From the NCBI GenBank assembly GCA_017642695.1, contig JAEPQD010000001.1:1745701-1809700 (forward strand): a stretch of DNA of 64,000 nucleotides, written 5' to 3'. The stretch is from Parvibaculum sp. (GTDB taxonomy: Bacteria; Pseudomonadota; Alphaproteobacteria; Parvibaculales; Parvibaculaceae). The notes beneath the pieces were generated by a model that ran no database searches, was not told where the DNA came from, and saw only the letters and a program-made list of their open reading frames with translations. Position numbers and translations under genes: made by a program. Below are positions 1 through 64,000 of the stretch, piece after piece (position 1 is the first letter of the stretch; each line of letters begins with the position of its first letter).

Positions 1-1
1 C

Positions 2-682
2 GCCGCGACCCATGCGAACCGCGCGAACCTCGCCGACGGCTTCTTCCGCACCGTGATCGCGCGCTACGAAGGCACGCGGCTCGGGCGGCAGGAACTCGAT
101 GCCGAACTGATCGAGGACAATCCGGACGCGATCTGGAGCCGCGAAACGGTTGAACGCGGCCGTGTGGCGAAAGCGCCGGCCGACCTCGTCCGCGTGGTGG
201 TGGGCGTCGACCCACCGGTAACAGGCGGCGCGAAGTCGGACGAATGCGGCATCGTCTGCGCGGGGCTTGGGCCGGACGGTCATGCCTATGTGCTGGACGA
301 CCGCTCGATGGGGCGGCTGTCGCCGCTCGCCTGGGCAAAGCGCGTCGCGGGCTGCTACCGCGCGCATGAGGCGGACCGGATCGTCGCCGAGGTAAACCAG
401 GGCGGCGACATGGTCGCGACGGTGATGCGGCAGGAACTGCCGGAAGCGCCGATCAGGCTGGTGCGCGCGACAAGGGGAAAGCGCGTCCGCGCCGAACCCG
501 TCGCCGCGCTTTACGAGCGGGGTCTCGTCCATCACGTGGGCGCCTTCGCGAAGCTGGAAGACCAGATGTGCGACTGGGTGCCTGGCGCAAAAAGCCCCGA
601 CCGGCTCGACGCGCTCGTCTGGGCACTGACGGAACTGATGCTCGGAGGAGAGGCAGGAGAACCTAAACTGAGGCGTTTATGA
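2..682 (+). CDS. GTA/phage large terminase, C-terminal part (5' truncated by window)
   Basis: This is the DNA-packaging motor of the GTA capsid, and only its C-terminal nuclease half is in the window. The reading frame is open from base 2 and runs through THANRANL and FFRTVIARYEGT, residues typical of the end of the ATPase part of RcGTA-type terminases. It is followed by an RNase H-like nuclease whose first acidic strand reads VGVDPP and which ends with a D-R-L-D-A segment. About 226 codons are visible and the stop is at 680-682. The GTG at 53 is internal, not the start. It is the first gene of the head module. The next head gene, the portal, starts about 1.5 kb later because a GAF-EAL gene lies between them. 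The family assignment is firm; GTA rather than ordinary phage is inferred from the cluster that follows. Confidence 0.88.
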   Translation, partial: AATHANRANLADGFFRTVIARYEGTRLGRQELDAELIEDNPDAIWSRETVERGRVAKAPADLVRVVVGVDPPVTGGAKSDECGIVCAGLGPDGHAYVLDDRSMGRLSPLAWAKRVAGCYRAHEADRIVAEVNQGGDMVATVMRQELPEAPIRLVRATRGKRVRAEPVAALYERGLVHHVGAFAKLEDQMCDWVPGAKSPDRLDALVWALTELMLGGEAGEPKLRRL

Positions 683-825
683 TTGAAAAAACGGTGCCTG
701 TTCTCCTCGGTGACGCATGCAGGACCCGCGCGGTTAGTCTTTCTTTAAACGGGTAATGTGACCTTGAGGGACCGCTGCAGGCAGGCCTCGCAGCGGGTTG
801 GTAGAGTATTGTCCGAGGTCCGTCC

Positions 826-2064
826 ATGCCGATCGGTATCCTGCAGCATCTGGCGCACGAAAACGCGCTTGCCGAGTCCGACACGATCAAGCGCGCGCTG
901 GAAGCGATCCGCAGCCATCTGGAGATGGATGTCGCCTATGTTTCGGAGTTCGTCGGCAACTTCTCCGTGATGCGGCAGGTCGATGCGCCGGGGCTCGAGG
1001 AACTGGTGAAGCCGGGCGATGCGAACTCGCTGGACGACGTCTATTGCCGTCATATCCTGGAAGGCCGGTTGCCGGAGCTGATGCCCGACACCTCGCAAAT
1101 CCCTTTCGCGGCCGACATGCCGATCACCGCGATGATCGGCTCGCATGTGAGCGTGCCGCTGCGCCGCCCGGACGGCGAGACCTACGGCATGTTCTGCTGC
1201 TTCTCGTCCGAGCCGAAGCCGTCGCTGAACGAACGCGACCTCAACATCACGCGCGCCTTTGCGAGCCTCGCCGCCGAGCAGATCGGACGTGACCTGGAAG
1301 CGAACCGGGAACGGGACGAGAAGATCGCGCGCATCCGCTCGGCGATCGACGCGGAAGCCTTTTCGCCGGTCTTCCAGCCGATCGTCGACCTCTACAGCAA
1401 CCAGACGATGGGTTACGAATGCCTGACGCGGTTCGCCGCCCTGCCGCTCCGCGCACCGGATGTCTGGTTCAATGAGGCGGCCGAAGTGGGCCTCGGCACC
1501 GAGCTCGAACTGGCGGCCCTGCGCGCGGCGCTGAAATGTCTCGTACATCTGCCCGACGACATAACGCTGTCGCTGAACGCCGCGCCGGAAACGCTGTTGC
1601 ATGAGGATTTTCCGGCGATCTTCGGCGGTCTGCCGCTGAATCGCATCGTGCTGGAAGTGACGGAACATGCGGAAGCCGCCGATTACGACGCGCTGCGCGT
1701 GTCGCTGAAGCCGCTGCGCGAGAAAGGGCTGAAACTCGCGGTGGACGACGCAGGCGCGGGCTATGCGAGCCTGCACCACATCCTGAAGCTCGAGCCCGAC
1801 ATGATCAAACTCGACATGTCGCTGACGCGCGACGTGCATGAAGACCCGGCGAAGCGCTCGCTCGCCGCCGCGCTGCTGCTCTTCGCGCGCCAGACCGGGA
1901 GCGAGATCGTGGCCGAAGGGATCGAGACGGCGCAGGAACTCGACGTGCTGAAATCGCTCGGCATCTCCAAGGGGCAGGGCTACCTGCTCGGCAGGCCGGC
2001 CCCGCTGGAAGAGGCGGTGGGCGCGCTGAAAGCGGCAAGGGCCGCGCCTTACATTTTTTCGTAG
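826..2064 (+). CDS. GAF-EAL cyclic-di-GMP phosphodiesterase inserted in the GTA cluster
   Basis: This is a 412-residue cytosolic signalling protein predicted to hydrolyse c-di-GMP. Residues about 15-160 look like a GAF sensor domain, a short charged helix follows, and residues about 178-400 are an EAL domain. The catalytic set appears complete. The signature Glu is in E198-C-L (ECL instead of EAL), Asn is 251, the ExxE strand ends at E280, the DD pair is D307-D308, Lys is 328, Glu is 364 and Gln is 384, before GYLLGRP. No membrane segment or GGDEF domain is present. It sits between terminase and portal on the same strand as the GTA genes, with 143 bases before it and a palindromic element after it. 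It is not a GTA structural gene. A link between c-di-GMP and GTA production is known in Rhodobacter; a regulatory role here is inference. Confidence 0.9.
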   Translation: MPIGILQHLAHENALAESDTIKRALEAIRSHLEMDVAYVSEFVGNFSVMRQVDAPGLEELVKPGDANSLDDVYCRHILEGRLPELMPDTSQIPFAADMPITAMIGSHVSVPLRRPDGETYGMFCCFSSEPKPSLNERDLNITRAFASLAAEQIGRDLEANRERDEKIARIRSAIDAEAFSPVFQPIVDLYSNQTMGYECLTRFAALPLRAPDVWFNEAAEVGLGTELELAALRAALKCLVHLPDDITLSLNAAPETLLHEDFPAIFGGLPLNRIVLEVTEHAEAADYDALRVSLKPLREKGLKLAVDDAGAGYASLHHILKLEPDMIKLDMSLTRDVHEDPAKRSLAAALLLFARQTGSEIVAEGIETAQELDVLKSLGISKGQGYLLGRPAPLEEAVGALKAARAAPYIFS

Positions 2065-2089
2065 GACGGTTTTCCCGTCATATCGAAGT

Positions 2090-2171
2090 GTCACCCCGGC
2101 GAAAGCCGGGGTCCATCTGACTCGCGTATTCTTGGCACCCGCCCATGGATCCCGGCTTTCGCCGGGATGAC
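2090..2171. repeat. Palindromic intergenic element (about 82 bp), copy 1
   Basis: Two 26-base arms face each other around a 30-base centre. The left arm starts GTCACCCCGGCG and the right arm ends CGCCGGGATGAC; they match in reverse complement at 24 of 26 positions. Each arm is also an internal palindrome (CCCGGC-TTTCG-type). It resembles the mosaic palindromes scattered between genes in many alphaproteobacteria, and shares its GTCACCCC/ATGAC ends with the element at 4000-4085. It lies between the EAL gene and the portal gene. Confidence 0.8.
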
Positions 2172-2209
2172 AATGTGGGGGTGCACAGGATTTCAAGGAA
2201 AACCCATCC

Positions 2210-3409
2210 ATGCCCAATCCGCTTGCCGCGCTCGCGGGCGCGTTGCGCCGCCGCGCGCCCGAACGAAAAGAGAGCCGGGTCGCGCCGGTGATCGCGCTCC
2301 ACATGCAGGGGCGGCCCGTCTGGACGCCGCGCGACTATGCGGCGCTGGCGGAGGAGGGCTACCGGCGGAACGCGGTCGCCTATCGCTGCGTGCGCATGAT
2401 CGCGGAGGCGGCGGCGAGCCTTCCGTGGCTACTCTATGACGGCGACAGGGAGCTTTCCGAGCATCCGTTGCTCTCGCTCATCGAACGGCCGAACGGCGCG
2501 CAGGCAGGCGCGGACTTGTTCGAGAGCTGGTACAGCTTCCTGCAGGTCGCCGGCAACAGCTACATGGAACTCGTGGAGGTGGACAGCGCTCCCCGCGAAC
2601 TCTACGTGCTGAGGCCGGACCGCATGAAGGCGGTGCCGGGGCGGAACGGCTGGCCCGAGGCTTACGAATATTCCGTCAACGGACGGGTGGTGACGATCCC
2701 GGCGGGCGCGCGGAGCGCCGTGCTGCACATGCGGCTCTTCAACCCGGTGGACGACCATTACGGGCAGAGCCCGCTGGAAGCCGCCGCCTGCGCCATCGAC
2801 ATCCATAACGCGGCGGGAAGCTGGAACAAGGCGCTGCTCGACAATGCGGCGCGGCCTTCCGGCGCGCTCGTCTACAAGGGCGGCGAGGCGGGCGCGAACC
2901 TCACCGAAGACCAGTTCGAGCGGCTGAAGCGCGAACTCGCCGAGAACTACCAGGGCGCGGCGAATGCCGGCCGGCCGCTGCTGCTGGAAGGAGGGCTCGA
3001 CTGGACGAGCATGGGACTTTCCCCGAAGGACATGGATTTCATCGAGGCGAAGCACGCGGCGGCGCGCGAGATCGCGCTCGCCTTCGGCGTGCCGCCCATG
3101 CTGCTCGGCATTCCGGGCGACAACACCTATGCGAACATGCGCGAGGCGAACCGCGCCTTCTGGCGGGGCACCGTGCTGCCGCTGGCGGGCCGCACCGCGC
3201 GGGCGCTGACGCATTGGCTGGGCCCCCGCTACGAGGGGAAGCTCCGCCTCTGGTACGACGCCGACGGTGTCGACGCACTCAGCGCCGACCGCGACGCGCT
3301 CTGGGCGCGGGTCACGCGCGCCGACTTCCTGAGCGACACGGAAAAACGCGAGGCCGTGGGATATGGCGAGAGGGAGAAGGAGGTCAGGCGCCGCGCGTCT
3401 TCGACTTGA
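2210..3409 (+). CDS. GTA/phage portal protein (HK97 family)
   Basis: This is the dodecameric ring at the capsid vertex through which DNA passes, joining head and tail. It is 399 residues long, normal for the HK97/RcGTA portal family. Family landmarks are the N-terminal YRRNAVAYRCVRMIAEAAAS helix, the YGQSPLEAA clip region, and the C-terminal GVPPMLLGIPGDNTYANM segment. The ATG at 2210 follows the palindromic element and the next GTA gene in the module is at 3714. Its last 26 bases overlap, tail to tail, the end of a small membrane gene on the other strand. Downstream come prohead protease and capsid in the usual GTA order. Confidence 0.93.
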   Translation: MPNPLAALAGALRRRAPERKESRVAPVIALHMQGRPVWTPRDYAALAEEGYRRNAVAYRCVRMIAEAAASLPWLLYDGDRELSEHPLLSLIERPNGAQAGADLFESWYSFLQVAGNSYMELVEVDSAPRELYVLRPDRMKAVPGRNGWPEAYEYSVNGRVVTIPAGARSAVLHMRLFNPVDDHYGQSPLEAAACAIDIHNAAGSWNKALLDNAARPSGALVYKGGEAGANLTEDQFERLKRELAENYQGAANAGRPLLLEGGLDWTSMGLSPKDMDFIEAKHAAAREIALAFGVPPMLLGIPGDNTYANMREANRAFWRGTVLPLAGRTARALTHWLGPRYEGKLRLWYDADGVDALSADRDALWARVTRADFLSDTEKREAVGYGEREKEVRRRASST

Positions 3410-3686
3410 GGATGTTCTGGACGGCGGCGACGATGCCGACGAAGCCGAACACGGTGAAGACGAAGCCGATGCCGACGCCCCGCATCTGCCAGGAAAGCGA
3501 AAGCAGCATGATGCCGATGACGAGGCTGAAGGCGCTGTGCGGCGAGAGCCTGTAGCCCTTGATCGTCAGGAGGGCGGGAACGGCGAAGCCCTTCGCGCGC
3601 GTGCGCTCCTCGGTCCAGATGAGGAGGAGGGGGCCGCAGGCGAGCGCGGCGCCCATGAGAAGGATCAGCCATTCGTCGGAAGTCAT
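3384..3686 (-). CDS. Small multi-spanning membrane protein, antisense within the GTA cluster
   Basis: A 100-residue hydrophobic protein starts MTSDEWLILLMG. Three membrane segments are visible, at about residues 6-24, 52-69 and 73-92, separated by a basic loop (ERTRAKG) and a positively charged tail (KSKTRGA). I do not recognise a family. It is read against the GTA genes: its 3' end overlaps the portal stop by 26 bases, and its ATG is only 27 bases from the start of the next + strand gene, so the divergent promoter space is tiny. The arrangement repeats at three other places in the cluster. The length, hydrophobicity pattern and clean start support a real gene, but function is unknown. Confidence 0.6.
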   Translation of the reverse strand: MTSDEWLILLMGAALACGPLLLIWTEERTRAKGFAVPALLTIKGYRLSPHSAFSLVIGIMLLSLSWQMRGVGIGFVFTVFGFVGIVAAVQNILKSKTRGA

Positions 3687-3713
3687 GTCGGGTCTTTCGA
3701 AAGGGGAGAGCCG

Positions 3714-3971
3714 GTGGAAGAGACAGCATACACGAAAGAGGCGCCTGTGTGGGCGATAGACCGCCGCGTGCCCGTGGCGGTGATCGTGACGATCCTGGTG
3801 CAATCGGCGGCGGCGCTTCTCTGGGCGGGCGCGGCGAATGAGCGCCTCGGCGCGCTCGAGACGCGGACAGAACGGATCGGCGAACTCGTCGAGCGCACCG
3901 CGCGGCTCGAGGAGCAGGCGAAGAGCGCGAACGCGGCGTTGGCGCGGATCGAGGAGAGGCTGGGGAGGTAG
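3714..3971 (+). CDS. Small membrane/coiled-coil protein at the RcGTA g3.5 position
   Basis: An 85-residue protein starts at GTG with a GGGGAG ribosome site just upstream. Residues about 19-38 (VAVIVTILVQSAAALLWAG) form one membrane helix. The remaining about 45 residues are a charged heptad-like helix (ERLGALETRTERIGELVERTARLEEQ). A short protein of this build lies between portal and prohead protease in many RcGTA-like clusters. Its role in GTA assembly is unknown to me. Its stop is 28 bases before a palindromic element and about 130 bases before an intrinsic terminator. Confidence 0.68.
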   Translation: MEETAYTKEAPVWAIDRRVPVAVIVTILVQSAAALLWAGAANERLGALETRTERIGELVERTARLEEQAKSANAALARIEERLGR

Positions 3972-3999
3972 GACGCCACCTTCGTCCTCAAAACAAGAC

Positions 4000-4085
4000 G
4001 TCACCCCCGAGCTTGACCCGGGGGTCCAGAGCAGCGCACGCGGAGCAAGCGGCCCCTGGATTGCCGGGTCAAGCCCGGCAATGAC
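4000..4085. repeat. Palindromic intergenic element (about 86 bp), copy 2
   Basis: Two arms of about 30 bases are separated by about 26 bases. The left arm begins GTCACCCCCGAGCTTGACCC and the right arm ends GGTCAAGCCCGGCAATGAC. The arms are reverse complements apart from a few mismatches, and each contains a GCTTGACCC/GGGTCAAGC core. It has the same outer ends as the element at 2090-2171, so the two probably belong to one repeat family. It sits between two GTA head genes. Confidence 0.78.
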
Positions 4086-4100
4086 AGTTGTGTTGATTGA

Positions 4101-4124
4101 AGGCGCCCCTGCGGCGCCTTTTTT
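4101..4124 (+). terminator. Intrinsic terminator before the prohead protease gene
   Basis: A GGCGCC stem, a five-base loop (CCTGC) and a second GGCGCC are followed by six T residues. This is a compact rho-independent terminator shape on the + strand. It lies inside the head gene run, 34 bases before the protease start, so it could reduce read-through from the upstream genes or belong to the repeat next to it. Confidence 0.7.
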
Positions 4125-4158
4125 GTTGCGCGGAACCATGCCCATACGGAGGAAACGA

Positions 4159-4830
4159 GTGACCGAGGCCGTGACGAAACAGGAAGGCGAGCGGAAGGCG
4201 GCGCGCTTCGAGGCGAAGGCCGTGAAGGCGGATGGGAGCTTCGAGGGCTATGCCTCGCTTTTCGGGGCGGAGGATCTCGGACGCGACGTGGTGATGCCCG
4301 GCGCGTTCCGCAAATCGCTGCTGAAGCGGGGGCCGCGCGGCGTGAAGCTTCTCTACCAGCACGAGCCGAACGAGGTGATCGGCACCTGGGAAGAGATCAA
4401 GGAGGATGCGCGCGGGCTCTTCGTGCGCGGGCAGCTCCTCACCGACGTCATGCGCGCCCGCGAGGTGCTGGCGCTGATGCGGGCGGGCGCCGTCGACGGG
4501 CTTTCCATCGGCTATCACGTGGTGAAGGCAGAGAGCGACCGCGCGAGCGGCGCGCGCCGCCTTCACGAAGTCGACCTCTGGGAAATCTCGGTCGTGACCT
4601 TCCCGATGCTCCCCGCCGCGCGGGTGAGCGCGGTGAAGCGGGACGGCCGCCCCACCACACGCGAATTCGAACGCTGGCTCATGCAGGACGCTGGGTTCAG
4701 CCGGACCGAAGCCCGGACGATCGTCCAGCGGGGCTTCAAGGCGCTGCCTGCCCCGCGGGAGGCGGGGAGCGCGAGCGACCAGGCGCTTGCCCGTGCGTTC
4801 CGTGCGGCGGCGCGGCTTTTCACGAGCTGA
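4159..4830 (+). CDS. GTA prohead maturation protease (HK97 family, U35)
   Basis: This serine protease cleaves the capsid protein scaffold during head maturation. It is about 223 residues from the GTG at 4159, chosen because GGAGG lies six bases upstream; an in-frame ATG at 4138 is possible. The family pattern is clear: EGYASLFG near the N-terminus, the catalytic histidine at about 68 in LYQHEPNEVIG, and the serine at about 116 in DGLSIGY, followed by WEISVVTFPM. It immediately precedes the major capsid gene with a 36-base gap, as in HK97-type phages and RcGTA. Confidence 0.92.
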   Translation: MTEAVTKQEGERKAARFEAKAVKADGSFEGYASLFGAEDLGRDVVMPGAFRKSLLKRGPRGVKLLYQHEPNEVIGTWEEIKEDARGLFVRGQLLTDVMRAREVLALMRAGAVDGLSIGYHVVKAESDRASGARRLHEVDLWEISVVTFPMLPAARVSAVKRDGRPTTREFERWLMQDAGFSRTEARTIVQRGFKALPAPREAGSASDQALARAFRAAARLFTS

Positions 4831-4866
4831 ACCCGACACATCCCAACACCTGAACGGAGACGACAC

Positions 4867-6168
4867 ATGTCGCAGTGGAACGACGGCGTGCCGCGCATCG
4901 GCGCGTCGCTGAAGGAAGAGGCGCGCGCGCCCGAGACGAAAAGCGGCGAGGGACATGCCAGCGCACATGAAGTGCGCGAGGCGATGGACGAGTTTCTGTC
5001 CTCCTTCGAGGAGTTCAAATCCGCGAATGACGAGCGGCTCGGCGAACTCGAACGCAAGCTGACCGCCGACGTGATCGCGGAGGAAAAGGTGGAGCGCATC
5101 AACCGCGCGCTCGACCAGCAGAAGAAGAAGCTCGACGAACTGACGCTTGCCGCCCAGCGCCCCGACCTCGGCGGCCGGGCGGAATGCGGGCATGCCGAGC
5201 GCGAGCACAAGCGCGCCTTCGAGGGCTATGTGCGCAAGGGCGAGGCGCAGGAGCTGCGCGGGCTGGAGGCGAAGGCGCTGTCCATGCAGTCCGACCCGGA
5301 TGGCGGCTATCTGGTGCCCGCCGAGACGGAACGCATGATCGAGCGGATCGTGTCCGAGGTGTCGCCGATCCGCGCCATCGCCGGCCTGCGCCGGATCGGG
5401 GCGCAGAGCTACAAGAAGCCCTTCTCGACGGGCGGTGCGCAGACGGGCTGGGTGGGCGAGACGGAAGCGCGGCCGCAGACGGCGACGCCCTCGCTTGCCG
5501 AGATCGAGTTTCCGGCGATGGAGCTTTATGCCATGCCGGCGGCGACGCCGACGCTGCTCGACGATGCGGCGGTCAATATCGACCAGTGGCTCGCCGAAGA
5601 AGTGCAGACCGCCTTCGTCGAACAGGAGGGCGCGGCCTTCGTCAATGGCGACGGCGTGAAGAAGCCGCGCGGCTTCCTCGACTATGATCGCGTGGCGGAC
5701 GGCGCCTGGGAATGGGGCAAGCTCGGCTTCATCGCGACCGGAAACGAAGGCGGCTTTCCGACCTCGAACCCGGGCGACAAGCTGATCGACCTCGTTTATG
5801 CGGTGAAGTCCGGCTACCGCACGAATGGCCGCTTCGTGATGAACCGCACCACCCAGGCGGCGATCCGGAAGTTCAAGGACACGGAAGGCAACTATCTCTG
5901 GCAGCCCGCGCTCGCGGCCGGCCAGCCGCCGACGCTGCTGAACTATCCGGTGACCGAGGCCGAGGACATGCCGTCCGTCTCGGCGGATGCGCCCGCGGTC
6001 GCTTTCGGCGATTTCCGCCGGGGCTATCTGATCGTCGACCGGGTGGGCGTGCGCGTGCTGCGCGATCCCTACAGCGCGAAACCCTACGTGCTGTTCTACA
6101 CGACGAAACGGGTCGGCGGCGGCGTGCAGAACTTCGAGGCGATCAAGTTCCTCCAGTTCTCGTCGTGA
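4867..6168 (+). CDS. GTA major capsid protein (HK97 fold)
   Basis: This 433-residue protein builds the capsid shell. The first about 110 residues are a charged, helical delta/scaffold region (KLTADVIAEEKVERINRALDQ), expected to be removed by the protease encoded just upstream. The rest is an HK97-fold shell protein with the family stretch SDPDGGYLVPAE (from about residue 141), a TPTLLDDAAVNI segment, FVNGDGVKKPRGFL, and the C-terminal DFRRGYLIVDRVGVRVLRDPY motif. Length and architecture match RcGTA gene 5. A short gap leads to the next gene at about 6181. Confidence 0.95.
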   Translation: MSQWNDGVPRIGASLKEEARAPETKSGEGHASAHEVREAMDEFLSSFEEFKSANDERLGELERKLTADVIAEEKVERINRALDQQKKKLDELTLAAQRPDLGGRAECGHAEREHKRAFEGYVRKGEAQELRGLEAKALSMQSDPDGGYLVPAETERMIERIVSEVSPIRAIAGLRRIGAQSYKKPFSTGGAQTGWVGETEARPQTATPSLAEIEFPAMELYAMPAATPTLLDDAAVNIDQWLAEEVQTAFVEQEGAAFVNGDGVKKPRGFLDYDRVADGAWEWGKLGFIATGNEGGFPTSNPGDKLIDLVYAVKSGYRTNGRFVMNRTTQAAIRKFKDTEGNYLWQPALAAGQPPTLLNYPVTEAEDMPSVSADAPAVAFGDFRRGYLIVDRVGVRVLRDPYSAKPYVLFYTTKRVGGGVQNFEAIKFLQFSS

Positions 6169-6180
6169 GAGGTGATGCAG

Positions 6181-6612
6181 ATGCGTGACATTCACAATGG
6201 ACTGAAGGTGGTGCAGACGCTCGCCCCGAAACTGACGGCCGAAACGCGCTACGGCGCGCCCGTCGACCGCAAGGGCTTCGGCGCGGTGGAGCACATCGTC
6301 TCCGTCGGCACGGCGGGCGATGCCTTGTCGGAGACGGTTTCGATCGCCTGCGCAATCGAGGCGTCCGACGACGGCGCGACATGGGCCCCCGTGACGGCGG
6401 CGCATGAAGTGCTGGGCGAGGCGCCCGACGAAGCCGGCGTCTTCGCGCTCCTGGACACCGAGGCGGCGGACCTCCGCGACTACCGCATCGGCTATGCCGG
6501 TCCGGCGCGCTACACGCGCGTCGGCGTCGTGCTGACGGGCACCCATGCGGAAGGTACGCCCGTTGCGGCGCTCGCGCTTCTCGGCGCCGCGCAATTGAAG
6601 CCGGTGGGTTAG
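6181..6612 (+). CDS. Hypothetical GTA-cluster protein after capsid
   Basis: About 143 residues, starting MRDIHNGLKVVQTLAP. Starts at GTG 6172, ATG 6175 and ATG 6181 are all possible; 6181 has the best spacing from AGAGG. The sequence is rich in short strands and small residues (AIEASDDGATW, YRIGYAGPARYTRVGVVL), which suggests a beta-rich particle protein. Proteins of this kind follow the capsid gene in some alphaproteobacterial GTA-like and phage clusters, so a head decoration or accessory role is plausible. I do not recognise a defined family. Confidence 0.68.
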   Translation: MRDIHNGLKVVQTLAPKLTAETRYGAPVDRKGFGAVEHIVSVGTAGDALSETVSIACAIEASDDGATWAPVTAAHEVLGEAPDEAGVFALLDTEAADLRDYRIGYAGPARYTRVGVVLTGTHAEGTPVAALALLGAAQLKPVG

Positions 6613-6628
6613 GGGCCCTGTGTCTCCT

Positions 6629-6772
6629 TCCCACCCTCCCCTCGGGGAGGGTCGAAATTCACGGGGCTTCTTGCCTCGTGAATTTCGGGGGGGCTGACGC
6701 TCGGAAATCCCCCGCCCCGAAAAATTCTTCGCGGGCTCGAATTTTTCGACCCGCCCCCAAGGGCGGGTGGGA
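6629..6772. repeat. Nested palindromic element (about 144 bp)
   Basis: The outer arms (6629-6660 and 6739-6772) are imperfect inverted copies beginning TCCCACCC and ending GGGTGGGA. Inside are two perfect 10-base hairpins: GAAATTCACG/CGTGAATTTC at 6654-6663 and 6677-6686, and CGAAAAATTC/GAATTTTTCG at 6718-6727 and 6739-6748. The whole can fold as a cruciform or branched RNA. It is unlike the elements at 2090 and 4000 in sequence. It fills the gap between the gene at 6181 and the head-tail connector gene. Confidence 0.8.
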
Positions 6773-6802
6773 CGTGAGTCTTCTGTTTAGTGGGAACCAT
6801 TC

Positions 6803-7366
6803 ATGACCCTGACCCTCATCGCGGGGCCCGCAGCGGAGCCCGTGTCGCTCGCCGAGGCGCGCGCGCATCTGAAGCTCGACGCGACCGACGAGGACGCGCT
6901 GCTCGGTGCGCTCGTGACCGCGGCGCGCACCCTGCTCGAAGCCGAAACGCGGCGCGCCTTCATGACGCAGAGCTGGCGGCTGACGCTGGACGAATGGCCC
7001 GCGGGCGCACTGGCCCTCCCGCTCGCGCCGGTGGCGGGCGTGACCGCGGTGAAGGTGGCGGCGCTGAGCGGCGCCATGATCGAGATGGACCCCGGTTTCT
7101 ACGAGGTGGACGCACTGGGCGAACCGCCGCGCATCGCCGCGAAACGCGGGCAGGCCTGGCCGATGCCCGCGACGCGGCTTGCGGGCATCTCCGTCGATTT
7201 CGACGCGGGCTACGGCGCGGCGGCGGATGTGCCCATGCCGCTCCGGCAGGCGGTGCTGCTGCTTGCGTCGCACTGGTTCGAGAACCGCGAGCCCGTCGGC
7301 GACGGCGTCGAGTTGCCGCTCACCGTCTCCGCGCTCGTCGCGCGCTACCGGAGGTTGCGGCTGTGA
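6803..7366 (+). CDS. GTA head-tail connector (gp6-like adaptor)
   Basis: A 187-residue protein of the phage gp6-like connector family. The N-terminal pattern (PVSLAEARAHLKLDATDEDALL, then helices with EAETRRAF and SWRLTLDEWP) is the characteristic opening of these proteins. The C-terminus has LRQAVLLLASHWFENREP. It forms the ring below the portal. It corresponds to RcGTA gene 6. Its stop overlaps the GTG of the next gene by three bases, so the two are translationally coupled. Confidence 0.88.
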   Translation: MTLTLIAGPAAEPVSLAEARAHLKLDATDEDALLGALVTAARTLLEAETRRAFMTQSWRLTLDEWPAGALALPLAPVAGVTAVKVAALSGAMIEMDPGFYEVDALGEPPRIAAKRGQAWPMPATRLAGISVDFDAGYGAAADVPMPLRQAVLLLASHWFENREPVGDGVELPLTVSALVARYRRLRL

Positions 7367-7677
7367 TCGGTCAAATGCGCGAACGTGTGACGCTGCAGGC
7401 GCCGGTGCGGTTGCCCGACGGCGCGGGCGGGGCAGATGCCGCGTGGGACGCGGCGGCAACGGTCTGGGCGAAAGTGGAAGAGCGCAGCGGCGAGGAACGG
7501 ACGGCCGGCGAACGGCTCGCGGCGGAGGCGCGGCTCCGCGTGACGATCCGCCACCGCTCCGGCGTGACGGCGGAAATGCGCGCCCTCTGGAACGGGCGCG
7601 CGCTGGAGATTACGGGCATACGCGACCCGGACGGCCGCAAGCGCTTTCTCGTGCTCGATTGCGAGGAACGGCCATGA
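7363..7677 (+). CDS. GTA head closure / head-tail adaptor
   Basis: A 104-residue protein of the SPP1 gp16-like head closure family, equivalent to RcGTA gene 7. Visible features are the opening MRERVTLQAPV, the central WAKVEERSGEE, and the strand RVTIRHRSGVTAEMR leading to a C-terminal LEITGIRDPDGRKRFL. It closes the bottom of the connector after DNA packaging. The GTG start lies within the stop region of the connector gene, and its own stop overlaps the next ATG, giving a chain of coupled genes. Confidence 0.88.
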   Translation: MIGQMRERVTLQAPVRLPDGAGGADAAWDAAATVWAKVEERSGEERTAGERLAAEARLRVTIRHRSGVTAEMRALWNGRALEITGIRDPDGRKRFLVLDCEERP

Positions 7678-8075
7678 ACGCGGACCTCGCGCTTCAGAAG
7701 GCCATTTACGAGCGGCTTGCGGGCGATGCGGCGCTCGCCGCGCTTGCCGGTGCGCGCCTCTATGATAATCCGCCGGGCGATACCGCGCTCCCCTATCTCA
7801 CGCTCGGCGAAAACGAGACGCGCGCCTGGCCGGGCGGCCGGGAGCATCGGCTGGCGTTTCACGTCTTTTCGCGCGGCGGCGGCCGCGCGGAAGCGAAACG
7901 CCTCATGGCGGCGGTGGAGACGGCGCTTCACGACGCGGCGCTGGCGCTGGAAGGACATGCGCTCGTCAATCTGCGCTTCCTCGAGGGAACGACGCGGCGC
8001 GAGGCGGACGGCGCAACCTGGCGCGGCACGATCCGCTTCCGGGCGGTGACGGAAGAAACGGGAGAACCAGCATGA
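7674..8075 (+). CDS. GTA tail terminator/completion protein (DUF3168)
   Basis: A 133-residue DUF3168 protein equivalent to RcGTA gene 8. Family features are the N-terminal LQKAIYERLAGDAAL, LYDNPPGDTALPYLTLGE, and the strand HRLAFHVFSR. It caps the tail tube and joins it to the head. It overlaps both neighbours by four bases (ATGA type), typical of this tight block. Confidence 0.9.
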   Translation: MNADLALQKAIYERLAGDAALAALAGARLYDNPPGDTALPYLTLGENETRAWPGGREHRLAFHVFSRGGGRAEAKRLMAAVETALHDAALALEGHALVNLRFLEGTTRREADGATWRGTIRFRAVTEETGEPA

Positions 8076-8485
8076 CGGCCCAGAAAGGCAAGGACCTGCT
8101 CTTGAAGCTCGACAGCGACGGCGCGGGGAGCTTCGTGACCGTGGCGGGGCTCCGCTCGCGCGCCATCGCCTTCAACGCGCGGGCGGTCGACGTGACCCAT
8201 GCGGACTCGGCCGGGCGCTGGCGCGAACTGCTGGAAGGCGCGGGCGTGCGCTCCGCCGCGATCACCGGGCGCGGCATTTTCAGGGATGCGGCATCGGATG
8301 CGAGCGTGCGCGAGATCTTCTTTGCGGGGTCGATCCGCGACTGGCAGGTCGTGATCCCCGATTTCGGCACGGTGGAGGGCAAGTTCCAGATCACCGCGCT
8401 CGAATTCTCCGGCGATCACGACGGCGAAGTCAGTTTCGACCTCGCGCTCGAAAGCGCGGGCGAGATCGGTTTTGCGGCGATGTAG
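8072..8485 (+). CDS. GTA major tail (tube) protein, TP901-1 family
   Basis: A 137-residue protein equivalent to RcGTA gene 9, the repeating subunit of the tail tube. Family signs are KGKDLLLKLDSDG near the start, VDVTHADSAGRWRELLEGAG in the middle, and DWQVVIPDFGTVEGKFQITALEFSGDHDGEVSFDLALESAG at the end (broken strands of a tube fold). Its stop is only five bases from the stop of the exported protein gene on the other strand. The next GTA gene is two kilobases away, because two antisense genes intervene. Confidence 0.92.
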   Translation: MTAQKGKDLLLKLDSDGAGSFVTVAGLRSRAIAFNARAVDVTHADSAGRWRELLEGAGVRSAAITGRGIFRDAASDASVREIFFAGSIRDWQVVIPDFGTVEGKFQITALEFSGDHDGEVSFDLALESAGEIGFAAM

Positions 8486-8490
8486 ACGTT

Positions 8491-9390
8491 CTATAGCGTG
8501 GGGTAGAGGCCGCCGGGCAAATCGGTGCGCGGCATGATGATTTCGCCGGTTGCACCGTCTTCGATCCAGATCGTGAAGGTAAAGATTCGCGTGGCACCGG
8601 ATTTCTTCAATCGGTAGTCGACCTTTGCGACGTAGGAGGCGTTCGGCTTCACATCGAGAAGGATGGGCAGATACCGGCCCGTCACTCCGCTCCTGGCGTA
8701 TATCGCGAGGGCGCGCACGCCCGGTGCGAGAGCGACCGATTTTGTAGGTTCCCAGCGGGCCGCGAGCAGGAGGTCCTGTTCCCGGTCTTCCTTCACGATC
8801 TGGCCGTCGACCGCTATCGGGTAGACCGATACACCATGTTCGTTGACGGTGCCGCGTATCGTTCCGACGTTGGGCCCGGAGGGAGGTTGATAGCGCCCTT
8901 CTATCGATTGAAGAATATCCGGAATTTTCGGAACGACGATTTCTCCGGTTTTCTCCTCCTCGATGTAGAGCCAGGTGCGGATACGGTCATAGCGCAGACC
9001 GTCCAGCCACTCCTTGTCTTCCGAACGCTTCACGACGTAGCGGGCGCCCGGCTTTGCATCCAGCATCACCGGGATCGTGTCGCCATAAATTCCGTTGGTA
9101 TAACCGATCGTCAGCGAATGGACGCCGGGCGCAAGGTAGATCGGCGTTTCGTATCCGCCCTTGAGCGCCGTCTTTCCATCGAGCGCGAAGATGCCGACGG
9201 CGCGGGAAGACGTTCCGAGCATGCCGGTGATCTCCTCGTAGCTTCCGCGGATCGTCGCGGGCTCCGAAACGTCCGAGAGGTCCGGCCGATACGACTGGAA
9301 TGTCGCCGCCTCCAGTTCCTCAAGTTTGGGAGCGCATGCCGCAAGAGACAAGGCAAGGAGCCCGAGAAGGGCAGGCAGGAACTTCGTCAT
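8491..9390 (-). CDS. Predicted lipoprotein with two copies of an unnamed repeat domain
   Basis: A 299-residue protein with a lipoprotein signal (hydrophobic core, then L-A-A-C with Cys19). After about residue 45 it has two related domains. Each follows the same plan: a TIRG strand, a strand containing DG, then LAPGVHSL or LAPGVRAL, a strand ending in P(V/I)(M/L)LD, a K-P-(G/N)-A-x-Y-V turn, and a closing strand W-(L/I)-x-(I)E(E/D)..TGEI followed by V/I-V/M-P. The neighbour at 9429-10397 carries the same domain. I do not recognise a named family. It lies antisense between the GTA tail tube gene and g10. The ATG at 9390 is chosen because the signal peptide begins there. Likely anchored in the outer or inner membrane facing the periplasm. 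Confidence 0.72.
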   Translation of the reverse strand: MTKFLPALLGLLALSLAACAPKLEELEAATFQSYRPDLSDVSEPATIRGSYEEITGMLGTSSRAVGIFALDGKTALKGGYETPIYLAPGVHSLTIGYTNGIYGDTIPVMLDAKPGARYVVKRSEDKEWLDGLRYDRIRTWLYIEEEKTGEIVVPKIPDILQSIEGRYQPPSGPNVGTIRGTVNEHGVSVYPIAVDGQIVKEDREQDLLLAARWEPTKSVALAPGVRALAIYARSGVTGRYLPILLDVKPNASYVAKVDYRLKKSGATRIFTFTIWIEDGATGEIIMPRTDLPGGLYPTL

Positions 9391-9428
9391 CGTGCTTCCC
9401 GTATTCCTGTTGAGCTTTACGGCAGGGT

Positions 9429-10397
9429 TCAGTCCTCGCGCTCGCACCAGAGCTTCGGTTTGGGCGGCGGACGCTTCAACTGGCCCTTGCCTTCAGGAAA
9501 GGAAGGCGCTTCCCGGTAGGAGAAGCCGCCGAGCTGATAGCCGATATTGATGAGGGCGAGTGCCTTCGGGACAACCACTTCGCCGGTCGCGTCGTCCTTC
9601 AGCCAGATGGCAATATGTTTCGGGCCGAGACCGATTTGCGGGGGTTCGTATCCGAGCGTGTAGCTCGCGCCCGGCCTTGCATCGAGCATGACCGGTATCT
9701 TCGCCCAGCCATAGACGGGCTGATAGTTCCCGTCCATGCCGATATAGAAACTCAGATAGAAGGCAAGGGCACGAGGTCCGGACGATACCCGGATCGCGTG
9801 CGTGTCTTCCGCAAGCCTTTCGCCATCGACGGCGACGATCCTGACATTGCCTTCGTCCTGCTCGCCGAGCAGGAATTTCTCGACCTTCCTCGCCCTGGCG
9901 GTGACGAGAGCCGTGTCTTCGCCGGCGGGTTCCACGTAGCTTACGTTCGGTGCCTTGTCGCCCACGATCTGGCCGATCAGGGTTTCGCTCATGAGCACGA
10001 CTTCCGCATCGCGCAGAGGCCTGCGGAAGACGGTTTCGTTCGTCGCCTCGTTCTCTACATAGACCGTGTCGTCGCTGTCGTCCTCCCACTTGACGACGAA
10101 GACATCGCCGGGCGCGGCATCAATCCGGACCGGCATCAAACGGTTCTTGTAGACGACGATGAGCGAATGAGGTCCCGGAGCGAGGTCGTGCCGGTCGCAG
10201 GTTTCGAGTTCGCCTGGCAGGAAACGCCCGTCGATATAGAGGACGCGGGAGCTGTCCTTCCCGAAGGTGCCGCCGACGACATCGCCGCGAATGGTGGCAA
10301 GCGAAGGGTCCTGCGGCGGCGGCGCGGGCTCGCGCTCCTGCGCCTCGGCAGAGACGGCAAGCAGCAGGAACAGCGCACTGGCGAGACGGAGTTTCAC
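9429..10397 (-). CDS. Predicted secreted protein, paralogue of the adjacent lipoprotein
   Basis: A 322-residue protein starting at a GTG (10397) with GAGGGG upstream. Residues 1-20 are a signal peptide ending AVSAEA without a lipobox cysteine. It contains the same two-domain repeat as the downstream gene: ATIRGDV, then VLYIDG, LAPGPHSLIVVY, PVRIDAAPGDVFVVKW, and later VRIVAVDG, ALAFYLS, PVMLDARPGASYTLGY, and IWLKDDATGEVVVP. The C-terminus is proline and lysine rich. The two genes are 38 bases apart and probably one transcript, starting in the 96-base divergent gap before GTA g10. Related in sequence to the lipoprotein, so the pair arose by duplication. Function unknown. Confidence 0.7.
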   Translation of the reverse strand: MKLRLASALFLLLAVSAEAQEREPAPPPQDPSLATIRGDVVGGTFGKDSSRVLYIDGRFLPGELETCDRHDLAPGPHSLIVVYKNRLMPVRIDAAPGDVFVVKWEDDSDDTVYVENEATNETVFRRPLRDAEVVLMSETLIGQIVGDKAPNVSYVEPAGEDTALVTARARKVEKFLLGEQDEGNVRIVAVDGERLAEDTHAIRVSSGPRALAFYLSFYIGMDGNYQPVYGWAKIPVMLDARPGASYTLGYEPPQIGLGPKHIAIWLKDDATGEVVVPKALALINIGYQLGGFSYREAPSFPEGKGQLKRPPPKPKLWCERED

Positions 10398-10493
10398 GGC
10401 AAGCCCCTCATTGCGGGCGCTTCCCTCTGAAGCGCCGCCCCGAGAAAAGAATAGCGGTTTTCCGGACGGCAAATCCACCCGCAAGGAGACGAG

Positions 10494-10820
10494 ATGGCGA
10501 ACAGGCACAGGGGCGAGATCGAGGCCGTGCTCGGCGGCGAGCGCATGACGCTGGTGCTGACGCTCGGCGCGCTGGCCGAGCTCGAACAGGCCTTCGGCGG
10601 TGAGGACATGCTCTCGCTCGCAAGCCGCTTCGAGACCGGACGCATCTCGGCGATGGACGCGGTGAAGATCATCGGCGCGGGGCTGCGCGGCGCGGGCTAC
10701 GAGCGGTCGGACGAGGATGTCGCCCGCATGACGGCGGAAGGCGGCGCGGCGGGCTTCATCGCCATCGTCGCGGACCTGCTCTCGGCGACGTTCGGCGGCG
10801 CTGGCGGCGGTGCATCGTGA
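10494..10820 (+). CDS. GTA g10-like protein (GTA tail tube family PF11836 type)
   Basis: A 108-residue protein matching the small GTA-specific family placed after the tail tube gene. Characteristic residues are NRHRGEIEAVLGGERMTLVLTLGALAELE (broken here for length), then AFGGEDM, RISAMDAVKIIGAGLRGAG and DEDVARM. It is thought to act in tail assembly, with the next gene as a tape measure chaperone pair. AAGGAGA precedes its ATG. Its stop overlaps the GTG start of g10.1 by four bases. Confidence 0.88.
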   Translation: MANRHRGEIEAVLGGERMTLVLTLGALAELEQAFGGEDMLSLASRFETGRISAMDAVKIIGAGLRGAGYERSDEDVARMTAEGGAAGFIAIVADLLSATFGGAGGGAS

Positions 10821-11020
10821 GCGCACCGCGCTTTCCCTGGGAAGAAGCGATGACGCTCGGCCTCGGCACGCTGCGCCTGGCGCCGGAAACCTTCTGGCGG
10901 ATGACGCTGCCGGAACTTGCCGCCGCGGCGCGGGCGTTGCGGCCGGAGATGCAAGGCGCGATGGCGCGGGGGGAGTTTGACGTCTTGATGACGAGATATC
11001 CCGATCGCACTTCGCGCTAG
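10817..11020 (+). CDS. GTA tail assembly chaperone (g10.1 type)
   Basis: A 67-residue protein from a GTG start that overlaps the preceding stop. The PRFPWEEAMTLGLGTLRL and FWRMTLPELAAA segments are typical of the short phage tail assembly chaperone encoded before the tape measure gene. Its TAG stop is at 11018-11020 within CTAG, and this same palindromic tetramer also supplies the stop of the antisense gene at 11017-11358, so the two genes share it tail to tail. Confidence 0.87.
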   Translation: MSAPRFPWEEAMTLGLGTLRLAPETFWRMTLPELAAAARALRPEMQGAMARGEFDVLMTRYPDRTSR

Positions 11021-11358
11021 CGGAACTCCGCGACGACCTCGATCTCGCCGACAATGGCCTCGTTGAAGGCCGGAAGCTCCTCGGCGGGAATCCAGTATTC
11101 GCGGTGCGCGCTGCCGCCCGCTTCCTCGACGCGGTAATTGTCGAGGAAGGACTTCTTCACCTCGAACCTCGTCACGAAGCCGGAGCCGCTCGCGGGTACG
11201 TTCCAGTCGCGCGCGATCTTGACCGCGTAGTCCTCGGTCGTGACCGGATAGAAGATCGGCTGGTCGGGCAGGCGCGGCGGAAAGGCCCGCATGCCGGACT
11301 GCCGGATGAGTTCGAGTTCCTGCGGGCCCACAGGGCGCCAGAGCGTGACCGTGTCCAT
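11017..11358 (-). CDS. Conserved small protein, type annotated as ADP-ribosylation/crystallin J1
   Basis: A 113-residue protein whose sequence matches a conserved bacterial family I know under the loose label ADP-ribosylation/crystallin J1. Landmarks are LWRPVGPQELELI, AFPPRLPDQPIFYPV, the YAVKIARDWN helix, GFVTRFEV, and the end EYWIPAEELPAFNEAIVGEIEV. The label does not imply a proven reaction. It lies antisense between the tail chaperone gene and the tape measure gene, with its stop inside CTAG shared with the chaperone stop and its start 58 bases from the tape measure ATG. Not a GTA structural protein. Confidence 0.75.
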   Translation of the reverse strand: MDTVTLWRPVGPQELELIRQSGMRAFPPRLPDQPIFYPVTTEDYAVKIARDWNVPASGSGFVTRFEVKKSFLDNYRVEEAGGSAHREYWIPAEELPAFNEAIVGEIEVVAEFR

Positions 11359-11416
11359 GGCAGAGAAGCTAACGGCTTGCATGAGACCCGCCAAGCCGGA
11401 TGCACGGAGAGTTTGA

Positions 11417-12043
11417 ATGACCGACAGAGACCCGGAAGAGCTTGCCGCTGCGATGGCGGAGGCGGGCGAGGCCGCGCGCGGCTTCGCGCTCGATGCAGAG
11501 CGGGCGCTCAAATCCGTCACCGACGAATTCCGCCGCGCGATGCGCGAGGGCCGCGACTTCGGTGATGCGCTGACGAACGCCTTCGAGGGCGCGGCGCTGA
11601 AGGGGCGCTCGCTGTCGGATGTGCTGAAGAAGCTGGCGCTCGACCTGTCGCGGATGGCGCTCGACCGCGCGGTGAAGACGATCTCCGGCGCGGTGTCAGG
11701 CGGCATCGGCAATGTCGTGGGTGGGCTCATCGCGAATGCGGACGGCAATGCGGTGGCTCATGGGCGTGTGCTGCCCTTCGCGAAAGGCGGCGTGGTGGCG
11801 AGCCCCATGCTCTTTCCGCTGCGCGGCGCGACGGGCCTTGCGGGCGAGGCGGGGGCGGAGGCGATCCTGCCGCTCCGGCGGGGCGCGGACGGACGGCTCG
11901 GCGTCGCGGCGGGAGAGGGTGCCGCGCCCGTCAACATCACCTTCAACGTGACGGCGGCGGATGCCGAAAGCTTCCGCCGCTCGGAATCGCAGATCGCCGC
12001 CATGCTCGCGCGGACGGGCGCGCGCGGCCGGAGGAACCTCTGA
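11417..12043 (+). CDS. GTA short tape measure protein (g11)
   Basis: A 208-residue protein, close to the length of the unusually short RcGTA tape measure. The N-terminal half is helical and charged (AEAGEAARGFALDAERALKS). The centre is a hydrophobic, Gly-Ala-rich stretch (AVSGGIGNVVGGLIANA), followed by a conserved PFAKGGVVASP and GLAGEAGAEAILPL, hallmarks of the C-terminal part of short phage tape measure proteins. It sets tail length and may act in DNA passage through the membrane. Its stop is just before the ATG of the next gene. Confidence 0.9.
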   Translation: MTDRDPEELAAAMAEAGEAARGFALDAERALKSVTDEFRRAMREGRDFGDALTNAFEGAALKGRSLSDVLKKLALDLSRMALDRAVKTISGAVSGGIGNVVGGLIANADGNAVAHGRVLPFAKGGVVASPMLFPLRGATGLAGEAGAEAILPLRRGADGRLGVAAGEGAAPVNITFNVTAADAESFRRSESQIAAMLARTGARGRRNL

Positions 12044-12044
12044 C

Positions 12045-12677
12045 ATGACCTTCCACGAGATCCGCTTTCCGCTTCCGATTTCGCTCGGCGCGTCGGGCGG
12101 GCCGGAGCGGCGCACCGAGATCGTCACACTCGGCTCCGGACGTGAGGAGCGCAACAGCCCCTGGGCGATGTCGCGGCGGCGCTACAATGCGGGGCTCGGC
12201 CTGCGCAAGCTCGACGACATTCACGACCTGATCGCCTTCTTCGAGGCACGGCATGGGCGGCTCCACGGCTTCCGCTGGCGCGACCGCGCGGACTGGAAGA
12301 GCGGCGCGCCGGGCGTAACCGTGACGCCGCTCGACCAGGCGATCGGTACGGGCGACGGCGAGCGCACACTGTTTCCGCTCGTGAAGACCTATGTCTCCGG
12401 CGAAGCGAGCTATACGCGCGAGATCGCGAAGCCGGTCGCGGGTACGCTGCGCGTGGCGCTCGACGGCGCAGAGAGGGAAGAGGGCAGCGATTTCACGCTC
12501 GACGCCGCGACGGGGCTCGTGAGTTTCGCCGCGGCGCCCGGCGCGGGCGTGGCCGTCACGGCGGGCTTCGAGTTCGACGTGCCGGTTCGCTTCGACACGG
12601 ATTTCCTCGACATCAATCTCGCCGCCTTCGAGGCGGGAGCCGTACCGGACATTCCGGTGATCGAGATCAGGGTGTGA
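12045..12677 (+). CDS. GTA distal tail protein (DUF2460, g12)
   Basis: A 210-residue DUF2460 protein equivalent to RcGTA gene 12, part of the tail tip. Diagnostic features are FHEIRFPLPISLGASGGPE, GREERNSPWAMSRRRYNAG, and the HGFRWRDRADWKS motif. The C-terminal half is beta-rich and includes the FEFDVPVRFDTD signature. Its stop is six bases from the stop of the large periplasmic protein on the opposite strand. Confidence 0.93.
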   Translation: MTFHEIRFPLPISLGASGGPERRTEIVTLGSGREERNSPWAMSRRRYNAGLGLRKLDDIHDLIAFFEARHGRLHGFRWRDRADWKSGAPGVTVTPLDQAIGTGDGERTLFPLVKTYVSGEASYTREIAKPVAGTLRVALDGAEREEGSDFTLDAATGLVSFAAAPGAGVAVTAGFEFDVPVRFDTDFLDINLAAFEAGAVPDIPVIEIRV

Positions 12678-12683
12678 CGCTCG

Positions 12684-14138
12684 TCAGAAAAAGCCGGGAA
12701 AGGACAAAGCGAGCGACGCTTCCATTCTATCGACGCCGGCCAGGACGTTGTTCCCGGCCTGGTTCCGTTCCGGCAGCGAGCGCCCGAAATCGTAGAACAG
12801 CCATGCGATATTGTGGTCGAAGGAGCGGACATAGTAGTCGCCGATATCCTGGTAGAAGTTCGACGCATAGGGATTGCCGCGTATCGCGCCTTGCAGAAGC
12901 CGCAGGGCTTCTTCTTTCCGCTTGTCCTGTGCGATGAGGCCATTCGCGAGAAAGGCGTCGATGAGGTAGGCGTTGGATATGTCCTTCCGGTCGATCCCCT
13001 CGCGCATGGCGGTGGCGGCGGCAGGGTCCGTTGCGTCCAGTTGCAGCGACGTCATCAACGCCGTCGCCCGCTCGTCTTTTCTGGCGGCCTCGATGATCTC
13101 CGGGAATGTGTGGCAGGAGGAATCCGCCGGGTCGCAGGTTTCGAGCTGATCGCCACGCTGCAGGGAAAGTTCTAACGCCAGTGTCAGCGCCTGCAGGATC
13201 TTCTTCTCGCGCATGGCGGCGTCGATGGCGGACTTGTAGCTGGCTGTGGTGCGCGGACCCGATCCATACGTCCCGGCAGTCGCCTGAAGCATCACCGGCA
13301 GCAGGTCGCGAACAGGCGTCAACTCGTCGCTATGTGTCAGGGTGAGCGGCTCCGGCTTGTAGTCGGCCGGAAGCGGGTAGTCCGCCTTTGCGTCACCCGT
13401 TGACTTCAACTCCAAAGTGACGTGACGCGATTCCGGCAGAGCGGAGTTCGGCATGTAGACGTAGGAAATCGTCTGCGGAACGAATTCGAGCTCGGCCAGC
13501 GCGTCGGCGATGTCGGGATGCACCTGCAGACGATAGCGCATGTATTGAACGAAACGTTGCCGCAGGGAACCGGGCAGCCGCACGGTTGAAGGAGTGACGC
13601 TTACAACTTCGACGCCGTCATAGACGAAACCAAGGGTTCCGTCCGGTCCGCGCGTCTTCTCTATCGCGGGATTCGGTTCGTCGGGAAGCGGCACACCGAG
13701 CTCGGCGCCGACGTAGTAGGGGTCGATCTGTCTGGCGAGGTCCGAATTCATCGCCCTCAGGGTTTTGCGCATATGGGTGCGATTCATCGCCTCATGGACG
13801 CGGAACGATACGTGCCAGAAAAGCGACCAGTTGGCGAAGCTGCGTTTTTCCGGAACGATGTCTATGGCACGGCGCAACTTGAAATCCAGGACGGTTTGCT
13901 GATCCTCCGATTTGATTGCGACGTATCCCGGCGCCAGCGTGACCTCCATCGGACTTGAGACACCGTCGATGGTTTTCTCGTAGGCGATGCGGTAGGCGGG
14001 ACCGGGGTCGCCATGCGCTGCACGTATCTCGGCTGCGCTGGCCTGAGGGCCGATGAGCGGTGCTGCATGTCCCTCGACAGTAGAGACCGCCGTCAGAACG
14101 GCAATGACGGCAAGAGATGCCCTGAACAGATTTCGCAT
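12684..14138 (-). CDS. Large periplasmic protein of unknown function with helical repeat C-terminus
   Basis: A 484-residue protein with a signal peptide (RASLAVIAVLTAVSTVEGHA). The middle part is mixed strands (AIDIVPEKRS, FVYDGVEVVSV, TISYVYMPNSALPES). The C-terminal 200 residues are helical and TPR-like (ALTLALELSLQRGDQ, EALRLLQGAIRGNPYASNFYQDIGDYY), with two cysteines close together (CDPADSSC). I do not recognise a named family. It is antisense between GTA genes g12 and g13, 6 bases from the g12 stop, with a 109-base divergent gap before g13. Third-codon GC appears lower than in neighbouring GTA genes. A cell-envelope role is the most that can be inferred. Confidence 0.7.
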   Translation of the reverse strand: MRNLFRASLAVIAVLTAVSTVEGHAAPLIGPQASAAEIRAAHGDPGPAYRIAYEKTIDGVSSPMEVTLAPGYVAIKSEDQQTVLDFKLRRAIDIVPEKRSFANWSLFWHVSFRVHEAMNRTHMRKTLRAMNSDLARQIDPYYVGAELGVPLPDEPNPAIEKTRGPDGTLGFVYDGVEVVSVTPSTVRLPGSLRQRFVQYMRYRLQVHPDIADALAELEFVPQTISYVYMPNSALPESRHVTLELKSTGDAKADYPLPADYKPEPLTLTHSDELTPVRDLLPVMLQATAGTYGSGPRTTASYKSAIDAAMREKKILQALTLALELSLQRGDQLETCDPADSSCHTFPEIIEAARKDERATALMTSLQLDATDPAAATAMREGIDRKDISNAYLIDAFLANGLIAQDKRKEEALRLLQGAIRGNPYASNFYQDIGDYYVRSFDHNIAWLFYDFGRSLPERNQAGNNVLAGVDRMEASLALSFPGFF

Positions 14139-14247
14139 AGTCCGGTCCCCCCTCATGCGCGGTGCGTTCGCTGCTGTAGCGATTAGACCATAAAACAAGG
14201 CCGCGGCATTGCCGTATTTACCGCAGGCGGACGGCAGGAAAGACAGC

Positions 14248-15093
14248 ATGAAAACCCTCTCTCCCGAACTTGCCGCACATCTCGCGGGCGGAACGACGAC
14301 GCTCGCCTGGTGCTGGAAGCTCATCCGCCGCGACGGCGCGGTGCTCGGCTTCACGGAGCATGACCGCGATTTGAGTTTCGGCGGCACGACCTACGAGGCG
14401 GCGGGCGGCTTCACGGCCTCCGCGCTCGAAAGCACGGGCGGGCTCAACATCGACAATCTCGACGTCGCGGGCGCGCTTTCCTCCGCGCGGCTCGACGAAG
14501 GCGACCTCGCGGCGGGTCTCTACGACGACGCGGAAGTGGAAATCTGGCGCGTGAACTGGGCGGACACGGAACAGCGCTTGCTGATGCGCAAGGGCAATCT
14601 CGGCGAGGTGTCGCGCTCGGGGAACGCCTTCTCGGCGGAGCTGCGCGGCCTCGCCCATCGCCTGAACCAGCCGGTCGGGCGGCTCTATCAATATGGCTGC
14701 GACGCCGATTTCGGCGACGGGCGCTGCGGGCTCGATGCGGGCGCATGGACGGCAGCGGCAACGGTCGTGAGCGCGAGCGGCAATCGCGAGCTGGTCGTGG
14801 CGGGGATCGACGGCTTCGCGGCGGGGCATTTCACGCGCGGACGTCTTGTTTTCACAAACGGTGCAAATGAAGGCGCGGCGATGGAAGTGAAGGCGCATGA
14901 GAAGGGTGGCCGGATCGAACTCTGGCGTGCGATGGCGCGCGAGGTCGAGGCGGGCGACACATTTGAGGTGCTGGCCGGATGCGACAAGCAGTTTGCCACC
15001 TGCGGCAAGAAATTCGCGAATGGCGAGAACTTTCGCGGCTTCCCGCACATGCCGGGCAACGACTTCGTGCTCGCGAGCGCGGCGCGCAAATGA
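14248..15093 (+). CDS. GTA tail tip protein (DUF2163, g13)
   Basis: A 281-residue DUF2163 protein equivalent to RcGTA gene 13. Family landmarks are the opening ELAAHLAGGTTTLAWCWKL, FTEHDRDLSFGGTTYEAA, VEIWRVNWAD, LRGLAHRLNQPVGRLYQ, and the conserved cysteines in YGCDADFGDGRCG and GCDKQFATCGKKF. These form part of the tail hub, with cysteines that in related proteins bind iron-sulfur. The ATG at 14248 is preceded by AGGAAAG. It overlaps the next gene by four bases. Confidence 0.93.
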   Translation: MKTLSPELAAHLAGGTTTLAWCWKLIRRDGAVLGFTEHDRDLSFGGTTYEAAGGFTASALESTGGLNIDNLDVAGALSSARLDEGDLAAGLYDDAEVEIWRVNWADTEQRLLMRKGNLGEVSRSGNAFSAELRGLAHRLNQPVGRLYQYGCDADFGDGRCGLDAGAWTAAATVVSASGNRELVVAGIDGFAAGHFTRGRLVFTNGANEGAAMEVKAHEKGGRIELWRAMAREVEAGDTFEVLAGCDKQFATCGKKFANGENFRGFPHMPGNDFVLASAARK

Positions 15094-15533
15094 CGACACG
15101 CGCGGAGATCGTCGCCGCGGCGCGCGGCTGGATCGGCACGCCCTATCGCCACCAGGCGAGCACGAAGGGCGCGGGCTGCGACTGTCTCGGGCTGCTTCGT
15201 GGCGTCTGGCGCGAGGTTCTGGGACCGGAGCCCGAAACGCCGCCTGCCTATTCCGCCGGCTGGGCGGAGGCGCCGGGCGCTATGCCGATGGAAGCGATGG
15301 CGGAAGCGGCGCGGCGGCACATGAGCGAAATCGCGCCCGGCGATGCGCGCGAAGGCGACGCGCTTCTCTTCCGGATGCGGCGCAACGGACCGGCGAAGCA
15401 TGTCGCGATCCAGACGGACGGGGATCGCATGATCCATGCCTGGTCGGGACATGCGGTGGTGGAGACTTGCCTCGGCAAATGGTGGCGCGCGCGGATCGCG
15501 CATGCGTTCCGTTTTCCGGGCGTGGAGGACTGA
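15090..15533 (+). CDS. GTA NlpC/P60 peptidase (g14)
   Basis: A 147-residue NlpC/P60-fold cell wall peptidase, equivalent to RcGTA gene 14. Visible motifs are ARGWIGTPYRHQ and the catalytic cysteine in G-C-D-C-L-G, with the histidine in K-H-V-A-I-Q. It is expected to cut peptidoglycan during DNA delivery from the tail tip. The start overlaps the stop of g13, and the host-specificity gene begins one base after its stop, so the three are one translational unit. Confidence 0.93.
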   Translation: MTTRAEIVAAARGWIGTPYRHQASTKGAGCDCLGLLRGVWREVLGPEPETPPAYSAGWAEAPGAMPMEAMAEAARRHMSEIAPGDAREGDALLFRMRRNGPAKHVAIQTDGDRMIHAWSGHAVVETCLGKWWRARIAHAFRFPGVED

Positions 15534-15534
15534 G

Positions 15535-18500
15535 ATGGCGACGCTGGTTCTTTCGAGCGCGGGCTCGGCGCTGGGCAGCGCGCTGCTGCCCTCGGGGCTT
15601 TCCTTCTTCGGCACGACGATCTCGGGCGCGGCGCTGGGCGGCGCGCTCGGCTCCCTCGCGGGCTCCTTCGTCGATGCGCAACTCTTCGGCGCGTCGAGCC
15701 ACGCGGAAGGGCCGCGGCTTTCCGATCTCCATGTGATGGCGTCGAGCGAAGGCGCACCCATCCCGCGTATCTATGGCCGTGCGCGGATCGGCGGGCAGGT
15801 GATCTGGGCGACGGATTACGTCGAACACAGGCGGCGGCGCAGCGCGGGCGGCGGCAAGGGCGGCGGCTCGTCCGCGAGCGTGACGGAATACAGCTACAGC
15901 ACCTCCTTCGCGGTCGCGCTTTGCGAAGGCGAGGTGACGCGCATCGGCCGTGTCTGGGCGGACGGGAAGCCGCTCTCGCTCGGGAACCTGACATGGCGGC
16001 TCCATCGTGGCGGCGGGGCGCAGGAAGCGGACCCGCTGATCGAGGCGCTGGAAGGCGAGGCGCCCGCCTATCGCGGCACGGCCTATGTTGTTTTCGAGGA
16101 CATGGATGTTGCGCCCTTCGGTAACCGCATCCCGCAGCTGAGCTTCGAGGTCTTCCGCACGCTCGACACGGTGGAGGGGCTCGTGCGGGCGGTGACGGTG
16201 ATCCCCGGGGCGGGTGAATTCGTCTACGACACGGTGGCGACGCGCGAAATCCTGACCGAGACGTCGAGTCGGCAGGTGAACACGCATATGACGGGCGGCG
16301 TCACGGACTTCGTAGCGGCGATGGATGAACTGGAAGCGGCGCTGCCGAATGCGCGCGCGGTTTCGCTCGTCGTCTCCTGGTTCGGCGACGACCTGCGCTG
16401 CGGCGACTGCACGCTGCGGCCGACGATCGAAGACAGGCTGAGGATCACGCGGCCCGGCGACTGGGGTGTCGCGGGACTGACGCGACTGAGCGCGCAGGAA
16501 GTAAGCCGCGTGGACGGCAAGCCTGCCTATGGCGGCACGCCGTCGGACGCAAGCGTGAAGCGCGCGCTCGCGGATCTGAAAGCTCGCGGGCTCGCGACCG
16601 TCTTCTATCCCTTCGTGATGATGGATATTCCCAAAGAGAACGATCTTCCCGATCCCTCGGGCGCAGGCACACAACCGGCGCATCCTTGGCGCGGGCGTAT
16701 CACCGCGGCGGGCGACGCAAATGCGGACGTCGCAGCCTTCTTCGGCAGCGAGACGCCGGGCGGGAGCGAATGGAGCTACCGCCGCATGGTCCTGCACTAT
16801 GCGCATCTCTGCGCTGAGGCGGGCGGGGTCGATGCCTTTCTCATCGGCTCGGAACTGAAGGGACTGACGCAACTCCGCGCGGCGGATGGCAGCTATCCCG
16901 CCGTCGAGGCGCTGCGCGAACTCGCGGGCGACGTGCGCGCGATCCTCGGGGAGACAACGAAGATCTCCTATGCCGCCGACTGGTCTGAGTATCGGGGCCA
17001 TGACATGGGCGGCGGCGCCTTTACCTTCCATCTCGATCCGCTCTGGGCAGACGCGAATATCGACTTCATCGGCATCGACATGTATGCGCCGCTGACCGAC
17101 TGGCGTGACGGGCACACGCATCTCGACGCACTCGACTGGAGCTCGATCTACGACCTCGACTATCTCAAGAGCCGCATTGCGGGTGGCGAGGGATACGACT
17201 GGCATTATGCGAGCGAGGAGGACCGGTTCGCGCAGGCTCGCACGCCGATTACCGACGGCGCTTACGGCAAGCCGTGGATATGGCGCGCGAAGGACCTGAA
17301 GAACTGGTGGTCGAACGCGCATTACGACCGGCCGGACGGGACCGAGGCGGTGGAGCCGACGGCATGGGTGCCGCAGTCGAAACCGATCTGGTTCACCGAA
17401 CTCGGCTGCGCGGCGGCGGACAAGGGCACGAACGAACCCAACGTTTTCACCGATCCGAAATCGTCCGAAAGCGCGCTGCCGCGTTTCTCGCGGGGGACGC
17501 GCGACGATTTCATCCAGCGCCGCTTCATCGAGGCGGAGATGTCCTACTGGGATGCGGGCCATCCCGATCACCCGGCAGGCGCGAACCCCGTCTCTTCCGT
17601 CTATGGCGGGCGAATGGTCGATGCCTCGCGCATCTTCTTCTGGACCTGGGACGCGCGGCCCTTTCCCGTCTTTCCGGAACGGCAGGACGTCTGGGCGGAT
17701 GCGGCCAACTGGCAGCTCGGCCACTGGCTGAACGGCCGCATGGGCACCGCGCCCCTGAACGCGCTTCTGGCTTCGATCATGAGCGATTCCGGCTTCGGGC
17801 ATTTCGAGGCAGGCGGTCTTCACGGCGTCGTTGAAGGTTACGTCATCGACCGCATCATGAGTCCCCGGGCAGCGATCGAACCCCTGATGCTGGCAGGTTT
17901 CTTCGACGCGGCAGAGCGCGATGGCGCGATCCGCTTCCGGCATCTCGACGATGCGCCAGAGACCGCACTGACGCCGGACATGCTGGCGGTGGACGCGGAA
18001 GACGCCGCGCCCGGCTGGAGGCTCACGCGCGGGCAGGAAACCGAGCTGCCGGTCTCGGCGAAGCTCACCTATATCGACGGCGGCGCGGACTATCGTCAGG
18101 CGGCCGTGGAGGCGCGGCGTCTCAGCGGCGGGAGCCAGCGCGTTGCGGCAAGCGCACTTCCGATGGTGCTGACGCAGGTGGAGGCGCAGACGATCGCCGA
18201 TGTGTGGCTGCAGAAGACATGGGAGGAACGCGAGCGTGCGGCACTCAGTTTGCCGCCGCATCTGATCGCGCTCGATCCCGGCGATCAAGTGACGGTCGAT
18301 TTCGGCCACAGGCGGGGCCGCTATCGGCTGACGGGCATTGTGGATGCGGGTGCGCGGGAGGCTGCGGGTGTCGCCTGCGAGCCGAGCCTGTTCGGGGCGC
18401 CTCAAGCGCCATCGCGCGCGAGCGATCCTGCGACGCCGCCGGACTGGGGACCACCGCTGGCGGTCTTCATGGATCTGCCCCTGATAACGGGAGAGGAAAC

Positions 18501-19389
18501 GCCACATGCGCCGCGCATCGCCGTGGCGGCCGATCCGTGGCCGGGCGGTGTCGCGATCTACAAGGATGGCGGTGCGGGTCTCGCGCTCGACAGTGTGGTG
18601 AGCGCGGAGGCAACCATCGGACGCACGCTGTCCGGCCTGATGCCCGGTCCCACGTCGCGGTGGGACGAGTCGAATATATTCACCGTGCTGCTTGTGAGCG
18701 GCGCGTTGTCGAGTGCGGAGCCCCTGGCCGTTCTTGGCGGCGCGAACCGCGCGGCGGTCGAAACGCCGGACGGGGGCTGGGAGGTGATCCAGTTCCGCGA
18801 GGCCGAGCTTGTCGCGGCCGATACCTATGTCCTTCGCGGACTTCTGCGCGGACAGGCCGGAACGGAAGCGGCGATGCGAACACCGCTCGCGCCGGGCGCG
18901 CGTTTCGTGCTGCTCGACGAGGCGGTGAGCGAACTCGGGCTTGGCGAAGCGGAGCGTGGGCTCGAACGGCTCTGGGTCTGGGGACCGGCACCTCTCCCTT
19001 ACGACGATCCTTCCTATGCGAGCGAGACGCGCGCCTTCGAGGGCGCCGGACTTCGGCCGTTGAGCCCGGTTCATCTTCACGCGCGGCGGGCGGGCGACGG
19101 TGCGATTCATCTCACATGGGTTCGCCGCACACGCATCGGTGGCGACAGCTGGGCCGGGCTCGACGTGCCGCTCGGCGAGGAGACGGAGGCCTATGAAGTC
19201 GAAATCCGCGATGGTGAAAGCGTGAAGCGCGTCATCGCTGCGTCATCGCCGGCGGTGATCTACGGCGCGGGCGAACAGGCCGCCGACTTCGGCGGCGTGG
19301 AAATCGAGACGCTCGACGTTACCATTCATCAGTTGAGCCGCGCCTTTGGCCGCGGTACCGGAAGGAGCGCCACGCTGCATGTCCGATAG
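15535..19389 (+). CDS. GTA host specificity / tail tip megatron protein (g15)
   Basis: A 1284-residue protein, close in length to RcGTA gene 15. The N-terminus is small-residue rich (AGSALGSALLPSGLSFFGT). Residues about 400-680 form the GTA-specific TIM-barrel-like domain (WSYRRMVLHYAHLCAEAGG, FLIGSELKGL, YAADWSEYRG, FIGIDMYAPLTDW, KPIWFTELGC). It then continues into the phage-tail type beta-rich region with WTWDARPFPVFP, and repeat FN3-like modules at the C-terminus. It is the tail fibre hub that contacts the recipient. The stop overlaps the following gene by 11 bases. The long opposite-strand frame over this gene is a shadow. Confidence 0.95.
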   Translation: MATLVLSSAGSALGSALLPSGLSFFGTTISGAALGGALGSLAGSFVDAQLFGASSHAEGPRLSDLHVMASSEGAPIPRIYGRARIGGQVIWATDYVEHRRRRSAGGGKGGGSSASVTEYSYSTSFAVALCEGEVTRIGRVWADGKPLSLGNLTWRLHRGGGAQEADPLIEALEGEAPAYRGTAYVVFEDMDVAPFGNRIPQLSFEVFRTLDTVEGLVRAVTVIPGAGEFVYDTVATREILTETSSRQVNTHMTGGVTDFVAAMDELEAALPNARAVSLVVSWFGDDLRCGDCTLRPTIEDRLRITRPGDWGVAGLTRLSAQEVSRVDGKPAYGGTPSDASVKRALADLKARGLATVFYPFVMMDIPKENDLPDPSGAGTQPAHPWRGRITAAGDANADVAAFFGSETPGGSEWSYRRMVLHYAHLCAEAGGVDAFLIGSELKGLTQLRAADGSYPAVEALRELAGDVRAILGETTKISYAADWSEYRGHDMGGGAFTFHLDPLWADANIDFIGIDMYAPLTDWRDGHTHLDALDWSSIYDLDYLKSRIAGGEGYDWHYASEEDRFAQARTPITDGAYGKPWIWRAKDLKNWWSNAHYDRPDGTEAVEPTAWVPQSKPIWFTELGCAAADKGTNEPNVFTDPKSSESALPRFSRGTRDDFIQRRFIEAEMSYWDAGHPDHPAGANPVSSVYGGRMVDASRIFFWTWDARPFPVFPERQDVWADAANWQLGHWLNGRMGTAPLNALLASIMSDSGFGHFEAGGLHGVVEGYVIDRIMSPRAAIEPLMLAGFFDAAERDGAIRFRHLDDAPETALTPDMLAVDAEDAAPGWRLTRGQETELPVSAKLTYIDGGADYRQAAVEARRLSGGSQRVAASALPMVLTQVEAQTIADVWLQKTWEERERAALSLPPHLIALDPGDQVTVDFGHRRGRYRLTGIVDAGAREAAGVACEPSLFGAPQAPSRASDPATPPDWGPPLAVFMDLPLITGEETPHAPRIAVAADPWPGGVAIYKDGGAGLALDSVVSAEATIGRTLSGLMPGPTSRWDESNIFTVLLVSGALSSAEPLAVLGGANRAAVETPDGGWEVIQFREAELVAADTYVLRGLLRGQAGTEAAMRTPLAPGARFVLLDEAVSELGLGEAERGLERLWVWGPAPLPYDDPSYASETRAFEGAGLRPLSPVHLHARRAGDGAIHLTWVRRTRIGGDSWAGLDVPLGEETEAYEVEIRDGESVKRVIAASSPAVIYGAGEQAADFGGVEIETLDVTIHQLSRAFGRGTGRSATLHVR

Positions 19390-20083
19390 TTTTCATCTGG
19401 GACTTCCCTTTCTCGAAGCCGCGCAGGCGCAGAAGCATGTGACGGTGAACGAGGCGCTGCGAAGGCTCGATGCGCTGCTGCATCTCTCCGTCGTCTCGCG
19501 GACGCTTGCCATACCGCCCGCTGAGCCGGAGGAGGGCGCGCGCTACATCATTGCTGCGGATGCGGTCGATGCGTGGGAAGGGCATGACGGGGAGATCGCG
19601 GCGCTGATTGACGGGGCATGGGTGTTCTTTGCGGCGAAGGCTGGATGGCAGGCCTATGACGAAGCGGCGGGTGTTCTCCTCCTCCATGACGGCACGGACT
19701 GGATGCTGCCCGCGAGCATGGGGAGCAGCGGCGCGGCAACCGCGTTCAGTCTTGTGGAAGGTGAGCACGATGTGGGCGCAGGGGCGATTTCCGATACGTC
19801 ATTCGTCATTCCGGACCGGGCCATCGTGCTCGGCGTGACCGGCGTGGTGATAGAGGCGATCACTGGCGCGAGCGGGTGGAAGCTCGGCGTTGCCGACGAT
19901 CCCATGCGCTACGGCAACGGTATCGGCGCGATGCTCCACGCAACGGTGACTGGCGTGAGCAGCACGCCGGTCGCCTATTACGGCGCGACACCCCTCCGCG
20001 TCACGGCGGAAGGCGGCGACTTCACCGGGGGCCGCGTGCGGCTCGCAATCCACTGCCTGGAACTGAGCGGACCGGGCGCCTGA
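19379..20083 (+). CDS. DUF2793 protein, GTA head-spike/tail-accessory type
   Basis: A 234-residue DUF2793 protein starting MSDSFHLGLPFLEAAQAQKHVTVNEAL, which is cut here to the recognised parts: F-L-x-x-A-Q-A-Q-K-H and V-N-E-A-L-R-R-L-D. This signature is common downstream of g15, and a DUF2793 protein is part of the RcGTA spike gene pair. The C-terminal half (GVVIEAITGASGWKLGVADDP) is a beta-rich receptor-type domain. The start overlaps g15. In RcGTA the related genes are elsewhere, so its place here is as in other alphaproteobacterial clusters. Confidence 0.85.
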   Translation: MSDSFHLGLPFLEAAQAQKHVTVNEALRRLDALLHLSVVSRTLAIPPAEPEEGARYIIAADAVDAWEGHDGEIAALIDGAWVFFAAKAGWQAYDEAAGVLLLHDGTDWMLPASMGSSGAATAFSLVEGEHDVGAGAISDTSFVIPDRAIVLGVTGVVIEAITGASGWKLGVADDPMRYGNGIGAMLHATVTGVSSTPVAYYGATPLRVTAEGGDFTGGRVRLAIHCLELSGPGA

Positions 20084-20108
20084 CCGCAGGGAATTCAAGC
20101 CAACAGAC

Positions 20109-20140
20109 TTGACAATGTTCCTTTTTTGTTCCCATATATA
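20109..20140 (+). promoter_or_regulatory. Promoter with perfect alphaproteobacterial LexA (SOS) box
   Basis: TTGACA at 20109-20114 and CATATA at 20133-20138 form a good promoter with an 18-base spacer. Inside the spacer lies GTTC at 20117-20120, exactly seven bases (CTTTTTT), then GTTC at 20128-20131. GTTC-N7-GTTC is the known LexA operator of alphaproteobacteria. The box would block RNA polymerase until DNA damage. It drives the gene at 20185, 45 bases downstream. Confidence 0.85.
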
Positions 20141-20184
20141 GGAATTAAATCCTTGTATCTGAGAACACGAAAGGAGGGGACGGG

Positions 20185-20532
20185 ATGGATGGCAGGCGTG
20201 ACCCCTCAGACGGCACCCTTGCCTTCGCCGGACCCGTCCAGCTGGCGCAGGAGCTGGGCGCCATCGCCCGAGGCGAGGACGAAGAGGGCCGCCTCGCGCT
20301 TGCTTTCGCCCTTGTGAACCGCATTTCCGAACGCTGGGCGGGCCCGGATCGGGATCTCGCGCTCGCGCTTTCTGCGGTCTGCCGCGCCCTGTCGGGCGCG
20401 GAACCCGACCCGACGCATGGCGCAACACAATTTCATTCGCACACGGAGTGCCCCGACTGGGCGACGAACCAAGCACCGACCGCGCTGATCGGTGGCCATC
20501 TCTTTTATGCGCCCCGCACGAAGGGGCCTTAA
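20185..20532 (+). CDS. SleB-like cell wall hydrolase domain protein, possibly degenerate
   Basis: A 115-residue cytoplasmic-looking protein with no signal peptide. Residues about 20-110 match the SleB lytic transglycosylase fold: the helix with ARGED-x-x-GRLALAFALVNRI, and the C-terminal DPTHGATQFHS, PDWA and IGGHLFY (which corresponds to the DPTGGATHF..W..IG.H.FY ending of SleB proteins). In active relatives the first helix has a Glu before ARGE (YAEARGE); here it reads G-A-I-ARGE, so the usual catalytic Glu is Ile. It starts at ATG 20185 with a strong AAGGAGGGG site. It is preceded by the SOS-box promoter and followed by a holin-like gene, so a lysis role is likely, but activity is uncertain. 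Confidence 0.75.
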   Translation: MDGRRDPSDGTLAFAGPVQLAQELGAIARGEDEEGRLALAFALVNRISERWAGPDRDLALALSAVCRALSGAEPDPTHGATQFHSHTECPDWATNQAPTALIGGHLFYAPRTKGP

Positions 20533-20550
20533 CTTCTGAAAGGAAAACAC

Positions 20551-20742
20551 ATGGACTTTCTTCTGTCGGGTCTGTTCTCGGGCGCTTTCTCCGAATGGAT
20601 CGAAGCGGTGCTCGCCATCGTCGGCGCAGCCTCCGCCGTTGCGGCTGCGACGCCTACGCGCAAGGACGATGACGTCGTGGGCAAGATCTCCCGGATCATC
20701 GATATTGTCGCGTTGAACATCGGTCACGCCAAAAGGCAGTAA
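20551..20742 (+). CDS. Small holin-like membrane protein
   Basis: A 63-residue protein beginning MDFLLSGLFSGAFSEW. Its centre (WIEAVLAIVGAASAVAAATP) is one amphipathic to hydrophobic membrane helix, and the C-terminal part is charged with a conserved DDDVVGKISRIIDIVALNIG run. Small proteins with this ending are common after the endolysin-like gene in alphaproteobacterial prophages. AAGGAAA precedes the ATG, 18 bases after the SleB-like stop. A holin-like role in lysis is inferred from context. Confidence 0.65.
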   Translation: MDFLLSGLFSGAFSEWIEAVLAIVGAASAVAAATPTRKDDDVVGKISRIIDIVALNIGHAKRQ

Positions 20743-20887
20743 ACGGACTATTTCCTTCGTTCGAATTTGGATCGAATTCGAGTATATGCGTTAGCGATCG
20801 GTAAAGTTCCGATGCTCTAGACTTGCCATAATTGCTCACCCCGGCCCGGCGTCGACCGCCGAAGCAAACAGGCAAAGGGGAAGGCCG

Positions 20888-21079
20888 ATGGCGAGGAAAA
20901 TCTTCTATCACCGCCGTTCCCGCCGCCGCTTCATCGCGGTGGCGGGTTTCGCCGTTTCTGCACTGCTCTTCTTCTCCGCCGGTGTCTATACCGGCATTTC
21001 CTGGGCACCGCTGTTCAGCACCTCCCAGTTTGCTGTAGCGAATGAACCGCAAGCCACGCTTGCCGCAGCGGAATTCTGA
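20888..21079 (+). CDS. Small basic membrane protein, unknown
   Basis: A 63-residue protein with a very basic N-terminus (ARKIFYHRRSRRRF) and one membrane helix at about residues 15-34 (FIAVAGFAVSALLFFSAGVY). The outer part is short and polar. The start has GGGGAAGG before it. It lies alone after the lysis genes and before the SDR gene, with an inverted repeat (TCGAATT/AATTCGA) about 120 bases upstream. No family recognised. Confidence 0.55.
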   Translation: MARKIFYHRRSRRRFIAVAGFAVSALLFFSAGVYTGISWAPLFSTSQFAVANEPQATLAAAEF

Positions 21080-21204
21080 CCCGGCTCCTCCCTTCCTTCT
21101 CTTCCTCTCCGCCAAACCTGCCGAAAACCGCCGTTCAGCCCCGGACATCGCCCGCTATTGCTGCTAGAAAAGCGGCCGCAGAAGAATGAAAACGGCGGGG
21201 CGGA

Positions 21205-21996
21205 ATGGACCTTCAGCTCAACGGCAAACGGGCGCTCGTCTCGGGTAGCCATCGCGGTACCGGCCGCGCCATTGCGCATGCGCTGGCGCGCGAGGGTGCG
21301 CATGTGCTCGTCCACGGCTTCGAGCGCGAGGCGGCCGAGACGGTCGCCGCCGAAATTCGCGAGAAGGGCTTTCAGGCGAGCGCGCTCGCGGGCGACATCA
21401 CGACGGACGAGGGCAGCGCGGAAGTGATCGCCGCCGCGGGCGAGGTCGACATCCTCATCAACAATTACGGCACGGCCGATGCGGGCACCTGGGAACGCAC
21501 CGGGACCGACGGCTGGATTGACGCCTATCAGAAGAACGTGCTCTCCGCTGTTCGGCTGACGCGGGGCTTCATGGGACCGATGAAGGCAAAGGGCTGGGGC
21601 CGGATCGTGATGCTCGGCACCATCGGTTCGACCGAGCCCGCCGCGCGCATGCCGCATTACTACGCCTCGAAAGGCGCGCTTGCGACGATGACCGTCTCGC
21701 TCGCGAAGGAACTGGCGGGGACGGGCGTCACCGTCAATCTCGTCTCACCCGGCCTGATCCGCACCAAGGAAGTGGAAGAGCGATTTCTGAAGCAGGGCCG
21801 CGAGCGCGGCTGGGGCGAGACCTGGGAAGAGGTCGAGCCGCATGTCCTGAAGAATTTCATGGGCAACCTCACGGGGCACATTCCGCAGCCGGAGGAGATC
21901 GCCGATCTCGTCGCCTTTGTGGCGAGTCCGCTTGCGGGCGCGCTCGACGCGCTCAACATCCGGATAGACGGCGGGACGACCGCGCTCGTGACATAG
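21205..21996 (+). CDS. Short-chain dehydrogenase/reductase (SDR)
   Basis: A 263-residue classical SDR. Features are the nucleotide-binding G-S-H-R-G-T-G (usual TGxxxGxG) near residue 14, N-N-Y-G near residue 90, and the active Tyr and Lys in Y-Y-A-S-K with the upstream catalytic Ser in the LGTIGS strand. The C-terminal GTxT-like tail ends IDGGTTALV. The NAD(P) preference is unclear. It is 21 bases before the acyl-CoA dehydrogenase gene, so one operon for a CoA or lipid substrate is likely. The exact substrate cannot be read from the sequence. Confidence 0.88.
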   Translation: MDLQLNGKRALVSGSHRGTGRAIAHALAREGAHVLVHGFEREAAETVAAEIREKGFQASALAGDITTDEGSAEVIAAAGEVDILINNYGTADAGTWERTGTDGWIDAYQKNVLSAVRLTRGFMGPMKAKGWGRIVMLGTIGSTEPAARMPHYYASKGALATMTVSLAKELAGTGVTVNLVSPGLIRTKEVEERFLKQGRERGWGETWEEVEPHVLKNFMGNLTGHIPQPEEIADLVAFVASPLAGALDALNIRIDGGTTALVT

Positions 21997-22017
21997 GAAA
22001 AGGACTGGGAGAAAGAG

Positions 22018-23169
22018 ATGCAGCCTTTCAGGTTCGATCTTTGCGAACTGCCGGGCGAGACGGAGGGGCTCCGGCAGGAGATTCGCGCCTTCCTCGCCGA
22101 GGAACTGAAACATGTACCGAAGGTGACGCGGGCGCAGACCTGGTCGGGATCGGATGCGGAGTTCAGCCGCAAGATGGGCGCGAAGGGCTGGATCGGCATG
22201 ACCTGGCCGAAGAAGTACGGCGGGCATGAGCGGAGCTTCTTCGACCGTTACGTGATGCTGGAGGAGATGCTGGCGGCCGGCGCGCCGGTCGGCGCGCACT
22301 GGATCGGCGACCGGCAATCCGGACCGCTGCTGCTGCGCTTCGGCACCGAGGAGCAACGTCAGAAAATCCTGCCGCGTGTCGCGAAAGGTGAATGCTATTT
22401 CTGCATCGGCATGTCGGAACCGGATTCAGGCTCGGACCTCGCCGCGACGCGGACCCGCGCCGAGAAGGTGGATGGCGGCTACAAGGTTAACGGCACCAAG
22501 CTCTGGACCTCCGGGGCCCACCACGCGCATTACATGATCGCGCTTTTCCGCACCGACTTCGCGCCCGAAGCAAAGCATTCCGGGCTGACGCAGTTCCTGG
22601 TCGACCTGAAGACCACGAACGGCATCACCATCCGTCCGATCAAGGATCTTGCAGGCAATGCGCATTTCAATGAAGTCGTGTTCGAGGACGCTTTCGTTCC
22701 GGACAGCATGATGGTCGGCACGGAAGGCGGCGGCTGGGGGCAGGTGACGGCGGAGCTCGCCTTCGAACGTTCAGGTCCCGAACGCTATCTCTCGAGCTTC
22801 ATGCTGATGGTCGAGATGATCCGCGAACTCGGGAAGCGGGACGGGGCGGAAGGCGCGCGCGAGGTCGGCCGCCTGGTCGCCCATCTCGTGACGCTCCGCC
22901 AGATGTCGCTTTCGGTCGCAGGCATGCTGGAGAAGGGCGAGAATCCGGCGCTCGAGGCCTCGGTCGTGAAGGACCTCGGCGCGATCTTCGAACAGGACAT
23001 GCCGGTTCGTGCGCACGAACTGCTCGGCACCGCACCGACGGTGGGCGAGGGGAACGACTACGAACAGGTGCTTGGCTATCTGACGCAGACGGTGCCGAGT
23101 TTCTCGCTGCGCGGCGGCACGCGCGAAATCCTGCGCGGCATCATCGCCCGCGGGCTCGGACTGCGCTGA
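22018..23169 (+). CDS. Acyl-CoA dehydrogenase (first of a pair)
   Basis: A 383-residue FAD-dependent acyl-CoA dehydrogenase. Family signs are EQRQKILPRVAKGE, the FAD and substrate motif C-I-G-M-S-E-P-D-S-G-S-D-L-A, G-T-K-L-W-T-S-G-A, and the C-terminal SFSLRGGTREILRGIIARGLGL. It is followed after 11 bases by a second dehydrogenase subunit-like gene. Such paired genes encode the alpha and beta chains of heteromeric enzymes for steroid or unusual acyl chains; the pairing here supports a heteromer but does not prove it. Confidence 0.9.
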   Translation: MQPFRFDLCELPGETEGLRQEIRAFLAEELKHVPKVTRAQTWSGSDAEFSRKMGAKGWIGMTWPKKYGGHERSFFDRYVMLEEMLAAGAPVGAHWIGDRQSGPLLLRFGTEEQRQKILPRVAKGECYFCIGMSEPDSGSDLAATRTRAEKVDGGYKVNGTKLWTSGAHHAHYMIALFRTDFAPEAKHSGLTQFLVDLKTTNGITIRPIKDLAGNAHFNEVVFEDAFVPDSMMVGTEGGGWGQVTAELAFERSGPERYLSSFMLMVEMIRELGKRDGAEGAREVGRLVAHLVTLRQMSLSVAGMLEKGENPALEASVVKDLGAIFEQDMPVRAHELLGTAPTVGEGNDYEQVLGYLTQTVPSFSLRGGTREILRGIIARGLGLR

Positions 23170-23180
23170 GGGAGAGAGCC

Positions 23181-24200
23181 ATGAACGAATTGCAGACGAT
23201 CCTTTCCGACAGCGTGGACGGACTTCTTTCGGAACGTGTGACGAAGGTGCTGGTGCAGAAGGCGGAGGAGGGTGAGTTTCCCGCTACGCTCTGGAACGAG
23301 GTGGAGGCGAACGGGCTCACCCGCGTACTCGTGCCTGAGGAGCAGGGTGGCGCGGGCGGCACATGGGCGGACGCCGCCATCGTGCTGAAGGCGGCGGGCG
23401 AGCATGTCGCGCCGCTGCCCCTCGCCGAGGCGTTGCTCGCAAACTGGTTTCTGACGCAGGCGGGGATCGAGGTGCCCGACGGCGTCACCACGCTTCTCGA
23501 CGGCGACTTCACGCTCGAAGGCGGCAAACTTTCGGGCGAGGCGAAAAACGTGCCCTGGGGCCGGGACGCCGCGCGAGGCGTTGCCATCGTGAAGGGGCAG
23601 GTGATACTGGCGAGCCTCGACGGGGCCGCCATCGAACCCGGCATCAACGTCGCGCGCGAACCGCGCGACTGCGTGACGCTGAAGGGCGCCACCGCGACAG
23701 CGAAGAAGGCCGCACTTCCGGGGAACGCCATGAATCTCTATGGCGCCCTGATCCGCGCCTGTCAGATGGCAGGGGCGCTCGGCTATCTTTCCACGCAGTC
23801 GGTGGCCTACGCGAACGAGCGCACGCAGTTCGGCAAGCCCATCGGCAAGTTCCAGGCGATCCAGCAGCAGCTTGCGGTGCTGTCGACGCAGGCAGCGGCC
23901 TGCGGCGTCATCACGGATCATGCCTGCGCGCAGGTGGACAAGCGGGGCGCCGACGCCGCCTTCGAGATCGCGGCGGCAAAGATCCGGGTGGACGATGCGT
24001 CGAGCGTCGCGACCTCCATCGCGCATCAGGTTCACGGCGCGATCGGCTTCACCTATGAACACGGACTCCACTTTGCGACACGCCGTCTCTGGTCGTGGCG
24101 TGCGGAGTTCGGCGCGGGGCGCGACTGGGCGGAGACGCTTGGCCGCGAAACGATCGCCGCCGGCGCCGACGCGCTCTGGCCGCACGTTACCGCGCGATAG
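23181..24200 (+). CDS. Acyl-CoA dehydrogenase (second of a pair)
   Basis: A 339-residue acyl-CoA dehydrogenase-like protein, shorter than the first. Visible landmarks are VLVPEEQGGAGGTWADAA, SVAYANERTQFGKPIGKFQAIQQQLA (the conserved R-x-Q-F-G-x-x-I segment) and the C-terminal Q-V-H-G-A-I-G-F-T. It lacks the strong SEPDSGSD motif, as in the smaller chain of heteromeric pairs. It follows the first dehydrogenase in the same operon. Confidence 0.88.
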   Translation: MNELQTILSDSVDGLLSERVTKVLVQKAEEGEFPATLWNEVEANGLTRVLVPEEQGGAGGTWADAAIVLKAAGEHVAPLPLAEALLANWFLTQAGIEVPDGVTTLLDGDFTLEGGKLSGEAKNVPWGRDAARGVAIVKGQVILASLDGAAIEPGINVAREPRDCVTLKGATATAKKAALPGNAMNLYGALIRACQMAGALGYLSTQSVAYANERTQFGKPIGKFQAIQQQLAVLSTQAAACGVITDHACAQVDKRGADAAFEIAAAKIRVDDASSVATSIAHQVHGAIGFTYEHGLHFATRRLWSWRAEFGAGRDWAETLGRETIAAGADALWPHVTAR

Positions 24201-24229
24201 AATTCGTCATCCCTGAAGAGGAAGAACGC

Positions 24230-24904
24230 ATGAAAGTCTCCGAAGCGCTCAAGACCCGCATTACCTGCCGGGCCTTTCTCGACAAGCAGGTGCCCGAAGC
24301 GACGGTACGGCAGATTCTCGAGGAAGCGAAATACGCGCCATCGGGCGGCAACCTCCAGCCCTGGCATGCCTACGCCATCACCGGCGACAGATTGAAGGAA
24401 TTCCTGGCGATCATTGCCGAGAAGCAGAAGGCCAATCCCTTCGGAGACGGCGATACCGAATATGACATCTATCCGAAGGGTCTGACGGACCCCTACAAGG
24501 CGCGCCGCTTCAAGTGCGGCGAGGACATGTACGCGACCATCGGCGTGCCCCGCGAGGACAAGGAAGGCCGCATGAAGCAGTTCATGCGCAACTTCAATTT
24601 CTTCGACGCGCCGGTCGCCATGTTCTTCGCCATCGACCGGCAGATGGGACTCGGCCAGTGGTCGGATCTCGGCATGTTCATCCAGTCGCTGATGCTGGTG
24701 GCGCGCGAGCACGGGCTCCACACCGCGCCGCAGGAGGCGTGGGCGATCTGGCACAAGACGGTCTCGGAGTTTCTCGGGATGCCGGAAGAGCTTATGCTGT
24801 TCTGCGGGCTGGGGCTTGGCTACATGGACGAGAGCGCGCCGATTAACCATTTGCGCACCGATCGTGCGCCGCTGGAGGAATTTGCGACTCTCAGCGGTTT
24901 TTGA
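24230..24904 (+). CDS. Nitroreductase family FMN oxidoreductase
   Basis: A 224-residue nitroreductase family protein. The N-terminal TRITCRAFLDKQVPEATVRQILEEA pattern (R-x-x-x-x-F-x-x-x-x-V) is the FMN-binding opening, followed by YAPSGGNLQPWHAYAI and the FMN loop near residue 165. The C-terminus has LFCGLGLGYMDESAPIN. It follows the acyl-CoA dehydrogenase genes by 29 bases, so it may belong to the same operon. The physiological substrate is unknown. Confidence 0.88.
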   Translation: MKVSEALKTRITCRAFLDKQVPEATVRQILEEAKYAPSGGNLQPWHAYAITGDRLKEFLAIIAEKQKANPFGDGDTEYDIYPKGLTDPYKARRFKCGEDMYATIGVPREDKEGRMKQFMRNFNFFDAPVAMFFAIDRQMGLGQWSDLGMFIQSLMLVAREHGLHTAPQEAWAIWHKTVSEFLGMPEELMLFCGLGLGYMDESAPINHLRTDRAPLEEFATLSGF

Positions 24905-24943
24905 CGGCGGCTGGCGATTCCTGTCGGATACCCGCACTATTCG

Positions 24944-24959
24944 TTCATCCCGGGTTCAG
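24944..24959 (+). promoter_or_regulatory. TTCAT-N6-TTCAG direct repeat ahead of the FeuN-like gene
   Basis: TTCAT at 24944-24948 and TTCAG at 24955-24959 form a direct repeat with an 11-base period, the geometry bound by OmpR/PhoP-type response regulators. It lies 24 bases before the start of the PepSY gene. A related copy on the - strand lies at 27400-27415. Confidence 0.5.
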
Positions 24960-24983
24960 CGATGCTGGCTTAGGAACGGAGCC

Positions 24984-25310
24984 ATGATGCAGAAATCCAC
25001 ATGGATCGCCCTGACGATCGCCGCGGCGTTCCTCTTCGGAGGAATGGCGCCGGCGCGCGCGAACGATCTCCTCGTGGAGGCCCAGTGGGACTATCATTCC
25101 GAGCAGGACAATGCGCGCGATGCGGTGCGCTCGGGTCAGGCGATTTCGCCGGGTCAGGCGAAAAGTGCGGCGCTCTCCCGCTATCCCGGCCGGTTCCTCG
25201 ACATGAGTTTCGGTGGTAACGCCTACTATGTGAAGATCATGACGCCCCAGAACAGGGTCGTCGTCGTGACCGTGGATGCGGCATCCGGCCGCGTGCTCGG
25301 CGCGAGATAG
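24984..25310 (+). CDS. Small periplasmic PepSY-like protein, FeuN-like
   Basis: A 108-residue protein with an N-terminal signal peptide (STWIALTIAAAFLFGGMAPARA). The mature part has one PepSY-type strand-helix-strand unit: AISPGQAKSAALSRYPGRFLDMSFG, then YYVKIMTP, and VVVVTVDAASGRVLG. It is 23 bases upstream of a PhoP-like response regulator and its kinase. The same order (small periplasmic protein, regulator, kinase) is the FeuNPQ arrangement of rhizobia, where FeuN restrains the FeuQ kinase. The assignment rests on order and PepSY fold, not sequence identity. Confidence 0.7.
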   Translation: MMQKSTWIALTIAAAFLFGGMAPARANDLLVEAQWDYHSEQDNARDAVRSGQAISPGQAKSAALSRYPGRFLDMSFGGNAYYVKIMTPQNRVVVVTVDAASGRVLGAR

Positions 25311-25333
25311 AGCCAGAAACGGAGAAGTGAGCG

Positions 25334-26005
25334 ATGCGGCTCCTCGTTGTCGAAGACGACCCCGATCTCAATCGACAGCTCGTCGGCGCCCTCGAAGAGG
25401 CGGGCTATGTGGTGGACAGCGCCAAGGACGGCGAAGAAGGTCATTTCCTCGGCGACACGGAGCCTTATGACGCCGTGGTCCTGGATCTCGGTCTGCCTGA
25501 AATGGACGGCGTGACGGTGCTCGAGAAATGGCGTCGCGACGGGCGCATCATGCCCGTGCTGATCCTCACCGCGCGCGACCGCTGGAGCGACAAGGTGGCG
25601 GGCTTCGACGCCGGCGCGGACGACTATGTCGCAAAACCTTTCTACATGGAAGAAGTGCTGGCGCGGCTTCGCGCGCTGCTCCGCCGGGCTACGGGTCACG
25701 CATCGAGCGAGCTCGAATGCGGACCGGTACGCGTCGACACAAGGAGCTCGCGCGTTACCGTGAACGGCCGCGCGATCAAGCTCACCTCGCTCGAATACCG
25801 GCTGCTTGCCTACATGATGCATCATCAGGGACGCGTCATATCGCGCACCGAACTTGTCGAGCATCTCTACGACCAGGACTTCGATCGCGACTCGAACACG
25901 ATCGAGGTTTTCGTGGGACGCCTGCGCCGCAAGCTCGGCAAGGATGTGATCGAGACCGTGCGCGGCCTCGGCTACCGGCTGGCGGCGGCGGAAGATGCGG
26001 TCTGA
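25334..26005 (+). CDS. OmpR/PhoP-family response regulator (FeuP-like)
   Basis: A 223-residue response regulator. The receiver domain has the acidic pair E7-D8-D9, the phosphoacceptor D51 in VVLDLGLPEMDG, and the conserved Lys in YVAKPF (about residue 101). Residues about 125-220 are a winged-helix DNA-binding domain ending GLGYRLA. It overlaps the kinase gene by 11 bases. Together with the PepSY gene upstream it resembles the rhizobial FeuNPQ system. Confidence 0.9.
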   Translation: MRLLVVEDDPDLNRQLVGALEEAGYVVDSAKDGEEGHFLGDTEPYDAVVLDLGLPEMDGVTVLEKWRRDGRIMPVLILTARDRWSDKVAGFDAGADDYVAKPFYMEEVLARLRALLRRATGHASSELECGPVRVDTRSSRVTVNGRAIKLTSLEYRLLAYMMHHQGRVISRTELVEHLYDQDFDRDSNTIEVFVGRLRRKLGKDVIETVRGLGYRLAAAEDAV

Positions 26006-27374
26006 CAGCCTCGCTTTCCGGCTTGTCGCAGGCGCGGCACTCTGGAGCGCCATCGCACTTGTCGCGGGCGGCCTAATCCTTTCGGCGATCTTCCGCAACT
26101 CGGTCGAGCGCAGCTTCGACAGCCGCCTCAATGTGCTCCTGCACAGCCTGATCGCGACCACGGAAGTGAACGCGGAGGGCGAAATCGTGCGTCAGGGCGG
26201 TCTCTCCGAAACGCGCTTCGATCTCGCCTATTCCGGCTGGTACTGGCAGATCTGGCCTGTGGCACCCCGGCCCGCGCTGCGCTCGCGTTCGCTCTTCGAC
26301 CAGTCGCTCGATCTTTCTCCCGCCGAAAAGACCATCCGCAACGAGATCGGACTGAAGATTTTCGACACCATCGGGCCCGAAAACCAGCCGCTCCGCGTTG
26401 TCGAGCGACGGGTAACGCTGCCGGGCTATGATGTGCCTGTTTCCTTCGCCGTGGCCGGCGAACGCTCGGAGATGAATGTCGAAATCCAGAGCTTCAATAC
26501 CTGGCTCTTCGTCGCCATGGCGGCGATGGGGGCGGGGCTTCTCGTCGCGCTGCTGATCCAGGTGCGTTTCGGCTTGCGCCCGCTCGACCGTGTGCGTCAC
26601 TCGCTCTCCCAGATACGAACAGGCAGGGCAACGAAGCTGGAAGGTGATTTTCCGCTCGAAATCGAACCGCTTGCCGAAGAGCTCAACGGCCTCCTCGAAG
26701 GCAACCGCGAGGTGCTGGAACGCGCGCGCACGCATGTCGGCAACCTCGCCCATGCGCTGAAGACGCCGCTCAGCGTATTGACCAACGAAGCGCGCTCCCA
26801 CAAGGATCCGTTCGGCGAAACCGTGAGCCGCATGACGATGCAGATGCGTGAGCAGATCGACCGCCATCTCGCCCGGGCGCGCATGGCGGCATCGGCAAAC
26901 GTGCTCGGTGCGCATACGCCGGTTGAACCGGTCGTAAGCCGTATTGCGAGAGCGCTGGAGCGCATCCATGCGGAGCGCGGAATCTCCATCGAAGTGTCAT
27001 GTCCGCCCGATGCAGGCTTTCGTGGCGAAGCACAGGATCTCGAAGAGGTCGTCGGCAACCTTCTCGACAACGCCTGCAAGTGGGCGGAGGAACAGGTGCG
27101 CCTGACGGTGACGACGGAAGGGATCGAACGGAAGAACCGTGCTTTCCTGCTTGTCGTGGTAGAGGACGATGGGCCGGGGCTACCGGAATCCGCCCGCAAG
27201 ACGGTGCTGCAGCGTGGCGCCCGGCTCGACGAAACGAAGCCCGGATCGGGGCTCGGGCTTTCCATCGTCACCGAGGTCGCCAACCTCTATGGCGGCGAAC
27301 TGAAACTTGAAACGTCCGCCATGGGCGGGCTCCGCGCCGAGCTCTACCTGCCCGCTACAGCGCCCTTCTCCTGA
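25995..27374 (+). CDS. Sensor histidine kinase (FeuQ-like)
   Basis: A 459-residue membrane kinase. Membrane segments are at about residues 12-33 and 170-190 with a periplasmic sensor of about 135 residues between them. A HAMP-like linker follows. The phosphoacceptor is H253 in LAHALKTPLS, and the ATP-binding domain has N (LLDNACKW), the G1 box D-D-G-P-G-L and the G2 box G-S-G-L-G-L. It overlaps the upstream regulator gene by 11 bases. The H-A-L-K-T-P motif is shared by PhoQ and FeuQ-type kinases. The periplasmic part could be contacted by the PepSY protein. Confidence 0.9.
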   Translation: MRSDSLAFRLVAGAALWSAIALVAGGLILSAIFRNSVERSFDSRLNVLLHSLIATTEVNAEGEIVRQGGLSETRFDLAYSGWYWQIWPVAPRPALRSRSLFDQSLDLSPAEKTIRNEIGLKIFDTIGPENQPLRVVERRVTLPGYDVPVSFAVAGERSEMNVEIQSFNTWLFVAMAAMGAGLLVALLIQVRFGLRPLDRVRHSLSQIRTGRATKLEGDFPLEIEPLAEELNGLLEGNREVLERARTHVGNLAHALKTPLSVLTNEARSHKDPFGETVSRMTMQMREQIDRHLARARMAASANVLGAHTPVEPVVSRIARALERIHAERGISIEVSCPPDAGFRGEAQDLEEVVGNLLDNACKWAEEQVRLTVTTEGIERKNRAFLLVVVEDDGPGLPESARKTVLQRGARLDETKPGSGLGLSIVTEVANLYGGELKLETSAMGGLRAELYLPATAPFS

Positions 27375-27399
27375 AAACCGGCCCATTCAGCCCGCCAAG

Positions 27400-27415
27400 C
27401 TGAACGCCACATGAA
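27400..27415 (-). promoter_or_regulatory. Second TTCAT-N6-TTCAG copy, ahead of the lipoprotein gene
   Basis: Read on the - strand this is TTCAT, six bases, TTCAG (27415 to 27400), the same motif as at 24944-24959. It lies 83 bases before the lipoprotein start. GAATGCCGCATTC at 27414-27426 and extra TTCAG copies at 27386 and 27423 surround it. It may be a target of the adjacent response regulator. Confidence 0.4.
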
Positions 27416-27497
27416 TGCCGCATTCAGCGCTCGCTCAAGGGCGGTCTTCTATCTTCGTGACCATCGGATCAACCAATCAGGAATTGGGGTACGTGTC

Positions 27498-27977
27498 ATG
27501 AAGATCAAAAGCACTCTCATCGTCGGCGTTCTCGCCATTGCGCTTGCCGGCTGCCAGACGGGCAACCCTTACGGCTATAGCGGTGGCCCGAAGCAGGGTA
27601 TCGGCACGTTGGCCGGCGCCGTTGCCGGCGGCCTTGCCGGTTCGCAGATCGGCGGTGGCTCCGGCCGCCTCTGGGCGACCGGCGCGGGTGTGCTGATCGG
27701 CGCACTGGTGGGTAACAATATCGGCCGCAGCCTCGATCGCGCGGACCAAGCCTATGTCCAGAACGCCTCCTACGGCGCCTTCCAGACCGGTCAGCCGCAG
27801 CGCTGGAGCAATCCGCAAAGCGGCAACTACGGTTATGTCGAGCCCGGCCGCTCTTATCAGTCGGGTGGCGCCTACTGCCGCGAATACAGCCAGACCGTCT
27901 ATATCGGCGGCCGTCCGGAAAGCGCTTACGGCACGGCCTGCCGCCAGCCGGACGGAAGCTGGCAGATCGTGGGCTAG
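27498..27977 (+). CDS. Glycine-zipper outer membrane lipoprotein (17 kDa antigen type)
   Basis: A 159-residue lipoprotein with signal and lipobox L-A-G-C (Cys19). Residues about 35-75 hold a long glycine-zipper stretch (GTLAGAVAGGLAGSQIGGG, then GVLIGALVGNNIGRSL) typical of the 17 kDa surface antigen family, followed by a polar domain with AYCREYSQTV and a closing cysteine in GTACRQPDGSW. The start at 27498 is preceded by GGGGTA. It follows the FeuNPQ-like genes. An intrinsic terminator follows it at 28015. Confidence 0.87.
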   Translation: MKIKSTLIVGVLAIALAGCQTGNPYGYSGGPKQGIGTLAGAVAGGLAGSQIGGGSGRLWATGAGVLIGALVGNNIGRSLDRADQAYVQNASYGAFQTGQPQRWSNPQSGNYGYVEPGRSYQSGGAYCREYSQTVYIGGRPESAYGTACRQPDGSWQIVG

Positions 27978-28014
27978 ACGTCCGCGAACCGGATGGACGG
28001 TCGAGAGACCGTTC

Positions 28015-28071
28015 GGCCTCACCCCTGGTGAACTCCGTCCCCCGACCAGCGCCTGGGTGAGGCCACTTTTT
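28015..28071 (+). terminator. Terminator of the glycine-zipper lipoprotein gene
   Basis: GGCCTCACCC at 28015-28024 pairs with GGGTGAGGCC at 28055-28064 around a 30-base loop, and is followed by ACTTTTT. It lies 38 bases after the lipoprotein stop. Confidence 0.7.
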
Positions 28072-28091
28072 CAGAGAGACCGTTTGAAGGT

Positions 28092-28130
28092 GTGAAAAGG
28101 CCGCCGCTTTCCTTTTGGAAGGCGGCGGCC
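28092..28130 (-). terminator. Strong hairpin, probable terminator of - strand transcripts
   Basis: GGCCGCCGC at 28099-28107 pairs perfectly with GCGGCGGCC at 28122-28130, with an inner TTCC/GGAA pair. Read on the - strand it is followed by a short TTTT. It fits termination of the small gene at 28255-28365, and possibly of transcripts from yihY. Confidence 0.55.
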
Positions 28131-28254
28131 AGTTCGGAACGGCAGCGACGCGGTCTCCATTGATTTTATCTGCGGGACCGCCCCGTTTGCACCAATCTAT
28201 TCCGCTCGAAGAGTCGCCGCGCCGTCAGCCGGTGCGGCGATAAAGGATAAAGGC

Positions 28255-28365
28255 TCAGGCAGAAAGACCCCCAGAAGTGTCCGGTCCTTTCAGCCTCGCC
28301 ACACGACCCTCTATCGAGATCGAAACTTTGGCGATGGCAAACGGCGTCAGCAAACCGTTAGACAT
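28255..28365 (-). CDS. 36-residue small protein with near-perfect Shine-Dalgarno
   Basis: The ATG is at 28365 and the TGA ends at 28255, giving a 36-residue peptide (MSNGLLTPFAIAK, then VSISIEGRVARLKGPD and a short tail). Upstream on the - strand is AAAGGAGGTGATCC, six bases before the ATG, a nearly complete complement of the 16S 3' end. That strength is rare by chance. The peptide is slightly basic with a short hydrophobic N-terminal stretch. It lies 226 bases after the yihY stop and before a hairpin. Function unknown. Confidence 0.62.
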   Translation of the reverse strand: MSNGLLTPFAIAKVSISIEGRVARLKGPDTSGGLSA

Positions 28366-28591
28366 CGGATCACCTCCTTTCAATTGTTGAACCAAGGATC
28401 TTCAGCGTGAATCCGCTGCGCGCTCACGTCAAGGAAATGTATGTGAAGGATCGGTACATACCGCATCCTGTGCGCAGTTTCCTTTGTATTGCGCCCTTTT
28501 CGAATTCCCGAGATCAGGGAACCGGTGCTGCCAACGAAGTGCCGCGAGCCTCAAACGCGCTGCTCCCGAGCGCCGGGCACGAATCAAAGCG

Positions 28592-29968
28592 TTAATTTGC
28601 AGCGGAAGCAGGCAGGCTTCTGTCCGGTTCCGTTTCGCTTGCTGCCATCAGCGAAGCGATGGTGACCGGTTCCGCAAGGTTCGCTTCCTGCTCGTCCAGT
28701 CTTTCGAAGAAGGCCTCCACACGCGGTTCGTGGGCAAGCGTGTCGTCCGCCACACTCCGGTTGTAGCGGCGAGCCCGAACCGCCGAGAAAATATCCGTGA
28801 GGGCGGTCTTGTCGGCGGGGCGGCCGGGCACAAAGCGGCTCGGCGTGCCCGTGGCGAAGGTGAGGAGCCCTCCCTCGCAAAGCGCCGACGCAATTTCTCC
28901 CATTGCCTCCATCGGTACATGCAGCCGTCTGGCGAGCGCTTCTTCCGTCCAGGGCGTCTGTCCGCGCTCGAAGGCTTCATGGACGAGGAGCAGCGCCTGT
29001 ACCGACATGCGATCGAGTTGGCGCAGCGTCAGCAGGCTCACGCCCGCATGTGGCGAGAGATAGGCGCGGTTCTGATAGTAGAAGGCGATGGAGCAGCCGC
29101 CGAGCAGGATGAGCCAGGCCGCGTAGAGCCAGATCATGAAGAAGACGAGCGTCGCAAAGGCGGAATAGATCGCCACGTACTGTGCCGACTTGACGACAAA
29201 GGTGGCGAAGGTCCAGCCCGCCGCCCCCCAGGCGATGCCTGCAACCGTCGCGCCGACCGCCGCCGAGCCGAGATGTACGCGCGTGTTCGGGATCATCACA
29301 TAGATGAAACCGAACGCCGCGATCAGGATCGCATACGGCAGCAGGCGGCTCGACTGTTCGATGATGTAGCGGACGGCTTCATACTCGGCGAGCGAGCCGA
29401 TGAAGGAGTTGGAGACCGCGCCCGCCATGATACCGAACACGGTCAGGACGAGAATGGGACCGAGCACGCTCATGCTGACGATTTCGGTGAACTGCCGCGC
29501 AAAGGAACGGTTTGCTTCGACGCGCCAGATCGAGTTGAACGCGGCCTCGACCTTGTTGATGAGCGAAATTACCGTGTAGAGCAGGAAGGCGAAACCGATC
29601 GTACCGAGCACGTTGACGTTCACGCGCTGTACGAATTCCATCATCTGCCGTGTGATTTCCACGCCCTGGTCGCCGAGCGGTGCGAGGAAGTCGGCGAGCA
29701 GTGCCTGGATCCAGCTGTCGAAACCGAAGGCGCGGAAGACTGCAAAGGCGATGGCGAGGGCGGGAACAATGGAGAGGAGCGTCGTGTAGACGAGGCTCAT
29801 TGCCCTCAGGCTGAGCGCGCCGCCCAGCAGGTCGCGGACGACCGACCAACCGATGCGAGCGGCGAGAAACAGCGAGCGCTGCCAGAAGGGCAGCTCGGCA
29901 AGAGGCTTTTCCCAGACAAAGGCGTGGGCGCGGTCGAGAAGCGTGGCGGAACCGAACATGATTGTCAT
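28592..29968 (-). CDS. YihY/virulence factor BrkB family membrane protein
   Basis: A 458-residue inner membrane protein of the YihY (UPF0761) family. Family features are LSLRAMSLVYTTLLSIVPALAIAFAVFRAFG, FVQRVNVNVLGTIGFAFL, and the conserved W-R-V-E-A and TRVHLGSAAVGATVAG segments. At least six membrane helices lie within residues 60-310. The C-terminal about 120 residues are soluble with a winged-helix-like unit (WTEEALARRLHVPMEAM), seen in a subset of the family. The physiological role is not firmly known. It is read on the - strand between the cspA terminator and the small gene. Confidence 0.9.
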   Translation of the reverse strand: MTIMFGSATLLDRAHAFVWEKPLAELPFWQRSLFLAARIGWSVVRDLLGGALSLRAMSLVYTTLLSIVPALAIAFAVFRAFGFDSWIQALLADFLAPLGDQGVEITRQMMEFVQRVNVNVLGTIGFAFLLYTVISLINKVEAAFNSIWRVEANRSFARQFTEIVSMSVLGPILVLTVFGIMAGAVSNSFIGSLAEYEAVRYIIEQSSRLLPYAILIAAFGFIYVMIPNTRVHLGSAAVGATVAGIAWGAAGWTFATFVVKSAQYVAIYSAFATLVFFMIWLYAAWLILLGGCSIAFYYQNRAYLSPHAGVSLLTLRQLDRMSVQALLLVHEAFERGQTPWTEEALARRLHVPMEAMGEIASALCEGGLLTFATGTPSRFVPGRPADKTALTDIFSAVRARRYNRSVADDTLAHEPRVEAFFERLDEQEANLAEPVTIASLMAASETEPDRSLPASAAN

Positions 29969-30012
29969 GCTAGACGGCCCGGCACGCTTCGGCCAGTGGC
30001 GGTATTTCTACA

Positions 30013-30044
30013 TAAAAAGGCCCTCCACCGAAGAGGAGGGCCTT
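30013..30044 (-). terminator. Intrinsic terminator of the cold-shock gene
   Basis: AAGGCCCTCC at 30017-30026 pairs with GGAGGGCCTT at 30035-30044. On the - strand the stem is followed by a run of T residues (TTTTT), just after the cold-shock stop at 30089. This is a good rho-independent terminator. Confidence 0.8.
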
Positions 30045-30088
30045 GATCTTCCCGAACGCGGCGGCGTTCGTTCCGTTTGGTGTAGGTG

Positions 30089-30295
30089 TTAGCCGAGAAC
30101 CAGTTCTTCGGCGGAGAAGCGCCCGTTGCGCCCTTCTACCAGTTCGTACTGGATCTGCTGACCTTCTTGCAGGGATTTCTGGCCGGCGCGCTCAACGGCT
30201 GAGATATGGACGAAAACGTCCTTGCCGCCATCCGCCGGCGCAATGAAACCATAACCCTTAGTGGCGTTGAACCACTTCACGACTCCGCTAGCCAT
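30089..30295 (-). CDS. cspA: CspA-type cold-shock protein
   Basis: A 68-residue single OB-fold RNA/DNA-binding protein. RNP1 is seen as K-G-Y-G-F-I (residues 13-18) and RNP2 as V-F-V-H-I-S. The start at 30295 (MASGVVKWF) is the family start, and the frame upstream of it is not coding. CspA-type proteins act as RNA chaperones in cold or stationary cells. The leader contains a perfect 8-base stem about 36 bases upstream. Confidence 0.93.
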   Translation of the reverse strand: MASGVVKWFNATKGYGFIAPADGGKDVFVHISAVERAGQKSLQEGQQIQYELVEGRNGRFSAEELVLG

Positions 30296-30330
30296 AGTGC
30301 CTTGAATGCCTCGTGTAGGAATAAACGAAA

Positions 30331-30355
30331 GAATGCCAGCCTGACGATGGCATTC
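30331..30355 (-). promoter_or_regulatory. Leader hairpin upstream of the cold-shock gene
   Basis: GAATGCCA at 30331-30338 and TGGCATTC at 30348-30355 form a perfect 8-base stem with a nine-base loop, 36 bases before the cold-shock start. A structured leader is typical for cspA genes, where it controls mRNA stability and translation at low temperature. Whether it acts so here is inference. Confidence 0.5.
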
Positions 30356-30571
30356 AGCCAAAAACGCTACCACCGAATTTTCTTCTGGACTATCGAAAAT
30401 CGAGGGCTGGAACCGCACTTTTTAACGGCAGGTTTACAGGCAAACCCTGTGATTTTGCGCTGTCGGAACCAAATTTTAAGCATGCCTGACTAGCCTACGG
30501 ACAGGATTGCCACCTGAGGGGTAATTCGGATGGGTGGCGTCTTGCCGCGAACGCGTCTGACCACCGAGTCC

Positions 30572-32014
30572 GGTATGCCGAAGAAGCCAATGACGACCGA
30601 ACCGCAAGCCTCGATCAGACAGAAGCTCGCCAGCTACCTGGCGCAGCTGCCGCCGCCGGCGGTACTCAAGCTCGCTTCCGGGCTGGAGCGGGAGAAGTTG
30701 CGCGGTGCTTCGGGAATTCCCTACGAAATGATCCTGTCAGGCCTGCGGCCGCTGTTGGCGTCATTCGCGGGCAAGGACAGACCCGGCACACCTGATGCAC
30801 TGCGACAGTTCTGCCGCCCTTTCGAGGACCTGCTGGTCGACGAGGAATCCGGCCATCGTCGCCAGGGCGTCATTTCGCGCAGATCCGTGATGAGCGTGTG
30901 GGGCTGGCTCAGGGACGAGTTGTTGCCTGACGCCCTGCCGGACATGACGCGGCGTATCGTCGACCATACGCTGAGTGGCGACAAGGCGGCGCTCGAGGCG
31001 GCGGTGTCCGTCATGCACGCGTCTGCCGCTTCCGCCATCGTCGCAGCCGTCGCCGAAGCGCGAGCCAACGGCGAAATGCGCAGACAGGCCGAAAGGCGGC
31101 TCGGCGGCGAGAATGGCTTCGACGACGCCCGCGAAATAGCAATCGTCCTGTCGATCGCCCCCGCCATGCTGAAATTGCAGGCGGAACTGCCGCGGTCGAT
31201 TGCGAATTTCGACGAAGAAACAGTCGCAATCGTCAAGACGATCTACGAAGAAGTTGCCGAGGCCTCTCCCGCGGAAGCCCTCTATGTTCCCTTCGCCGTG
31301 ATGAACCGCCTCGAAGAACCCTCACAGATACTCAGATTTGTCCGCAAGGTTGCGCATCAGCGCAACGATGTGGTCATCAGCCGTTGCGAGCTTGCCGTTT
31401 TCGGCGAAGTGCTCCTCACCGAGATCGAGGAAATCGCCCGCCGATCCGAAATGTCGAGACCGGGTCACACCGATCTGGACCGATTGCTGACGGATATCCG
31501 CCGTTTCGCTCAGTTGTCCAAAGGGTTCACGGCGGAAATCGACCTGCGCCGCAATGGCGAATGGGGGCAGCGTCTACTTGCGGCCCGCGGGCGCGTATCC
31601 GCGGCAATTTCGCAGGAAATGTCGCGCTTCGAGACCGAACTCGTGCGCGCGCTGCCGTTCCACCAGATCGGTCAGTACGGCCGTGGCGGGCCGATGAAGC
31701 CGGACCTCGCGAAGGGACCGGATCACGCCCGCACTGCCCGCATGACGGCGTGTCTTCGTTTCACCCAGGGTATCGGCCCGATCTGCGAGCCGCTGGGTGC
31801 GCAAAGCCATTGCCGCAGTATCAGGCAGCAGATCGAGTCCTACCTGTCTTCCTACGAAGACCGTCTGCTGGAAGAGCTGCGCAGAGCCACGGGCTCCAGC
31901 CGCGCCAACGCGGAAGCCTTTCTCGAAATTGCCGCAGGCTTCCACGAAGCGCTCGGCGAGGAAAAGCAGGCCGACGTGCTTCGCCGGCGCGGTCAGGTAG
32001 CCGTGCGCGACTGA
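30572..32014 (+). CDS. Conserved protein of unknown function, about 480 residues
   Basis: A predicted soluble, mostly helical protein of 480 residues starting MPKKPMTTEPQA. No signal peptide or membrane segment. Recognisable only as repeated helices (LASYLAQLPPPAVLKLASGLER, AALEAAVSVMHASAASAIVAAVAEA, LLTEIEEIARRSEM). I do not recognise a named family. The upstream GTG/ATG at 30530 is possible, but 30572 gives a cleaner start. Its end overlaps by 22 bases the end of the D-cysteine desulfhydrase gene on the opposite strand. Confidence 0.7.
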   Translation, partial: GMPKKPMTTEPQASIRQKLASYLAQLPPPAVLKLASGLEREKLRGASGIPYEMILSGLRPLLASFAGKDRPGTPDALRQFCRPFEDLLVDEESGHRRQGVISRRSVMSVWGWLRDELLPDALPDMTRRIVDHTLSGDKAALEAAVSVMHASAASAIVAAVAEARANGEMRRQAERRLGGENGFDDAREIAIVLSIAPAMLKLQAELPRSIANFDEETVAIVKTIYEEVAEASPAEALYVPFAVMNRLEEPSQILRFVRKVAHQRNDVVISRCELAVFGEVLLTEIEEIARRSEMSRPGHTDLDRLLTDIRRFAQLSKGFTAEIDLRRNGEWGQRLLAARGRVSAAISQEMSRFETELVRALPFHQIGQYGRGGPMKPDLAKGPDHARTARMTACLRFTQGIGPICEPLGAQSHCRSIRQQIESYLSSYEDRLLEELRRATGSSRANAEAFLEIAAGFHEALGEEKQADVLRRRGQVAVRD

Positions 32015-33045
32015 GATTCTTTCTTTACCGGAAACTCCTCTTCATAGGCAAAGAGACCGGGCATGCCTCCTGTATGCAGGAAGATGACGCATTGCTTGTC
32101 GGCATACAGTCCCGCGATCACTTGCGCGATGAAGCCTGCCATGCCCTTGCCGGTATAGACGGGGTCCAGAAGCACACCCTCCGTTTGGGCGACGAGCTCG
32201 ACAGCTTTGCGCATGGGTTCCGTCGGCATTCCGTAGCGATCGCCGAGATGGCCGCCGTCGAGTACAACCGCGTCCAGCGCGGGAGCGGAGACGCCGAGCA
32301 GGTCCGCTGTCTTGCAGGCGAGTGTATGGATACTCTTCGCCATCTCGTCATTGTCCGCCCGGTAGACATTGATACCTACAATGTCCGGGTCGCTACCGCG
32401 CAATTGCGCGCCGGCAACGAGACCGGCCTGTGTGCCGCCGCTTGAAGAGGCGTGCAAGAGAACGGCGTTGGCGAGGCCTGCATCCTCGAGCTGGTCCGCG
32501 ACCTCGAGATAGGCGCGGGCGTAGCCGAGCGACCCGGTCGCGCTCGACCCGCCGACGGGCACGAAGTAGGGCTTGCCGCCACCCGCCTCGATCTCTCCCA
32601 TGACCTTGCCGAAGACCTCGACCGCATCGGAATCCGCCGGCTCGATGCGAACTTCGGCACCGAGCACGCGGTCGAGCAGAAGATTGCCTGACGAACGATA
32701 GTTCCGGCCCTTGTAGGGCACGGTATCGAAGAGAACGAGGACGCAGCGAAGACCGGCGGCGGCCGCCGCCGCCGCAGTCTGGCGCGCATGGTTCGACTGC
32801 ACGGCGCCGGTCGTCACCACCGTGTCGCAGCCGGAGGCGAGCGCCTCGCCGATCAGATATTCGAGCTTGCGTGTCTTGTTGCCGCCGCCTGCGAGCCCCG
32901 TGCAGTCGTCACGCTTGATGAAGAGGCGTGGCGGTGTCGTCTTCATCTCGCTCGCCAGCGCATCGCGGAGCCGCCGCATCTCGGCAAGCGGCGTCGGCAG
33001 ATGGGCGAGGGGAAAGCGCGGGAAGTCGTCGAGCGAGACGGCCAT
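31993..33045 (-). CDS. PLP-dependent D-cysteine desulfhydrase/ACC deaminase family enzyme
   Basis: A 350-residue PLP enzyme of the ACC deaminase/D-cysteine desulfhydrase family. The PLP lysine is in GGGNKTRKLEYL. The family signature Q-S-N-H-A-R-Q follows, and the phosphate-binding G-x-x-x-x-G loop is in SSSGGTQAG. It most likely degrades D-cysteine or related amino acids. The gene is read with CaiB upstream, only three bases apart, so the two form one transcript. ACC deaminase activity would need a specific Glu and is not decided here. Confidence 0.85.
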   Translation of the reverse strand: MAVSLDDFPRFPLAHLPTPLAEMRRLRDALASEMKTTPPRLFIKRDDCTGLAGGGNKTRKLEYLIGEALASGCDTVVTTGAVQSNHARQTAAAAAAAGLRCVLVLFDTVPYKGRNYRSSGNLLLDRVLGAEVRIEPADSDAVEVFGKVMGEIEAGGGKPYFVPVGGSSATGSLGYARAYLEVADQLEDAGLANAVLLHASSSGGTQAGLVAGAQLRGSDPDIVGINVYRADNDEMAKSIHTLACKTADLLGVSAPALDAVVLDGGHLGDRYGMPTEPMRKAVELVAQTEGVLLDPVYTGKGMAGFIAQVIAGLYADKQCVIFLHTGGMPGLFAYEEEFPVKKESQSRTAT

Positions 33046-33048
33046 GCG

Positions 33049-34275
33049 TCAGATCACTCCCTCGCTACGGAATGCGGCGATCTCGTCCGTCGAGTAGCCG
33101 AGTTCACCGAGAATGATCTCGGTATGCTCGCCGAGAATCGGTGCGCGCCCGCGCACCGAGGCAGGTGTTCGCGACAGGCGGAGCGGGGTCTCCATAACGG
33201 GTGCCGGTCCGGGAAGGCCCGGAAAATCAAGCGGCTTCAGGTAGCCCATTTCCCTTATGTGCCGGTCGTCGAGCGCCTGTTGTGGCGAGTAGACGGGCCC
33301 GGCCGGGATGCGGGCCTTTTCGAGTTCCGCAAGCGCCTCGTCCGTCGTCCTCTCTTCCGCCCAGCGCTGCGTTCGTTCCGAAAGAAGTTCGCCGTTGTCG
33401 CCGCGCGACAGGTCGTCCTTGAAGCGGGGGTCGTTCAGCCATTTCTCCTCTTCGCCCATGAGCCGTGCCCAGCGCTTGAAGAGAGGCATGCCGATCACCT
33501 GTACGAGGATCCAGCCGTCCTTCGTGCGCACGATGTCGGCGGGGCCTGCATAGGGGGAGCGGTTGCCGATCGCGACGCGGTTCGTCTGGCGCAGTTGCTG
33601 CTCGATCAGGTGAAAGTTGAAGTAGGCAAGTGCCGTCGAAAGAAGCGAACCTTCCACCACCTGGCCCTTCCCGGACTGAGCTCGCTCCATCAACGCCGCC
33701 ATGGTGCCGAAGGCCGAGAGCGAGGCTGTGCCGAAATCGACCCAGGGCGCATAGCTCTTAACAGGTTCTTCCGGATAGCCGGTGAGATAGGCTGCGCCGA
33801 CCATCGACTGGGCCACACCGTCGAAGCCCGTGCGTTCGCTGTAGGGTCCGCCATGGCCGAAGGCCGAGACGGTCGTGAGAATGATGTCGGGTTTCGACGC
33901 CGCGAGGCTCTCATAGTCGAGGCCCATGGCCTTGAGGGTCGCCGGTGGCAGGTTGGCGACCACGACGTCGGCGGTCGCGACGAGGCGCCGGACGATCTTG
34001 CGGCCCGTTTCCGTCATGGGGTCCAGCGTCAGGCCGCGCTTGTTCCGGTTCATCTGCAGGAACATGGCCCCCTCGCCACCCTCGCCGGGCCCGGCTTCGG
34101 GAACGATGGGCTGCACGAAACGGTCCTCCGACCCTTCGCGGCGCTCGATCCGAATGACTTCAGCGCCCATGTCGCCCAGTAACGCCGCGCAATAGGGGCC
34201 GGCAATATAGCGGCCGAAATCGAGAACCCTCACGCCTGCCAGAATACCGCTCGCCGCGCCGCCTTGTTCAGCCAT
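33049..34275 (-). CDS. CaiB/BaiF family CoA transferase
   Basis: A 408-residue class III CoA-transferase. The N-terminal VRVLDFGRYIAGPYCAALLGDMGAEVIRIE is the family opening, and the catalytic Asp is in the WVDFGTASLSAFG segment. R-N-K-R-G-L-T-L-D and the C-terminal domain PVYSPQQALDDRHIREMGYL also match. It transfers CoA between acids; the substrate cannot be read from the sequence. It is in one transcript with the PLP enzyme. Confidence 0.9.
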   Translation of the reverse strand: MAEQGGAASGILAGVRVLDFGRYIAGPYCAALLGDMGAEVIRIERREGSEDRFVQPIVPEAGPGEGGEGAMFLQMNRNKRGLTLDPMTETGRKIVRRLVATADVVVANLPPATLKAMGLDYESLAASKPDIILTTVSAFGHGGPYSERTGFDGVAQSMVGAAYLTGYPEEPVKSYAPWVDFGTASLSAFGTMAALMERAQSGKGQVVEGSLLSTALAYFNFHLIEQQLRQTNRVAIGNRSPYAGPADIVRTKDGWILVQVIGMPLFKRWARLMGEEEKWLNDPRFKDDLSRGDNGELLSERTQRWAEERTTDEALAELEKARIPAGPVYSPQQALDDRHIREMGYLKPLDFPGLPGPAPVMETPLRLSRTPASVRGRAPILGEHTEIILGELGYSTDEIAAFRSEGVI

Positions 34276-34511
34276 CTCGTTCCTTCTCCCATTGCCCCTG
34301 TCTCATTCTGGTACGCCGGACAGGTGGCAAAACCATAAGCGCCGCTTGCCTTTCGAGAAAGACTCGCGAAGCGAATTTTGCATTTTATTTAAGCTTTGGC
34401 CCATAGGCTGTGCGCGCTTGGGAACGTGACACGTGCGACACGTCGCAGTTCGGAGGATGGGTGAGGGGGTCGGAAGACGCGGTCGGGGAGTTGCTGCCGC
34501 AGGCAGGACGC

Positions 34512-36320
34512 ATGACCGATGAAAAAGAAGCCTATCGGTGGACCGGCGAGTTTGCTGACCCGCAACTCGAGGACACATACTTGCGCGCGAGCTGGACGGA
34601 GATCCATGCGCGGCTCGGCGCCGTTCTCATTGCTATCTATGTTTTTGTCAGCTGGGCGATTTTCGATTTCCTGACGCTGGGCGTGAGCTGGCCGTTCGTT
34701 GCCTTGACCGTCGGGCGCTTCGCGGCCTTGGGCGCAACGCTTATCGCTCTGAAAATCTTCCGGACACCCGATGACCGGCATGGTTTCATGTTCTGCGCCA
34801 TCGTCACCCAGGTGCTTGTCTGTCTCATCGCGCCGCTGTCGTTGATGCTCGGCGAAGTGAACTTCGCCGCGGCCTTGTTGAGTATTGTCGTCATTCTGTT
34901 TGCTTTCTATATCGGCGTACCGACGCGGCTTGTGCCGAATCTCGTTATCTCTTCCGTCCTCTGCCTCGGCTTCGTGATCGTTTCGCCTGCACTGGCAGAA
35001 GTCGACACGCTCACGCTTGTCGAAATTTGCGTACTCTTCGCGGTGGTAAACGCCATCGGCGTCGAAATGGTACGTGCCGCAAACCGGCTTCGCCGCGACG
35101 GGTTTCTGACGCTCATGCGTCAGCAGGAGCTTTACGATCAGCTGAAGCGCGAAGTCGAAAGCCGACAGGAGGCTGAAGCGACGGTGCGCAATACGGAAGA
35201 AAGCTTCCAGAGCATCTTCTACGCCGCGCCGCTTCCTATCGCGCTCGTGGACCCGGCTGGGTTCGGTCTGATGCAGGCGAATATGGCCGCACTCAAACTG
35301 TTCGGCATGAACGAGGAAGAAGCGCAGAACATTGACGTTCGAGCGTTTTTTGATGAGGAGAATCTGCCTGCACGGATCGAAACGCTTCTCGTGAGCGGAA
35401 GGGCAGGGTCGCCGGTCGAATTCCGCATGAAACGCAAGGACGGCGCTGTCATTCACGCGCTGGTGTCGGCCGCGACGGTCCATTTCCAGGGGCGGCGCGC
35501 ACTTCTGATCGGCATCCAGGATGTCACTGCGCGACGCAAGGAAGCGGAAGCGCTGCGTGACGCGCGTGACCAGGCGACGGCCGCTAGCCGGTCGAAGTCC
35601 GAGTTTCTCGCCAATATGAGCCATGAGCTTCGGACGCCACTCAATGCGATCATCGGATTTTCCGAAGCGCTGGAGCGGGAGCTCTTCGGCCCGGTCGGAA
35701 ATCCGCGTTATCGTGAATATGCCGAAGACATTCACGACAGCGGCGTTCATCTGCTGAGCCTCATCAACGATATTCTCGATCTCTCGAAAATCGAGGCGGG
35801 GCATTTCAAGCTTCATGAAGATGAAACAGAGCTCGATCACATCGTCGAAGCTGCAACGCGAATTGTGCGCCATCGCGCGCAGCAGGCGAATATTGAGATA
35901 GAGTGCAATCTTCCTTCGCCGGCGATCGTCCTTGTGGCGGACGAACGCGCGTTGAAACAGGTTCTCATCAATCTCGTGTCGAATGCCGTGAAATTCAGTC
36001 CGGATCGCAGCCTGGTTCGTATCGACGCGCAGCTGACATCCGAACATCTCCGGATTTCGGTAGCCGATCAGGGGGCCGGTATTGCGGCGGAAGATATCCC
36101 CCGGGCACTCACGCCTTTCACCCAGCTGGACGGGTCGCTGTCCCGCGCGCATGAAGGAACGGGGCTTGGTCTGCCATTGGCCAGGCATCTGACAGACCTG
36201 CACGACGGCGAACTCTCAATTGAAAGCACGCTGGGTGAGGGCACCATCGTTCACATCGATCTGCCGCTGTCGCGCATCGTCGATAGGGATCTGCCCTCGA
36301 AAGAAACCGCTGTTCTCTGA
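34512..36320 (+). CDS. PAS sensor histidine kinase with multi-spanning N-terminus, PleC/DivJ-like
   Basis: A 602-residue membrane kinase. Residues about 25-185 contain five or six membrane helices without a large periplasmic part. A coiled linker (QELYDQLKREVESRQ), a PAS domain (about 205-330) and the kinase core follow. The phosphoacceptor His is in [15 protein letters not shown], with N box NLVSNAVKFSP, G1 box D-Q-G-A-G-I and G2 box G-T-G-L-G-L. The sequence after the His box (FGPVGNPRYREYAEDI) is shared with the kinase at 63222, a feature of the alphaproteobacterial PleC/DivJ group. The ATG at 34512 is chosen; it ends three bases before the convergent penicillin acylase gene. Confidence 0.88.
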   Translation: MTDEKEAYRWTGEFADPQLEDTYLRASWTEIHARLGAVLIAIYVFVSWAIFDFLTLGVSWPFVALTVGRFAALGATLIALKIFRTPDDRHGFMFCAIVTQVLVCLIAPLSLMLGEVNFAAALLSIVVILFAFYIGVPTRLVPNLVISSVLCLGFVIVSPALAEVDTLTLVEICVLFAVVNAIGVEMVRAANRLRRDGFLTLMRQQELYDQLKREVESRQEAEATVRNTEESFQSIFYAAPLPIALVDPAGFGLMQANMAALKLFGMNEEEAQNIDVRAFFDEENLPARIETLLVSGRAGSPVEFRMKRKDGAVIHALVSAATVHFQGRRALLIGIQDVTARRKEAEALRDARDQATAASRSKSEFLANMSHELRTPLNAIIGFSEALERELFGPVGNPRYREYAEDIHDSGVHLLSLINDILDLSKIEAGHFKLHEDETELDHIVEAATRIVRHRAQQANIEIECNLPSPAIVLVADERALKQVLINLVSNAVKFSPDRSLVRIDAQLTSEHLRISVADQGAGIAAEDIPRALTPFTQLDGSLSRAHEGTGLGLPLARHLTDLHDGELSIESTLGEGTIVHIDLPLSRIVDRDLPSKETAVL

Positions 36321-36323
36321 GTT

Positions 36324-38492
36324 TCAGCCGTCGCCGCGGCTGCCGGGGCGATAGCTTTCCTCAACATGACCTTCAAGTTCCTCCCGCGTGAACCGGACAG
36401 GTTTCGTACGCATGCCGACGAAGAGCGGTGACTGATCGGCATAGTGCGGCGAAGACGTGTCGAGCGTTGCCGAGCCGAAAGGATGCACACTTTCGGACGT
36501 GAGTTTTCCTGTCCGGTCCCATTCCACGAACATGATGAGCGTGTCGCCGGCGCGGGCTGTAAGCGTGCCGTCTTCCTCCCGTGATCCATAGATCGCGCGC
36601 AGAATGTCCGGCCCGCCGTCGATCGGCAGATCTACCGAGCCGCGCCGGAAGCGGTTGATTTCGCCCCATTCCGGGTCAAGCCTGCCGAAATGCGTCTTGA
36701 GGCGCGACATCGCCTCGCGCAGCTTGTCCATCGGTTCCGGAGGTGTTTCGCCGCGTATGCCCGCGACGATCACCGGCTCGGCCGTCAGGACGGCGAGCGC
36801 CGCGCGGCGGCTGGCGACATCCGTCCGCCTGTCCCAGTCGCGCAGCAGTTCCTGAGCCTGCTGGAGTTCAGCATCGTCACCGGCATCGACGGCGAGAATA
36901 CCGTTCACGATCTCCATCATGGCCGAGTTCTCGCTGTAGCGCAGATCGTATTTGTAATCGTGAAACTCACCAGCCGTGATCGAATTGTCGGTGCCGTAGG
37001 TTTCCTCGATCCGCATCGCCCTGTTCGTCATGTCGTTCTGAAGGCCGAGCCGGTCGGGGAAGTCGCCGGGATCGAGGTTGTCGTTTGCGGCGGTCGCGCG
37101 GAACGGCGTGTTGTTCGCGTTGTAGACATAGCCGGAGTTTGGATTGATGATTTTCGGCATCGCATCGAAAGGCACATAACCCTGCCAGATGAGCGAGGAG
37201 TCATCGCCCGGCAGGACACCAGACCAGTCCGGACCTTCCTTCCTGTCCGGGAACTGTGCGTTGTAGACATAGGCGATGTTGCCCTGCTTGTCGGCGTAGA
37301 TGTAGTTGATGCTCGGCAAGGCCTGCAGCTTCATCGCCTCGATCCATTCGCCGAACCGGGTCGCCTTGTCGAGCGCGTAATATTGTTCAACCTGCCTGAT
37401 CTCGCCGATCCCGGCATAGCGCACCGCAAAAAAGCCGTTCGGCGTTTCGAGCACCGGTCCATGTTCCGAACGCAAGACCTCGCGCTCCACCGTCCACCAG
37501 AATGGTCCCCAGAGATCGACGCGAATTTCAGCCGTGCTTTTCTCGAAGTCGCGCCACGTACCATCCAGAAGGTACTGATCTTCGTCGTCCGGATTGACTT
37601 CGAGGCGGTAGATGTCGACGAGATCGGGCTCATTCACCGTGTTTGCCCAGCCAAGATTGGCATTGTGTCCATGCAGCATGAAGGGCGAGCCCGGAAAAAA
37701 GCCGCCCGCAACGTGCCAGCCCTCTTCACTCTCGAGTACCGCTTCGTACCAGGCGACGGGTCCGGCGAAAGGCTGATGCGAATTGACGAGAAGCCGCGTC
37801 GCGCCATCGGCGGAGCGCGCGGGACTCACGGCAACACCGTTCGACCCGATGGGAAGAGGATCCCTTGCAGGCAGAAATGCATCGACGCCCTGTTTCGACA
37901 GGCCTTCTCCCTTGCCGATCCGTCCTTCGAATACCGCCATCAGCGTTTTGTCGAGGCCGTAGAAGAAAGGCGCCTTGAACATGAAACCGGCGGCAACGTC
38001 CTGACCCGTTACGGGCAGGAATCCATCGATGACGCCTTCAGGATGGAGCGCGGCGTAGTAGTTCACACCGTCCGCATAGGCCTCGATCACCTTGCGCACC
38101 TCGGGTGAAAGATCGCTTTCGTAGCGCGCGTCGACCGTTTCCCAGATGGCCATCAGGTTGACGAGATAATCGCTCACCGCCGCGCGCTCGCCCTTCACGG
38201 AAGCTAGCTTGCCGCGCGTCGCGATCAGCACTTCCTGTATGGTCGCGAAATCGTCTTCCGAGTGTGCATAACCGATGCCGAAGGCAACATCCGCATCCCG
38301 CTTGCCGAAGATGTGCGGCACGCCCCACTCGTCGCGTTCTATGGTTGCGTCGTAGGTGTCCGCTTTCGCGATCAACGGCGCTGCGGCGGTGGACGACGGT
38401 GCTTCGATGGCGCCCCGGATGAGAATGACGGCAAGGACGGTCAGGGCGAGCCCGAGAATCCCGAGAACGCCGGTCTTGGCATAGCGCAGCAC
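36324..38492 (-). CDS. Penicillin acylase family (Ntn) hydrolase
   Basis: A 722-residue protein of the penicillin amidase/acylase family, starting at GTG 38492 because AAGGAGATACC precedes it. An N-terminal membrane anchor or signal (VLGILGLALTVLAVILI) is followed by the alpha chain. The autocatalytic Ser is S217 in P-I-G-S-N-G, which after cleavage becomes the N-terminal nucleophile. The rest is the beta chain with SHQPFAGP and NPNSGYVYNANNTPF. Substrates in this family include acyl-homoserine lactones, amides and penicillins; the substrate here is not shown. Confidence 0.88.
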   Translation of the reverse strand: MLRYAKTGVLGILGLALTVLAVILIRGAIEAPSSTAAAPLIAKADTYDATIERDEWGVPHIFGKRDADVAFGIGYAHSEDDFATIQEVLIATRGKLASVKGERAAVSDYLVNLMAIWETVDARYESDLSPEVRKVIEAYADGVNYYAALHPEGVIDGFLPVTGQDVAAGFMFKAPFFYGLDKTLMAVFEGRIGKGEGLSKQGVDAFLPARDPLPIGSNGVAVSPARSADGATRLLVNSHQPFAGPVAWYEAVLESEEGWHVAGGFFPGSPFMLHGHNANLGWANTVNEPDLVDIYRLEVNPDDEDQYLLDGTWRDFEKSTAEIRVDLWGPFWWTVEREVLRSEHGPVLETPNGFFAVRYAGIGEIRQVEQYYALDKATRFGEWIEAMKLQALPSINYIYADKQGNIAYVYNAQFPDRKEGPDWSGVLPGDDSSLIWQGYVPFDAMPKIINPNSGYVYNANNTPFRATAANDNLDPGDFPDRLGLQNDMTNRAMRIEETYGTDNSITAGEFHDYKYDLRYSENSAMMEIVNGILAVDAGDDAELQQAQELLRDWDRRTDVASRRAALAVLTAEPVIVAGIRGETPPEPMDKLREAMSRLKTHFGRLDPEWGEINRFRRGSVDLPIDGGPDILRAIYGSREEDGTLTARAGDTLIMFVEWDRTGKLTSESVHPFGSATLDTSSPHYADQSPLFVGMRTKPVRFTREELEGHVEESYRPGSRGDG

Positions 38493-38656
38493 GCGGTATC
38501 TCCTTCTTTTGTCCGGTGCGCAGCCTAACGGTCTGCCCGGCTCCGTCAAACGGGGGAGAGAACAGCCCGAGGCTGCGTCCCTCCGCCGCTTTCCGCGCTG
38601 CCTTGAAACCTCTATACAGGGCGCGTTTACAGGCCACCCCCCCATAGGCGGAACCC

Positions 38657-39751
38657 GTGCTGATTTCGGCAAACGACATTGCGATCTTTCTCGCCTTCGC
38701 CGCGCTGACCGGCATCGCGCTCTGGCTTCTGCTGCGCCCGTTGCGTGCCGACGCGGCCGGGTCGCCGGCAGATGAGGGCGAGAGCGAGGTTGCCCTTTAT
38801 CGCGATCAGCTTGCCGAAATTTCCCGCGATCTCGAGCGCGGCACTATCGCCGAGGCGGAGGCTGAGGCCGCACGTGTCGAAGTCTCGCGTCGTCTTATTG
38901 CCGCTGATGAGGCGAGAGAGGCCGCCCGCCGCGCGGACGGCGCCGCCAGTCCTGGCTGGCGCAAGGGTACGGCGCTCGCGCTTGCGCTTGGTCTCCCTGT
39001 CTTCGCGCTCTCTGTCTATCTCGCCGAAGGAACGCCCGGCATGAGCGGGCAGCCGATAGCCGAGCGCATGGAAGCGCCTGCCGAAACATTGCCTGTCGAG
39101 GGGCTTGTGGCGCGCGTAGAGCGCCGCCTTAAGGAACAGCCTGACGACGTGCAGGGTTGGGAGACGATTGCACCGGCCTATCTGATGCTGGGCCGCACGG
39201 ACGATGCGGCGCATGCCTGGACGCGGGCGATGATGGCGGGCGGCGTCACTGCGGATCGTCTCGCAGCGCGCGGCGAAGCGCTTGTTCTTGGCAATGACGG
39301 TGTCGTTGGTTCAGCAGCGAAAGAGGATTTCGAGCGTGCTGTGGAACTCGATCCAGATGAACCTCGTGCGCAGTTTTATCTCGGCGCCGCAGAACTTGAA
39401 GCCGGTGAGCGCGAGGGCGCACTTGCCCGCTGGAAAGCCCTTCTTGCCCGCGCGCCGGAGAACGCTCCCTGGGCGCCTGCACTCCGCTCACGTATTGCCG
39501 CCGTCGAGGGCCGACCGGTCATCTCCGCGGAAGACGAGCCTATGATTCGCGGCATGGTGGAGGGTCTCGCCGCCCGTCTGGCGGACAATCCGGGCGATCT
39601 CGATGGCTGGCTCCGTCTCATCCGTTCCTACGGCGTGTTGCAGGAAGAAGAAAAGGCGACAACGGCGCTTGCCGCGGCACGCAAGGCTTTCGCGAATGAT
39701 CCGGATGCGCTTGCCCGGCTCTCGGACGCCGAGGCTGCCCTGGACAAGTAA
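38657..39751 (+). CDS. ccmI: Cytochrome c maturation protein CcmI (CycH)
   Basis: A 364-residue membrane protein with a GTG start. Two membrane helices are visible (IAIFLAFAALTGIALWLLLRPL and WRKGTALALALGLPVFALSVYLA) with a charged loop between them, then TPR-like helices to the end (PDDVQGWETIAPAYLMLGR, NPGDLDGWLRLIRSYGVL). CcmI presents apocytochrome c to the heme ligase CcmF/H. It leads the ccm block; a GH46-like gene separates it from ccmE. Confidence 0.9.
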   Translation: MLISANDIAIFLAFAALTGIALWLLLRPLRADAAGSPADEGESEVALYRDQLAEISRDLERGTIAEAEAEAARVEVSRRLIAADEAREAARRADGAASPGWRKGTALALALGLPVFALSVYLAEGTPGMSGQPIAERMEAPAETLPVEGLVARVERRLKEQPDDVQGWETIAPAYLMLGRTDDAAHAWTRAMMAGGVTADRLAARGEALVLGNDGVVGSAAKEDFERAVELDPDEPRAQFYLGAAELEAGEREGALARWKALLARAPENAPWAPALRSRIAAVEGRPVISAEDEPMIRGMVEGLAARLADNPGDLDGWLRLIRSYGVLQEEEKATTALAAARKAFANDPDALARLSDAEAALDK

Positions 39752-39813
39752 TCCCCGGGTTCCTTGCACTGCGCTAGAATCTGCGTCGACTCGGAAATTC
39801 GGGCAGGGGCATC

Positions 39814-40746
39814 ATGCTGAGCGAACTCCAGAAGGAAACGGCGAAAGCCATCGTCAATATTTTCGAGACCGGTTCCGCGCGGGGAGATTACGCGCGCGTC
39901 ACGCTTCTGACGGGCGATAGCGGCCACCTCACCTATGGCCGCGCGCAAACGACGCTCGGCAGCGGTAATCTCCATCTTCTCATCAAGGCCTATTGCGCCA
40001 CGCCGGGTGCTGCCTATGCGCGGACGCTGAAGCCCTATCTGCCGCAGCTCGCCGACATCGATCTTCGCCTCGATACCGACTGGAGCTTTCGCAACGTTCT
40101 GAAAGAGGCGGGCGGCGATCCGGTCATGAGGGACGTGCAGGACGATTTCTTCGACCGCGTCTACTGGACGCCCGCACTCGCTTCCGCCAAGCGTACAGGG
40201 CTCGGCGAAGCACTTTCCGCCGCTGTCGTCTATGACAGTGTGGTCCATGGTTCGTGGATCGCGATGCGCGACCGCACGACAGCGAAGGCGGGAGCCGCTT
40301 CCTCGGCCGGAGAGCGCAGATGGATCGGTGTCTATCTCGATACGCGGCGCGACTGGCTCGCCAGCCACTCGAATGCCCTGCTGCGGAAGACGGTCTACCG
40401 GATGGATGCCTTCAAGGCTCTCGCCGCGTCGGGTAACTGGTCGCTTGACCTTCCCATGATGGTTCGCGGCGTGCGGATCGATCCGGACGCGCTTTGTCTC
40501 CGCCCGCCTGTCAATGCCTCGGCCATCGAGGTTGCTACCCGCAATCTTCGTCTTACCGATCCGAAAATGTCCGGAAATGACGTACGGGCTCTCGAAGAGG
40601 CCCTCTCGAAGGAGGGCTACGCCATAAACCGCGACGGCATCTTCGATGAAGGCCTCGAAACTGCCCTCAAGTCCTTCCAGCGTGATTTCGGTCTCGTGGA
40701 CGATGGCATTGCGGGGCCCGCAACACGGCTGATGCTCGGGATATGA
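39814..40746 (+). CDS. GH46-like (chitosanase-fold) enzyme with peptidoglycan-binding domain
   Basis: A 310-residue protein. Residues about 10-230 match the chitosanase/GH46 lysozyme-like fold: the acid E18 in I-F-E-T-G, the second acid D35 in T-G-D-S-G-H-L, followed by YGRAQTTLGSGNLH. Residues about 245-308 form a peptidoglycan-binding domain (ALEEALSKEGYAINRDGIFD, ALKSFQRDFGLVDDGIAGP). No signal peptide is seen. It lies between ccmI and ccmE and breaks the usual rhizobial ccm run. The true substrate, chitosan or peptidoglycan, is unclear. Confidence 0.72.
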   Translation: MLSELQKETAKAIVNIFETGSARGDYARVTLLTGDSGHLTYGRAQTTLGSGNLHLLIKAYCATPGAAYARTLKPYLPQLADIDLRLDTDWSFRNVLKEAGGDPVMRDVQDDFFDRVYWTPALASAKRTGLGEALSAAVVYDSVVHGSWIAMRDRTTAKAGAASSAGERRWIGVYLDTRRDWLASHSNALLRKTVYRMDAFKALAASGNWSLDLPMMVRGVRIDPDALCLRPPVNASAIEVATRNLRLTDPKMSGNDVRALEEALSKEGYAINRDGIFDEGLETALKSFQRDFGLVDDGIAGPATRLMLGI

Positions 40747-40839
40747 GGCTGTTCCGTCCGGACAGGCCCCGCGACGATTTAGCGGTTTCGTCTCCCGCAT
40801 CGGCCGGGCTATACCTCAGACCTCATTCGGGAGCGAAAC

Positions 40840-41322
40840 ATGACGCGCAAGCAACGCCGCGCCGCATTCATCGTCGTCGCCCTTGGCATATTGGGCCTTG
40901 CCGTGGGGCTCGTCCTATATGCGATGAGCGACAGCATCGTCTACTTCTACAGCCCCAGCGACGTGGTCGAACGGGGTGTCGAACCGGGTGAGCGCATCCG
41001 TCTGGGCGGCCTTGTCGAACAGGACTCGCTACAGGATCTCGGCGATGCCACCGTGCGCTTCAATGTTACCGACTTCGTCGAAACCTTCACGGTCACCTAT
41101 CGCGGCGTTCTGCCCGATCTCTTCCGTGAGGGACAGGGTGTCATCACGGAAGGCGCATTCGATGAGTCAGGTGGTTTCACCGCCGACAACGTGCTTGCCA
41201 AGCACGATGAATATTACATGCCGCCCGAGGTCGCCGATGCATTGAAGAAGTCCGGCAACTGGCAGGGCGAAGGCGCCGATGCACCGCATTCGGAGACCTA
41301 CGGGCAGGGCAGTTATCCATGA
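40840..41322 (+). CDS. ccmE: Cytochrome c maturation heme chaperone CcmE (CycJ)
   Basis: A 160-residue periplasmic heme chaperone anchored by one N-terminal helix (AAFIVVALGILGLAVGLVLYAM). The covalent heme ligand is H122 with Y126 in the H-D-E-Y-Y motif, seen in K-H-D-E-Y-Y-M-P. It takes heme from CcmC/D and gives it to CcmF. Its stop overlaps the start of ccmF by four bases. Confidence 0.96.
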   Translation: MTRKQRRAAFIVVALGILGLAVGLVLYAMSDSIVYFYSPSDVVERGVEPGERIRLGGLVEQDSLQDLGDATVRFNVTDFVETFTVTYRGVLPDLFREGQGVITEGAFDESGGFTADNVLAKHDEYYMPPEVADALKKSGNWQGEGADAPHSETYGQGSYP

Positions 41323-43295
41323 TTGTGGAACTCGGCCATTTCGCCCTGGTGCTCGCGCTCGGCGTTTCGCTTGTGCAGATGGCCGTGCCCGCAATCGGCG
41401 CGCATCGTCGCGAAGCGCCTCTCATGCGGATCGCTGAACCGGCTGCACTGCTGCAGTTCGCGCTTATCGCACTTGCCTTTGCCGCTCTCACCTATGCTTT
41501 CGTCGTTTCCGACTTCTCGGTGAAGCTCGTTTACGACAATTCCCATTCCGCCAAGCCGATGATCTACAAGGTGAGCGGTGTGTGGGGCAATCACGAAGGC
41601 TCTATGGTTCTCTGGGTGCTGATCCTCGCACTCTTCGGTGCGCTGGTGGCGCTCTTCGGCAATAACCTGCCCGATACGCTGCGCGCCCGCGTGCTTGCGG
41701 TGCAAGCTTCCATAGCCGTGGCTTTCCTGCTCTTCATTCTTTTCACCTCCAATCCCTTCCTCCGGCTTGATCCCGCGCCCTTCGAGGGCAGCGGACTCAA
41801 TCCGATCCTCCAGGACCGGGCGCTCGCTTTCCACCCACCCTGGCTCTATGCGGGTTATGTCGGCTTCTCGATGACCTTCTCGTTTGCCGTTGCGGCGCTG
41901 ATCGAAGGCCGGGTCGACGCAAGCTGGGCGCGCTGGGTCCGGCCCTGGACGCTCGCTGCCTGGCTCTCGCTCACCATCGGCATCGCCATGGGGTCGTGGT
42001 GGGCCTATTACACGCTCGGCTGGGGCGGCTTCTGGTTCTGGGACCCGGTGGAGAATGCTTCCCTGATGCCGTGGATCGCGGGCACGGCGCTTCTTCATTC
42101 CGCCATCGTTGCGGAAAAGCGCGGGGCGTTGAAGAGCTGGACGATCCTTCTTGCGATCCTCGCCTTCTCACTCTCGCTCCTCGGAACCTTCCTGGTGCGC
42201 TCCGGCGTCCTCACCTCGGTGCACGCATTCGCTGTCGATCCCGCGCGCGGCAGCTTCATTCTCGGCATCCTCATTGTCTTCGTCGGTGGCTCGCTCGCGC
42301 TCTATGCGTGGCGCGCCCCGATGCTGAAGACGGGCGGCATCTTCGCGCCGCTGAGCCGCGAATCCGCGCTGCTCATGAACAACATGCTGCTTTCCGCCGC
42401 TGTGGCCTCTGTTTTCGTCGGCACACTCTATCCGCTGCTGCTCGATGGATTGACCGGTATGAAGATCACGGTGGGCCCACCCTTCTTCAACTACACCTTT
42501 GTGCCGATCTTCGTGCCTTTGCTTTGCATCGTCCCGCTCGGACCGCTGCTCGGCTGGAAGCGCGCCGACATGAAAGCTGCGGCGGAGCGTCTGCTTGCCG
42601 CGGCAGGTCTCGCGCTCGTCGCCTGCCTCACGACCTTCGCGGTCGCTTATGATGGCCCCTGGCTCGCACCCTTTGGCATGGCGCTCGCTGTGTGGCTCGT
42701 TGCGGGCGCGGCCTCGGAAATCGCCTGGCGCATCAAACTGTTCTCAACACCGCTTGCCGAAAGCCTCGGGCGCGCGCGCCGTCTGCCGCGGTCGGCATGG
42801 GGCACGGCGCTCGCGCATGGCGGTCTCGGCATTGCGGTTGCGGGCATTGTCGGCGTAACCGCTTGGCGCGCCGAACTCATCACCTCGCTTGCACCCGGTG
42901 AAAGCGCGGAGATTGCGGGCTATACGTTGACCCTTGAACAGGTCGGGCTGCGCGATGGTCCGAATTACGAAGCGACGGTCGGTGTCGTCCGCGTCGTGCG
43001 CGATGGCCGCGAGCTTGGCACTCTTCTGCCAGAGAAGCGCCGCTTCCCTGCCGAACGGCAGGAAAAGACGGAAGCCGCGATCCGCACCAACGGTTTCGCC
43101 GATCTCTATGTCGTTCTCGGTGAGCGGGCGGGAGACGGCAAATGGGTGCTGCGCGCCTATCACAACAACCTCGCACCTTGGATATGGATCGGCGGTGCGA
43201 TCATGGCGCTGGGCGGTGCGATGTCGCTCATGGATCGCCGCTTGCGTGTCGGCGCGCCCACGGGCGCCCGGTCACGGCTCGCGCCCGCGGAGTAG
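41319..43295 (+). CDS. ccmF: Cytochrome c heme lyase CcmF (CycK)
   Basis: A 658-residue polytopic membrane protein. The tryptophan-rich WWD domain is present as GWGGFWFWDPVENASLMPW, and family features include the start ELGHFALVLALGVSLVQ and KPMIYKVSGVWGNHEGSMVLW. It ligates heme to apocytochrome c together with CcmH. It overlaps ccmE and is four bases before ccmH. Confidence 0.97.
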   Translation: MIVELGHFALVLALGVSLVQMAVPAIGAHRREAPLMRIAEPAALLQFALIALAFAALTYAFVVSDFSVKLVYDNSHSAKPMIYKVSGVWGNHEGSMVLWVLILALFGALVALFGNNLPDTLRARVLAVQASIAVAFLLFILFTSNPFLRLDPAPFEGSGLNPILQDRALAFHPPWLYAGYVGFSMTFSFAVAALIEGRVDASWARWVRPWTLAAWLSLTIGIAMGSWWAYYTLGWGGFWFWDPVENASLMPWIAGTALLHSAIVAEKRGALKSWTILLAILAFSLSLLGTFLVRSGVLTSVHAFAVDPARGSFILGILIVFVGGSLALYAWRAPMLKTGGIFAPLSRESALLMNNMLLSAAVASVFVGTLYPLLLDGLTGMKITVGPPFFNYTFVPIFVPLLCIVPLGPLLGWKRADMKAAAERLLAAAGLALVACLTTFAVAYDGPWLAPFGMALAVWLVAGAASEIAWRIKLFSTPLAESLGRARRLPRSAWGTALAHGGLGIAVAGIVGVTAWRAELITSLAPGESAEIAGYTLTLEQVGLRDGPNYEATVGVVRVVRDGRELGTLLPEKRRFPAERQEKTEAAIRTNGFADLYVVLGERAGDGKWVLRAYHNNLAPWIWIGGAIMALGGAMSLMDRRLRVGAPTGARSRLAPAE

Positions 43296-43299
43296 CCTG

Positions 43300-43782
43300 A
43301 TGCGCAGTCTTCTCGCCGCGCTTCTGCTTTCCTTCGTTTTCTCGAGCGGGGCGGCGGCTCTTGTCGACCCGTCGGAACGTCTCGCCGATCCAGCGCAGGA
43401 AGAGCGCGCGCGGGAGATTTCGAAGAACCTCCGCTGCCTTGTTTGTCAGAATCAATCGATCGATGACTCCGATGCCGAACTCGCCGGCGATCTCCGCCGC
43501 GTCGTTCGCGAACGGATCGCGGCCGGCGATAGCGACGAAGAAGTCTATGACTACGTTGTGGATCGATACGGCGAGTTCGTGCTCATGACGCCGCCATTCG
43601 AGCCCGCCACCTGGGCGCTCTGGCTTGGCCCGGTCTTCTTCGTTCTGGCCGGAGCGGGCATCGCTATTCTCGTGCTTCGCCGCCATGGCGGCCGCGCCGC
43701 TGAGCAGGGTCTCAGCCGGGAAGAGGCCGCTCGCGTGGCGGTACTCATGAAAGACAACGAAAACCCCGACAACGCCCGCTGA
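43300..43782 (+). CDS. ccmH: Cytochrome c maturation thioredoxin-like protein CcmH (CycL)
   Basis: A 160-residue protein with a signal peptide, the redox CXXC in R-C-L-V-C-Q-N-Q-S-I, and one C-terminal membrane helix (WALWLGPVFFVLAGAGIAIL). It reduces the apocytochrome heme-binding cysteines. No ccmG (DsbE) gene lies between ccmF and ccmH here, as in the rhizobial cycHJKL cluster; ccmG must lie elsewhere or be absent. Confidence 0.95.
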   Translation: MRSLLAALLLSFVFSSGAAALVDPSERLADPAQEERAREISKNLRCLVCQNQSIDDSDAELAGDLRRVVRERIAAGDSDEEVYDYVVDRYGEFVLMTPPFEPATWALWLGPVFFVLAGAGIAILVLRRHGGRAAEQGLSREEAARVAVLMKDNENPDNAR

Positions 43783-43930
43783 CGGGGCGCCGCATTTTCG
43801 CCTTACCAATCTGTAACAATCCAGACATGATTTGGAAAGGGTTGGGACATGATCCTGACACCTGAACATGCCGCCATGCCCTCGATCCGTCAGGCTGACG
43901 AGGCGGGATAACGATACGGGAGTTCGAACA

Positions 43931-45412
43931 ATGCGGAACGGTCGGAATTTTTCATGGCGTCGCTCGGCGCTGGCGCTCACCACGGCAGGCATCTTCGCCG
44001 CCGGTATCTGGTCGGCGAACGCGGTAGCCGAGCCCGCGCCTCTTGACACGCAGTCCGCGGCGCCGGCCGCCACCGCGCTTGAGCGGCTGCCGAGCTTTGC
44101 CGATCTCGTGCAGAAGGTGAACCCGGCTGTCGTCAGCATTCGGGTTGACGAGGAAGTGGAAGCCCGCGGTTCGGCGGGAATGCCCGAACTGCCTTTCCCG
44201 CCCGGCAGCCCGTTCGAGAAGTTCTTCCGCGATCTTCAGCCCCAGGGCCCGGATGGCGCGCCGCGCCGCCGTCACGCAACGGCGCTCGGCTCCGGCTTCC
44301 TGATTTCGGCTGATGGCTACATCGTCACCAACAACCATGTCGTCGGCGACGGCAAGGACATCACCGTGGTTCGCGATGATGGAACGGAGATGCCAGCGAA
44401 GCTGATCGGGCGCGATCCGAAAACTGACCTCGCTCTCGTGAAGGTGGAGTCGAAGGAAGCGCTTCCTTACGTGGTCTTTGGCGACTCGGACAGCGTCCGT
44501 GTCGGAGATTGGGTGCTTGCGGTCGGCAATCCGTTCGGTCTCGGCGGCACCGTTACAACTGGCATTGTCTCGGCGCGTGGCCGCGAGATCGGTGCGGGCC
44601 CGTACGACGACTTCATCCAGATCGACGCTTCGATCAACAAGGGTAATTCCGGCGGGCCGACCTTTGACGTGCATGGCAATGTCGTCGGCGTGAACACGGC
44701 GATCTTCTCGCCGACCGGCGGCAGCGTCGGCATCGGCTTTGCGATCCCGGCCGCCATAGCGCAGAAGGTCATCGCGCAGCTGAAGGAAGACGGCAAGGTC
44801 ACGCGCGGCTGGCTCGGTGTCACCATCCAGCAGGTGGATGACGATCTTGCCGCCTCGCTGTCTCTCGACAAGGCACGCGGCGCGCTTGTCGCGCAGGTCG
44901 CCGAAGACAGCCCGGCGGAAGATTCGGGTATCAAGACGGGTGACGTCATCCTCAATGTCAACGGCAAGGAGATGGAAGACGTGCGCGCGGTGAGCCGAAC
45001 CGTCGCCGATCTCGAACCGGACTCCGATGCCGAGATTGTCGTCTGGCGGGATGAACGCCGCAAGACCGTCGACGTCGAGATCGGCACCTTTCCCGAGAAC
45101 CTCGAAATGGCGTCGGCGGCGCCGTCCGAAAGCGCGCCGGAAGCCGGCACCACCGAAAGCCTCGGCCTCGCGCTTGCCGAAACGCCGGACGGCGTTGTCG
45201 TCCGCAGCGTCGATCCTGCAAGCGATGCCGCGGAAAAGGGCGTACGCCCTGGCGATGTGATCGTGAAGGTTTCGGGCCGCGACGTGAAGAAGCCGTCCGA
45301 TGTCGTGGCGGGCGTGGAGGAGGCGAGCAAGGCCGACAAGAATTCGGTGCTGCTTCTTCTGCGCAGCGAAGAGCAGCAGCGTTTCGTCGCGCTGACGCTC
45401 GAAAAATCGTAA
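43931..45412 (+). CDS. degP: Periplasmic serine protease DegP/DegQ family (Do)
   Basis: A 493-residue protein with signal peptide (ALALTTAGIFAAGIWSANAVA). The trypsin-like domain has H136 (N-N-H-V-V), D166 (T-D-L-A-L) and S240 (G-N-S-G-G-P). Two PDZ domains follow at about 280-365 and 395-480. It degrades or refolds misfolded envelope proteins. The ATG at 43931 is chosen because the signal peptide begins there. In rhizobia the same order ccmH-degP-regulator-kinase is known. Confidence 0.94.
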   Translation: MRNGRNFSWRRSALALTTAGIFAAGIWSANAVAEPAPLDTQSAAPAATALERLPSFADLVQKVNPAVVSIRVDEEVEARGSAGMPELPFPPGSPFEKFFRDLQPQGPDGAPRRRHATALGSGFLISADGYIVTNNHVVGDGKDITVVRDDGTEMPAKLIGRDPKTDLALVKVESKEALPYVVFGDSDSVRVGDWVLAVGNPFGLGGTVTTGIVSARGREIGAGPYDDFIQIDASINKGNSGGPTFDVHGNVVGVNTAIFSPTGGSVGIGFAIPAAIAQKVIAQLKEDGKVTRGWLGVTIQQVDDDLAASLSLDKARGALVAQVAEDSPAEDSGIKTGDVILNVNGKEMEDVRAVSRTVADLEPDSDAEIVVWRDERRKTVDVEIGTFPENLEMASAAPSESAPEAGTTESLGLALAETPDGVVVRSVDPASDAAEKGVRPGDVIVKVSGRDVKKPSDVVAGVEEASKADKNSVLLLLRSEEQQRFVALTLEKS

Positions 45413-45563
45413 CGGATGCCTGTGGGGGGCAGGTGTTCGCGGAAACGCGGCTCCGGTTCCTCCGGTATTGGGGTCGCAGGGTCGCGCCCGCCGATGCTAG
45501 TCCCCCGCGGCATCGGCGGCGCGGTCCGACCGCCTGGAAGACAAACGGGAGTGCAGGGTACCA

Positions 45564-46241
45564 ATGCGCATTCTGGTGATCGAAGACGATCTTGAGGCCG
45601 CGGCCTATGTCGTGAAGGGTCTGCGCGAAAGCGGCCATATCGTCGATCATGCGGCGGATGGCGAAGAGGGGCTTACGCTTGCGCTCTCCAGCACCGTCGA
45701 TGTCATGATCGTGGACCGCATGTTGCCGAAGCGCGACGGGCTCAGCGTCGTTGAGACGCTGCGCGAAGAAGGGGTGCGTACGCCCGTTCTGTTCCTCTCG
45801 GCGCTGGGCGAGGTCGATGACCGCATCAAGGGGCTGAAAGCCGGTGGCGACGACTATCTGACAAAACCCTATGCCTTCGCCGAGCTTCTGGCCCGTATCG
45901 AGGTGCTGGTCCGCCGCGCCAATCCCGATCAGGTGCGCACCCGGCTTCAGGTTGGCAACCTCGAAATCGACCTTCTCGCCCGCAAGGTCATCCGCGAAGG
46001 TCAGGAGATCGATCTCCAGCCGCGCGAATTCCGCCTTCTGGAATACCTCATGAAACATGCGGGTCAGGTCGTCACGCGCACCATGCTGCTCGAAAATGTC
46101 TGGGAGTATCATTTCGATCCGCAAACGAACGTGATCGACGTTCATATTTCGCGGCTCCGCGCCAAGATCGACAAGAATTTCGAGCAACCGCTCTTGCACA
46201 CTGTACGGGGTGCGGGATACTCGCTACGTGCCGCTGATTAA
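45564..46241 (+). CDS. OmpR-family response regulator downstream of degP
   Basis: A 225-residue response regulator. Receiver signs are E7-D8-D9, phosphoacceptor D51 in IVDRMLPKRDG, and Y-L-T-K-P. The C-terminal winged helix has REFRLLEYLMKHAGQVVTR and V-R-G-A-G-Y. It overlaps the kinase gene by 32 bases. The pair lies in the conserved degP-glnE interval and is the system called RagAB in Bradyrhizobium; this is by synteny. Confidence 0.92.
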   Translation: MRILVIEDDLEAAAYVVKGLRESGHIVDHAADGEEGLTLALSSTVDVMIVDRMLPKRDGLSVVETLREEGVRTPVLFLSALGEVDDRIKGLKAGGDDYLTKPYAFAELLARIEVLVRRANPDQVRTRLQVGNLEIDLLARKVIREGQEIDLQPREFRLLEYLMKHAGQVVTRTMLLENVWEYHFDPQTNVIDVHISRLRAKIDKNFEQPLLHTVRGAGYSLRAAD

Positions 46242-47628
46242 ACTCCTCAAGACCTCGACCTTCCGGCTCGCGGTCATTTACCTCGCCCTGTTCGCCGCCT
46301 CGGCGATCACGCTGCTGGCCTATGTCTACTGGAATACGGCCGGCTTCCTCGCCCGCCAGACCGACGAAGCGGTAGAAGTCGAGATCGCGGGTCTTGCGGA
46401 TCAGTACCGGCAGGGCGGCCTCCCTCTTCTCGTTCACACGGTCATCCAGCGTTCGCGCGATCCAGGCCAGAGCCTCTATCTTGTGCTCGACCCGGCAGGC
46501 CGCGTTCTCGCCGGTACGCTCGATGCCCGGCCGCAGGTCGAACCCGGTCCCGACGGCTGGTTCGACTTCAGCTACAACCGCAAGACACTTGACGGCACGG
46601 AGGTGAAGGCGGCGCGTGCCCGCGCTTTCTTCCTGCAGGAAGGTTTCTATCTTCTCGTAGGCCGCGACGTACAGGAACGCCGCGAGATCGAAAATCTCAT
46701 CACCAACGCCCTCATCTGGGCGATCGGCCTCACTGTCGCGCTCGGCCTCGCCGGTGGGCTCTTCATGAGCCGCAACATGCTGGCTCGCGTCGACGATATC
46801 AATCGCTCGAGCCGCGACATCATGGAGGGAGATCTCTCGCAACGCCTGCCGATAGCGGGTACGGGCGACGAGCTGGACCAGCTTGGCCGCAACCTGAACG
46901 CGATGCTTGATCAGATCGAGGCGCTTATGACGGGCATGCGCCAGGTAACGGACAATGTCGCGCATGATCTTCGCAGTCCGCTCAATCGCCTGCGCAACCG
47001 TCTCGAGGTCACCCTGATGCAGGAGGCCTCGCCCGAGGACTACAAGCTGGCACTCGAAAAGACCATCGCCGAGGCGGACGGTCTTCTGGGCACCTTCAAC
47101 GCGCTTCTGATGATCGCGCGCGCCGAGGCAGGCTCCCTCCGCGATTCCATGACCTGGGTTGACCTGAGCGCAACGCTGCAGGATGCGGCCGAACTTTATG
47201 AGCCGGTCGCCGAGGAAAACGACCTGGCCTTTAAGGTCGATGTGCCGGAGGGGCTTACCATCTGGGGCAACCGTGAACTTCTTTCCCAGGCAGTGGCGAA
47301 CCTCCTAGACAACGCGATCAAGCACGGCATGCCGCAGACCGGCAACGCAGCGCGGGTTATCGAAATTGCAGCCTCGCCGGATCCCGTTCGTTCCGGCCGA
47401 GGCGTCATCCTCTCTGTTGGCGATCACGGGCCGGGCATTCCCGAAGAGGAGCGCCAGCACGTGCTTGAGCGGTTCGTTCGGCTTGAGGCAAGCCGCAACA
47501 CCCCGGGCTCGGGCCTTGGCCTCAGTCTTGTCGCCGCCGTCGCACGCCTTCATGGCGGTGTCATCGAGCTTGCTGACAACGACCCGGGCCTTCGCGTTAC
47601 GCTTTCACTGCCTGTTTCCGGACGATGA
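46210..47628 (+). CDS. Sensor histidine kinase downstream of degP
   Basis: A 472-residue kinase with GTG start at 46210 (another GTG at 46228 is possible). Membrane segments are at about 22-42 and 165-187, with a periplasmic sensor of about 120 residues between them. HAMP follows, and the phosphoacceptor is H252 in AHDLRSPLNRLR. ATP motifs are LLDNAIKHG, D-H-G-P-G-I and G-S-G-L-G-L. It forms a pair with the overlapping regulator. Confidence 0.92.
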   Translation: MRDTRYVPLIKLLKTSTFRLAVIYLALFAASAITLLAYVYWNTAGFLARQTDEAVEVEIAGLADQYRQGGLPLLVHTVIQRSRDPGQSLYLVLDPAGRVLAGTLDARPQVEPGPDGWFDFSYNRKTLDGTEVKAARARAFFLQEGFYLLVGRDVQERREIENLITNALIWAIGLTVALGLAGGLFMSRNMLARVDDINRSSRDIMEGDLSQRLPIAGTGDELDQLGRNLNAMLDQIEALMTGMRQVTDNVAHDLRSPLNRLRNRLEVTLMQEASPEDYKLALEKTIAEADGLLGTFNALLMIARAEAGSLRDSMTWVDLSATLQDAAELYEPVAEENDLAFKVDVPEGLTIWGNRELLSQAVANLLDNAIKHGMPQTGNAARVIEIAASPDPVRSGRGVILSVGDHGPGIPEEERQHVLERFVRLEASRNTPGSGLGLSLVAAVARLHGGVIELADNDPGLRVTLSLPVSGR

Positions 47629-47753
47629 CGATAACCGGCGACCGATTGTCGTCGCGCCCTGCGTCTCCGTGCTCGCAAATATTGCGTGGGATTGTCAGGA
47701 AATCTCTGCATACTCGATGGACGATGAGAAGGGTTCTGCCTCGGGGAAAGTGA

Positions 47754-49667
47754 ATGCGGTATCGGCCGGATATCGACGGCATACGAACGCTGGCCGTCGT
47801 ACCCGTTGTCTTGTTCCATGCGGGGGTATGGCCTTTTACCGGCGGCTACGTCGGCGTCGACGTTTTCTTCGTCATTTCCGGCTATCTCATCACCGGCATT
47901 CTGCTGGCCGACATCCGGTCCGGAAATTTTTCGATCACGCGATTTTACGAGCGGCGCATTCGGCGGATTTTTCCCGCACTGTTTCTCGTCCTCGCGCTTT
48001 GCCTCGTCGCGGCGTCATTCATCCTGCTACCGTCCTATTTCGAGGACTTCAGCGAGAGTCTGTTCGCAACGGCCGTCTTCGCATCGAATTTCCAGTTCTG
48101 GCGCGAAGCCGGATATTTTGGTGCCGCCGCCGAGCTGGCTCCGCTTCTTCATACATGGTCCCTCGCGGTTGAAGAACAGTTCTACGTGTTCATCCCGCTC
48201 TTGCTCCTGTTCGCCTGCCGGCACAGCATGGCAATGGCCAAAGGCTTGCTGGCGACGATCTTCGTCGTGTCATTCGCGCTGAGCGTCTATTATGTTCGAG
48301 AGGCACCGAGCGCCGCGTTCTATCTCACGCCGATGAGGGCCTGGGAACTGATGGCCGGTTGTCTTCTGGCCGTCGGCGCGGTTCCTGCCATCGAGCGCCA
48401 ACGGGTTGCGCAGGTGGTATCAGCGATCGGCGTTGTTCTCATCGCCATCGCGGTGTTCGGATTTGATGACACCACACCCTTTCCGGGAGAAGCCGCACTT
48501 CTGCCGGTGCTTGGCACCGCAGCGCTCATCCACGCGGGCGAGACGCATGCAACGCTTGTTGGACGTGTGTTGAGCAGCCGGGTGTTCGTGTTCATAGGTC
48601 TCATATCCTACTCGCTCTATCTCTTTCACTGGCCGATATTCGTTTTCTACAGGCACCTCACCGGCGCAGACGGAGACATTTTTGTCCGGCTGTTTCTTGC
48701 ACTTCTGTCCGGCGTTCTTGCATGGCTGTCGTGGCGCTATTTCGAACGCCCTTTTCGAACCCGCTCGACGAAGACGCCGGGCCTGCACGTTTTTGCGGGC
48801 GGAAGCGTTGTGGCGGTCCTGTTTCTCGGCGTTGGCTTCTGGGGCAACGCCGCCGAAGGATGGCCGGAACGATTTCATCTTCGTTTCGATCCCAAGCCCA
48901 TTATGGCGGACGGCAAGTCCGAAATGATGGCGATTCTCGGTCACATCAGGTGCCGGGTGACAGACGGCGGGGCGGTGCTCGTGGAGGGGTTGCCGTGCGA
49001 CGAAAACAATCAGGAGCGAATGCGCATCGCACTCCTCGGCGACAGCCACGCCTCACATCTTTACCCCGGTCTCGATGCAGCGTTCCCCGATGCCGATATC
49101 GAAGTGTATGGTGCCCCGGGCTGCAGAGTCCTGTTTGGAATCAACACCCGGCCTGACCGTGAAGAGTGCGCGACGATAGGCGCCTATGTGTTCGATGGAG
49201 CGTGGGGAAGCCGAAAATTCGACGCGGTAATCCTCGCCAGTCGTTGGGAGGCGTCCGACCTGGAGTTTATTCAGGCTTCCGTACGGCAACTCTCGCGTCA
49301 TGCTGGAAATGTTACGGTTATCGGGCCCGTTCCTCGATACAAGGTCATGTTGCCCGAGGCGCTTGCCATCTGGCCTGGTGAATACTCGGAGAGGTTTTTC
49401 GATTTGAATGAAGATCGGGAGGTGGCCCGGATAGACGCCACTATGCAACGGGCGCTTGCCAGGGAGAACGTGAACTACATCTCCCTTTATCAGGGCCTTT
49501 GCCGGAATCGGAAATGCCGTATTTTCGCCGATGAGGAAGGCACACTTCCTCTTCAATGGGATGAGGCGCATTTGACGCTGGACGGCTCTCGCCTTGTCGT
49601 TGCCGGGATCATTGCACCTGGGCTGCGATTGCAGGAATCGTCCAAGGAAAAGGCTGAGCCGCGATGA
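47754..49667 (+). CDS. OafA/YrhL-type O-acyltransferase with SGNH domain
   Basis: A 637-residue acyltransferase. Residues 1-370 are the AT3 membrane domain (YRPDIDGIRTLAVVPVVLFHAG, about ten helices, the R-F-Y-x-R-R-I-R-R-I-F-P motif and WSLAVEEQFY). The C-terminal part is an SGNH hydrolase-like domain with G-D-S-H and a late D-E-A-H. It acetylates surface sugars such as LPS O-antigen or peptidoglycan. It sits between the kinase and glnE, where the rhizobial synteny usually continues directly. Confidence 0.92.
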   Translation: MRYRPDIDGIRTLAVVPVVLFHAGVWPFTGGYVGVDVFFVISGYLITGILLADIRSGNFSITRFYERRIRRIFPALFLVLALCLVAASFILLPSYFEDFSESLFATAVFASNFQFWREAGYFGAAAELAPLLHTWSLAVEEQFYVFIPLLLLFACRHSMAMAKGLLATIFVVSFALSVYYVREAPSAAFYLTPMRAWELMAGCLLAVGAVPAIERQRVAQVVSAIGVVLIAIAVFGFDDTTPFPGEAALLPVLGTAALIHAGETHATLVGRVLSSRVFVFIGLISYSLYLFHWPIFVFYRHLTGADGDIFVRLFLALLSGVLAWLSWRYFERPFRTRSTKTPGLHVFAGGSVVAVLFLGVGFWGNAAEGWPERFHLRFDPKPIMADGKSEMMAILGHIRCRVTDGGAVLVEGLPCDENNQERMRIALLGDSHASHLYPGLDAAFPDADIEVYGAPGCRVLFGINTRPDREECATIGAYVFDGAWGSRKFDAVILASRWEASDLEFIQASVRQLSRHAGNVTVIGPVPRYKVMLPEALAIWPGEYSERFFDLNEDREVARIDATMQRALARENVNYISLYQGLCRNRKCRIFADEEGTLPLQWDEAHLTLDGSRLVVAGIIAPGLRLQESSKEKAEPR

Positions 49668-49695
49668 GAGCGCTCTCGATGGTAGGTGTCTTTTG

Positions 49696-52668
49696 TTGAA
49701 AAAGGGAAGCAAGAGAGCGAGTGGGTCGGACCACACGAAGACGTTGCGCGATGTCGCAGGCAGGGCGCCCTCTCCCTACGACGCTGATCGCGTCGCGCGC
49801 GGAATGGAAGACCTCGACGCAGCCGTCGCCCGCATGGAAGACGGCGCTGTCGCTGCGCTGTTCAAGGACAGGGGCGTTCACCATCTGGCGGCCTCGCTTT
49901 TCGGCAACTCACCTTTTCTTGGCCGTATTCTCCGCCTTCATCCAGACTGGCTTCCGCGTCTTGTTGAGCGGGCGCCGGGAGAAGCGCTCGCCGACCTCCT
50001 GTCGCGGGTCCGCGCCGCGCGCGATCTGGAGAAGCAGGCAGATGTCATGTCGGCGCTTCGTCTTGCTAAGTCGGAAGCCGCACTTCTGATTGCAATGGCC
50101 GACATCACAGGCGCTTGGAAGCTCGAAGAGGTGACGGAGGCTCTCACGGCCTTCGCCGACGGCGCGGTCGAAAGTTCAGTTTTCTGGCTTCTGCGAAACG
50201 GGGCAGCCCGCGGATTGGTGCAGCGGCCACCGGAGGAAATCTCGCCTGAAGGGTCGGGACTCGTCATCCTCGGGATGGGAAAATACGGCTCCCGTGAACT
50301 CAACTATTCAAGCGACATTGATCTCGTCGTCTTCTACGAGCCGGGGGAACTGCCGCTGAAAGATGGACTCGATCACGGTGAGTTCTTCGTGCGGCTCACG
50401 AAAGATCTCGTGAAGATGCTCCAGGAGAGGACAGCGGAAGGCTATGTCTTCCGAACCGACCTTCGCCTACGCCCCGATCCCGGAGGCACGCCTGTTGCTG
50501 TTTCGCTTCCTGCGGCCGAAGGCTATTACGAGAGTCGCGGTCAGAACTGGGAGCGCGCCGCCTTCATCAAGGCACGTCCCGTCGCAGGCGATATTGCTGC
50601 GGGCGAGCGGCTCCTGAAAACACTGACGCCGTATATCTGGCGCCGGAACCTCGACTTCGCCTCCATTGACGACATTCATTCCATGAAGCGTCAGATCCAT
50701 GCCGTTGGCGGCCACGGCGTCATCGCAGTTGCGGGGCACAACATCAAGCTCGGGCGCGGGGGCATTCGCGAAATTGAATTCTTCGTGCAGACGCAGCAGC
50801 TGATCGCCGGCGGTCGCGATCACGATCTGAGAGGCAAGCAGACCTGCCTCATGCTCGATCAACTTGCTGCAAAGAAATGGATCGCGCCCGAGACGGCGGA
50901 AGAGTTGAAGGAAGCCTATCGTTTTCTTCGCACGCTCGAGCATCGTCTCCAGATGATCGATGATGAACAGACGCACTCGCTGCCAACCGCAGATGCGGAC
51001 CTCGACCGCGTTGCCTGTTTCATGGGGTTCGAAAACCGGGATGCGTTTGCGAAATCGCTGACGAAGCGCCTCGAATGCGTCCGCGATCACTATGCGAAAC
51101 TGTTCGAAACCGCGCCCCCCTTGAGCGAGGAGCGGGGCAGTCTCGTCTTCACCGGCACGGAGGACGATCCCGACACGCTGAAGACGCTGAGGGAGCTTGG
51201 CTTCCGCAAGGCATCGGAAATGTCGGAGGCCATTCGCGGCTGGCATTCCGGTCGTTTCGCCGCGACGCGCTCGCCGCGTTCGCGCGAGCTGCTGACGAGC
51301 CTCATGCCGGCTCTGTTGCGTGCGTTGTCGCGCACCGCCAATCCGGATGCGGCCTTTGACCGTTTCGACCGTTTCCTCACCGGTCTTCCCGCAGGCGTGC
51401 AGCTTTTTTCGATGCTCTATTCAAATCCGCATCTGCTTGACCTGCTCGCGGGCATTTGCGGCACCGCGCCGCGCCTCGCGACGTATCTCAGCCAGAATCC
51501 GCGCGTTCTCGAAGCGGTGGTCGATCCCGATTTCTTCAAGGTGCTGCCCGACCGAGAGGAGCTCAATCGCAGTCTCAGGGATGAACTCGTCCACGCCGAG
51601 GACTACCAGGATACGCTCGACTTCGCTCGCGTCTGGGCGCGTGAATACCGGTTCCGTCTCGGCGTTCGTGTGCTCTCGGGCAGCGCCGATGCAGAAGAGG
51701 CTGGCCCTGCCTATGCGGCGCTCGCGTCCGAACTGGTCGCGGCACTTGCGCCCGTTGCGGAGGAAAGCGTCGCCGCCAAGCATGGCCGCATTCCGGATGG
51801 ACGTTTCGTCATCGTCGCAATGGGAAAGCTCGGTAGCGAGGAGTTGAGTGCGAGCTCTGATCTTGATCTCATCATGATCTACGATACGCCTGCCACCGAT
51901 GCGGTGTCGGACGGTGAACGCCCGCTCTATGCCTCGCAATACTATGCCCGTGTTTGTCAGCAACTCATCAACGCACTGACAGCGCCGACGGCAGAAGGCA
52001 AGCTCTACGAAGTCGACATGCGACTGCGTCCCTCCGGCAATGCGGGACCCATCGCGACGTCTTTCGATAGTTTCGTCGCCTACCAGGAAACCGAAGCCTG
52101 GACGTGGGAACGCATGGCGCTGACGCGGGCACGCGTGATTTCCGGCCCGGACGACCTCAAGATTCGCGTCGAAAAGGCGATCGGCCATGCGCTCGACTTG
52201 CCGCGGGAGGTTAAGGAGATCGCTGCCGACGTTGCGGACATGCGGGCGCGTATCGCGAAGGAGAGGGTGAGCAACAACCCCTGGGAACTCAAACATGTAC
52301 GTGGCGGCCTCGTCGACATCGAGTTCATCTGTCAGTTTCTGCAGCTCGCGCATGGCGCTGCACATCCCGGCATCCGCAGCACGCATACCCGCACCGCACT
52401 TGGCCGTATCGCGGATGCCGGGATACTGGCCCCCGAAACGGCCGACATGCTCGTCCACGCCATCGCCCTCAATCAGAACCTTACCCAGGTGATCCGCGTT
52501 TGCGTCGAGGGCGTGTTCGATCCCGTCGAAGCCCCGGCCGGACTCAAGTCGCTTCTCGCCCGGGCAGGCGATGCTCCGGACTTCGCGGCGCTCGAGGCCG
52601 ACCTCGCCGAAAGCCAGCGCAAGGTCCGCGAGGCCTTTGAGAGCATTGTGGTCGCCGCGGCTGGCTGA
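49696..52668 (+). CDS. glnE: Glutamine synthetase adenylyltransferase/deadenylylase
   Basis: About 990 residues, with a bifunctional layout. The first nucleotidyltransferase domain has GMGKYGSRELNYSSDIDLV and the second has AMGKLGSEELSASSDLDLI, each with the S-D-x-D-L metal motif. It adenylylates and deadenylylates glutamine synthetase in response to PII. The start is unclear: TTG 49696 or 49693 or an ATG at 49804 are options, as no good site is visible. It closes the conserved degP-regulator-kinase-glnE block. Confidence 0.95.
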   Translation: MKKGSKRASGSDHTKTLRDVAGRAPSPYDADRVARGMEDLDAAVARMEDGAVAALFKDRGVHHLAASLFGNSPFLGRILRLHPDWLPRLVERAPGEALADLLSRVRAARDLEKQADVMSALRLAKSEAALLIAMADITGAWKLEEVTEALTAFADGAVESSVFWLLRNGAARGLVQRPPEEISPEGSGLVILGMGKYGSRELNYSSDIDLVVFYEPGELPLKDGLDHGEFFVRLTKDLVKMLQERTAEGYVFRTDLRLRPDPGGTPVAVSLPAAEGYYESRGQNWERAAFIKARPVAGDIAAGERLLKTLTPYIWRRNLDFASIDDIHSMKRQIHAVGGHGVIAVAGHNIKLGRGGIREIEFFVQTQQLIAGGRDHDLRGKQTCLMLDQLAAKKWIAPETAEELKEAYRFLRTLEHRLQMIDDEQTHSLPTADADLDRVACFMGFENRDAFAKSLTKRLECVRDHYAKLFETAPPLSEERGSLVFTGTEDDPDTLKTLRELGFRKASEMSEAIRGWHSGRFAATRSPRSRELLTSLMPALLRALSRTANPDAAFDRFDRFLTGLPAGVQLFSMLYSNPHLLDLLAGICGTAPRLATYLSQNPRVLEAVVDPDFFKVLPDREELNRSLRDELVHAEDYQDTLDFARVWAREYRFRLGVRVLSGSADAEEAGPAYAALASELVAALAPVAEESVAAKHGRIPDGRFVIVAMGKLGSEELSASSDLDLIMIYDTPATDAVSDGERPLYASQYYARVCQQLINALTAPTAEGKLYEVDMRLRPSGNAGPIATSFDSFVAYQETEAWTWERMALTRARVISGPDDLKIRVEKAIGHALDLPREVKEIAADVADMRARIAKERVSNNPWELKHVRGGLVDIEFICQFLQLAHGAAHPGIRSTHTRTALGRIADAGILAPETADMLVHAIALNQNLTQVIRVCVEGVFDPVEAPAGLKSLLARAGDAPDFAALEADLAESQRKVREAFESIVVAAAG

Positions 52669-52897
52669 AGACTTGCACCTCCTGCTTGCCGGCCGGGGTG
52701 ACGGCGCGTTTACCGTGTTTCTGCGGTGTGCGTCGAAAGCAAGGCAATCCCCGGACATTCTTGGTTAACACGCGATCCGTCTCCGGTGCGGCGCGTGTTT
52801 CTGCCCCGCGCGAAGCGTGTCAATTCGGCACGTTTCGGGTAGGTAAGGCCTCTGGGGAAATCCCATGCCGGGCAGGGTGTGTGTGGAGTAGGGACGC

Positions 52898-54496
52898 ATG
52901 GAGCGTCACGACGCGATCGTGATCGGAGCCGGGCTCAACGGGCTCGTCGCCGCCGCCTATATGGCGCGCGCCGGTTTCGATGTGCTGGTGCTCGACCGCG
53001 CTTCCGCGCCGGGTGGCGTTTCTGCGGCGCATGAAATAGCGCCTGGTTTCCGTTTGCCGCGCTATACGCTCGGCAGTGGCGGTCTGCCGCCGCGCATTGC
53101 CGCCGATCTCGGTCTAGCCGAACACGGGCTTCGCTTCATTCGCGCTGAAGGCGGCGTATCCATTTTTCCCGACGGAAGCTATCACGCGAGCTACCGCGAC
53201 GGCGCCGTCCATCGCCGCGAGATCGCGCGCTTTTCACGCCGCGATGCCGACGCATTCACGCATTACCGCCGTGATATGCTGCGCGCCGCGCGTGGACTTG
53301 CGCCGCTTCTCTCCGGGCCGGCGCGTGTTCGGGCGAAAGGTCTCTTTGCAGGGTTGCGCGCCCGCCTTTCGTTTGCCGACCGGATTGCCTCCATTGCGCC
53401 GGACGATCTGAACGACATGCTTCGCCTCTGGGCGTTGCCCATGTCCGAATATCTCGACACCTACTTCGAGTCCGATGCCGTGAAAGCGCATCTCGCCTCT
53501 GCCGCGCTGATCGGCGGCACGCTCGGCCCCTGTTCGCCCACCGGTGCCTCCCGTCTTGTCGGGCCCTGGCTTTCGGAAACGGGTGGCGCAATGGGCGGCG
53601 CGCCGGACACACTCATGCCCTATGGGGGGCCTGCGGCGTTGGTGGACGCGCTGACCGGCGTGCTTGACGCAAATGGCGGCAGGCTTCGCCTTGAAGCGGA
53701 AGTCACGGATATCCTGAGCAAGGATGCGAAGGTGCGCGGCGTCGTTCTCGCGAACGGCGAGGAGATCGGCGCCGACGCAATTCTCTCCGGCCTCGACGTG
53801 AAGCGCAGTTTTCTGAGTCTCTTCCGCTGGAAGGATTTGCCGGAGGGGCTGGTTGAACGCGTCGGCCGCGTTCGCATGAAAGGCGTTGCTGCCAAGGTGA
53901 ATATCGCTCTCGACGCGATACCGGAATTCCCCTATCTGCCTGAAGGGTGCCCCTCCCTGGGCGGCGGCCTTCGGCTCACCGGCCATATTCCCGCGATGGA
54001 GCGTGCCTTCTCCGACTGGCGTGATCGCATGCCCCCGCGCGATCCGCTCATCGATGTGCTCATACCTTCGCTTGTCGATCCCTCACTTGCGCCGCCTGGC
54101 AAGCATGTGCTCTCCGCGCTGGTGCAATTCGTGCCTGAAACACTGCACGAGGGTGCCTGGTCCGACGACCGCCGCGACGCGCTGCGCGATCTCGTCACGG
54201 CGCGCCTCGCCGAGGTGAGCCCGGGCATCGAAACGCGTATTCTGGCCTGCGAGGTTCTGTTGCCGGACGACATCGAAAACGAAATCGGCCTCACCGGCGG
54301 CGATCTCGCTTACGGTGAGACGACGCTCGACCAGATGTTCATGAATCGGCCCTTCCCGGGTCATGGCGGCGCGTCGACGCCTCTCCGGAATTTCTACCTC
54401 TGCTCGCCGAGTGCTCATCCTGGACCGCTCGTCATGGGTGGCTCTGGTGCCAATGCCGCCGCTGAAGTTATAGCGGCGCTCGGCGGGAGGCGCTGA
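52898..54496 (+). CDS. FAD-dependent oxidoreductase, PYROXD2/phytoene-desaturase-like (first copy)
   Basis: A 532-residue flavoprotein. The N-terminal dinucleotide motif is G-A-G-L-N-G-L-V-A-A, followed by VLVLDRASAPGGVSA, and the family C-terminal LCSPSAHPGPLVMGGSGANAA. The substrate is unknown. It is four bases upstream of a related gene, and the two share the family plan, so they arose by duplication. A GcvT-like gene follows, suggesting methyl-group or amine chemistry. Confidence 0.85.
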   Translation: MERHDAIVIGAGLNGLVAAAYMARAGFDVLVLDRASAPGGVSAAHEIAPGFRLPRYTLGSGGLPPRIAADLGLAEHGLRFIRAEGGVSIFPDGSYHASYRDGAVHRREIARFSRRDADAFTHYRRDMLRAARGLAPLLSGPARVRAKGLFAGLRARLSFADRIASIAPDDLNDMLRLWALPMSEYLDTYFESDAVKAHLASAALIGGTLGPCSPTGASRLVGPWLSETGGAMGGAPDTLMPYGGPAALVDALTGVLDANGGRLRLEAEVTDILSKDAKVRGVVLANGEEIGADAILSGLDVKRSFLSLFRWKDLPEGLVERVGRVRMKGVAAKVNIALDAIPEFPYLPEGCPSLGGGLRLTGHIPAMERAFSDWRDRMPPRDPLIDVLIPSLVDPSLAPPGKHVLSALVQFVPETLHEGAWSDDRRDALRDLVTARLAEVSPGIETRILACEVLLPDDIENEIGLTGGDLAYGETTLDQMFMNRPFPGHGGASTPLRNFYLCSPSAHPGPLVMGGSGANAAAEVIAALGGRR

Positions 54497-54499
54497 GCG

Positions 54500-56077
54500 A
54501 TGGTCACGGGTGGAACGAAATACGATGCGATCGTTATCGGTGCCGGGCACAACGGTCTGGTTGCCGCAGCGCGACTCGCACGCACGCATGGCCGCGTGCT
54601 GGTGCTCGAGGCGGGCGATCGTATCGGTGGTGCCGCTGCAACGTCGGAAATCGTGCCGGATTATCGTGCGCCGGCCGTCGCACACCTCCTCGAAGGATTT
54701 CCCCGGCGCATCGAGCGCGAGTTGAAGCTTGCAAGGCACGGTCTCCGCTACGCCGCGCGCGATGTGCCGACCGTGGCGCTCGATCGCGATGGTGCCCACA
54801 TCGCCTTGCCGCGCAATCGCAGGGAATATGCTGCGTTCTCGAAGCGCCTGCCTAAGGACGCGGAAGCCTATCGTGAGCGGGTAGCACTACTTCGTGCCCA
54901 GGCGGATATTATCGCCCCGTTGCTCGGTGAATTGCCTCCGCGGCGCGACGACCCGAATGTGTTGAAGCGGTTTCTGCGCCGGGCCGTACTTAGGGCGGAA
55001 TGGCAAGGTCGGTCGGCGCTCCGCAAGCTCATGCATACACTGCCGGAAAGCATTGGCGACCGGCTTGACGCGGAATTTGAGTCGCAGCTGCTGAAAGGCG
55101 TGCTTGCCTTCGACGCAACGCTTGGCGGTGGCGAGGGGCCTTACGCGCCGGGAACCTCCTTCCGCGCCGTCTGGCGCGAAGCGATCCGCATGCAGGGGCA
55201 GGGTGTAAGGCAGCCCCTGGGCGGCATGGGCGCGCTTGCCGACGCACTTGCTGCTGCCGTGGAAGCGCAGCGTGGTGAAATCCGGCTCGGTGCTCGCGCT
55301 GTACGCATTCTGGTCGAGAACGATGCCGTAGCGGGTGTGGAGCTTTCCGATGGGGCGGTGCTGTACGCGCCGCTTGTCGTTTCCGCGCTCAATCCGCGCG
55401 TCACCATGCTGGGATTGCTCGGCGCTGCCCGGCTCGAAACAGAGGCTGCGCTCGAACTGCGCTATGCTGCCCCTGCGGGCAGTACGGCCAAGATCAATCT
55501 TGCTCTGGAGACCACACCGGTCTTTTCCGGCCTCGCGCCCGATCTTCACGGTGCGCGCCTCGTCGTTGCTCCCTCCCTGCACGAGCTTGACGAAGCTGCC
55601 ACCGAATGCCGCAACGGCGGCTTCGCGTCTGAACCTGTCATGGAAATTCTGGTGCCGAGCCTCGCCGACGCTTCGCTGGCGCCCGAGGGCCATCACATCC
55701 TTTCCATTATTGTCCACAACGTGCCCTTCGAGGTGGAAGGCGGGTGGGAGGCGAAGCGTGAGACCTTCGTTCAGAAGGTCGTGCGCACCGTAGATGCATA
55801 CGCGCCGGGAACGGCGGACGCGATGATCGCAGGCGAAATCCTGACGCCGCCAGATATTGAAAGAAAGTATGGATTGGCTGGCGGCGACTGGCACCAGGGC
55901 GATCTGCGCCTCGACCGTCTATTCGGTTTCCGTCCGTCGCCCGCATTCGGCCGCTACGAAACGCCGGCGCGAGGGCTTTATCTTTGCGGCGCGGGTAGCC
56001 ATCCCGGAGGTGGTATCACGGGGCTGCCGGGCTGGCTTGCCGTCGAAGCGATCGGCGCTGCGAAGGGAGGCGAGTGA
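54500..56077 (+). CDS. FAD-dependent oxidoreductase, PYROXD2-like (second copy)
   Basis: A 525-residue paralogue of the preceding gene. The dinucleotide motif is G-A-G-H-N-G-L-V-A-A and the C-terminus has LYLCGAGSHPGGGITGLPGWLA. The two copies share FDATLGG or similar segments but differ clearly. It begins 3 bases after the first copy and overlaps the GcvT-like gene start, so the three form one operon. Confidence 0.87.
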   Translation: MVTGGTKYDAIVIGAGHNGLVAAARLARTHGRVLVLEAGDRIGGAAATSEIVPDYRAPAVAHLLEGFPRRIERELKLARHGLRYAARDVPTVALDRDGAHIALPRNRREYAAFSKRLPKDAEAYRERVALLRAQADIIAPLLGELPPRRDDPNVLKRFLRRAVLRAEWQGRSALRKLMHTLPESIGDRLDAEFESQLLKGVLAFDATLGGGEGPYAPGTSFRAVWREAIRMQGQGVRQPLGGMGALADALAAAVEAQRGEIRLGARAVRILVENDAVAGVELSDGAVLYAPLVVSALNPRVTMLGLLGAARLETEAALELRYAAPAGSTAKINLALETTPVFSGLAPDLHGARLVVAPSLHELDEAATECRNGGFASEPVMEILVPSLADASLAPEGHHILSIIVHNVPFEVEGGWEAKRETFVQKVVRTVDAYAPGTADAMIAGEILTPPDIERKYGLAGGDWHQGDLRLDRLFGFRPSPAFGRYETPARGLYLCGAGSHPGGGITGLPGWLAVEAIGAAKGGE

Positions 56078-57372
56078 TGACACCCGATACCGCCCCTCGG
56101 AAGGAAGAACCCACGGAGCCGAACCGCGCGGACATCGACCCGCAGGATGAACAGGCGCCCGTCGATCCGGCGCTTTTCGAGGAGAAGCCGGCAGCGCCGC
56201 CCTTCGAGCGCACCGTGCTGACGACGCCGCTCCATCTCGTCACCTCGCTCGAAAGCCGCACCAACCGCTGGACGGATTGGAACGGTTACACCGTGCCGGA
56301 GGTGCTGACGGGGCTTGAAGACGAGTATCGCGCGCTTCGCGGCGCGGCAGCGCTCATGGATGTCTCGCCGCTCGTCAAATATCGCATCGCTGGCCGTGAT
56401 GCTCTTGCCTTCCTCCAGCGGCTCGTTACCCGTGACATCGAAAACCTTGGCGTCCACCGCGCGGTTCACGTCGTCCTGTGCGAAAGCCGCGGTCTCGTTC
56501 TCGGTGACGGCCTGCTCTTTCGTCTCGGCGATGACGAGTACCGGCTGGTAACGGAAGAGACGCATCTCGCATGGCTCATGGACAGTACAGAAGGGTTCCG
56601 CGTCCGGATCGAGGATGTGAGCGCGACGCTCGGCACCCTTTCGCTCCAGGGGCCGCTCTCGGCCTTCGTGCTGATGCATGCAGGCATTGGCGACATTGCG
56701 TCCCTTGCGCCGTCCGCAGCGCGTTGGGTCACGATTGCCGGTATGCCCGTCTACCTGAGCCGGACGGGCGCCTCCGGCGATCTCGGCTACGAGCTCTGGT
56801 CGGATGCGGAAGATGCACCGCATGTCTGGCGCTGGCTTGTCGAATGCGGTGGTCCGCTGGGGCTCCGTGCGGCAGGCTTCAGCCTGCGCGAACTCGCTCG
56901 TCTCGAAGCCGGTCTACCCCGTGCGGGAACGGATTATCTCTCGGCATTCGCCGCCATCGACGCCCGCGACGCGCTGCCGCCCGCTGCGATCTGGGCTTCT
57001 CCCGTAATCGATCTCGACAAGGGCGTCTTTAATGGCCGCGTGGCCTTGCGCCGGCGGGCAGACGAGCCGCCTGCCCGCCGCATCGTCTCTCTGGCGATCG
57101 AGGGGTTGGAGCCCCTTCGGTTTTCCGCCCTTTCCCTCGAAGGACGCATTGTCGGCACGGCGACAAGCACCGGCTTTTCGCCCGCCCTGGGGACCAATAT
57201 TGCCATCGCCGTTATCGACTCGGAGGTCGCCGCCGCTGGTGCCCTTCTTGCCGCCGCGGAACGCCGCGACGGCCTCTCCGTGCGCGAAACTCTTGCGTCC
57301 GTGCGGGTTTTGGCAGGGCCCGCCAGGTCTCATCCCCGGCGGCTTGCGGTTCCCGCCCCGTTGAGACCCTGA
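56077..57372 (+). CDS. GcvT-like aminomethyltransferase family protein
   Basis: A 431-residue GcvT family protein with a long acidic, proline-rich N-terminal extension (EEPTEPNRADIDPQDEQ). The folate-binding fold follows with EYRALRGAAALMDVSPLVKY, DALAFLQRLVTRDIENL and GYELWSDAED. It could be a demethylase or aminomethyltransferase working with the two flavoproteins. The ATG at 56077 has GGAGG upstream; the GTG at 56074 overlaps the stop of the previous gene. Confidence 0.82.
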   Translation: MTPDTAPRKEEPTEPNRADIDPQDEQAPVDPALFEEKPAAPPFERTVLTTPLHLVTSLESRTNRWTDWNGYTVPEVLTGLEDEYRALRGAAALMDVSPLVKYRIAGRDALAFLQRLVTRDIENLGVHRAVHVVLCESRGLVLGDGLLFRLGDDEYRLVTEETHLAWLMDSTEGFRVRIEDVSATLGTLSLQGPLSAFVLMHAGIGDIASLAPSAARWVTIAGMPVYLSRTGASGDLGYELWSDAEDAPHVWRWLVECGGPLGLRAAGFSLRELARLEAGLPRAGTDYLSAFAAIDARDALPPAAIWASPVIDLDKGVFNGRVALRRRADEPPARRIVSLAIEGLEPLRFSALSLEGRIVGTATSTGFSPALGTNIAIAVIDSEVAAAGALLAAAERRDGLSVRETLASVRVLAGPARSHPRRLAVPAPLRP

Positions 57373-57481
57373 TTTTTTGCTTTTCTCCGACGGAACAACC
57401 GTCTCCGTGCGTTTGTCCTGATAACGGACGACGGCCATCCGCCGTGAAATCCCCCCAGACGTCCGGCGGGGCTGTCGTTCC

Positions 57482-57525
57482 GGTTCCGGAGGAGTGGCGC
57501 CCTGCTGTGCTGCGCCTCCGGAACC
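57482..57525. promoter_or_regulatory. Perfect 11-base stem upstream of the EF-hand gene
   Basis: GGTTCCGGAGG at 57482-57492 pairs with CCTCCGGAACC at 57515-57525 around a 22-base loop that itself contains GGCGC/GCGCC. It ends 42 bases before the EF-hand start. No T run follows, so it may be a leader structure or part of the transcript end of the GcvT-like gene. Confidence 0.45.
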
Positions 57526-57567
57526 CAACTCACTGGGGTACGGAACCTTAGGAAGAGGACAAGCAAG

Positions 57568-58254
57568 ATGCGTAAGTTGAAATATGGACTGCTCGGCGGT
57601 ACGGCCGCACTCGCGGTAGCGATGGTGCTGCCTGCGCTGTCCCAGGCCGAACCGGGCATGGGCGGTCATGGAGCCCGTCTCTTCGAGATGGCAGATACCG
57701 ACAAGAGCGGCGACATTTCGAAGACGGAAATGCAGGCCGCCGCGGAGGCCCGATTCGAAGCCGCCGACAAGAACGGCGATGGCGTCCTGACGAAGGATGA
57801 ATCGGACGCCGCCCGTGCCGAAATGCACGAGAAGATGAAGACCCATCGTGGCGACCCGGCGGAACGTTTCGCTGCAGCCGATACGGATGGCGACGGCAAG
57901 CTGACACTCGATGAAATGAAGGAATCTGCCGCCAAGCGCATGGCCGAACGCGGCAGGGAAGGCGACATGCCAGGTCGCCACACCGACCGCATGGAGACGT
58001 TCTTCGAAAAGGCTGACGCTGATGGCGACGGTGCGCTTACCCAGGACGAAATGAATGCGGCGCGCGAGAAGATGCAGAAGCGCTTCTCCGAGCACAAGGA
58101 AAGACGCGGTGGTCTCTTCGGCCGTTTAGATTCCGACGGCGACGGTCAGGTGACGAAGGCTGAACTCACCGAGAGCACCGGCAAGATGTTCGACCGAATG
58201 GACAGGAACGACGACGGAAAGATCGAACCCGGCGAAGGCCGCGGCGGCAGGTAG
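57568..58254 (+). CDS. Exported protein with six EF-hand calcium-binding loops
   Basis: A 228-residue protein with signal peptide (TAALAVAMVLPALSQA). Six EF-hand loops follow at residues 43-54, 67-78, 105-116, 150-161, 188-199 and 212-223, each with D at positions 1, a D/N at 3 and 5, G at 6 and E at 12 (for example D-T-D-G-D-G-K-L-T-L-D-E). Helices between them are charged. It probably binds calcium in the periplasm. It is followed by an ECF sigma factor gene. Confidence 0.85.
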   Translation: MRKLKYGLLGGTAALAVAMVLPALSQAEPGMGGHGARLFEMADTDKSGDISKTEMQAAAEARFEAADKNGDGVLTKDESDAARAEMHEKMKTHRGDPAERFAAADTDGDGKLTLDEMKESAAKRMAERGREGDMPGRHTDRMETFFEKADADGDGALTQDEMNAAREKMQKRFSEHKERRGGLFGRLDSDGDGQVTKAELTESTGKMFDRMDRNDDGKIEPGEGRGGR

Positions 58255-58273
58255 CGCGGACAGGATGCGTCAT

Positions 58274-58300
58274 CGTCCGAAGCCTTGTAGGCTTCGGACG
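58274..58300. promoter_or_regulatory. Perfect 11-base hairpin between the EF-hand gene and sigma factor
   Basis: CGTCCGAAGCC at 58274-58284 pairs exactly with GGCTTCGGACG at 58290-58300 around a five-base loop (TTGTA). It lies between the EF-hand stop and the sigma start. No T run follows, so it may be a transcript-end stabiliser or an attenuator. Confidence 0.5.
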
Positions 58301-58332
58301 AAACGCCCCGGCGGAACGGAGGATGCGGACGC

Positions 58333-58908
58333 GTGGATGAAACGTCGGACGATGAACTGGTGGCCGCCGTTGCAAAAGGCGACGAGCGGTCTTGCCGCGT
58401 CTTGATGGATCGTCACCTCGCCCGCATTGTCGCATTGGGTCGCCGCATGCTCGGCAATCAGGCGGATGCGGAAGAGGTCGCGCAGGAAGTGTTTCTCCGC
58501 GTCTGGACTCATGCCGAACGCTGGCAGCCGGGCAGGGCGCAGTTCGGTACATGGCTTCACAGGGTCGCCGCCAATCTTTGCCTGGACAGGCTCCGCCGGA
58601 TACGCGGCACGGTCGATATCGACGAAATGCCGAACCTTGAGAGTGACGAGCCCGGCCCCGACCGCCAGTTGGAAGAAAGGGAGCTTTCCGCCCGCGTCGA
58701 GGCCGCGCTGCAGCTCTTGCCGGAGCGCCAGCGAGCCGCCGTGGTGCTGTCGCATTATCAGGGTCTTTCCAATATCGAGACGGCGGAAGTTCTCGAAGTT
58801 ACCGTCGAAGCCGTGGAATCGCTTCTGTCGCGGGCGCGGCGGCAATTGCGGGTATCGCTCGCGACGGAAAAAGATGAGTTGTTGCGTTCAAGGGAAATGA
58901 GCGCTTGA
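58333..58908 (+). CDS. ECF-type RNA polymerase sigma factor
   Basis: A 191-residue sigma-70 family factor with only regions 2 and 4. Region 2 has VEE-like ADAEEVAQEVFLRVW and the WLHRVAANLCLDRLRR helix; region 4 has LPERQRAAVVLSHYQGLSNIETAEVL and an SRARRQLR DNA-contact helix. The GTG at 58333 has GGAGG about 11 bases upstream. A putative anti-sigma factor and a CpxP-like protein follow directly. Confidence 0.9.
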   Translation: MDETSDDELVAAVAKGDERSCRVLMDRHLARIVALGRRMLGNQADAEEVAQEVFLRVWTHAERWQPGRAQFGTWLHRVAANLCLDRLRRIRGTVDIDEMPNLESDEPGPDRQLEERELSARVEAALQLLPERQRAAVVLSHYQGLSNIETAEVLEVTVEAVESLLSRARRQLRVSLATEKDELLRSREMSA

Positions 58909-58924
58909 GGCACTCGGGCACGGA

Positions 58925-59434
58925 ATGGACACGATGCAGAAGGAAATCACACTGAAGCGTTTCGCCGGGATCGTCGATGCCTATGGGGCATCGCCACAGC
59001 GATGGCCGGATGATGAAAGGGCCGCAGCCGAGGCCTTGGTTGCGGTCTCCGCAGAGGCTCGTGCGCTTCTCGCAGATGCGGCCGCCCTTGACGGCGTGCT
59101 TGCCCGCGCGCCGGTCGATGCGCCTTCTTCCGCCCTTGCCGAACGGTTGTTGGCGGCACGGCCCCGCGGTGTGGCTGCGAATCCGTCACCGAAACCGCAA
59201 GCATGGTTTATCCGTAGCCTGATTGAAACCGTCTGGCCTTATGGTTCTCCCGTCATTCCGGCCGGCGCTCTCGCTGCGTCCATCGTCCTGGGCGCGACGC
59301 TTGGCTCGGTTTCCGATATTTCGGTCCTGACAACGGAGACCACCATTACGGCCTCTGTCGAAGACGGTGCCGAGGACAGTCTGGTAGCGCTTGCGCTCGC
59401 CGAACCTGCGTGGCCCGAGGAGTGGATGCAATGA
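58925..59434 (+). CDS. Putative anti-sigma factor, membrane protein
   Basis: A 169-residue protein with one probable membrane segment (about residues 110-128, SPVIPAGALAASIVLGATLG) and a helical N-terminal cytoplasmic part (ITLKRFAGIVDAYGASPQRWPDDERAAAEALV). The location right after the sigma factor and the single transmembrane segment make an anti-sigma role likely, but no zinc-binding anti-sigma motif is seen. Its stop overlaps the ATG of the CpxP-like gene by four bases. Confidence 0.6.
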   Translation: MDTMQKEITLKRFAGIVDAYGASPQRWPDDERAAAEALVAVSAEARALLADAAALDGVLARAPVDAPSSALAERLLAARPRGVAANPSPKPQAWFIRSLIETVWPYGSPVIPAGALAASIVLGATLGSVSDISVLTTETTITASVEDGAEDSLVALALAEPAWPEEWMQ

Positions 59435-59991
59435 GCGATATGAATACACCGGCGCCGGATGGCAAGCCGCCACGCCGCTGGCTCGGCCCGGCCTTCCTCG
59501 CTTCCATCATGGTCAATGTCTTTCTTGTCGCGCTGATTTCGGTGCCGCTTTTCTTCCGCCCGCATGATCGCGGTTTTGGTCCGCCACCGGATAGTCACGG
59601 CCCCGCCATGATGCACAGCGCCTTCAAGGCACTGCCGGAGGAAGATAGACAGGTCATTCGCCGGGCGATGAAGGAACAGTTCCGCGAAGTCATGCCTCAT
59701 ATTCGCGAGAGTCAGACCGCCCGCGATGCGCTGACCGAGGCGATTGCTGCCGAGCCCTATGACGAGTCTGCCGTTCGCGCTGCGTTCGACGACATGTCCA
59801 GGGCGATGACGGCGATGACCGAGGTGGGTCGTGATGCCATGCTGGATGCGTTCGCGAGACTCACCCCGGAACAACGTCAGCGCGTGGCCGAAGCCATGCG
59901 TGAGGAGCGCAGCAAGATGAGAAAGCGCTGGCATGACCGCATCGAGGAGCGCCGCTCCGGATCCGGCGAGACGCCACCACGGGCGGAATAA
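59431..59991 (+). CDS. Periplasmic heavy-metal sensor / CpxP-like protein
   Basis: A 186-residue protein with a membrane anchor at about residues 19-38 (LGPAFLASIMVNVFLVALISVPLF), then a mainly helical domain with LPEEDRQVIRRAMKEQF and RLTPEQRQRVAEAMREE, as in CpxP/Spy and heavy-metal sensor proteins. It would monitor envelope stress or metal. It forms one operon with the sigma and anti-sigma genes. Confidence 0.85.
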   Translation: MSDMNTPAPDGKPPRRWLGPAFLASIMVNVFLVALISVPLFFRPHDRGFGPPPDSHGPAMMHSAFKALPEEDRQVIRRAMKEQFREVMPHIRESQTARDALTEAIAAEPYDESAVRAAFDDMSRAMTAMTEVGRDAMLDAFARLTPEQRQRVAEAMREERSKMRKRWHDRIEERRSGSGETPPRAE

Positions 59992-60099
59992 GCGTCTCGC
60001 TTTCCGTTTCCATGCACGACAGGTTATAAACACCGTTCCGGCATGAGACGGAGCGGTGTTTTCTCGTCAGCGGTTCCCGGAAACACGGAAAGAGCTTCG

Positions 60100-61440
60100 A
60101 TGAGCTGGTATGACGCCACCATGTATGATGCGGGCCGTCCCGCCGGGAGCCTCTGGGAAGAGACCGCGCCCGCGCTCGCGGATGGCGCCGATCTTGGTCC
60201 CAATGGTGACGATGCCTGCGACATTGCCATTATCGGTGGCGGTTTCACCGGCCTTTCCTGCGCACTGCATCTCGCGCGCGATTTCGGCGTTGACGTCCGT
60301 CTTGTGGAAGCGGGGCCGCTCGGCTGGGGAGCCTCTGGCCGAAACGGCGGCTTCTGCGTGCTTCAACCGACAGGCCTTTCCTACGAAAGGATGATCTCGC
60401 GCTATGGTGAAGCGGAAGCGAAGCGTTTTGTCGCCTCGCAGGTAGAGGCAACCCGTTTCGTCCGTGCTTTCGCCGAGGACGAGAAGATCGATGTCAGGCC
60501 GCAAGGCGAAGGCGAGCTCCACGTTGCCCACGCACCGTCCCGCTACGCCGGCCTCGTACACGAATGCGAGGTACTGAACCGCACCTTCGGCATCGCCGCG
60601 CGGCTGATCCCGCGCGAGGAGGTCGCCGCGGAGTGGTACGACTCTTCGGAGCAGTTCGGCGCGCTGCATATCCCGGTTGGTTTTGGCCTCCACCCGCTTC
60701 GTTTTGCGCGCGGGCTTGCGGCCGTGGCCGCCCGCTCGGGCGCAAGGCTGCATGGCCGCTCGCCCGTGATCCGCTGGGAGAAGGAGGGGCGGTTGCATCG
60801 GCTCGTGACGCCCACAGGGACGATCCGGGCCTCCCGCGTCGTCGTTGCGACCAACGGCTTCACGCGTCCGCCAGCGCCCGCGGCTCTCGCGGAAAACGTC
60901 ATCCCTGTCCTGTCGAACATCGTGGTGACGCGTCCGCTGACGGACGGGGAACTCGCCGCGCAGAACTGGCGCACGGAAACGCCCTGCGCCAACACGCGCA
61001 ATCTTCTTTTCTACTATCGCCTGCTGCCCGACCGCCGCTTTCTCTTTGGCGCGCGAGGCGACCTTACAGGCCGCCCGAAGGACGGCCTGCGCATGCGCCG
61101 TTTCATGGAGCGGCGTCTTGGCGAGGTTTTTCCCGGCTGGGCCCATGTTGAGACCACGCATTCCTGGCGTGGTTTCGTTTGCATGGCGGCGCGCCTCACG
61201 CCCTCCATCGGCGCGCTGCCGGACGACGGGAGCGTCTTTTTCGCCCTCGGCTATCATGGAAATGGCGTCGCCGCGGCCCCCTGGGCGGGCCGCCTCCTGG
61301 CCCAACTCATTGGCGGAAAAGCTGAATTTTCGGATATTCCGGCGCTTGTGCGGGGGGCGCCGGCGCGCATCCCCTTTCCCTCACTGCGGCGCTGGTATCT
61401 TCGGGGGGCTCTCGGCTACTATCGGCTCATGGACATATAA
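60100..61440 (+). CDS. FAD-dependent oxidoreductase, PuuB-like
   Basis: A 446-residue amine/gamma-glutamyl-amine oxidase of the DAO family. The dinucleotide motif is I-G-G-G-F-T-G-L-S, followed by V-E-A-G-P-L-G-W-G-A-S-G-R-N-G-G, the PuuB/Ordl signature. The C-terminus holds GALPDDGSVFFALGYHGNGVA. It probably oxidises gamma-glutamyl-putrescine or another amine. The glutamine-synthetase-like gene follows. Confidence 0.87.
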   Translation: MSWYDATMYDAGRPAGSLWEETAPALADGADLGPNGDDACDIAIIGGGFTGLSCALHLARDFGVDVRLVEAGPLGWGASGRNGGFCVLQPTGLSYERMISRYGEAEAKRFVASQVEATRFVRAFAEDEKIDVRPQGEGELHVAHAPSRYAGLVHECEVLNRTFGIAARLIPREEVAAEWYDSSEQFGALHIPVGFGLHPLRFARGLAAVAARSGARLHGRSPVIRWEKEGRLHRLVTPTGTIRASRVVVATNGFTRPPAPAALAENVIPVLSNIVVTRPLTDGELAAQNWRTETPCANTRNLLFYYRLLPDRRFLFGARGDLTGRPKDGLRMRRFMERRLGEVFPGWAHVETTHSWRGFVCMAARLTPSIGALPDDGSVFFALGYHGNGVAAAPWAGRLLAQLIGGKAEFSDIPALVRGAPARIPFPSLRRWYLRGALGYYRLMDI

Positions 61441-61506
61441 AGCGCATTCCGGGCGCTGCGGAGAGGACTCCGCGGCGGGGAAACGCGGTTGGAAATGCAG
61501 GACATC

Positions 61507-62892
61507 ATGAGCGATCGCGAAAGACCGGGCCCGGCGGGCTGGGCGACCTTGGGCGAATTCAACGCCTTCCTCGCCGAGCATGGCGACATCGACTACCTCG
61601 ATGCCGTCTTCGTCGATATGTGCGGTACGGTGCGCGGCAAGCGCTTCCCCTCCGAAGAGGCCGACAAGGTCTTCACGTCCGGCGTGCAGATGCCGCAATC
61701 GATCTATTTCTTCGATGTGACGGGCGTCAACGAAGACATCCTTGGCATGGGCTTCTCCGATGGCGACCCGGACGCTCAGGCTCATCCGGTTTCCGGCTCC
61801 ATCGTGCCTGTCCCCTGGGCTTCCATGAAGCAGGCTCAGGTCCTGATGACGATGGTGGACGGCGATGGCAGTCCGCTCATGCTCGAGCCGCGCAACGTCC
61901 TTGCCCACGTCGTGAAGAAGCTCGATGAGCTCGGCCTCAAGGCGACCGTCGCTTGCGAGTTCGAGTTCTACCTGCTCGACAAGGACATGGATCGCAAGGG
62001 ACGTCCTCAGCCGCCGATCAACCCTGCCACGGGCGCGCGCGAAACGGCGCATGAAGTCTACGGTATTACCGAGCTCGATGGTTTCATGGGCCTCCTCAAG
62101 GAGATCGATGAAGCCGCCGCCGAACAGGGCGTGCCGGCTTCCGGCGCCACGGCGGAGTTTGCCCCCGGCCAGTACGAGATCAACCTGAAGCATGAGGACG
62201 ACGTCATTCGCGCAGGCGATCACGCCGTTATGCTGCGCCACCTCATCGGCACTGTCGCCCGCAAGCACAGCTTCCTCGCGAGTTTCATGGCGAAGCCGTT
62301 CGTCGAACAGACCGGCAATGGCATGCATGTCCACTGCTCCGTGCTGGACGAAAAGGGCAACAACATCTTCAATGACGGCACGGATGAGGGCTCGCCAAGG
62401 CTTCGCCATGCGATCGGCGGCCTGCAGGCGACGCTTCCGGAAGCAATGGCGATCTTCGCGCCGAACCTGAATTCCTATCGCCGCTTCGGTCCCAACCTTT
62501 TCGTGCCGGTCAACGGAAGCTGGGGCTACAACAACCGCTCTGTCGCCTTCCGCGTGCCGAACGGCTCGCCGGATTCCCGCCGCATCGAACATCGCGTGAC
62601 GGGTGCGGACGCCAATCCCTATCTGGTGCTGGCGGCGATCCTCGCTGGCATCCATTACGGCATCGTCAACGAGATCGATCCGGGCGAGCCGGCCGAAGGC
62701 AATGCATGCGAGATTGTGGACGAGGGGCTTCCGCTCTATTTGCCGAGCGCGCTGAAGCGCTTCCGTAATTCGCAGATCATGCGCCAATACCTCACCGACC
62801 GCTATGTCGATGTCTACGCGGAAACCAAGATCCTCGAATTCGAGAAATTCCAGGAAGCCATCTCGCCACTGGAATACGACTGGTATTTGTAG
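61507..62892 (+). CDS. Glutamine-synthetase family protein, PuuA-like
   Basis: A 461-residue protein of the glutamine synthetase fold, starting MSDRERPGPAG (61507; starts at 61489 and 61495 are possible). The active-site pattern includes ACEFEFYLL, EFAPGQYEINLKH, NGMHVHCS and the NGSWGYNNRSVAFRVPN segment with R-x-E. Linked to PuuB, it likely acts as gamma-glutamyl-polyamine synthetase rather than as the nitrogen-assimilating GlnA. It could also act on another amine. Confidence 0.87.
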   Translation: MSDRERPGPAGWATLGEFNAFLAEHGDIDYLDAVFVDMCGTVRGKRFPSEEADKVFTSGVQMPQSIYFFDVTGVNEDILGMGFSDGDPDAQAHPVSGSIVPVPWASMKQAQVLMTMVDGDGSPLMLEPRNVLAHVVKKLDELGLKATVACEFEFYLLDKDMDRKGRPQPPINPATGARETAHEVYGITELDGFMGLLKEIDEAAAEQGVPASGATAEFAPGQYEINLKHEDDVIRAGDHAVMLRHLIGTVARKHSFLASFMAKPFVEQTGNGMHVHCSVLDEKGNNIFNDGTDEGSPRLRHAIGGLQATLPEAMAIFAPNLNSYRRFGPNLFVPVNGSWGYNNRSVAFRVPNGSPDSRRIEHRVTGADANPYLVLAAILAGIHYGIVNEIDPGEPAEGNACEIVDEGLPLYLPSALKRFRNSQIMRQYLTDRYVDVYAETKILEFEKFQEAISPLEYDWYL

Positions 62893-63221
62893 GCGACTGA
62901 TTGTTGCAAGGTCTTCGGACTCGCACCGAAAAAGACACCCGCCGCGTCTCTTTCAAATGCACCGGCCAATGCACAGAGACGTCGGAAAGCACATTGCCGG
63001 ACCCTCAAACCGTCTCCGAGATTCGCTCACATCCGCAGATACCTCGTCCCGGATTTCGGTTGTGACGGTTTCGTGACAGTTCGATGACGGTCGGGGGCGT
63101 TTGTCCCCGGTTTTACCCGCAAAAGAACTTATCCCCGTTCTGGCGAAGACCGGATAATCCGCCTGCGGCTGTTTCAGCTATGAGGGAGCTGAGAAGGAAA
63201 AGGCAAAAGTGAGGGCTGCCG
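62893..63221. other. 329-base non-coding gap
   Basis: The gap between the PuuA-like stop and the kinase end contains a triple direct repeat (63062-63090) and a weak CGGGG/CCCCG stem followed by TTTT near 63091-63116. No convincing coding frame or RNA gene is seen. Confidence 0.55.
63062..63090 (-). promoter_or_regulatory. Three direct repeats with 11-base period, Pho-box-like
   Basis: GTGACGG, GTGACAG and ATGACGG start at 63062, 63073 and 63084. On the - strand this reads CCGTCAT, CTGTCAC, CCGTCAC with four-base spacers, the layout of PhoB boxes (CTGTCAT repeats). No gene is placed to be its obvious target. Confidence 0.4.
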
Positions 63222-64000
63222 TCAGGCGTCTTGCGCCAGCGGCAGCGTGAAGCTCACCGTGGTGCCGACGCCTTCGGTGCTTTCGATGGAAAGCGTGCCG
63301 CCATGCAGTTCCACGAGCGAGCGCGACAGCGCAAGGCCGAGCCCTGTGCCCTTGTGCTTCTTCGAATGCTGGCTTTCCACCTGCTCGAAGGGGCGGCCGA
63401 TCTTCGGCAGCGCGCTGGCCGGGATTCCGATACCGCTGTCTTCCACCGCGATGGTGACGAAGCCGTCTTTCGCTTCGCCCTTGAGATGGATGGCGCCGCC
63501 GGCCGGCGTGAACTTCACCGCGTTCGAGAGAAGGTTCAGCAACACCTGCTTCACTGCGCGCTTGTCTGCGTTGACGGTGGGAAGCTCTGGCAGCTCGTTC
63601 TCGATGGTGACGCTCGCCATTTCCGCCCGGCCCGAAACGAGGCGGAGCGATTCCTCCACCACCTCGGAAATTTCCAGCGCCTGCGTTTCCAGCGTCATCC
63701 GCCCCGCCTCGATCTTCGACATGTCGAGAATGTCGTTGATGAGTTCGAGGAGATGCGTGCCGCTCGCATGGATGTCGGTCGCATATTCCTTGTATTTCGG
63801 CGAGCCGAGTTCGCCGAAAAGGCCGGAACCCATGATTTCCGAGAAGCCGATGATGGCGTTGAGCGGCGTGCGGAGCTCGTGGCTCATGTTCGCGAGGAAT
63901 TCCGACTTCGAACGGTTCGCCGTTTCCGCGCGTGTCTTTTCCGAGGCGTATTTCTCGGCGAGGTCGACGAGCTGGCGCGCCTGTTCCTGCAGTTTCCGCC
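63222..64000 (-). CDS. Sensor histidine kinase, PleC/DivJ-like (truncated by window)
   Basis: The last about 258 residues of a kinase whose N-terminus lies beyond the window. The phosphoacceptor is in [17 protein letters not shown], followed by the [20 protein letters not shown] segment shared with the kinase at 34512. The ATPase part has [22 protein letters not shown] and G-T-G-L-G-L. The ATG at 63887 is internal; the open frame continues through 63888-64000 (a coiled, charged linker). Ends in LPLAQDA. Confidence 0.9.

Follow-up and report, generated by a model that had tools for sequence, protein, structure and literature searches.

Positions 1–20083 of a 64,000-nucleotide stretch of Parvibaculum sp. 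DNA (‘the window’) hold an array of head and tail genes into which six genes without a structural role are packed, raising the questions of what kind of element this is and how such genes come to lie inside it. We favor the explanation, with a probability of roughly 0.7 for its two parts jointly, that the array is a vertically inherited gene transfer agent (GTA) cluster of the Rhodobacter capsulatus type (RcGTA) rather than an ordinary phage, and that a few of its gene junctions are landing sites for moron-like cassettes, of presumptive function, that would be exchanged via the conserved flanking GTA genes.

The RcGTA genes run in a set order from terminase to megatron, and the head and tail genes of the window are collinear with them, short tape measure included (Table 1). 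The closest solved relatives of the three proteins tested (megatron, hub and capsid) are RcGTA proteins (6tba and 6tb9), and the likeness extends to matches with NCBIfam GTA families, the megatron scoring above the curated cut-off of family NF048004. The cluster differs from RcGTA in carrying six extra genes at five junctions and in having its regulator split into two genes. These lie in a gafYZ-like operon ∼29 kb upstream of the cluster (in the order MucR, DnaA-C protein, DUF6456 protein, SufE) that contains the only DUF6456 occurrence in the genome and has the composition of a GafA/GafYZ-type activator. The order from MucR to SufE is the synteny reported for gafA of Hyphomicrobiales (PMC9638019), and a split DnaA-like and DUF6456 pair, together with a terminator-like element inside the cluster, is also described for the GTA of Caulobacter crescentus (CcGTA; PMC11150451).

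The initial annotation had called the locus RcGTA-like and no ordinary phage, a judgment that the profile and structure matches, the regulator operon and the distance to the nearest tyrosine integrase uphold. Its statement that integrase and replication genes are absent also stands, in that none of the eight tyrosine-integrase matches in the genome is nearer than about 440 kb and the flanking genes include no replication gene. Prophages commonly carry inserts between phage genes, the backbone genes are all of phage origin and two relatives have deleted clusters, all of which would suit a prophage, defective or ordinary, that bears accessory genes. We nevertheless regard such an origin as very improbable, given the nature of the solved relatives, the regulator operon, the remote tyrosine integrases and the stability of the locus: host genes h00–h06 follow the cluster in 12/12 genomes, indicating a fixed chromosomal place, and the structural backbone is collinear and conserved across most of the genus, with low dN/dS. 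Of 27 genus genomes, 20 have a tail tube match, and DUF2460 was matched in 32 of the 40 genomes searched in the order (all 40 from one family); G001, a genome rated 100% complete, has neither. Internal deletions were seen in two of 19 relatives, both metagenome-assembled genomes (MAGs): L035 lacks the portal and protease, and L028, so far the one insert-bearing cluster found broken, lacks everything from within DUF2460 onward. The endolysin family PF05838 had no match in the genome (14/14 control genomes were equally silent, so the blank is no evidence of absence), the holin-like protein of relatives had none at E 0.1 in a search without a positive control, and Rfam gave none at gathering score over positions 1–21000.

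Table 1. Backbone genes, inserts and internal hairpin of the cluster, in window positions.
Feature	Positions	Strand	Basis or remark
Large terminase (g2-like), 3' part	2–682	+	PF03237/PF17289; whole gene is L002:9333–10682
Insert A, GAF-EAL protein, probable c-di-GMP phosphodiesterase	826–2064	+	PF00563 3e-51, GAF
Portal (g3-like)	2210–3409	+	PF04860 4e-90
Insert B, 100-aa protein, membrane-like by inspection	3384–3686	−	Overlaps portal end
Small protein, TM and coiled coil by inspection	3714–3971	+	Conserved in genus; presumably g3.5-like, by position
Intrinsic terminator-like hairpin and T run	4099–4126	+	Inside cluster, before protease
HK97-type prohead protease (g4-like)	4159–4830	+	TIGR01543 (on frame from 4138); GTG start, GGAGG upstream
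Major capsid protein (g5-like)	4867–6168	+	PF05065; RcGTA capsid 6tb9 2e-97
Backbone protein between capsid and connector	6175–6612	+	In all 18 other genus loci reaching there; no NCBIfam family matched
Head-tail connector	6803–7366	+	TIGR02215
Head closure protein	7375–7677	+	TIGR01563
Tail completion protein	7674–8075	+	PF11367
Tail tube protein	8072–8485	+	PF06199
Insert C1 (‘lip’), two-repeat beta lipoprotein-like protein	8491–9390	−	
Insert C2 (‘sec’ allele type 1), C1 paralogue, secreted by inspection	9429–10397	−	
GTA gp10 family	10494–10820	+	PF11836
g10.1, rcc01693 family	10817–11020	+	TIGR02216, PF09550
Insert D (‘adpr’), 113-aa protein	11017–11358	−	
Short RcGTA-type tape measure	11417–12043	+	NF058675 3e-56, 190.7 bits, below curated cut-off of 220
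Distal tail protein, DUF2460	12045–12677	+	TIGR02217, PF09343
Insert E, 484-aa protein, signal-peptide-like start by inspection	12684–14138	−	
Hub protein, DUF2163	14248–15093	+	PF09931; RcGTA 6tba 2e-65
NlpC/P60 tail peptidase	15090–15533	+	PF00877
Megatron (g15)	15535–19389	+	NF048004; RcGTA 6tba E=0
DUF2793 protein	19379–20083	+	PF10983

All six genes without a GTA role, at five sites of which four are antisense, were re-derived. Their description as foreign stands in part: three inserts are low in GC (0.60–0.63; GTA genes, 0.66–0.73) and confined to Parvibaculum among 40 family genomes, whereas Insert B proved to be a stable partner of the portal gene, present in 10 of 16 scorable loci. 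The inserts do not belong to the conserved content of GTA clusters: in a comparison with 67 non-Parvibaculum GTA loci (some clipped by contig ends), five of the six families had no match and the sixth (EAL) had one weak match at 30% identity. Insert A occurs elsewhere only in L023, among the genus loci reaching the site, and it and Insert B each require a single change on the backbone tree.

The lip family gave 25 matches in the 40 genomes searched, 19 within the GTA cluster and six elsewhere; it is present in 13 of 27 Parvibaculum genomes and in none of the 13 other genomes of the family, and it occupies two junctions, one at site C and one at site D. Insert D, under the provisional label ‘adpr’, has six matches, two of them outside the cluster. 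With six of the 25 lip-family and two of the six adpr matches elsewhere, the association of the cassette families with the GTA is not a strict one. Insert E has three copies in the 40 genomes, all three at the junction after DUF2460. Most cassette genes have low dN/dS (0.13 for EAL, 0.17 for lip, 0.07 for sec and 0.05 for adpr; 0.26–0.64 for Insert B), while dS is saturated (2.3) for Insert E.

No family was matched by Inserts B, C1 and D (for D, in Pfam, NCBIfam and PHROG), and PADLOC returned no defence system for eight proteins at E 0.01. The structure model of lip is good (mean pLDDT 85.9) and matched no PDB entry at E ≤0.001; its sole match in a viral library, a DUF4397 pithovirus protein (E 3e-4, TM-scores 0.22–0.28), is too weak to assign a function. 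The model of Insert E is poor (mean pLDDT 47.6, from two sequences) and its fold unusable. An 8-bp palindrome before 10397, considered as an operator shared by the inserts, is unique in the genome at up to one mismatch and was rejected.

The antisense inserts meet the preceding GTA genes tail to tail with the spacings first described: a 26-nt overlap of Insert B with the portal gene, 5 nt between the tail tube gene and Insert C1, a CTAG shared by g10.1 and Insert D, and 6 nt between the DUF2460 gene and Insert E. This geometry had been read as a sign of selection for compact insertion. Elsewhere in the genome (15 sampled 20-kb stretches and window positions 20–64 kb), gaps of ≤10 nt were found in 17 of 46 convergent pairs, so that such abutment is ordinary here, and we therefore dropped it as main evidence; four compact sites out of four exceed chance only weakly (about 0.02, for sites chosen as striking). 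Relatives of lip at two non-GTA loci are also compactly convergent (6 nt in L043 and 9 nt in L042). The same background weakens the idea that antisense inserts are regulatory, their transcription colliding with the GTA transcript and keeping the cluster off in non-producers. At four of the five sites the inserts are indeed antisense and their 3' ends abut or overlap GTA genes, and the overlap of Insert B with the portal gene (20–32 nt) is retained in nine loci; however, sites C, D and E carry no antisense insert in L025, L033 or L034, and the 72 non-backbone ORFs of the genus clusters show no fixed orientation, 39 being antisense and 33 sense. We consider such a role quite unlikely.

The stronger evidence comes from comparison across the genus, in which variable insertion in the cluster is clearly above chance. 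In 12 Parvibaculum genomes with 187 GTA junction instances in all, 24 instances are longer than 350 bp (a threshold that also counts long gaps without a called ORF, such as L030 at site A), as against 1 of 186 among adjoining host genes (Fisher 7e-7); above 700 bp the counts are 16 and 1 (Fisher 2e-4). Insert variation is thus far above that of the adjoining host genes, with the qualifications that this control is one 23-kb stretch that may be unusually stable and that shared descent makes the counts over genomes non-independent. The long instances fall at six of the 16 GTA junctions, the other ten having none above 350 bp. With hand-scored traits on a backbone tree of 19 rows, the fewest changes required are four for lip at site C, three for sec type 1, two for sec type 2, three for adpr, five for the lipoprotein pair of relatives and two for Insert E.

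Between sister species, cassettes are present, absent or replaced at the same junctions while the flanking GTA genes stay intact. Four chosen sister pairs all differ in inserts, two of them by allele-like replacement. L027 and L028 (backbone identity 95%) are 96–99% identical from gp10 through the lipoprotein pair and 89–100% in lip, and fall to 50–57% inside sec; in L029 and L030, identity drops from 87–95% to 46–61% across site C. The window and L023, like L024 and L025, differ by presence or absence, and in the sister group L033/L034/L035 sites C, D and E are all empty, with no variation.

Such a pattern might also arise if the cluster were silent in most cells and chance insertions at gene ends were tolerated and accumulated, unrelated to GTA biology. 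This is possible, if doubtful. The cassette products are of unrelated kinds (EAL, secreted proteins and, elsewhere, a signal peptidase), adpr survives in G003 as a decayed remnant that contains a stop codon, sites are empty in several relatives, and the truncated L028 cluster bears inserts. Against it stand the strong enrichment of the lip family in the cluster and its use of two junctions, the low dN/dS of most inserts, and the confinement of insertion to six of 16 junctions.

We therefore return to the reading of the inserts as moron-like cassettes. Morons are accessory genes between the structural genes of prophages, and the inserts resemble them in lying between intact structural genes, in their patchy distribution and in often being antisense or of different composition; they differ in residing in a GTA, which does not self-transmit as a unit, and in that their own promoters and terminators are putative. 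Scans for such elements came out at or below chance, with one promoter (2.0 expected) and eight terminators (13.4 expected). In the mechanism that we propose, the terminase/portal, portal/protease, tail tube/gp10, g10.1/tape measure and DUF2460/DUF2163 junctions would accept cassettes of one or a few genes, as phage moron sites do. Cassettes would be replaced through homologous recombination in the conserved GTA genes that flank them, the incoming DNA arriving in GTA particles, by natural uptake or by other routes. In non-producing cells the cassettes would be expressed from promoters of their own, and envelope-directed products may alter the cell surface and so repay cassette upkeep.

The GTA operon would tolerate the cassettes because the GafYZ-like pair would antiterminate its RNA polymerase, a mechanism shown in Caulobacter, where the terminator consists of three 150-bp repeats that follow the first gene (PMC11150451). 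Parvibaculum differs in having one short hairpin before the protease, and antitermination is here putative, resting on homology and on this terminator-like element; conservation of the hairpin suggests antiterminated transcription tolerating inserts.

At one site, the lipoprotein-like family is represented by two deeply divergent classes of allele. A more specific proposal, which we consider rather unlikely, is that the exchangeable and mostly envelope-directed cassettes are dedicated GTA partners that choose DNA recipients or shield kin or producers. Candidates for such a part are the two-repeat lipoprotein-like family, the secreted 484-aa protein and the lipoprotein pair in relatives. If the proposal were true, genes for the particle and for recipient recognition would lie in one locus, and allele swaps at fixed sites with near-identical flanks would reflect selection on recipient specificity.

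Older comparisons of RcGTA clusters may mention extra ORFs; among titles and abstract openings in the non-subscription literature, we found no paper on inserts inside alphaproteobacterial GTA clusters, which are usually seen as frozen structural loci. The upkeep of GTAs is a puzzle because, as argued in PMC6209664, they cannot efficiently spread their own genes. A GTA cluster that is a hotspot for exchangeable genes would offer an extra, testable reason for selection on the locus; the natural sister-species pairs (empty versus occupied, allele versus allele) allow such testing, and the internal hairpin provides a direct way to test GafZ-type antitermination beyond Caulobacter.

The GTA cluster of Parvibaculum keeps a conserved backbone with fixed sites at which inserted genes turn over, and the borders of the swaps are sharp; this pattern is real and well supported. 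Pfam and NCBIfam searches of the cluster proteins named the expected head and tail families, with the megatron (g15) matching NF048004 above the family cut-off and the tape measure matching its GTA family with a score under it, and RcGTA proteins were the closest solved structures for the three proteins tested (megatron, hub and capsid). The presence of GTA genes in P. lavamentivorans had already been stated in a passage of PMC4110880. We found the tail tube in 20 of 27 genomes of the genus (16 of 19 among the better ones) and DUF2460 in 32 of the 40 genomes compared from the order, which all belong to one family. The Parvibaculum-group genome G001, rated 100% complete, gave neither a tail tube nor a DUF2460 match, and may have lost the GTA.

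The 3.62 Mb genome (window G000:C1:1745701-1809700) contains eight tyrosine integrase matches, the closest ∼440 kb from the cluster. ABC-F, penicillin-binding protein, CxxCxxCC, DUF2177, phosphate transporter and NUDIX genes precede the cluster. On the downstream side, where host genes h00–h06 are retained in 12 of 12 genomes, it is followed by genes for a cell-wall hydrolase, one dehydrogenase and two acyl-CoA dehydrogenases. The hydrolase and the small gene behind it, comparable to small genes 3' of the cluster in several relatives, form a candidate GTA lysis module. A MucR–DnaA-C–DUF6456–SufE run is located about 29–33 kb upstream of the cluster, which is how PMC9638019 describes gafA loci of Hyphomicrobiales.

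We re-derived every coordinate of the initial annotation, and both the six insert genes and the four tail-to-tail contacts that it describes were borne out. Its reading of the repeated compact abutment as a sign of selection is weakened, since 15 sampled stretches of 20 kb, together with window 20–64 kb, contain 46 convergent gene pairs of which 17 are equally tight (gap ≤10 nt, overlaps counted); against that background the chance that all four insert sites are so compact is ∼0.02, for sites chosen because they looked striking. Across loci the site C gap is 1–7 nt in seven of eight loci (29 nt in the remaining one) and the portal/3384 gene overlap 20–32 nt in nine; one locus (L031) has an extra gene between these two.

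Features of the cluster, its surroundings and related loci
Feature	Sequence	Position	Strand	Remark
EAL insert	window	826-2064	+	site A, terminase/portal
3384 gene	window	3384-3686	-	site B, portal/protease
lip	window	8491-9390	-	site C, tail tube/gp10
sec	window	9429-10397	-	site C
adpr	window	11017-11358	-	site D, g10.1/tape measure
Insert E	window	12684-14138	-	site E, DUF2460/DUF2163 (hub); best start 14138
Protease start	window	4159		best start, GTG preceded by GGAGG
Intrinsic terminator-like hairpin	window	4099-4126		upstream of protease
Inverted-repeat elements	window	2089-2172, 4000-4085, 6629-6772		in three of the cluster's longer intergenic gaps
Palindrome	window	10416-10436		perfect 8 bp, 5-nt spacer; directly upstream of sec
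Cell-wall hydrolase (PF07486)	window	20185-20532		directly after cluster
63-aa protein	window	20551-20742		directly after cluster; membrane-like by inspection
Holin-like and Rz1-like genes	L036, oriented	10557-11276		site D
Terminase and capsid as single frame	L035, oriented	3051-5666		portal and protease not found
Cluster end inside DUF2460	L028	13171-13311		
adpr remnant with stop codon	G003	C23:126188-126304		within GTA cluster

For the genus comparison, we aligned the genes of the 19 other loci that contain a tail tube, several of them ending at contig ends. The backbone was collinear wherever the loci reach, with two exceptions, both in MAGs: L035, and L028, in which the start of DUF2460 is joined to the end of a small gene located downstream of the cluster in other loci, so that hub, peptidase and megatron are gone (no DUF2460 match was found in that genome). 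These internal deletions represent either real loss or assembly error. The genus clusters contain 72 non-backbone ORFs, 39 antisense and 33 sense, of which a few short ones are possibly spurious. Across 12 genomes, junctions longer than 350 bp account for 24 of 187 instances in the GTA cluster versus 1 of 186 in the host genes, and 16 versus 1 exceed 700 bp, after exclusion of one host junction (10 instances) that was long in all ten genomes scored; the ∼300 bp gap holding the 3384 gene falls below the threshold and is uncounted. In these 12 genomes, ten of the 16 GTA junctions show no gap of >350 bp.

Turnover was counted on a 19-row tree of the backbone, from which L038 (17% of columns) was excluded; insert traits were hand-scored from gene-by-gene alignments, for the most part omitting unread sites. 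The minimum numbers of changes were four for lip, three for sec type 1 and two for sec type 2 at site C; three for adpr, five for the lipoprotein pair, and two each for insert E and lip at site D; and one each for holin, 3384 gene and EAL. Four of four sister pairs compared along the DNA, which were chosen rather than sampled, differ; gene content also differs within L036/L037 and L040/L041, and sites C, D and E are empty in all three of L033–L035. The sister loci L027 and L028 show 96–99% identity from gp10 to the end of the pair and 89–100% across lip, with most of the intervening sec gene only 50–57% identical; judged from these alignments, one sec allele has replaced another. Between the two sec classes identity is 36–44%, and each reappears in more distant species (L024–L027, 73%; window–L028, 69%). 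Insert E is 48% identical between the window and L027 against 78% for the backbone, implying fast evolution or more than one arrival; a third copy, in G022, also directly follows DUF2460. By contrast, adpr is 95% identical against a backbone of 82%, and its remnant in G003 indicates that cassettes decay too. Cassettes would be exchanged by recombination in the conserved flanks.

The EAL insert is probably a phosphodiesterase, to judge from its sequence. No family was found for insert E or adpr, and lip and sec matched no known family; the latter two contain two beta-rich repeats and, by inspection, a lipoprotein or secretion signal (lip model mean pLDDT 85.9). Among 40 genomes lip/sec occurs only in Parvibaculum (13 of 27; others, 0 of 13), with 19 of 25 matches inside the GTA cluster; five of the six off-cluster matches were read with flanks (L042–L046), and their neighbours are seemingly ordinary host genes by inspection. 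For same-type pairs dN/dS is 0.05–0.22 for EAL, adpr, lip, sec and insert E (dS of the last saturated) and 0.26–0.64 for the 3384 gene. The palindrome beside sec has no second occurrence in the genome; it is retained in L023 and L024, and altered yet palindromic in L027 and L028. Site D of one Parvibaculum clade (L036, L037, L039–L041) carries relatives of phrog_17576 and phrog_26778, two families of unknown function; by inspection these genes are holin-like and Rz1-like, and they are possible lysis genes within the cluster.

The hairpin before the protease may be a clue to the tolerance of antisense genes. A scan of 16 genus loci found such a hairpin at this place in 12, versus 0–3 of 16–20 before each of the 15 other genes; reading these windows on the minus strand gave 7 of 16, indicating that the hairpin is partly bidirectional. 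Folding z values were −3.6, −4.9 and −2.4 in three loci, and in L040 both arms appear by inspection to have been altered together; a general terminator scan of the region gave 8 sites, fewer than in shuffles (13.4). Similar hairpins occur in other Hyphomicrobiales before the connector gene (19 of 63 loci, against 3 in the minus-strand control) and before g15 (11 of 56, against 0). For Caulobacter GafZ, PMC11150451 describes polymerase passage of terminators within the GTA cluster; if the DUF6456 protein acts as GafZ, polymerase could traverse antisense inserts too.

Beyond the genus, the inserts do not recur as standard GTA genes: in 67 non-Parvibaculum GTA loci (the best 80 listed minus 13), the 3384, lip, sec, adpr and insert E families had no match and EAL a single weak one (30%, in L103); gaps of >250 bp there number three at site C and one each at D and E. 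Automatic ORF calls place different inserts at different junctions in other Hyphomicrobiales, among them an antisense gene of 79–84 aa that recurs at the tape measure/DUF2460 junction in loci between L087 and L131, from Stappia, Roseibium and their relatives. Gene insertion into GTA clusters thus extends beyond the genus, with sites and cargo specific to each clade.
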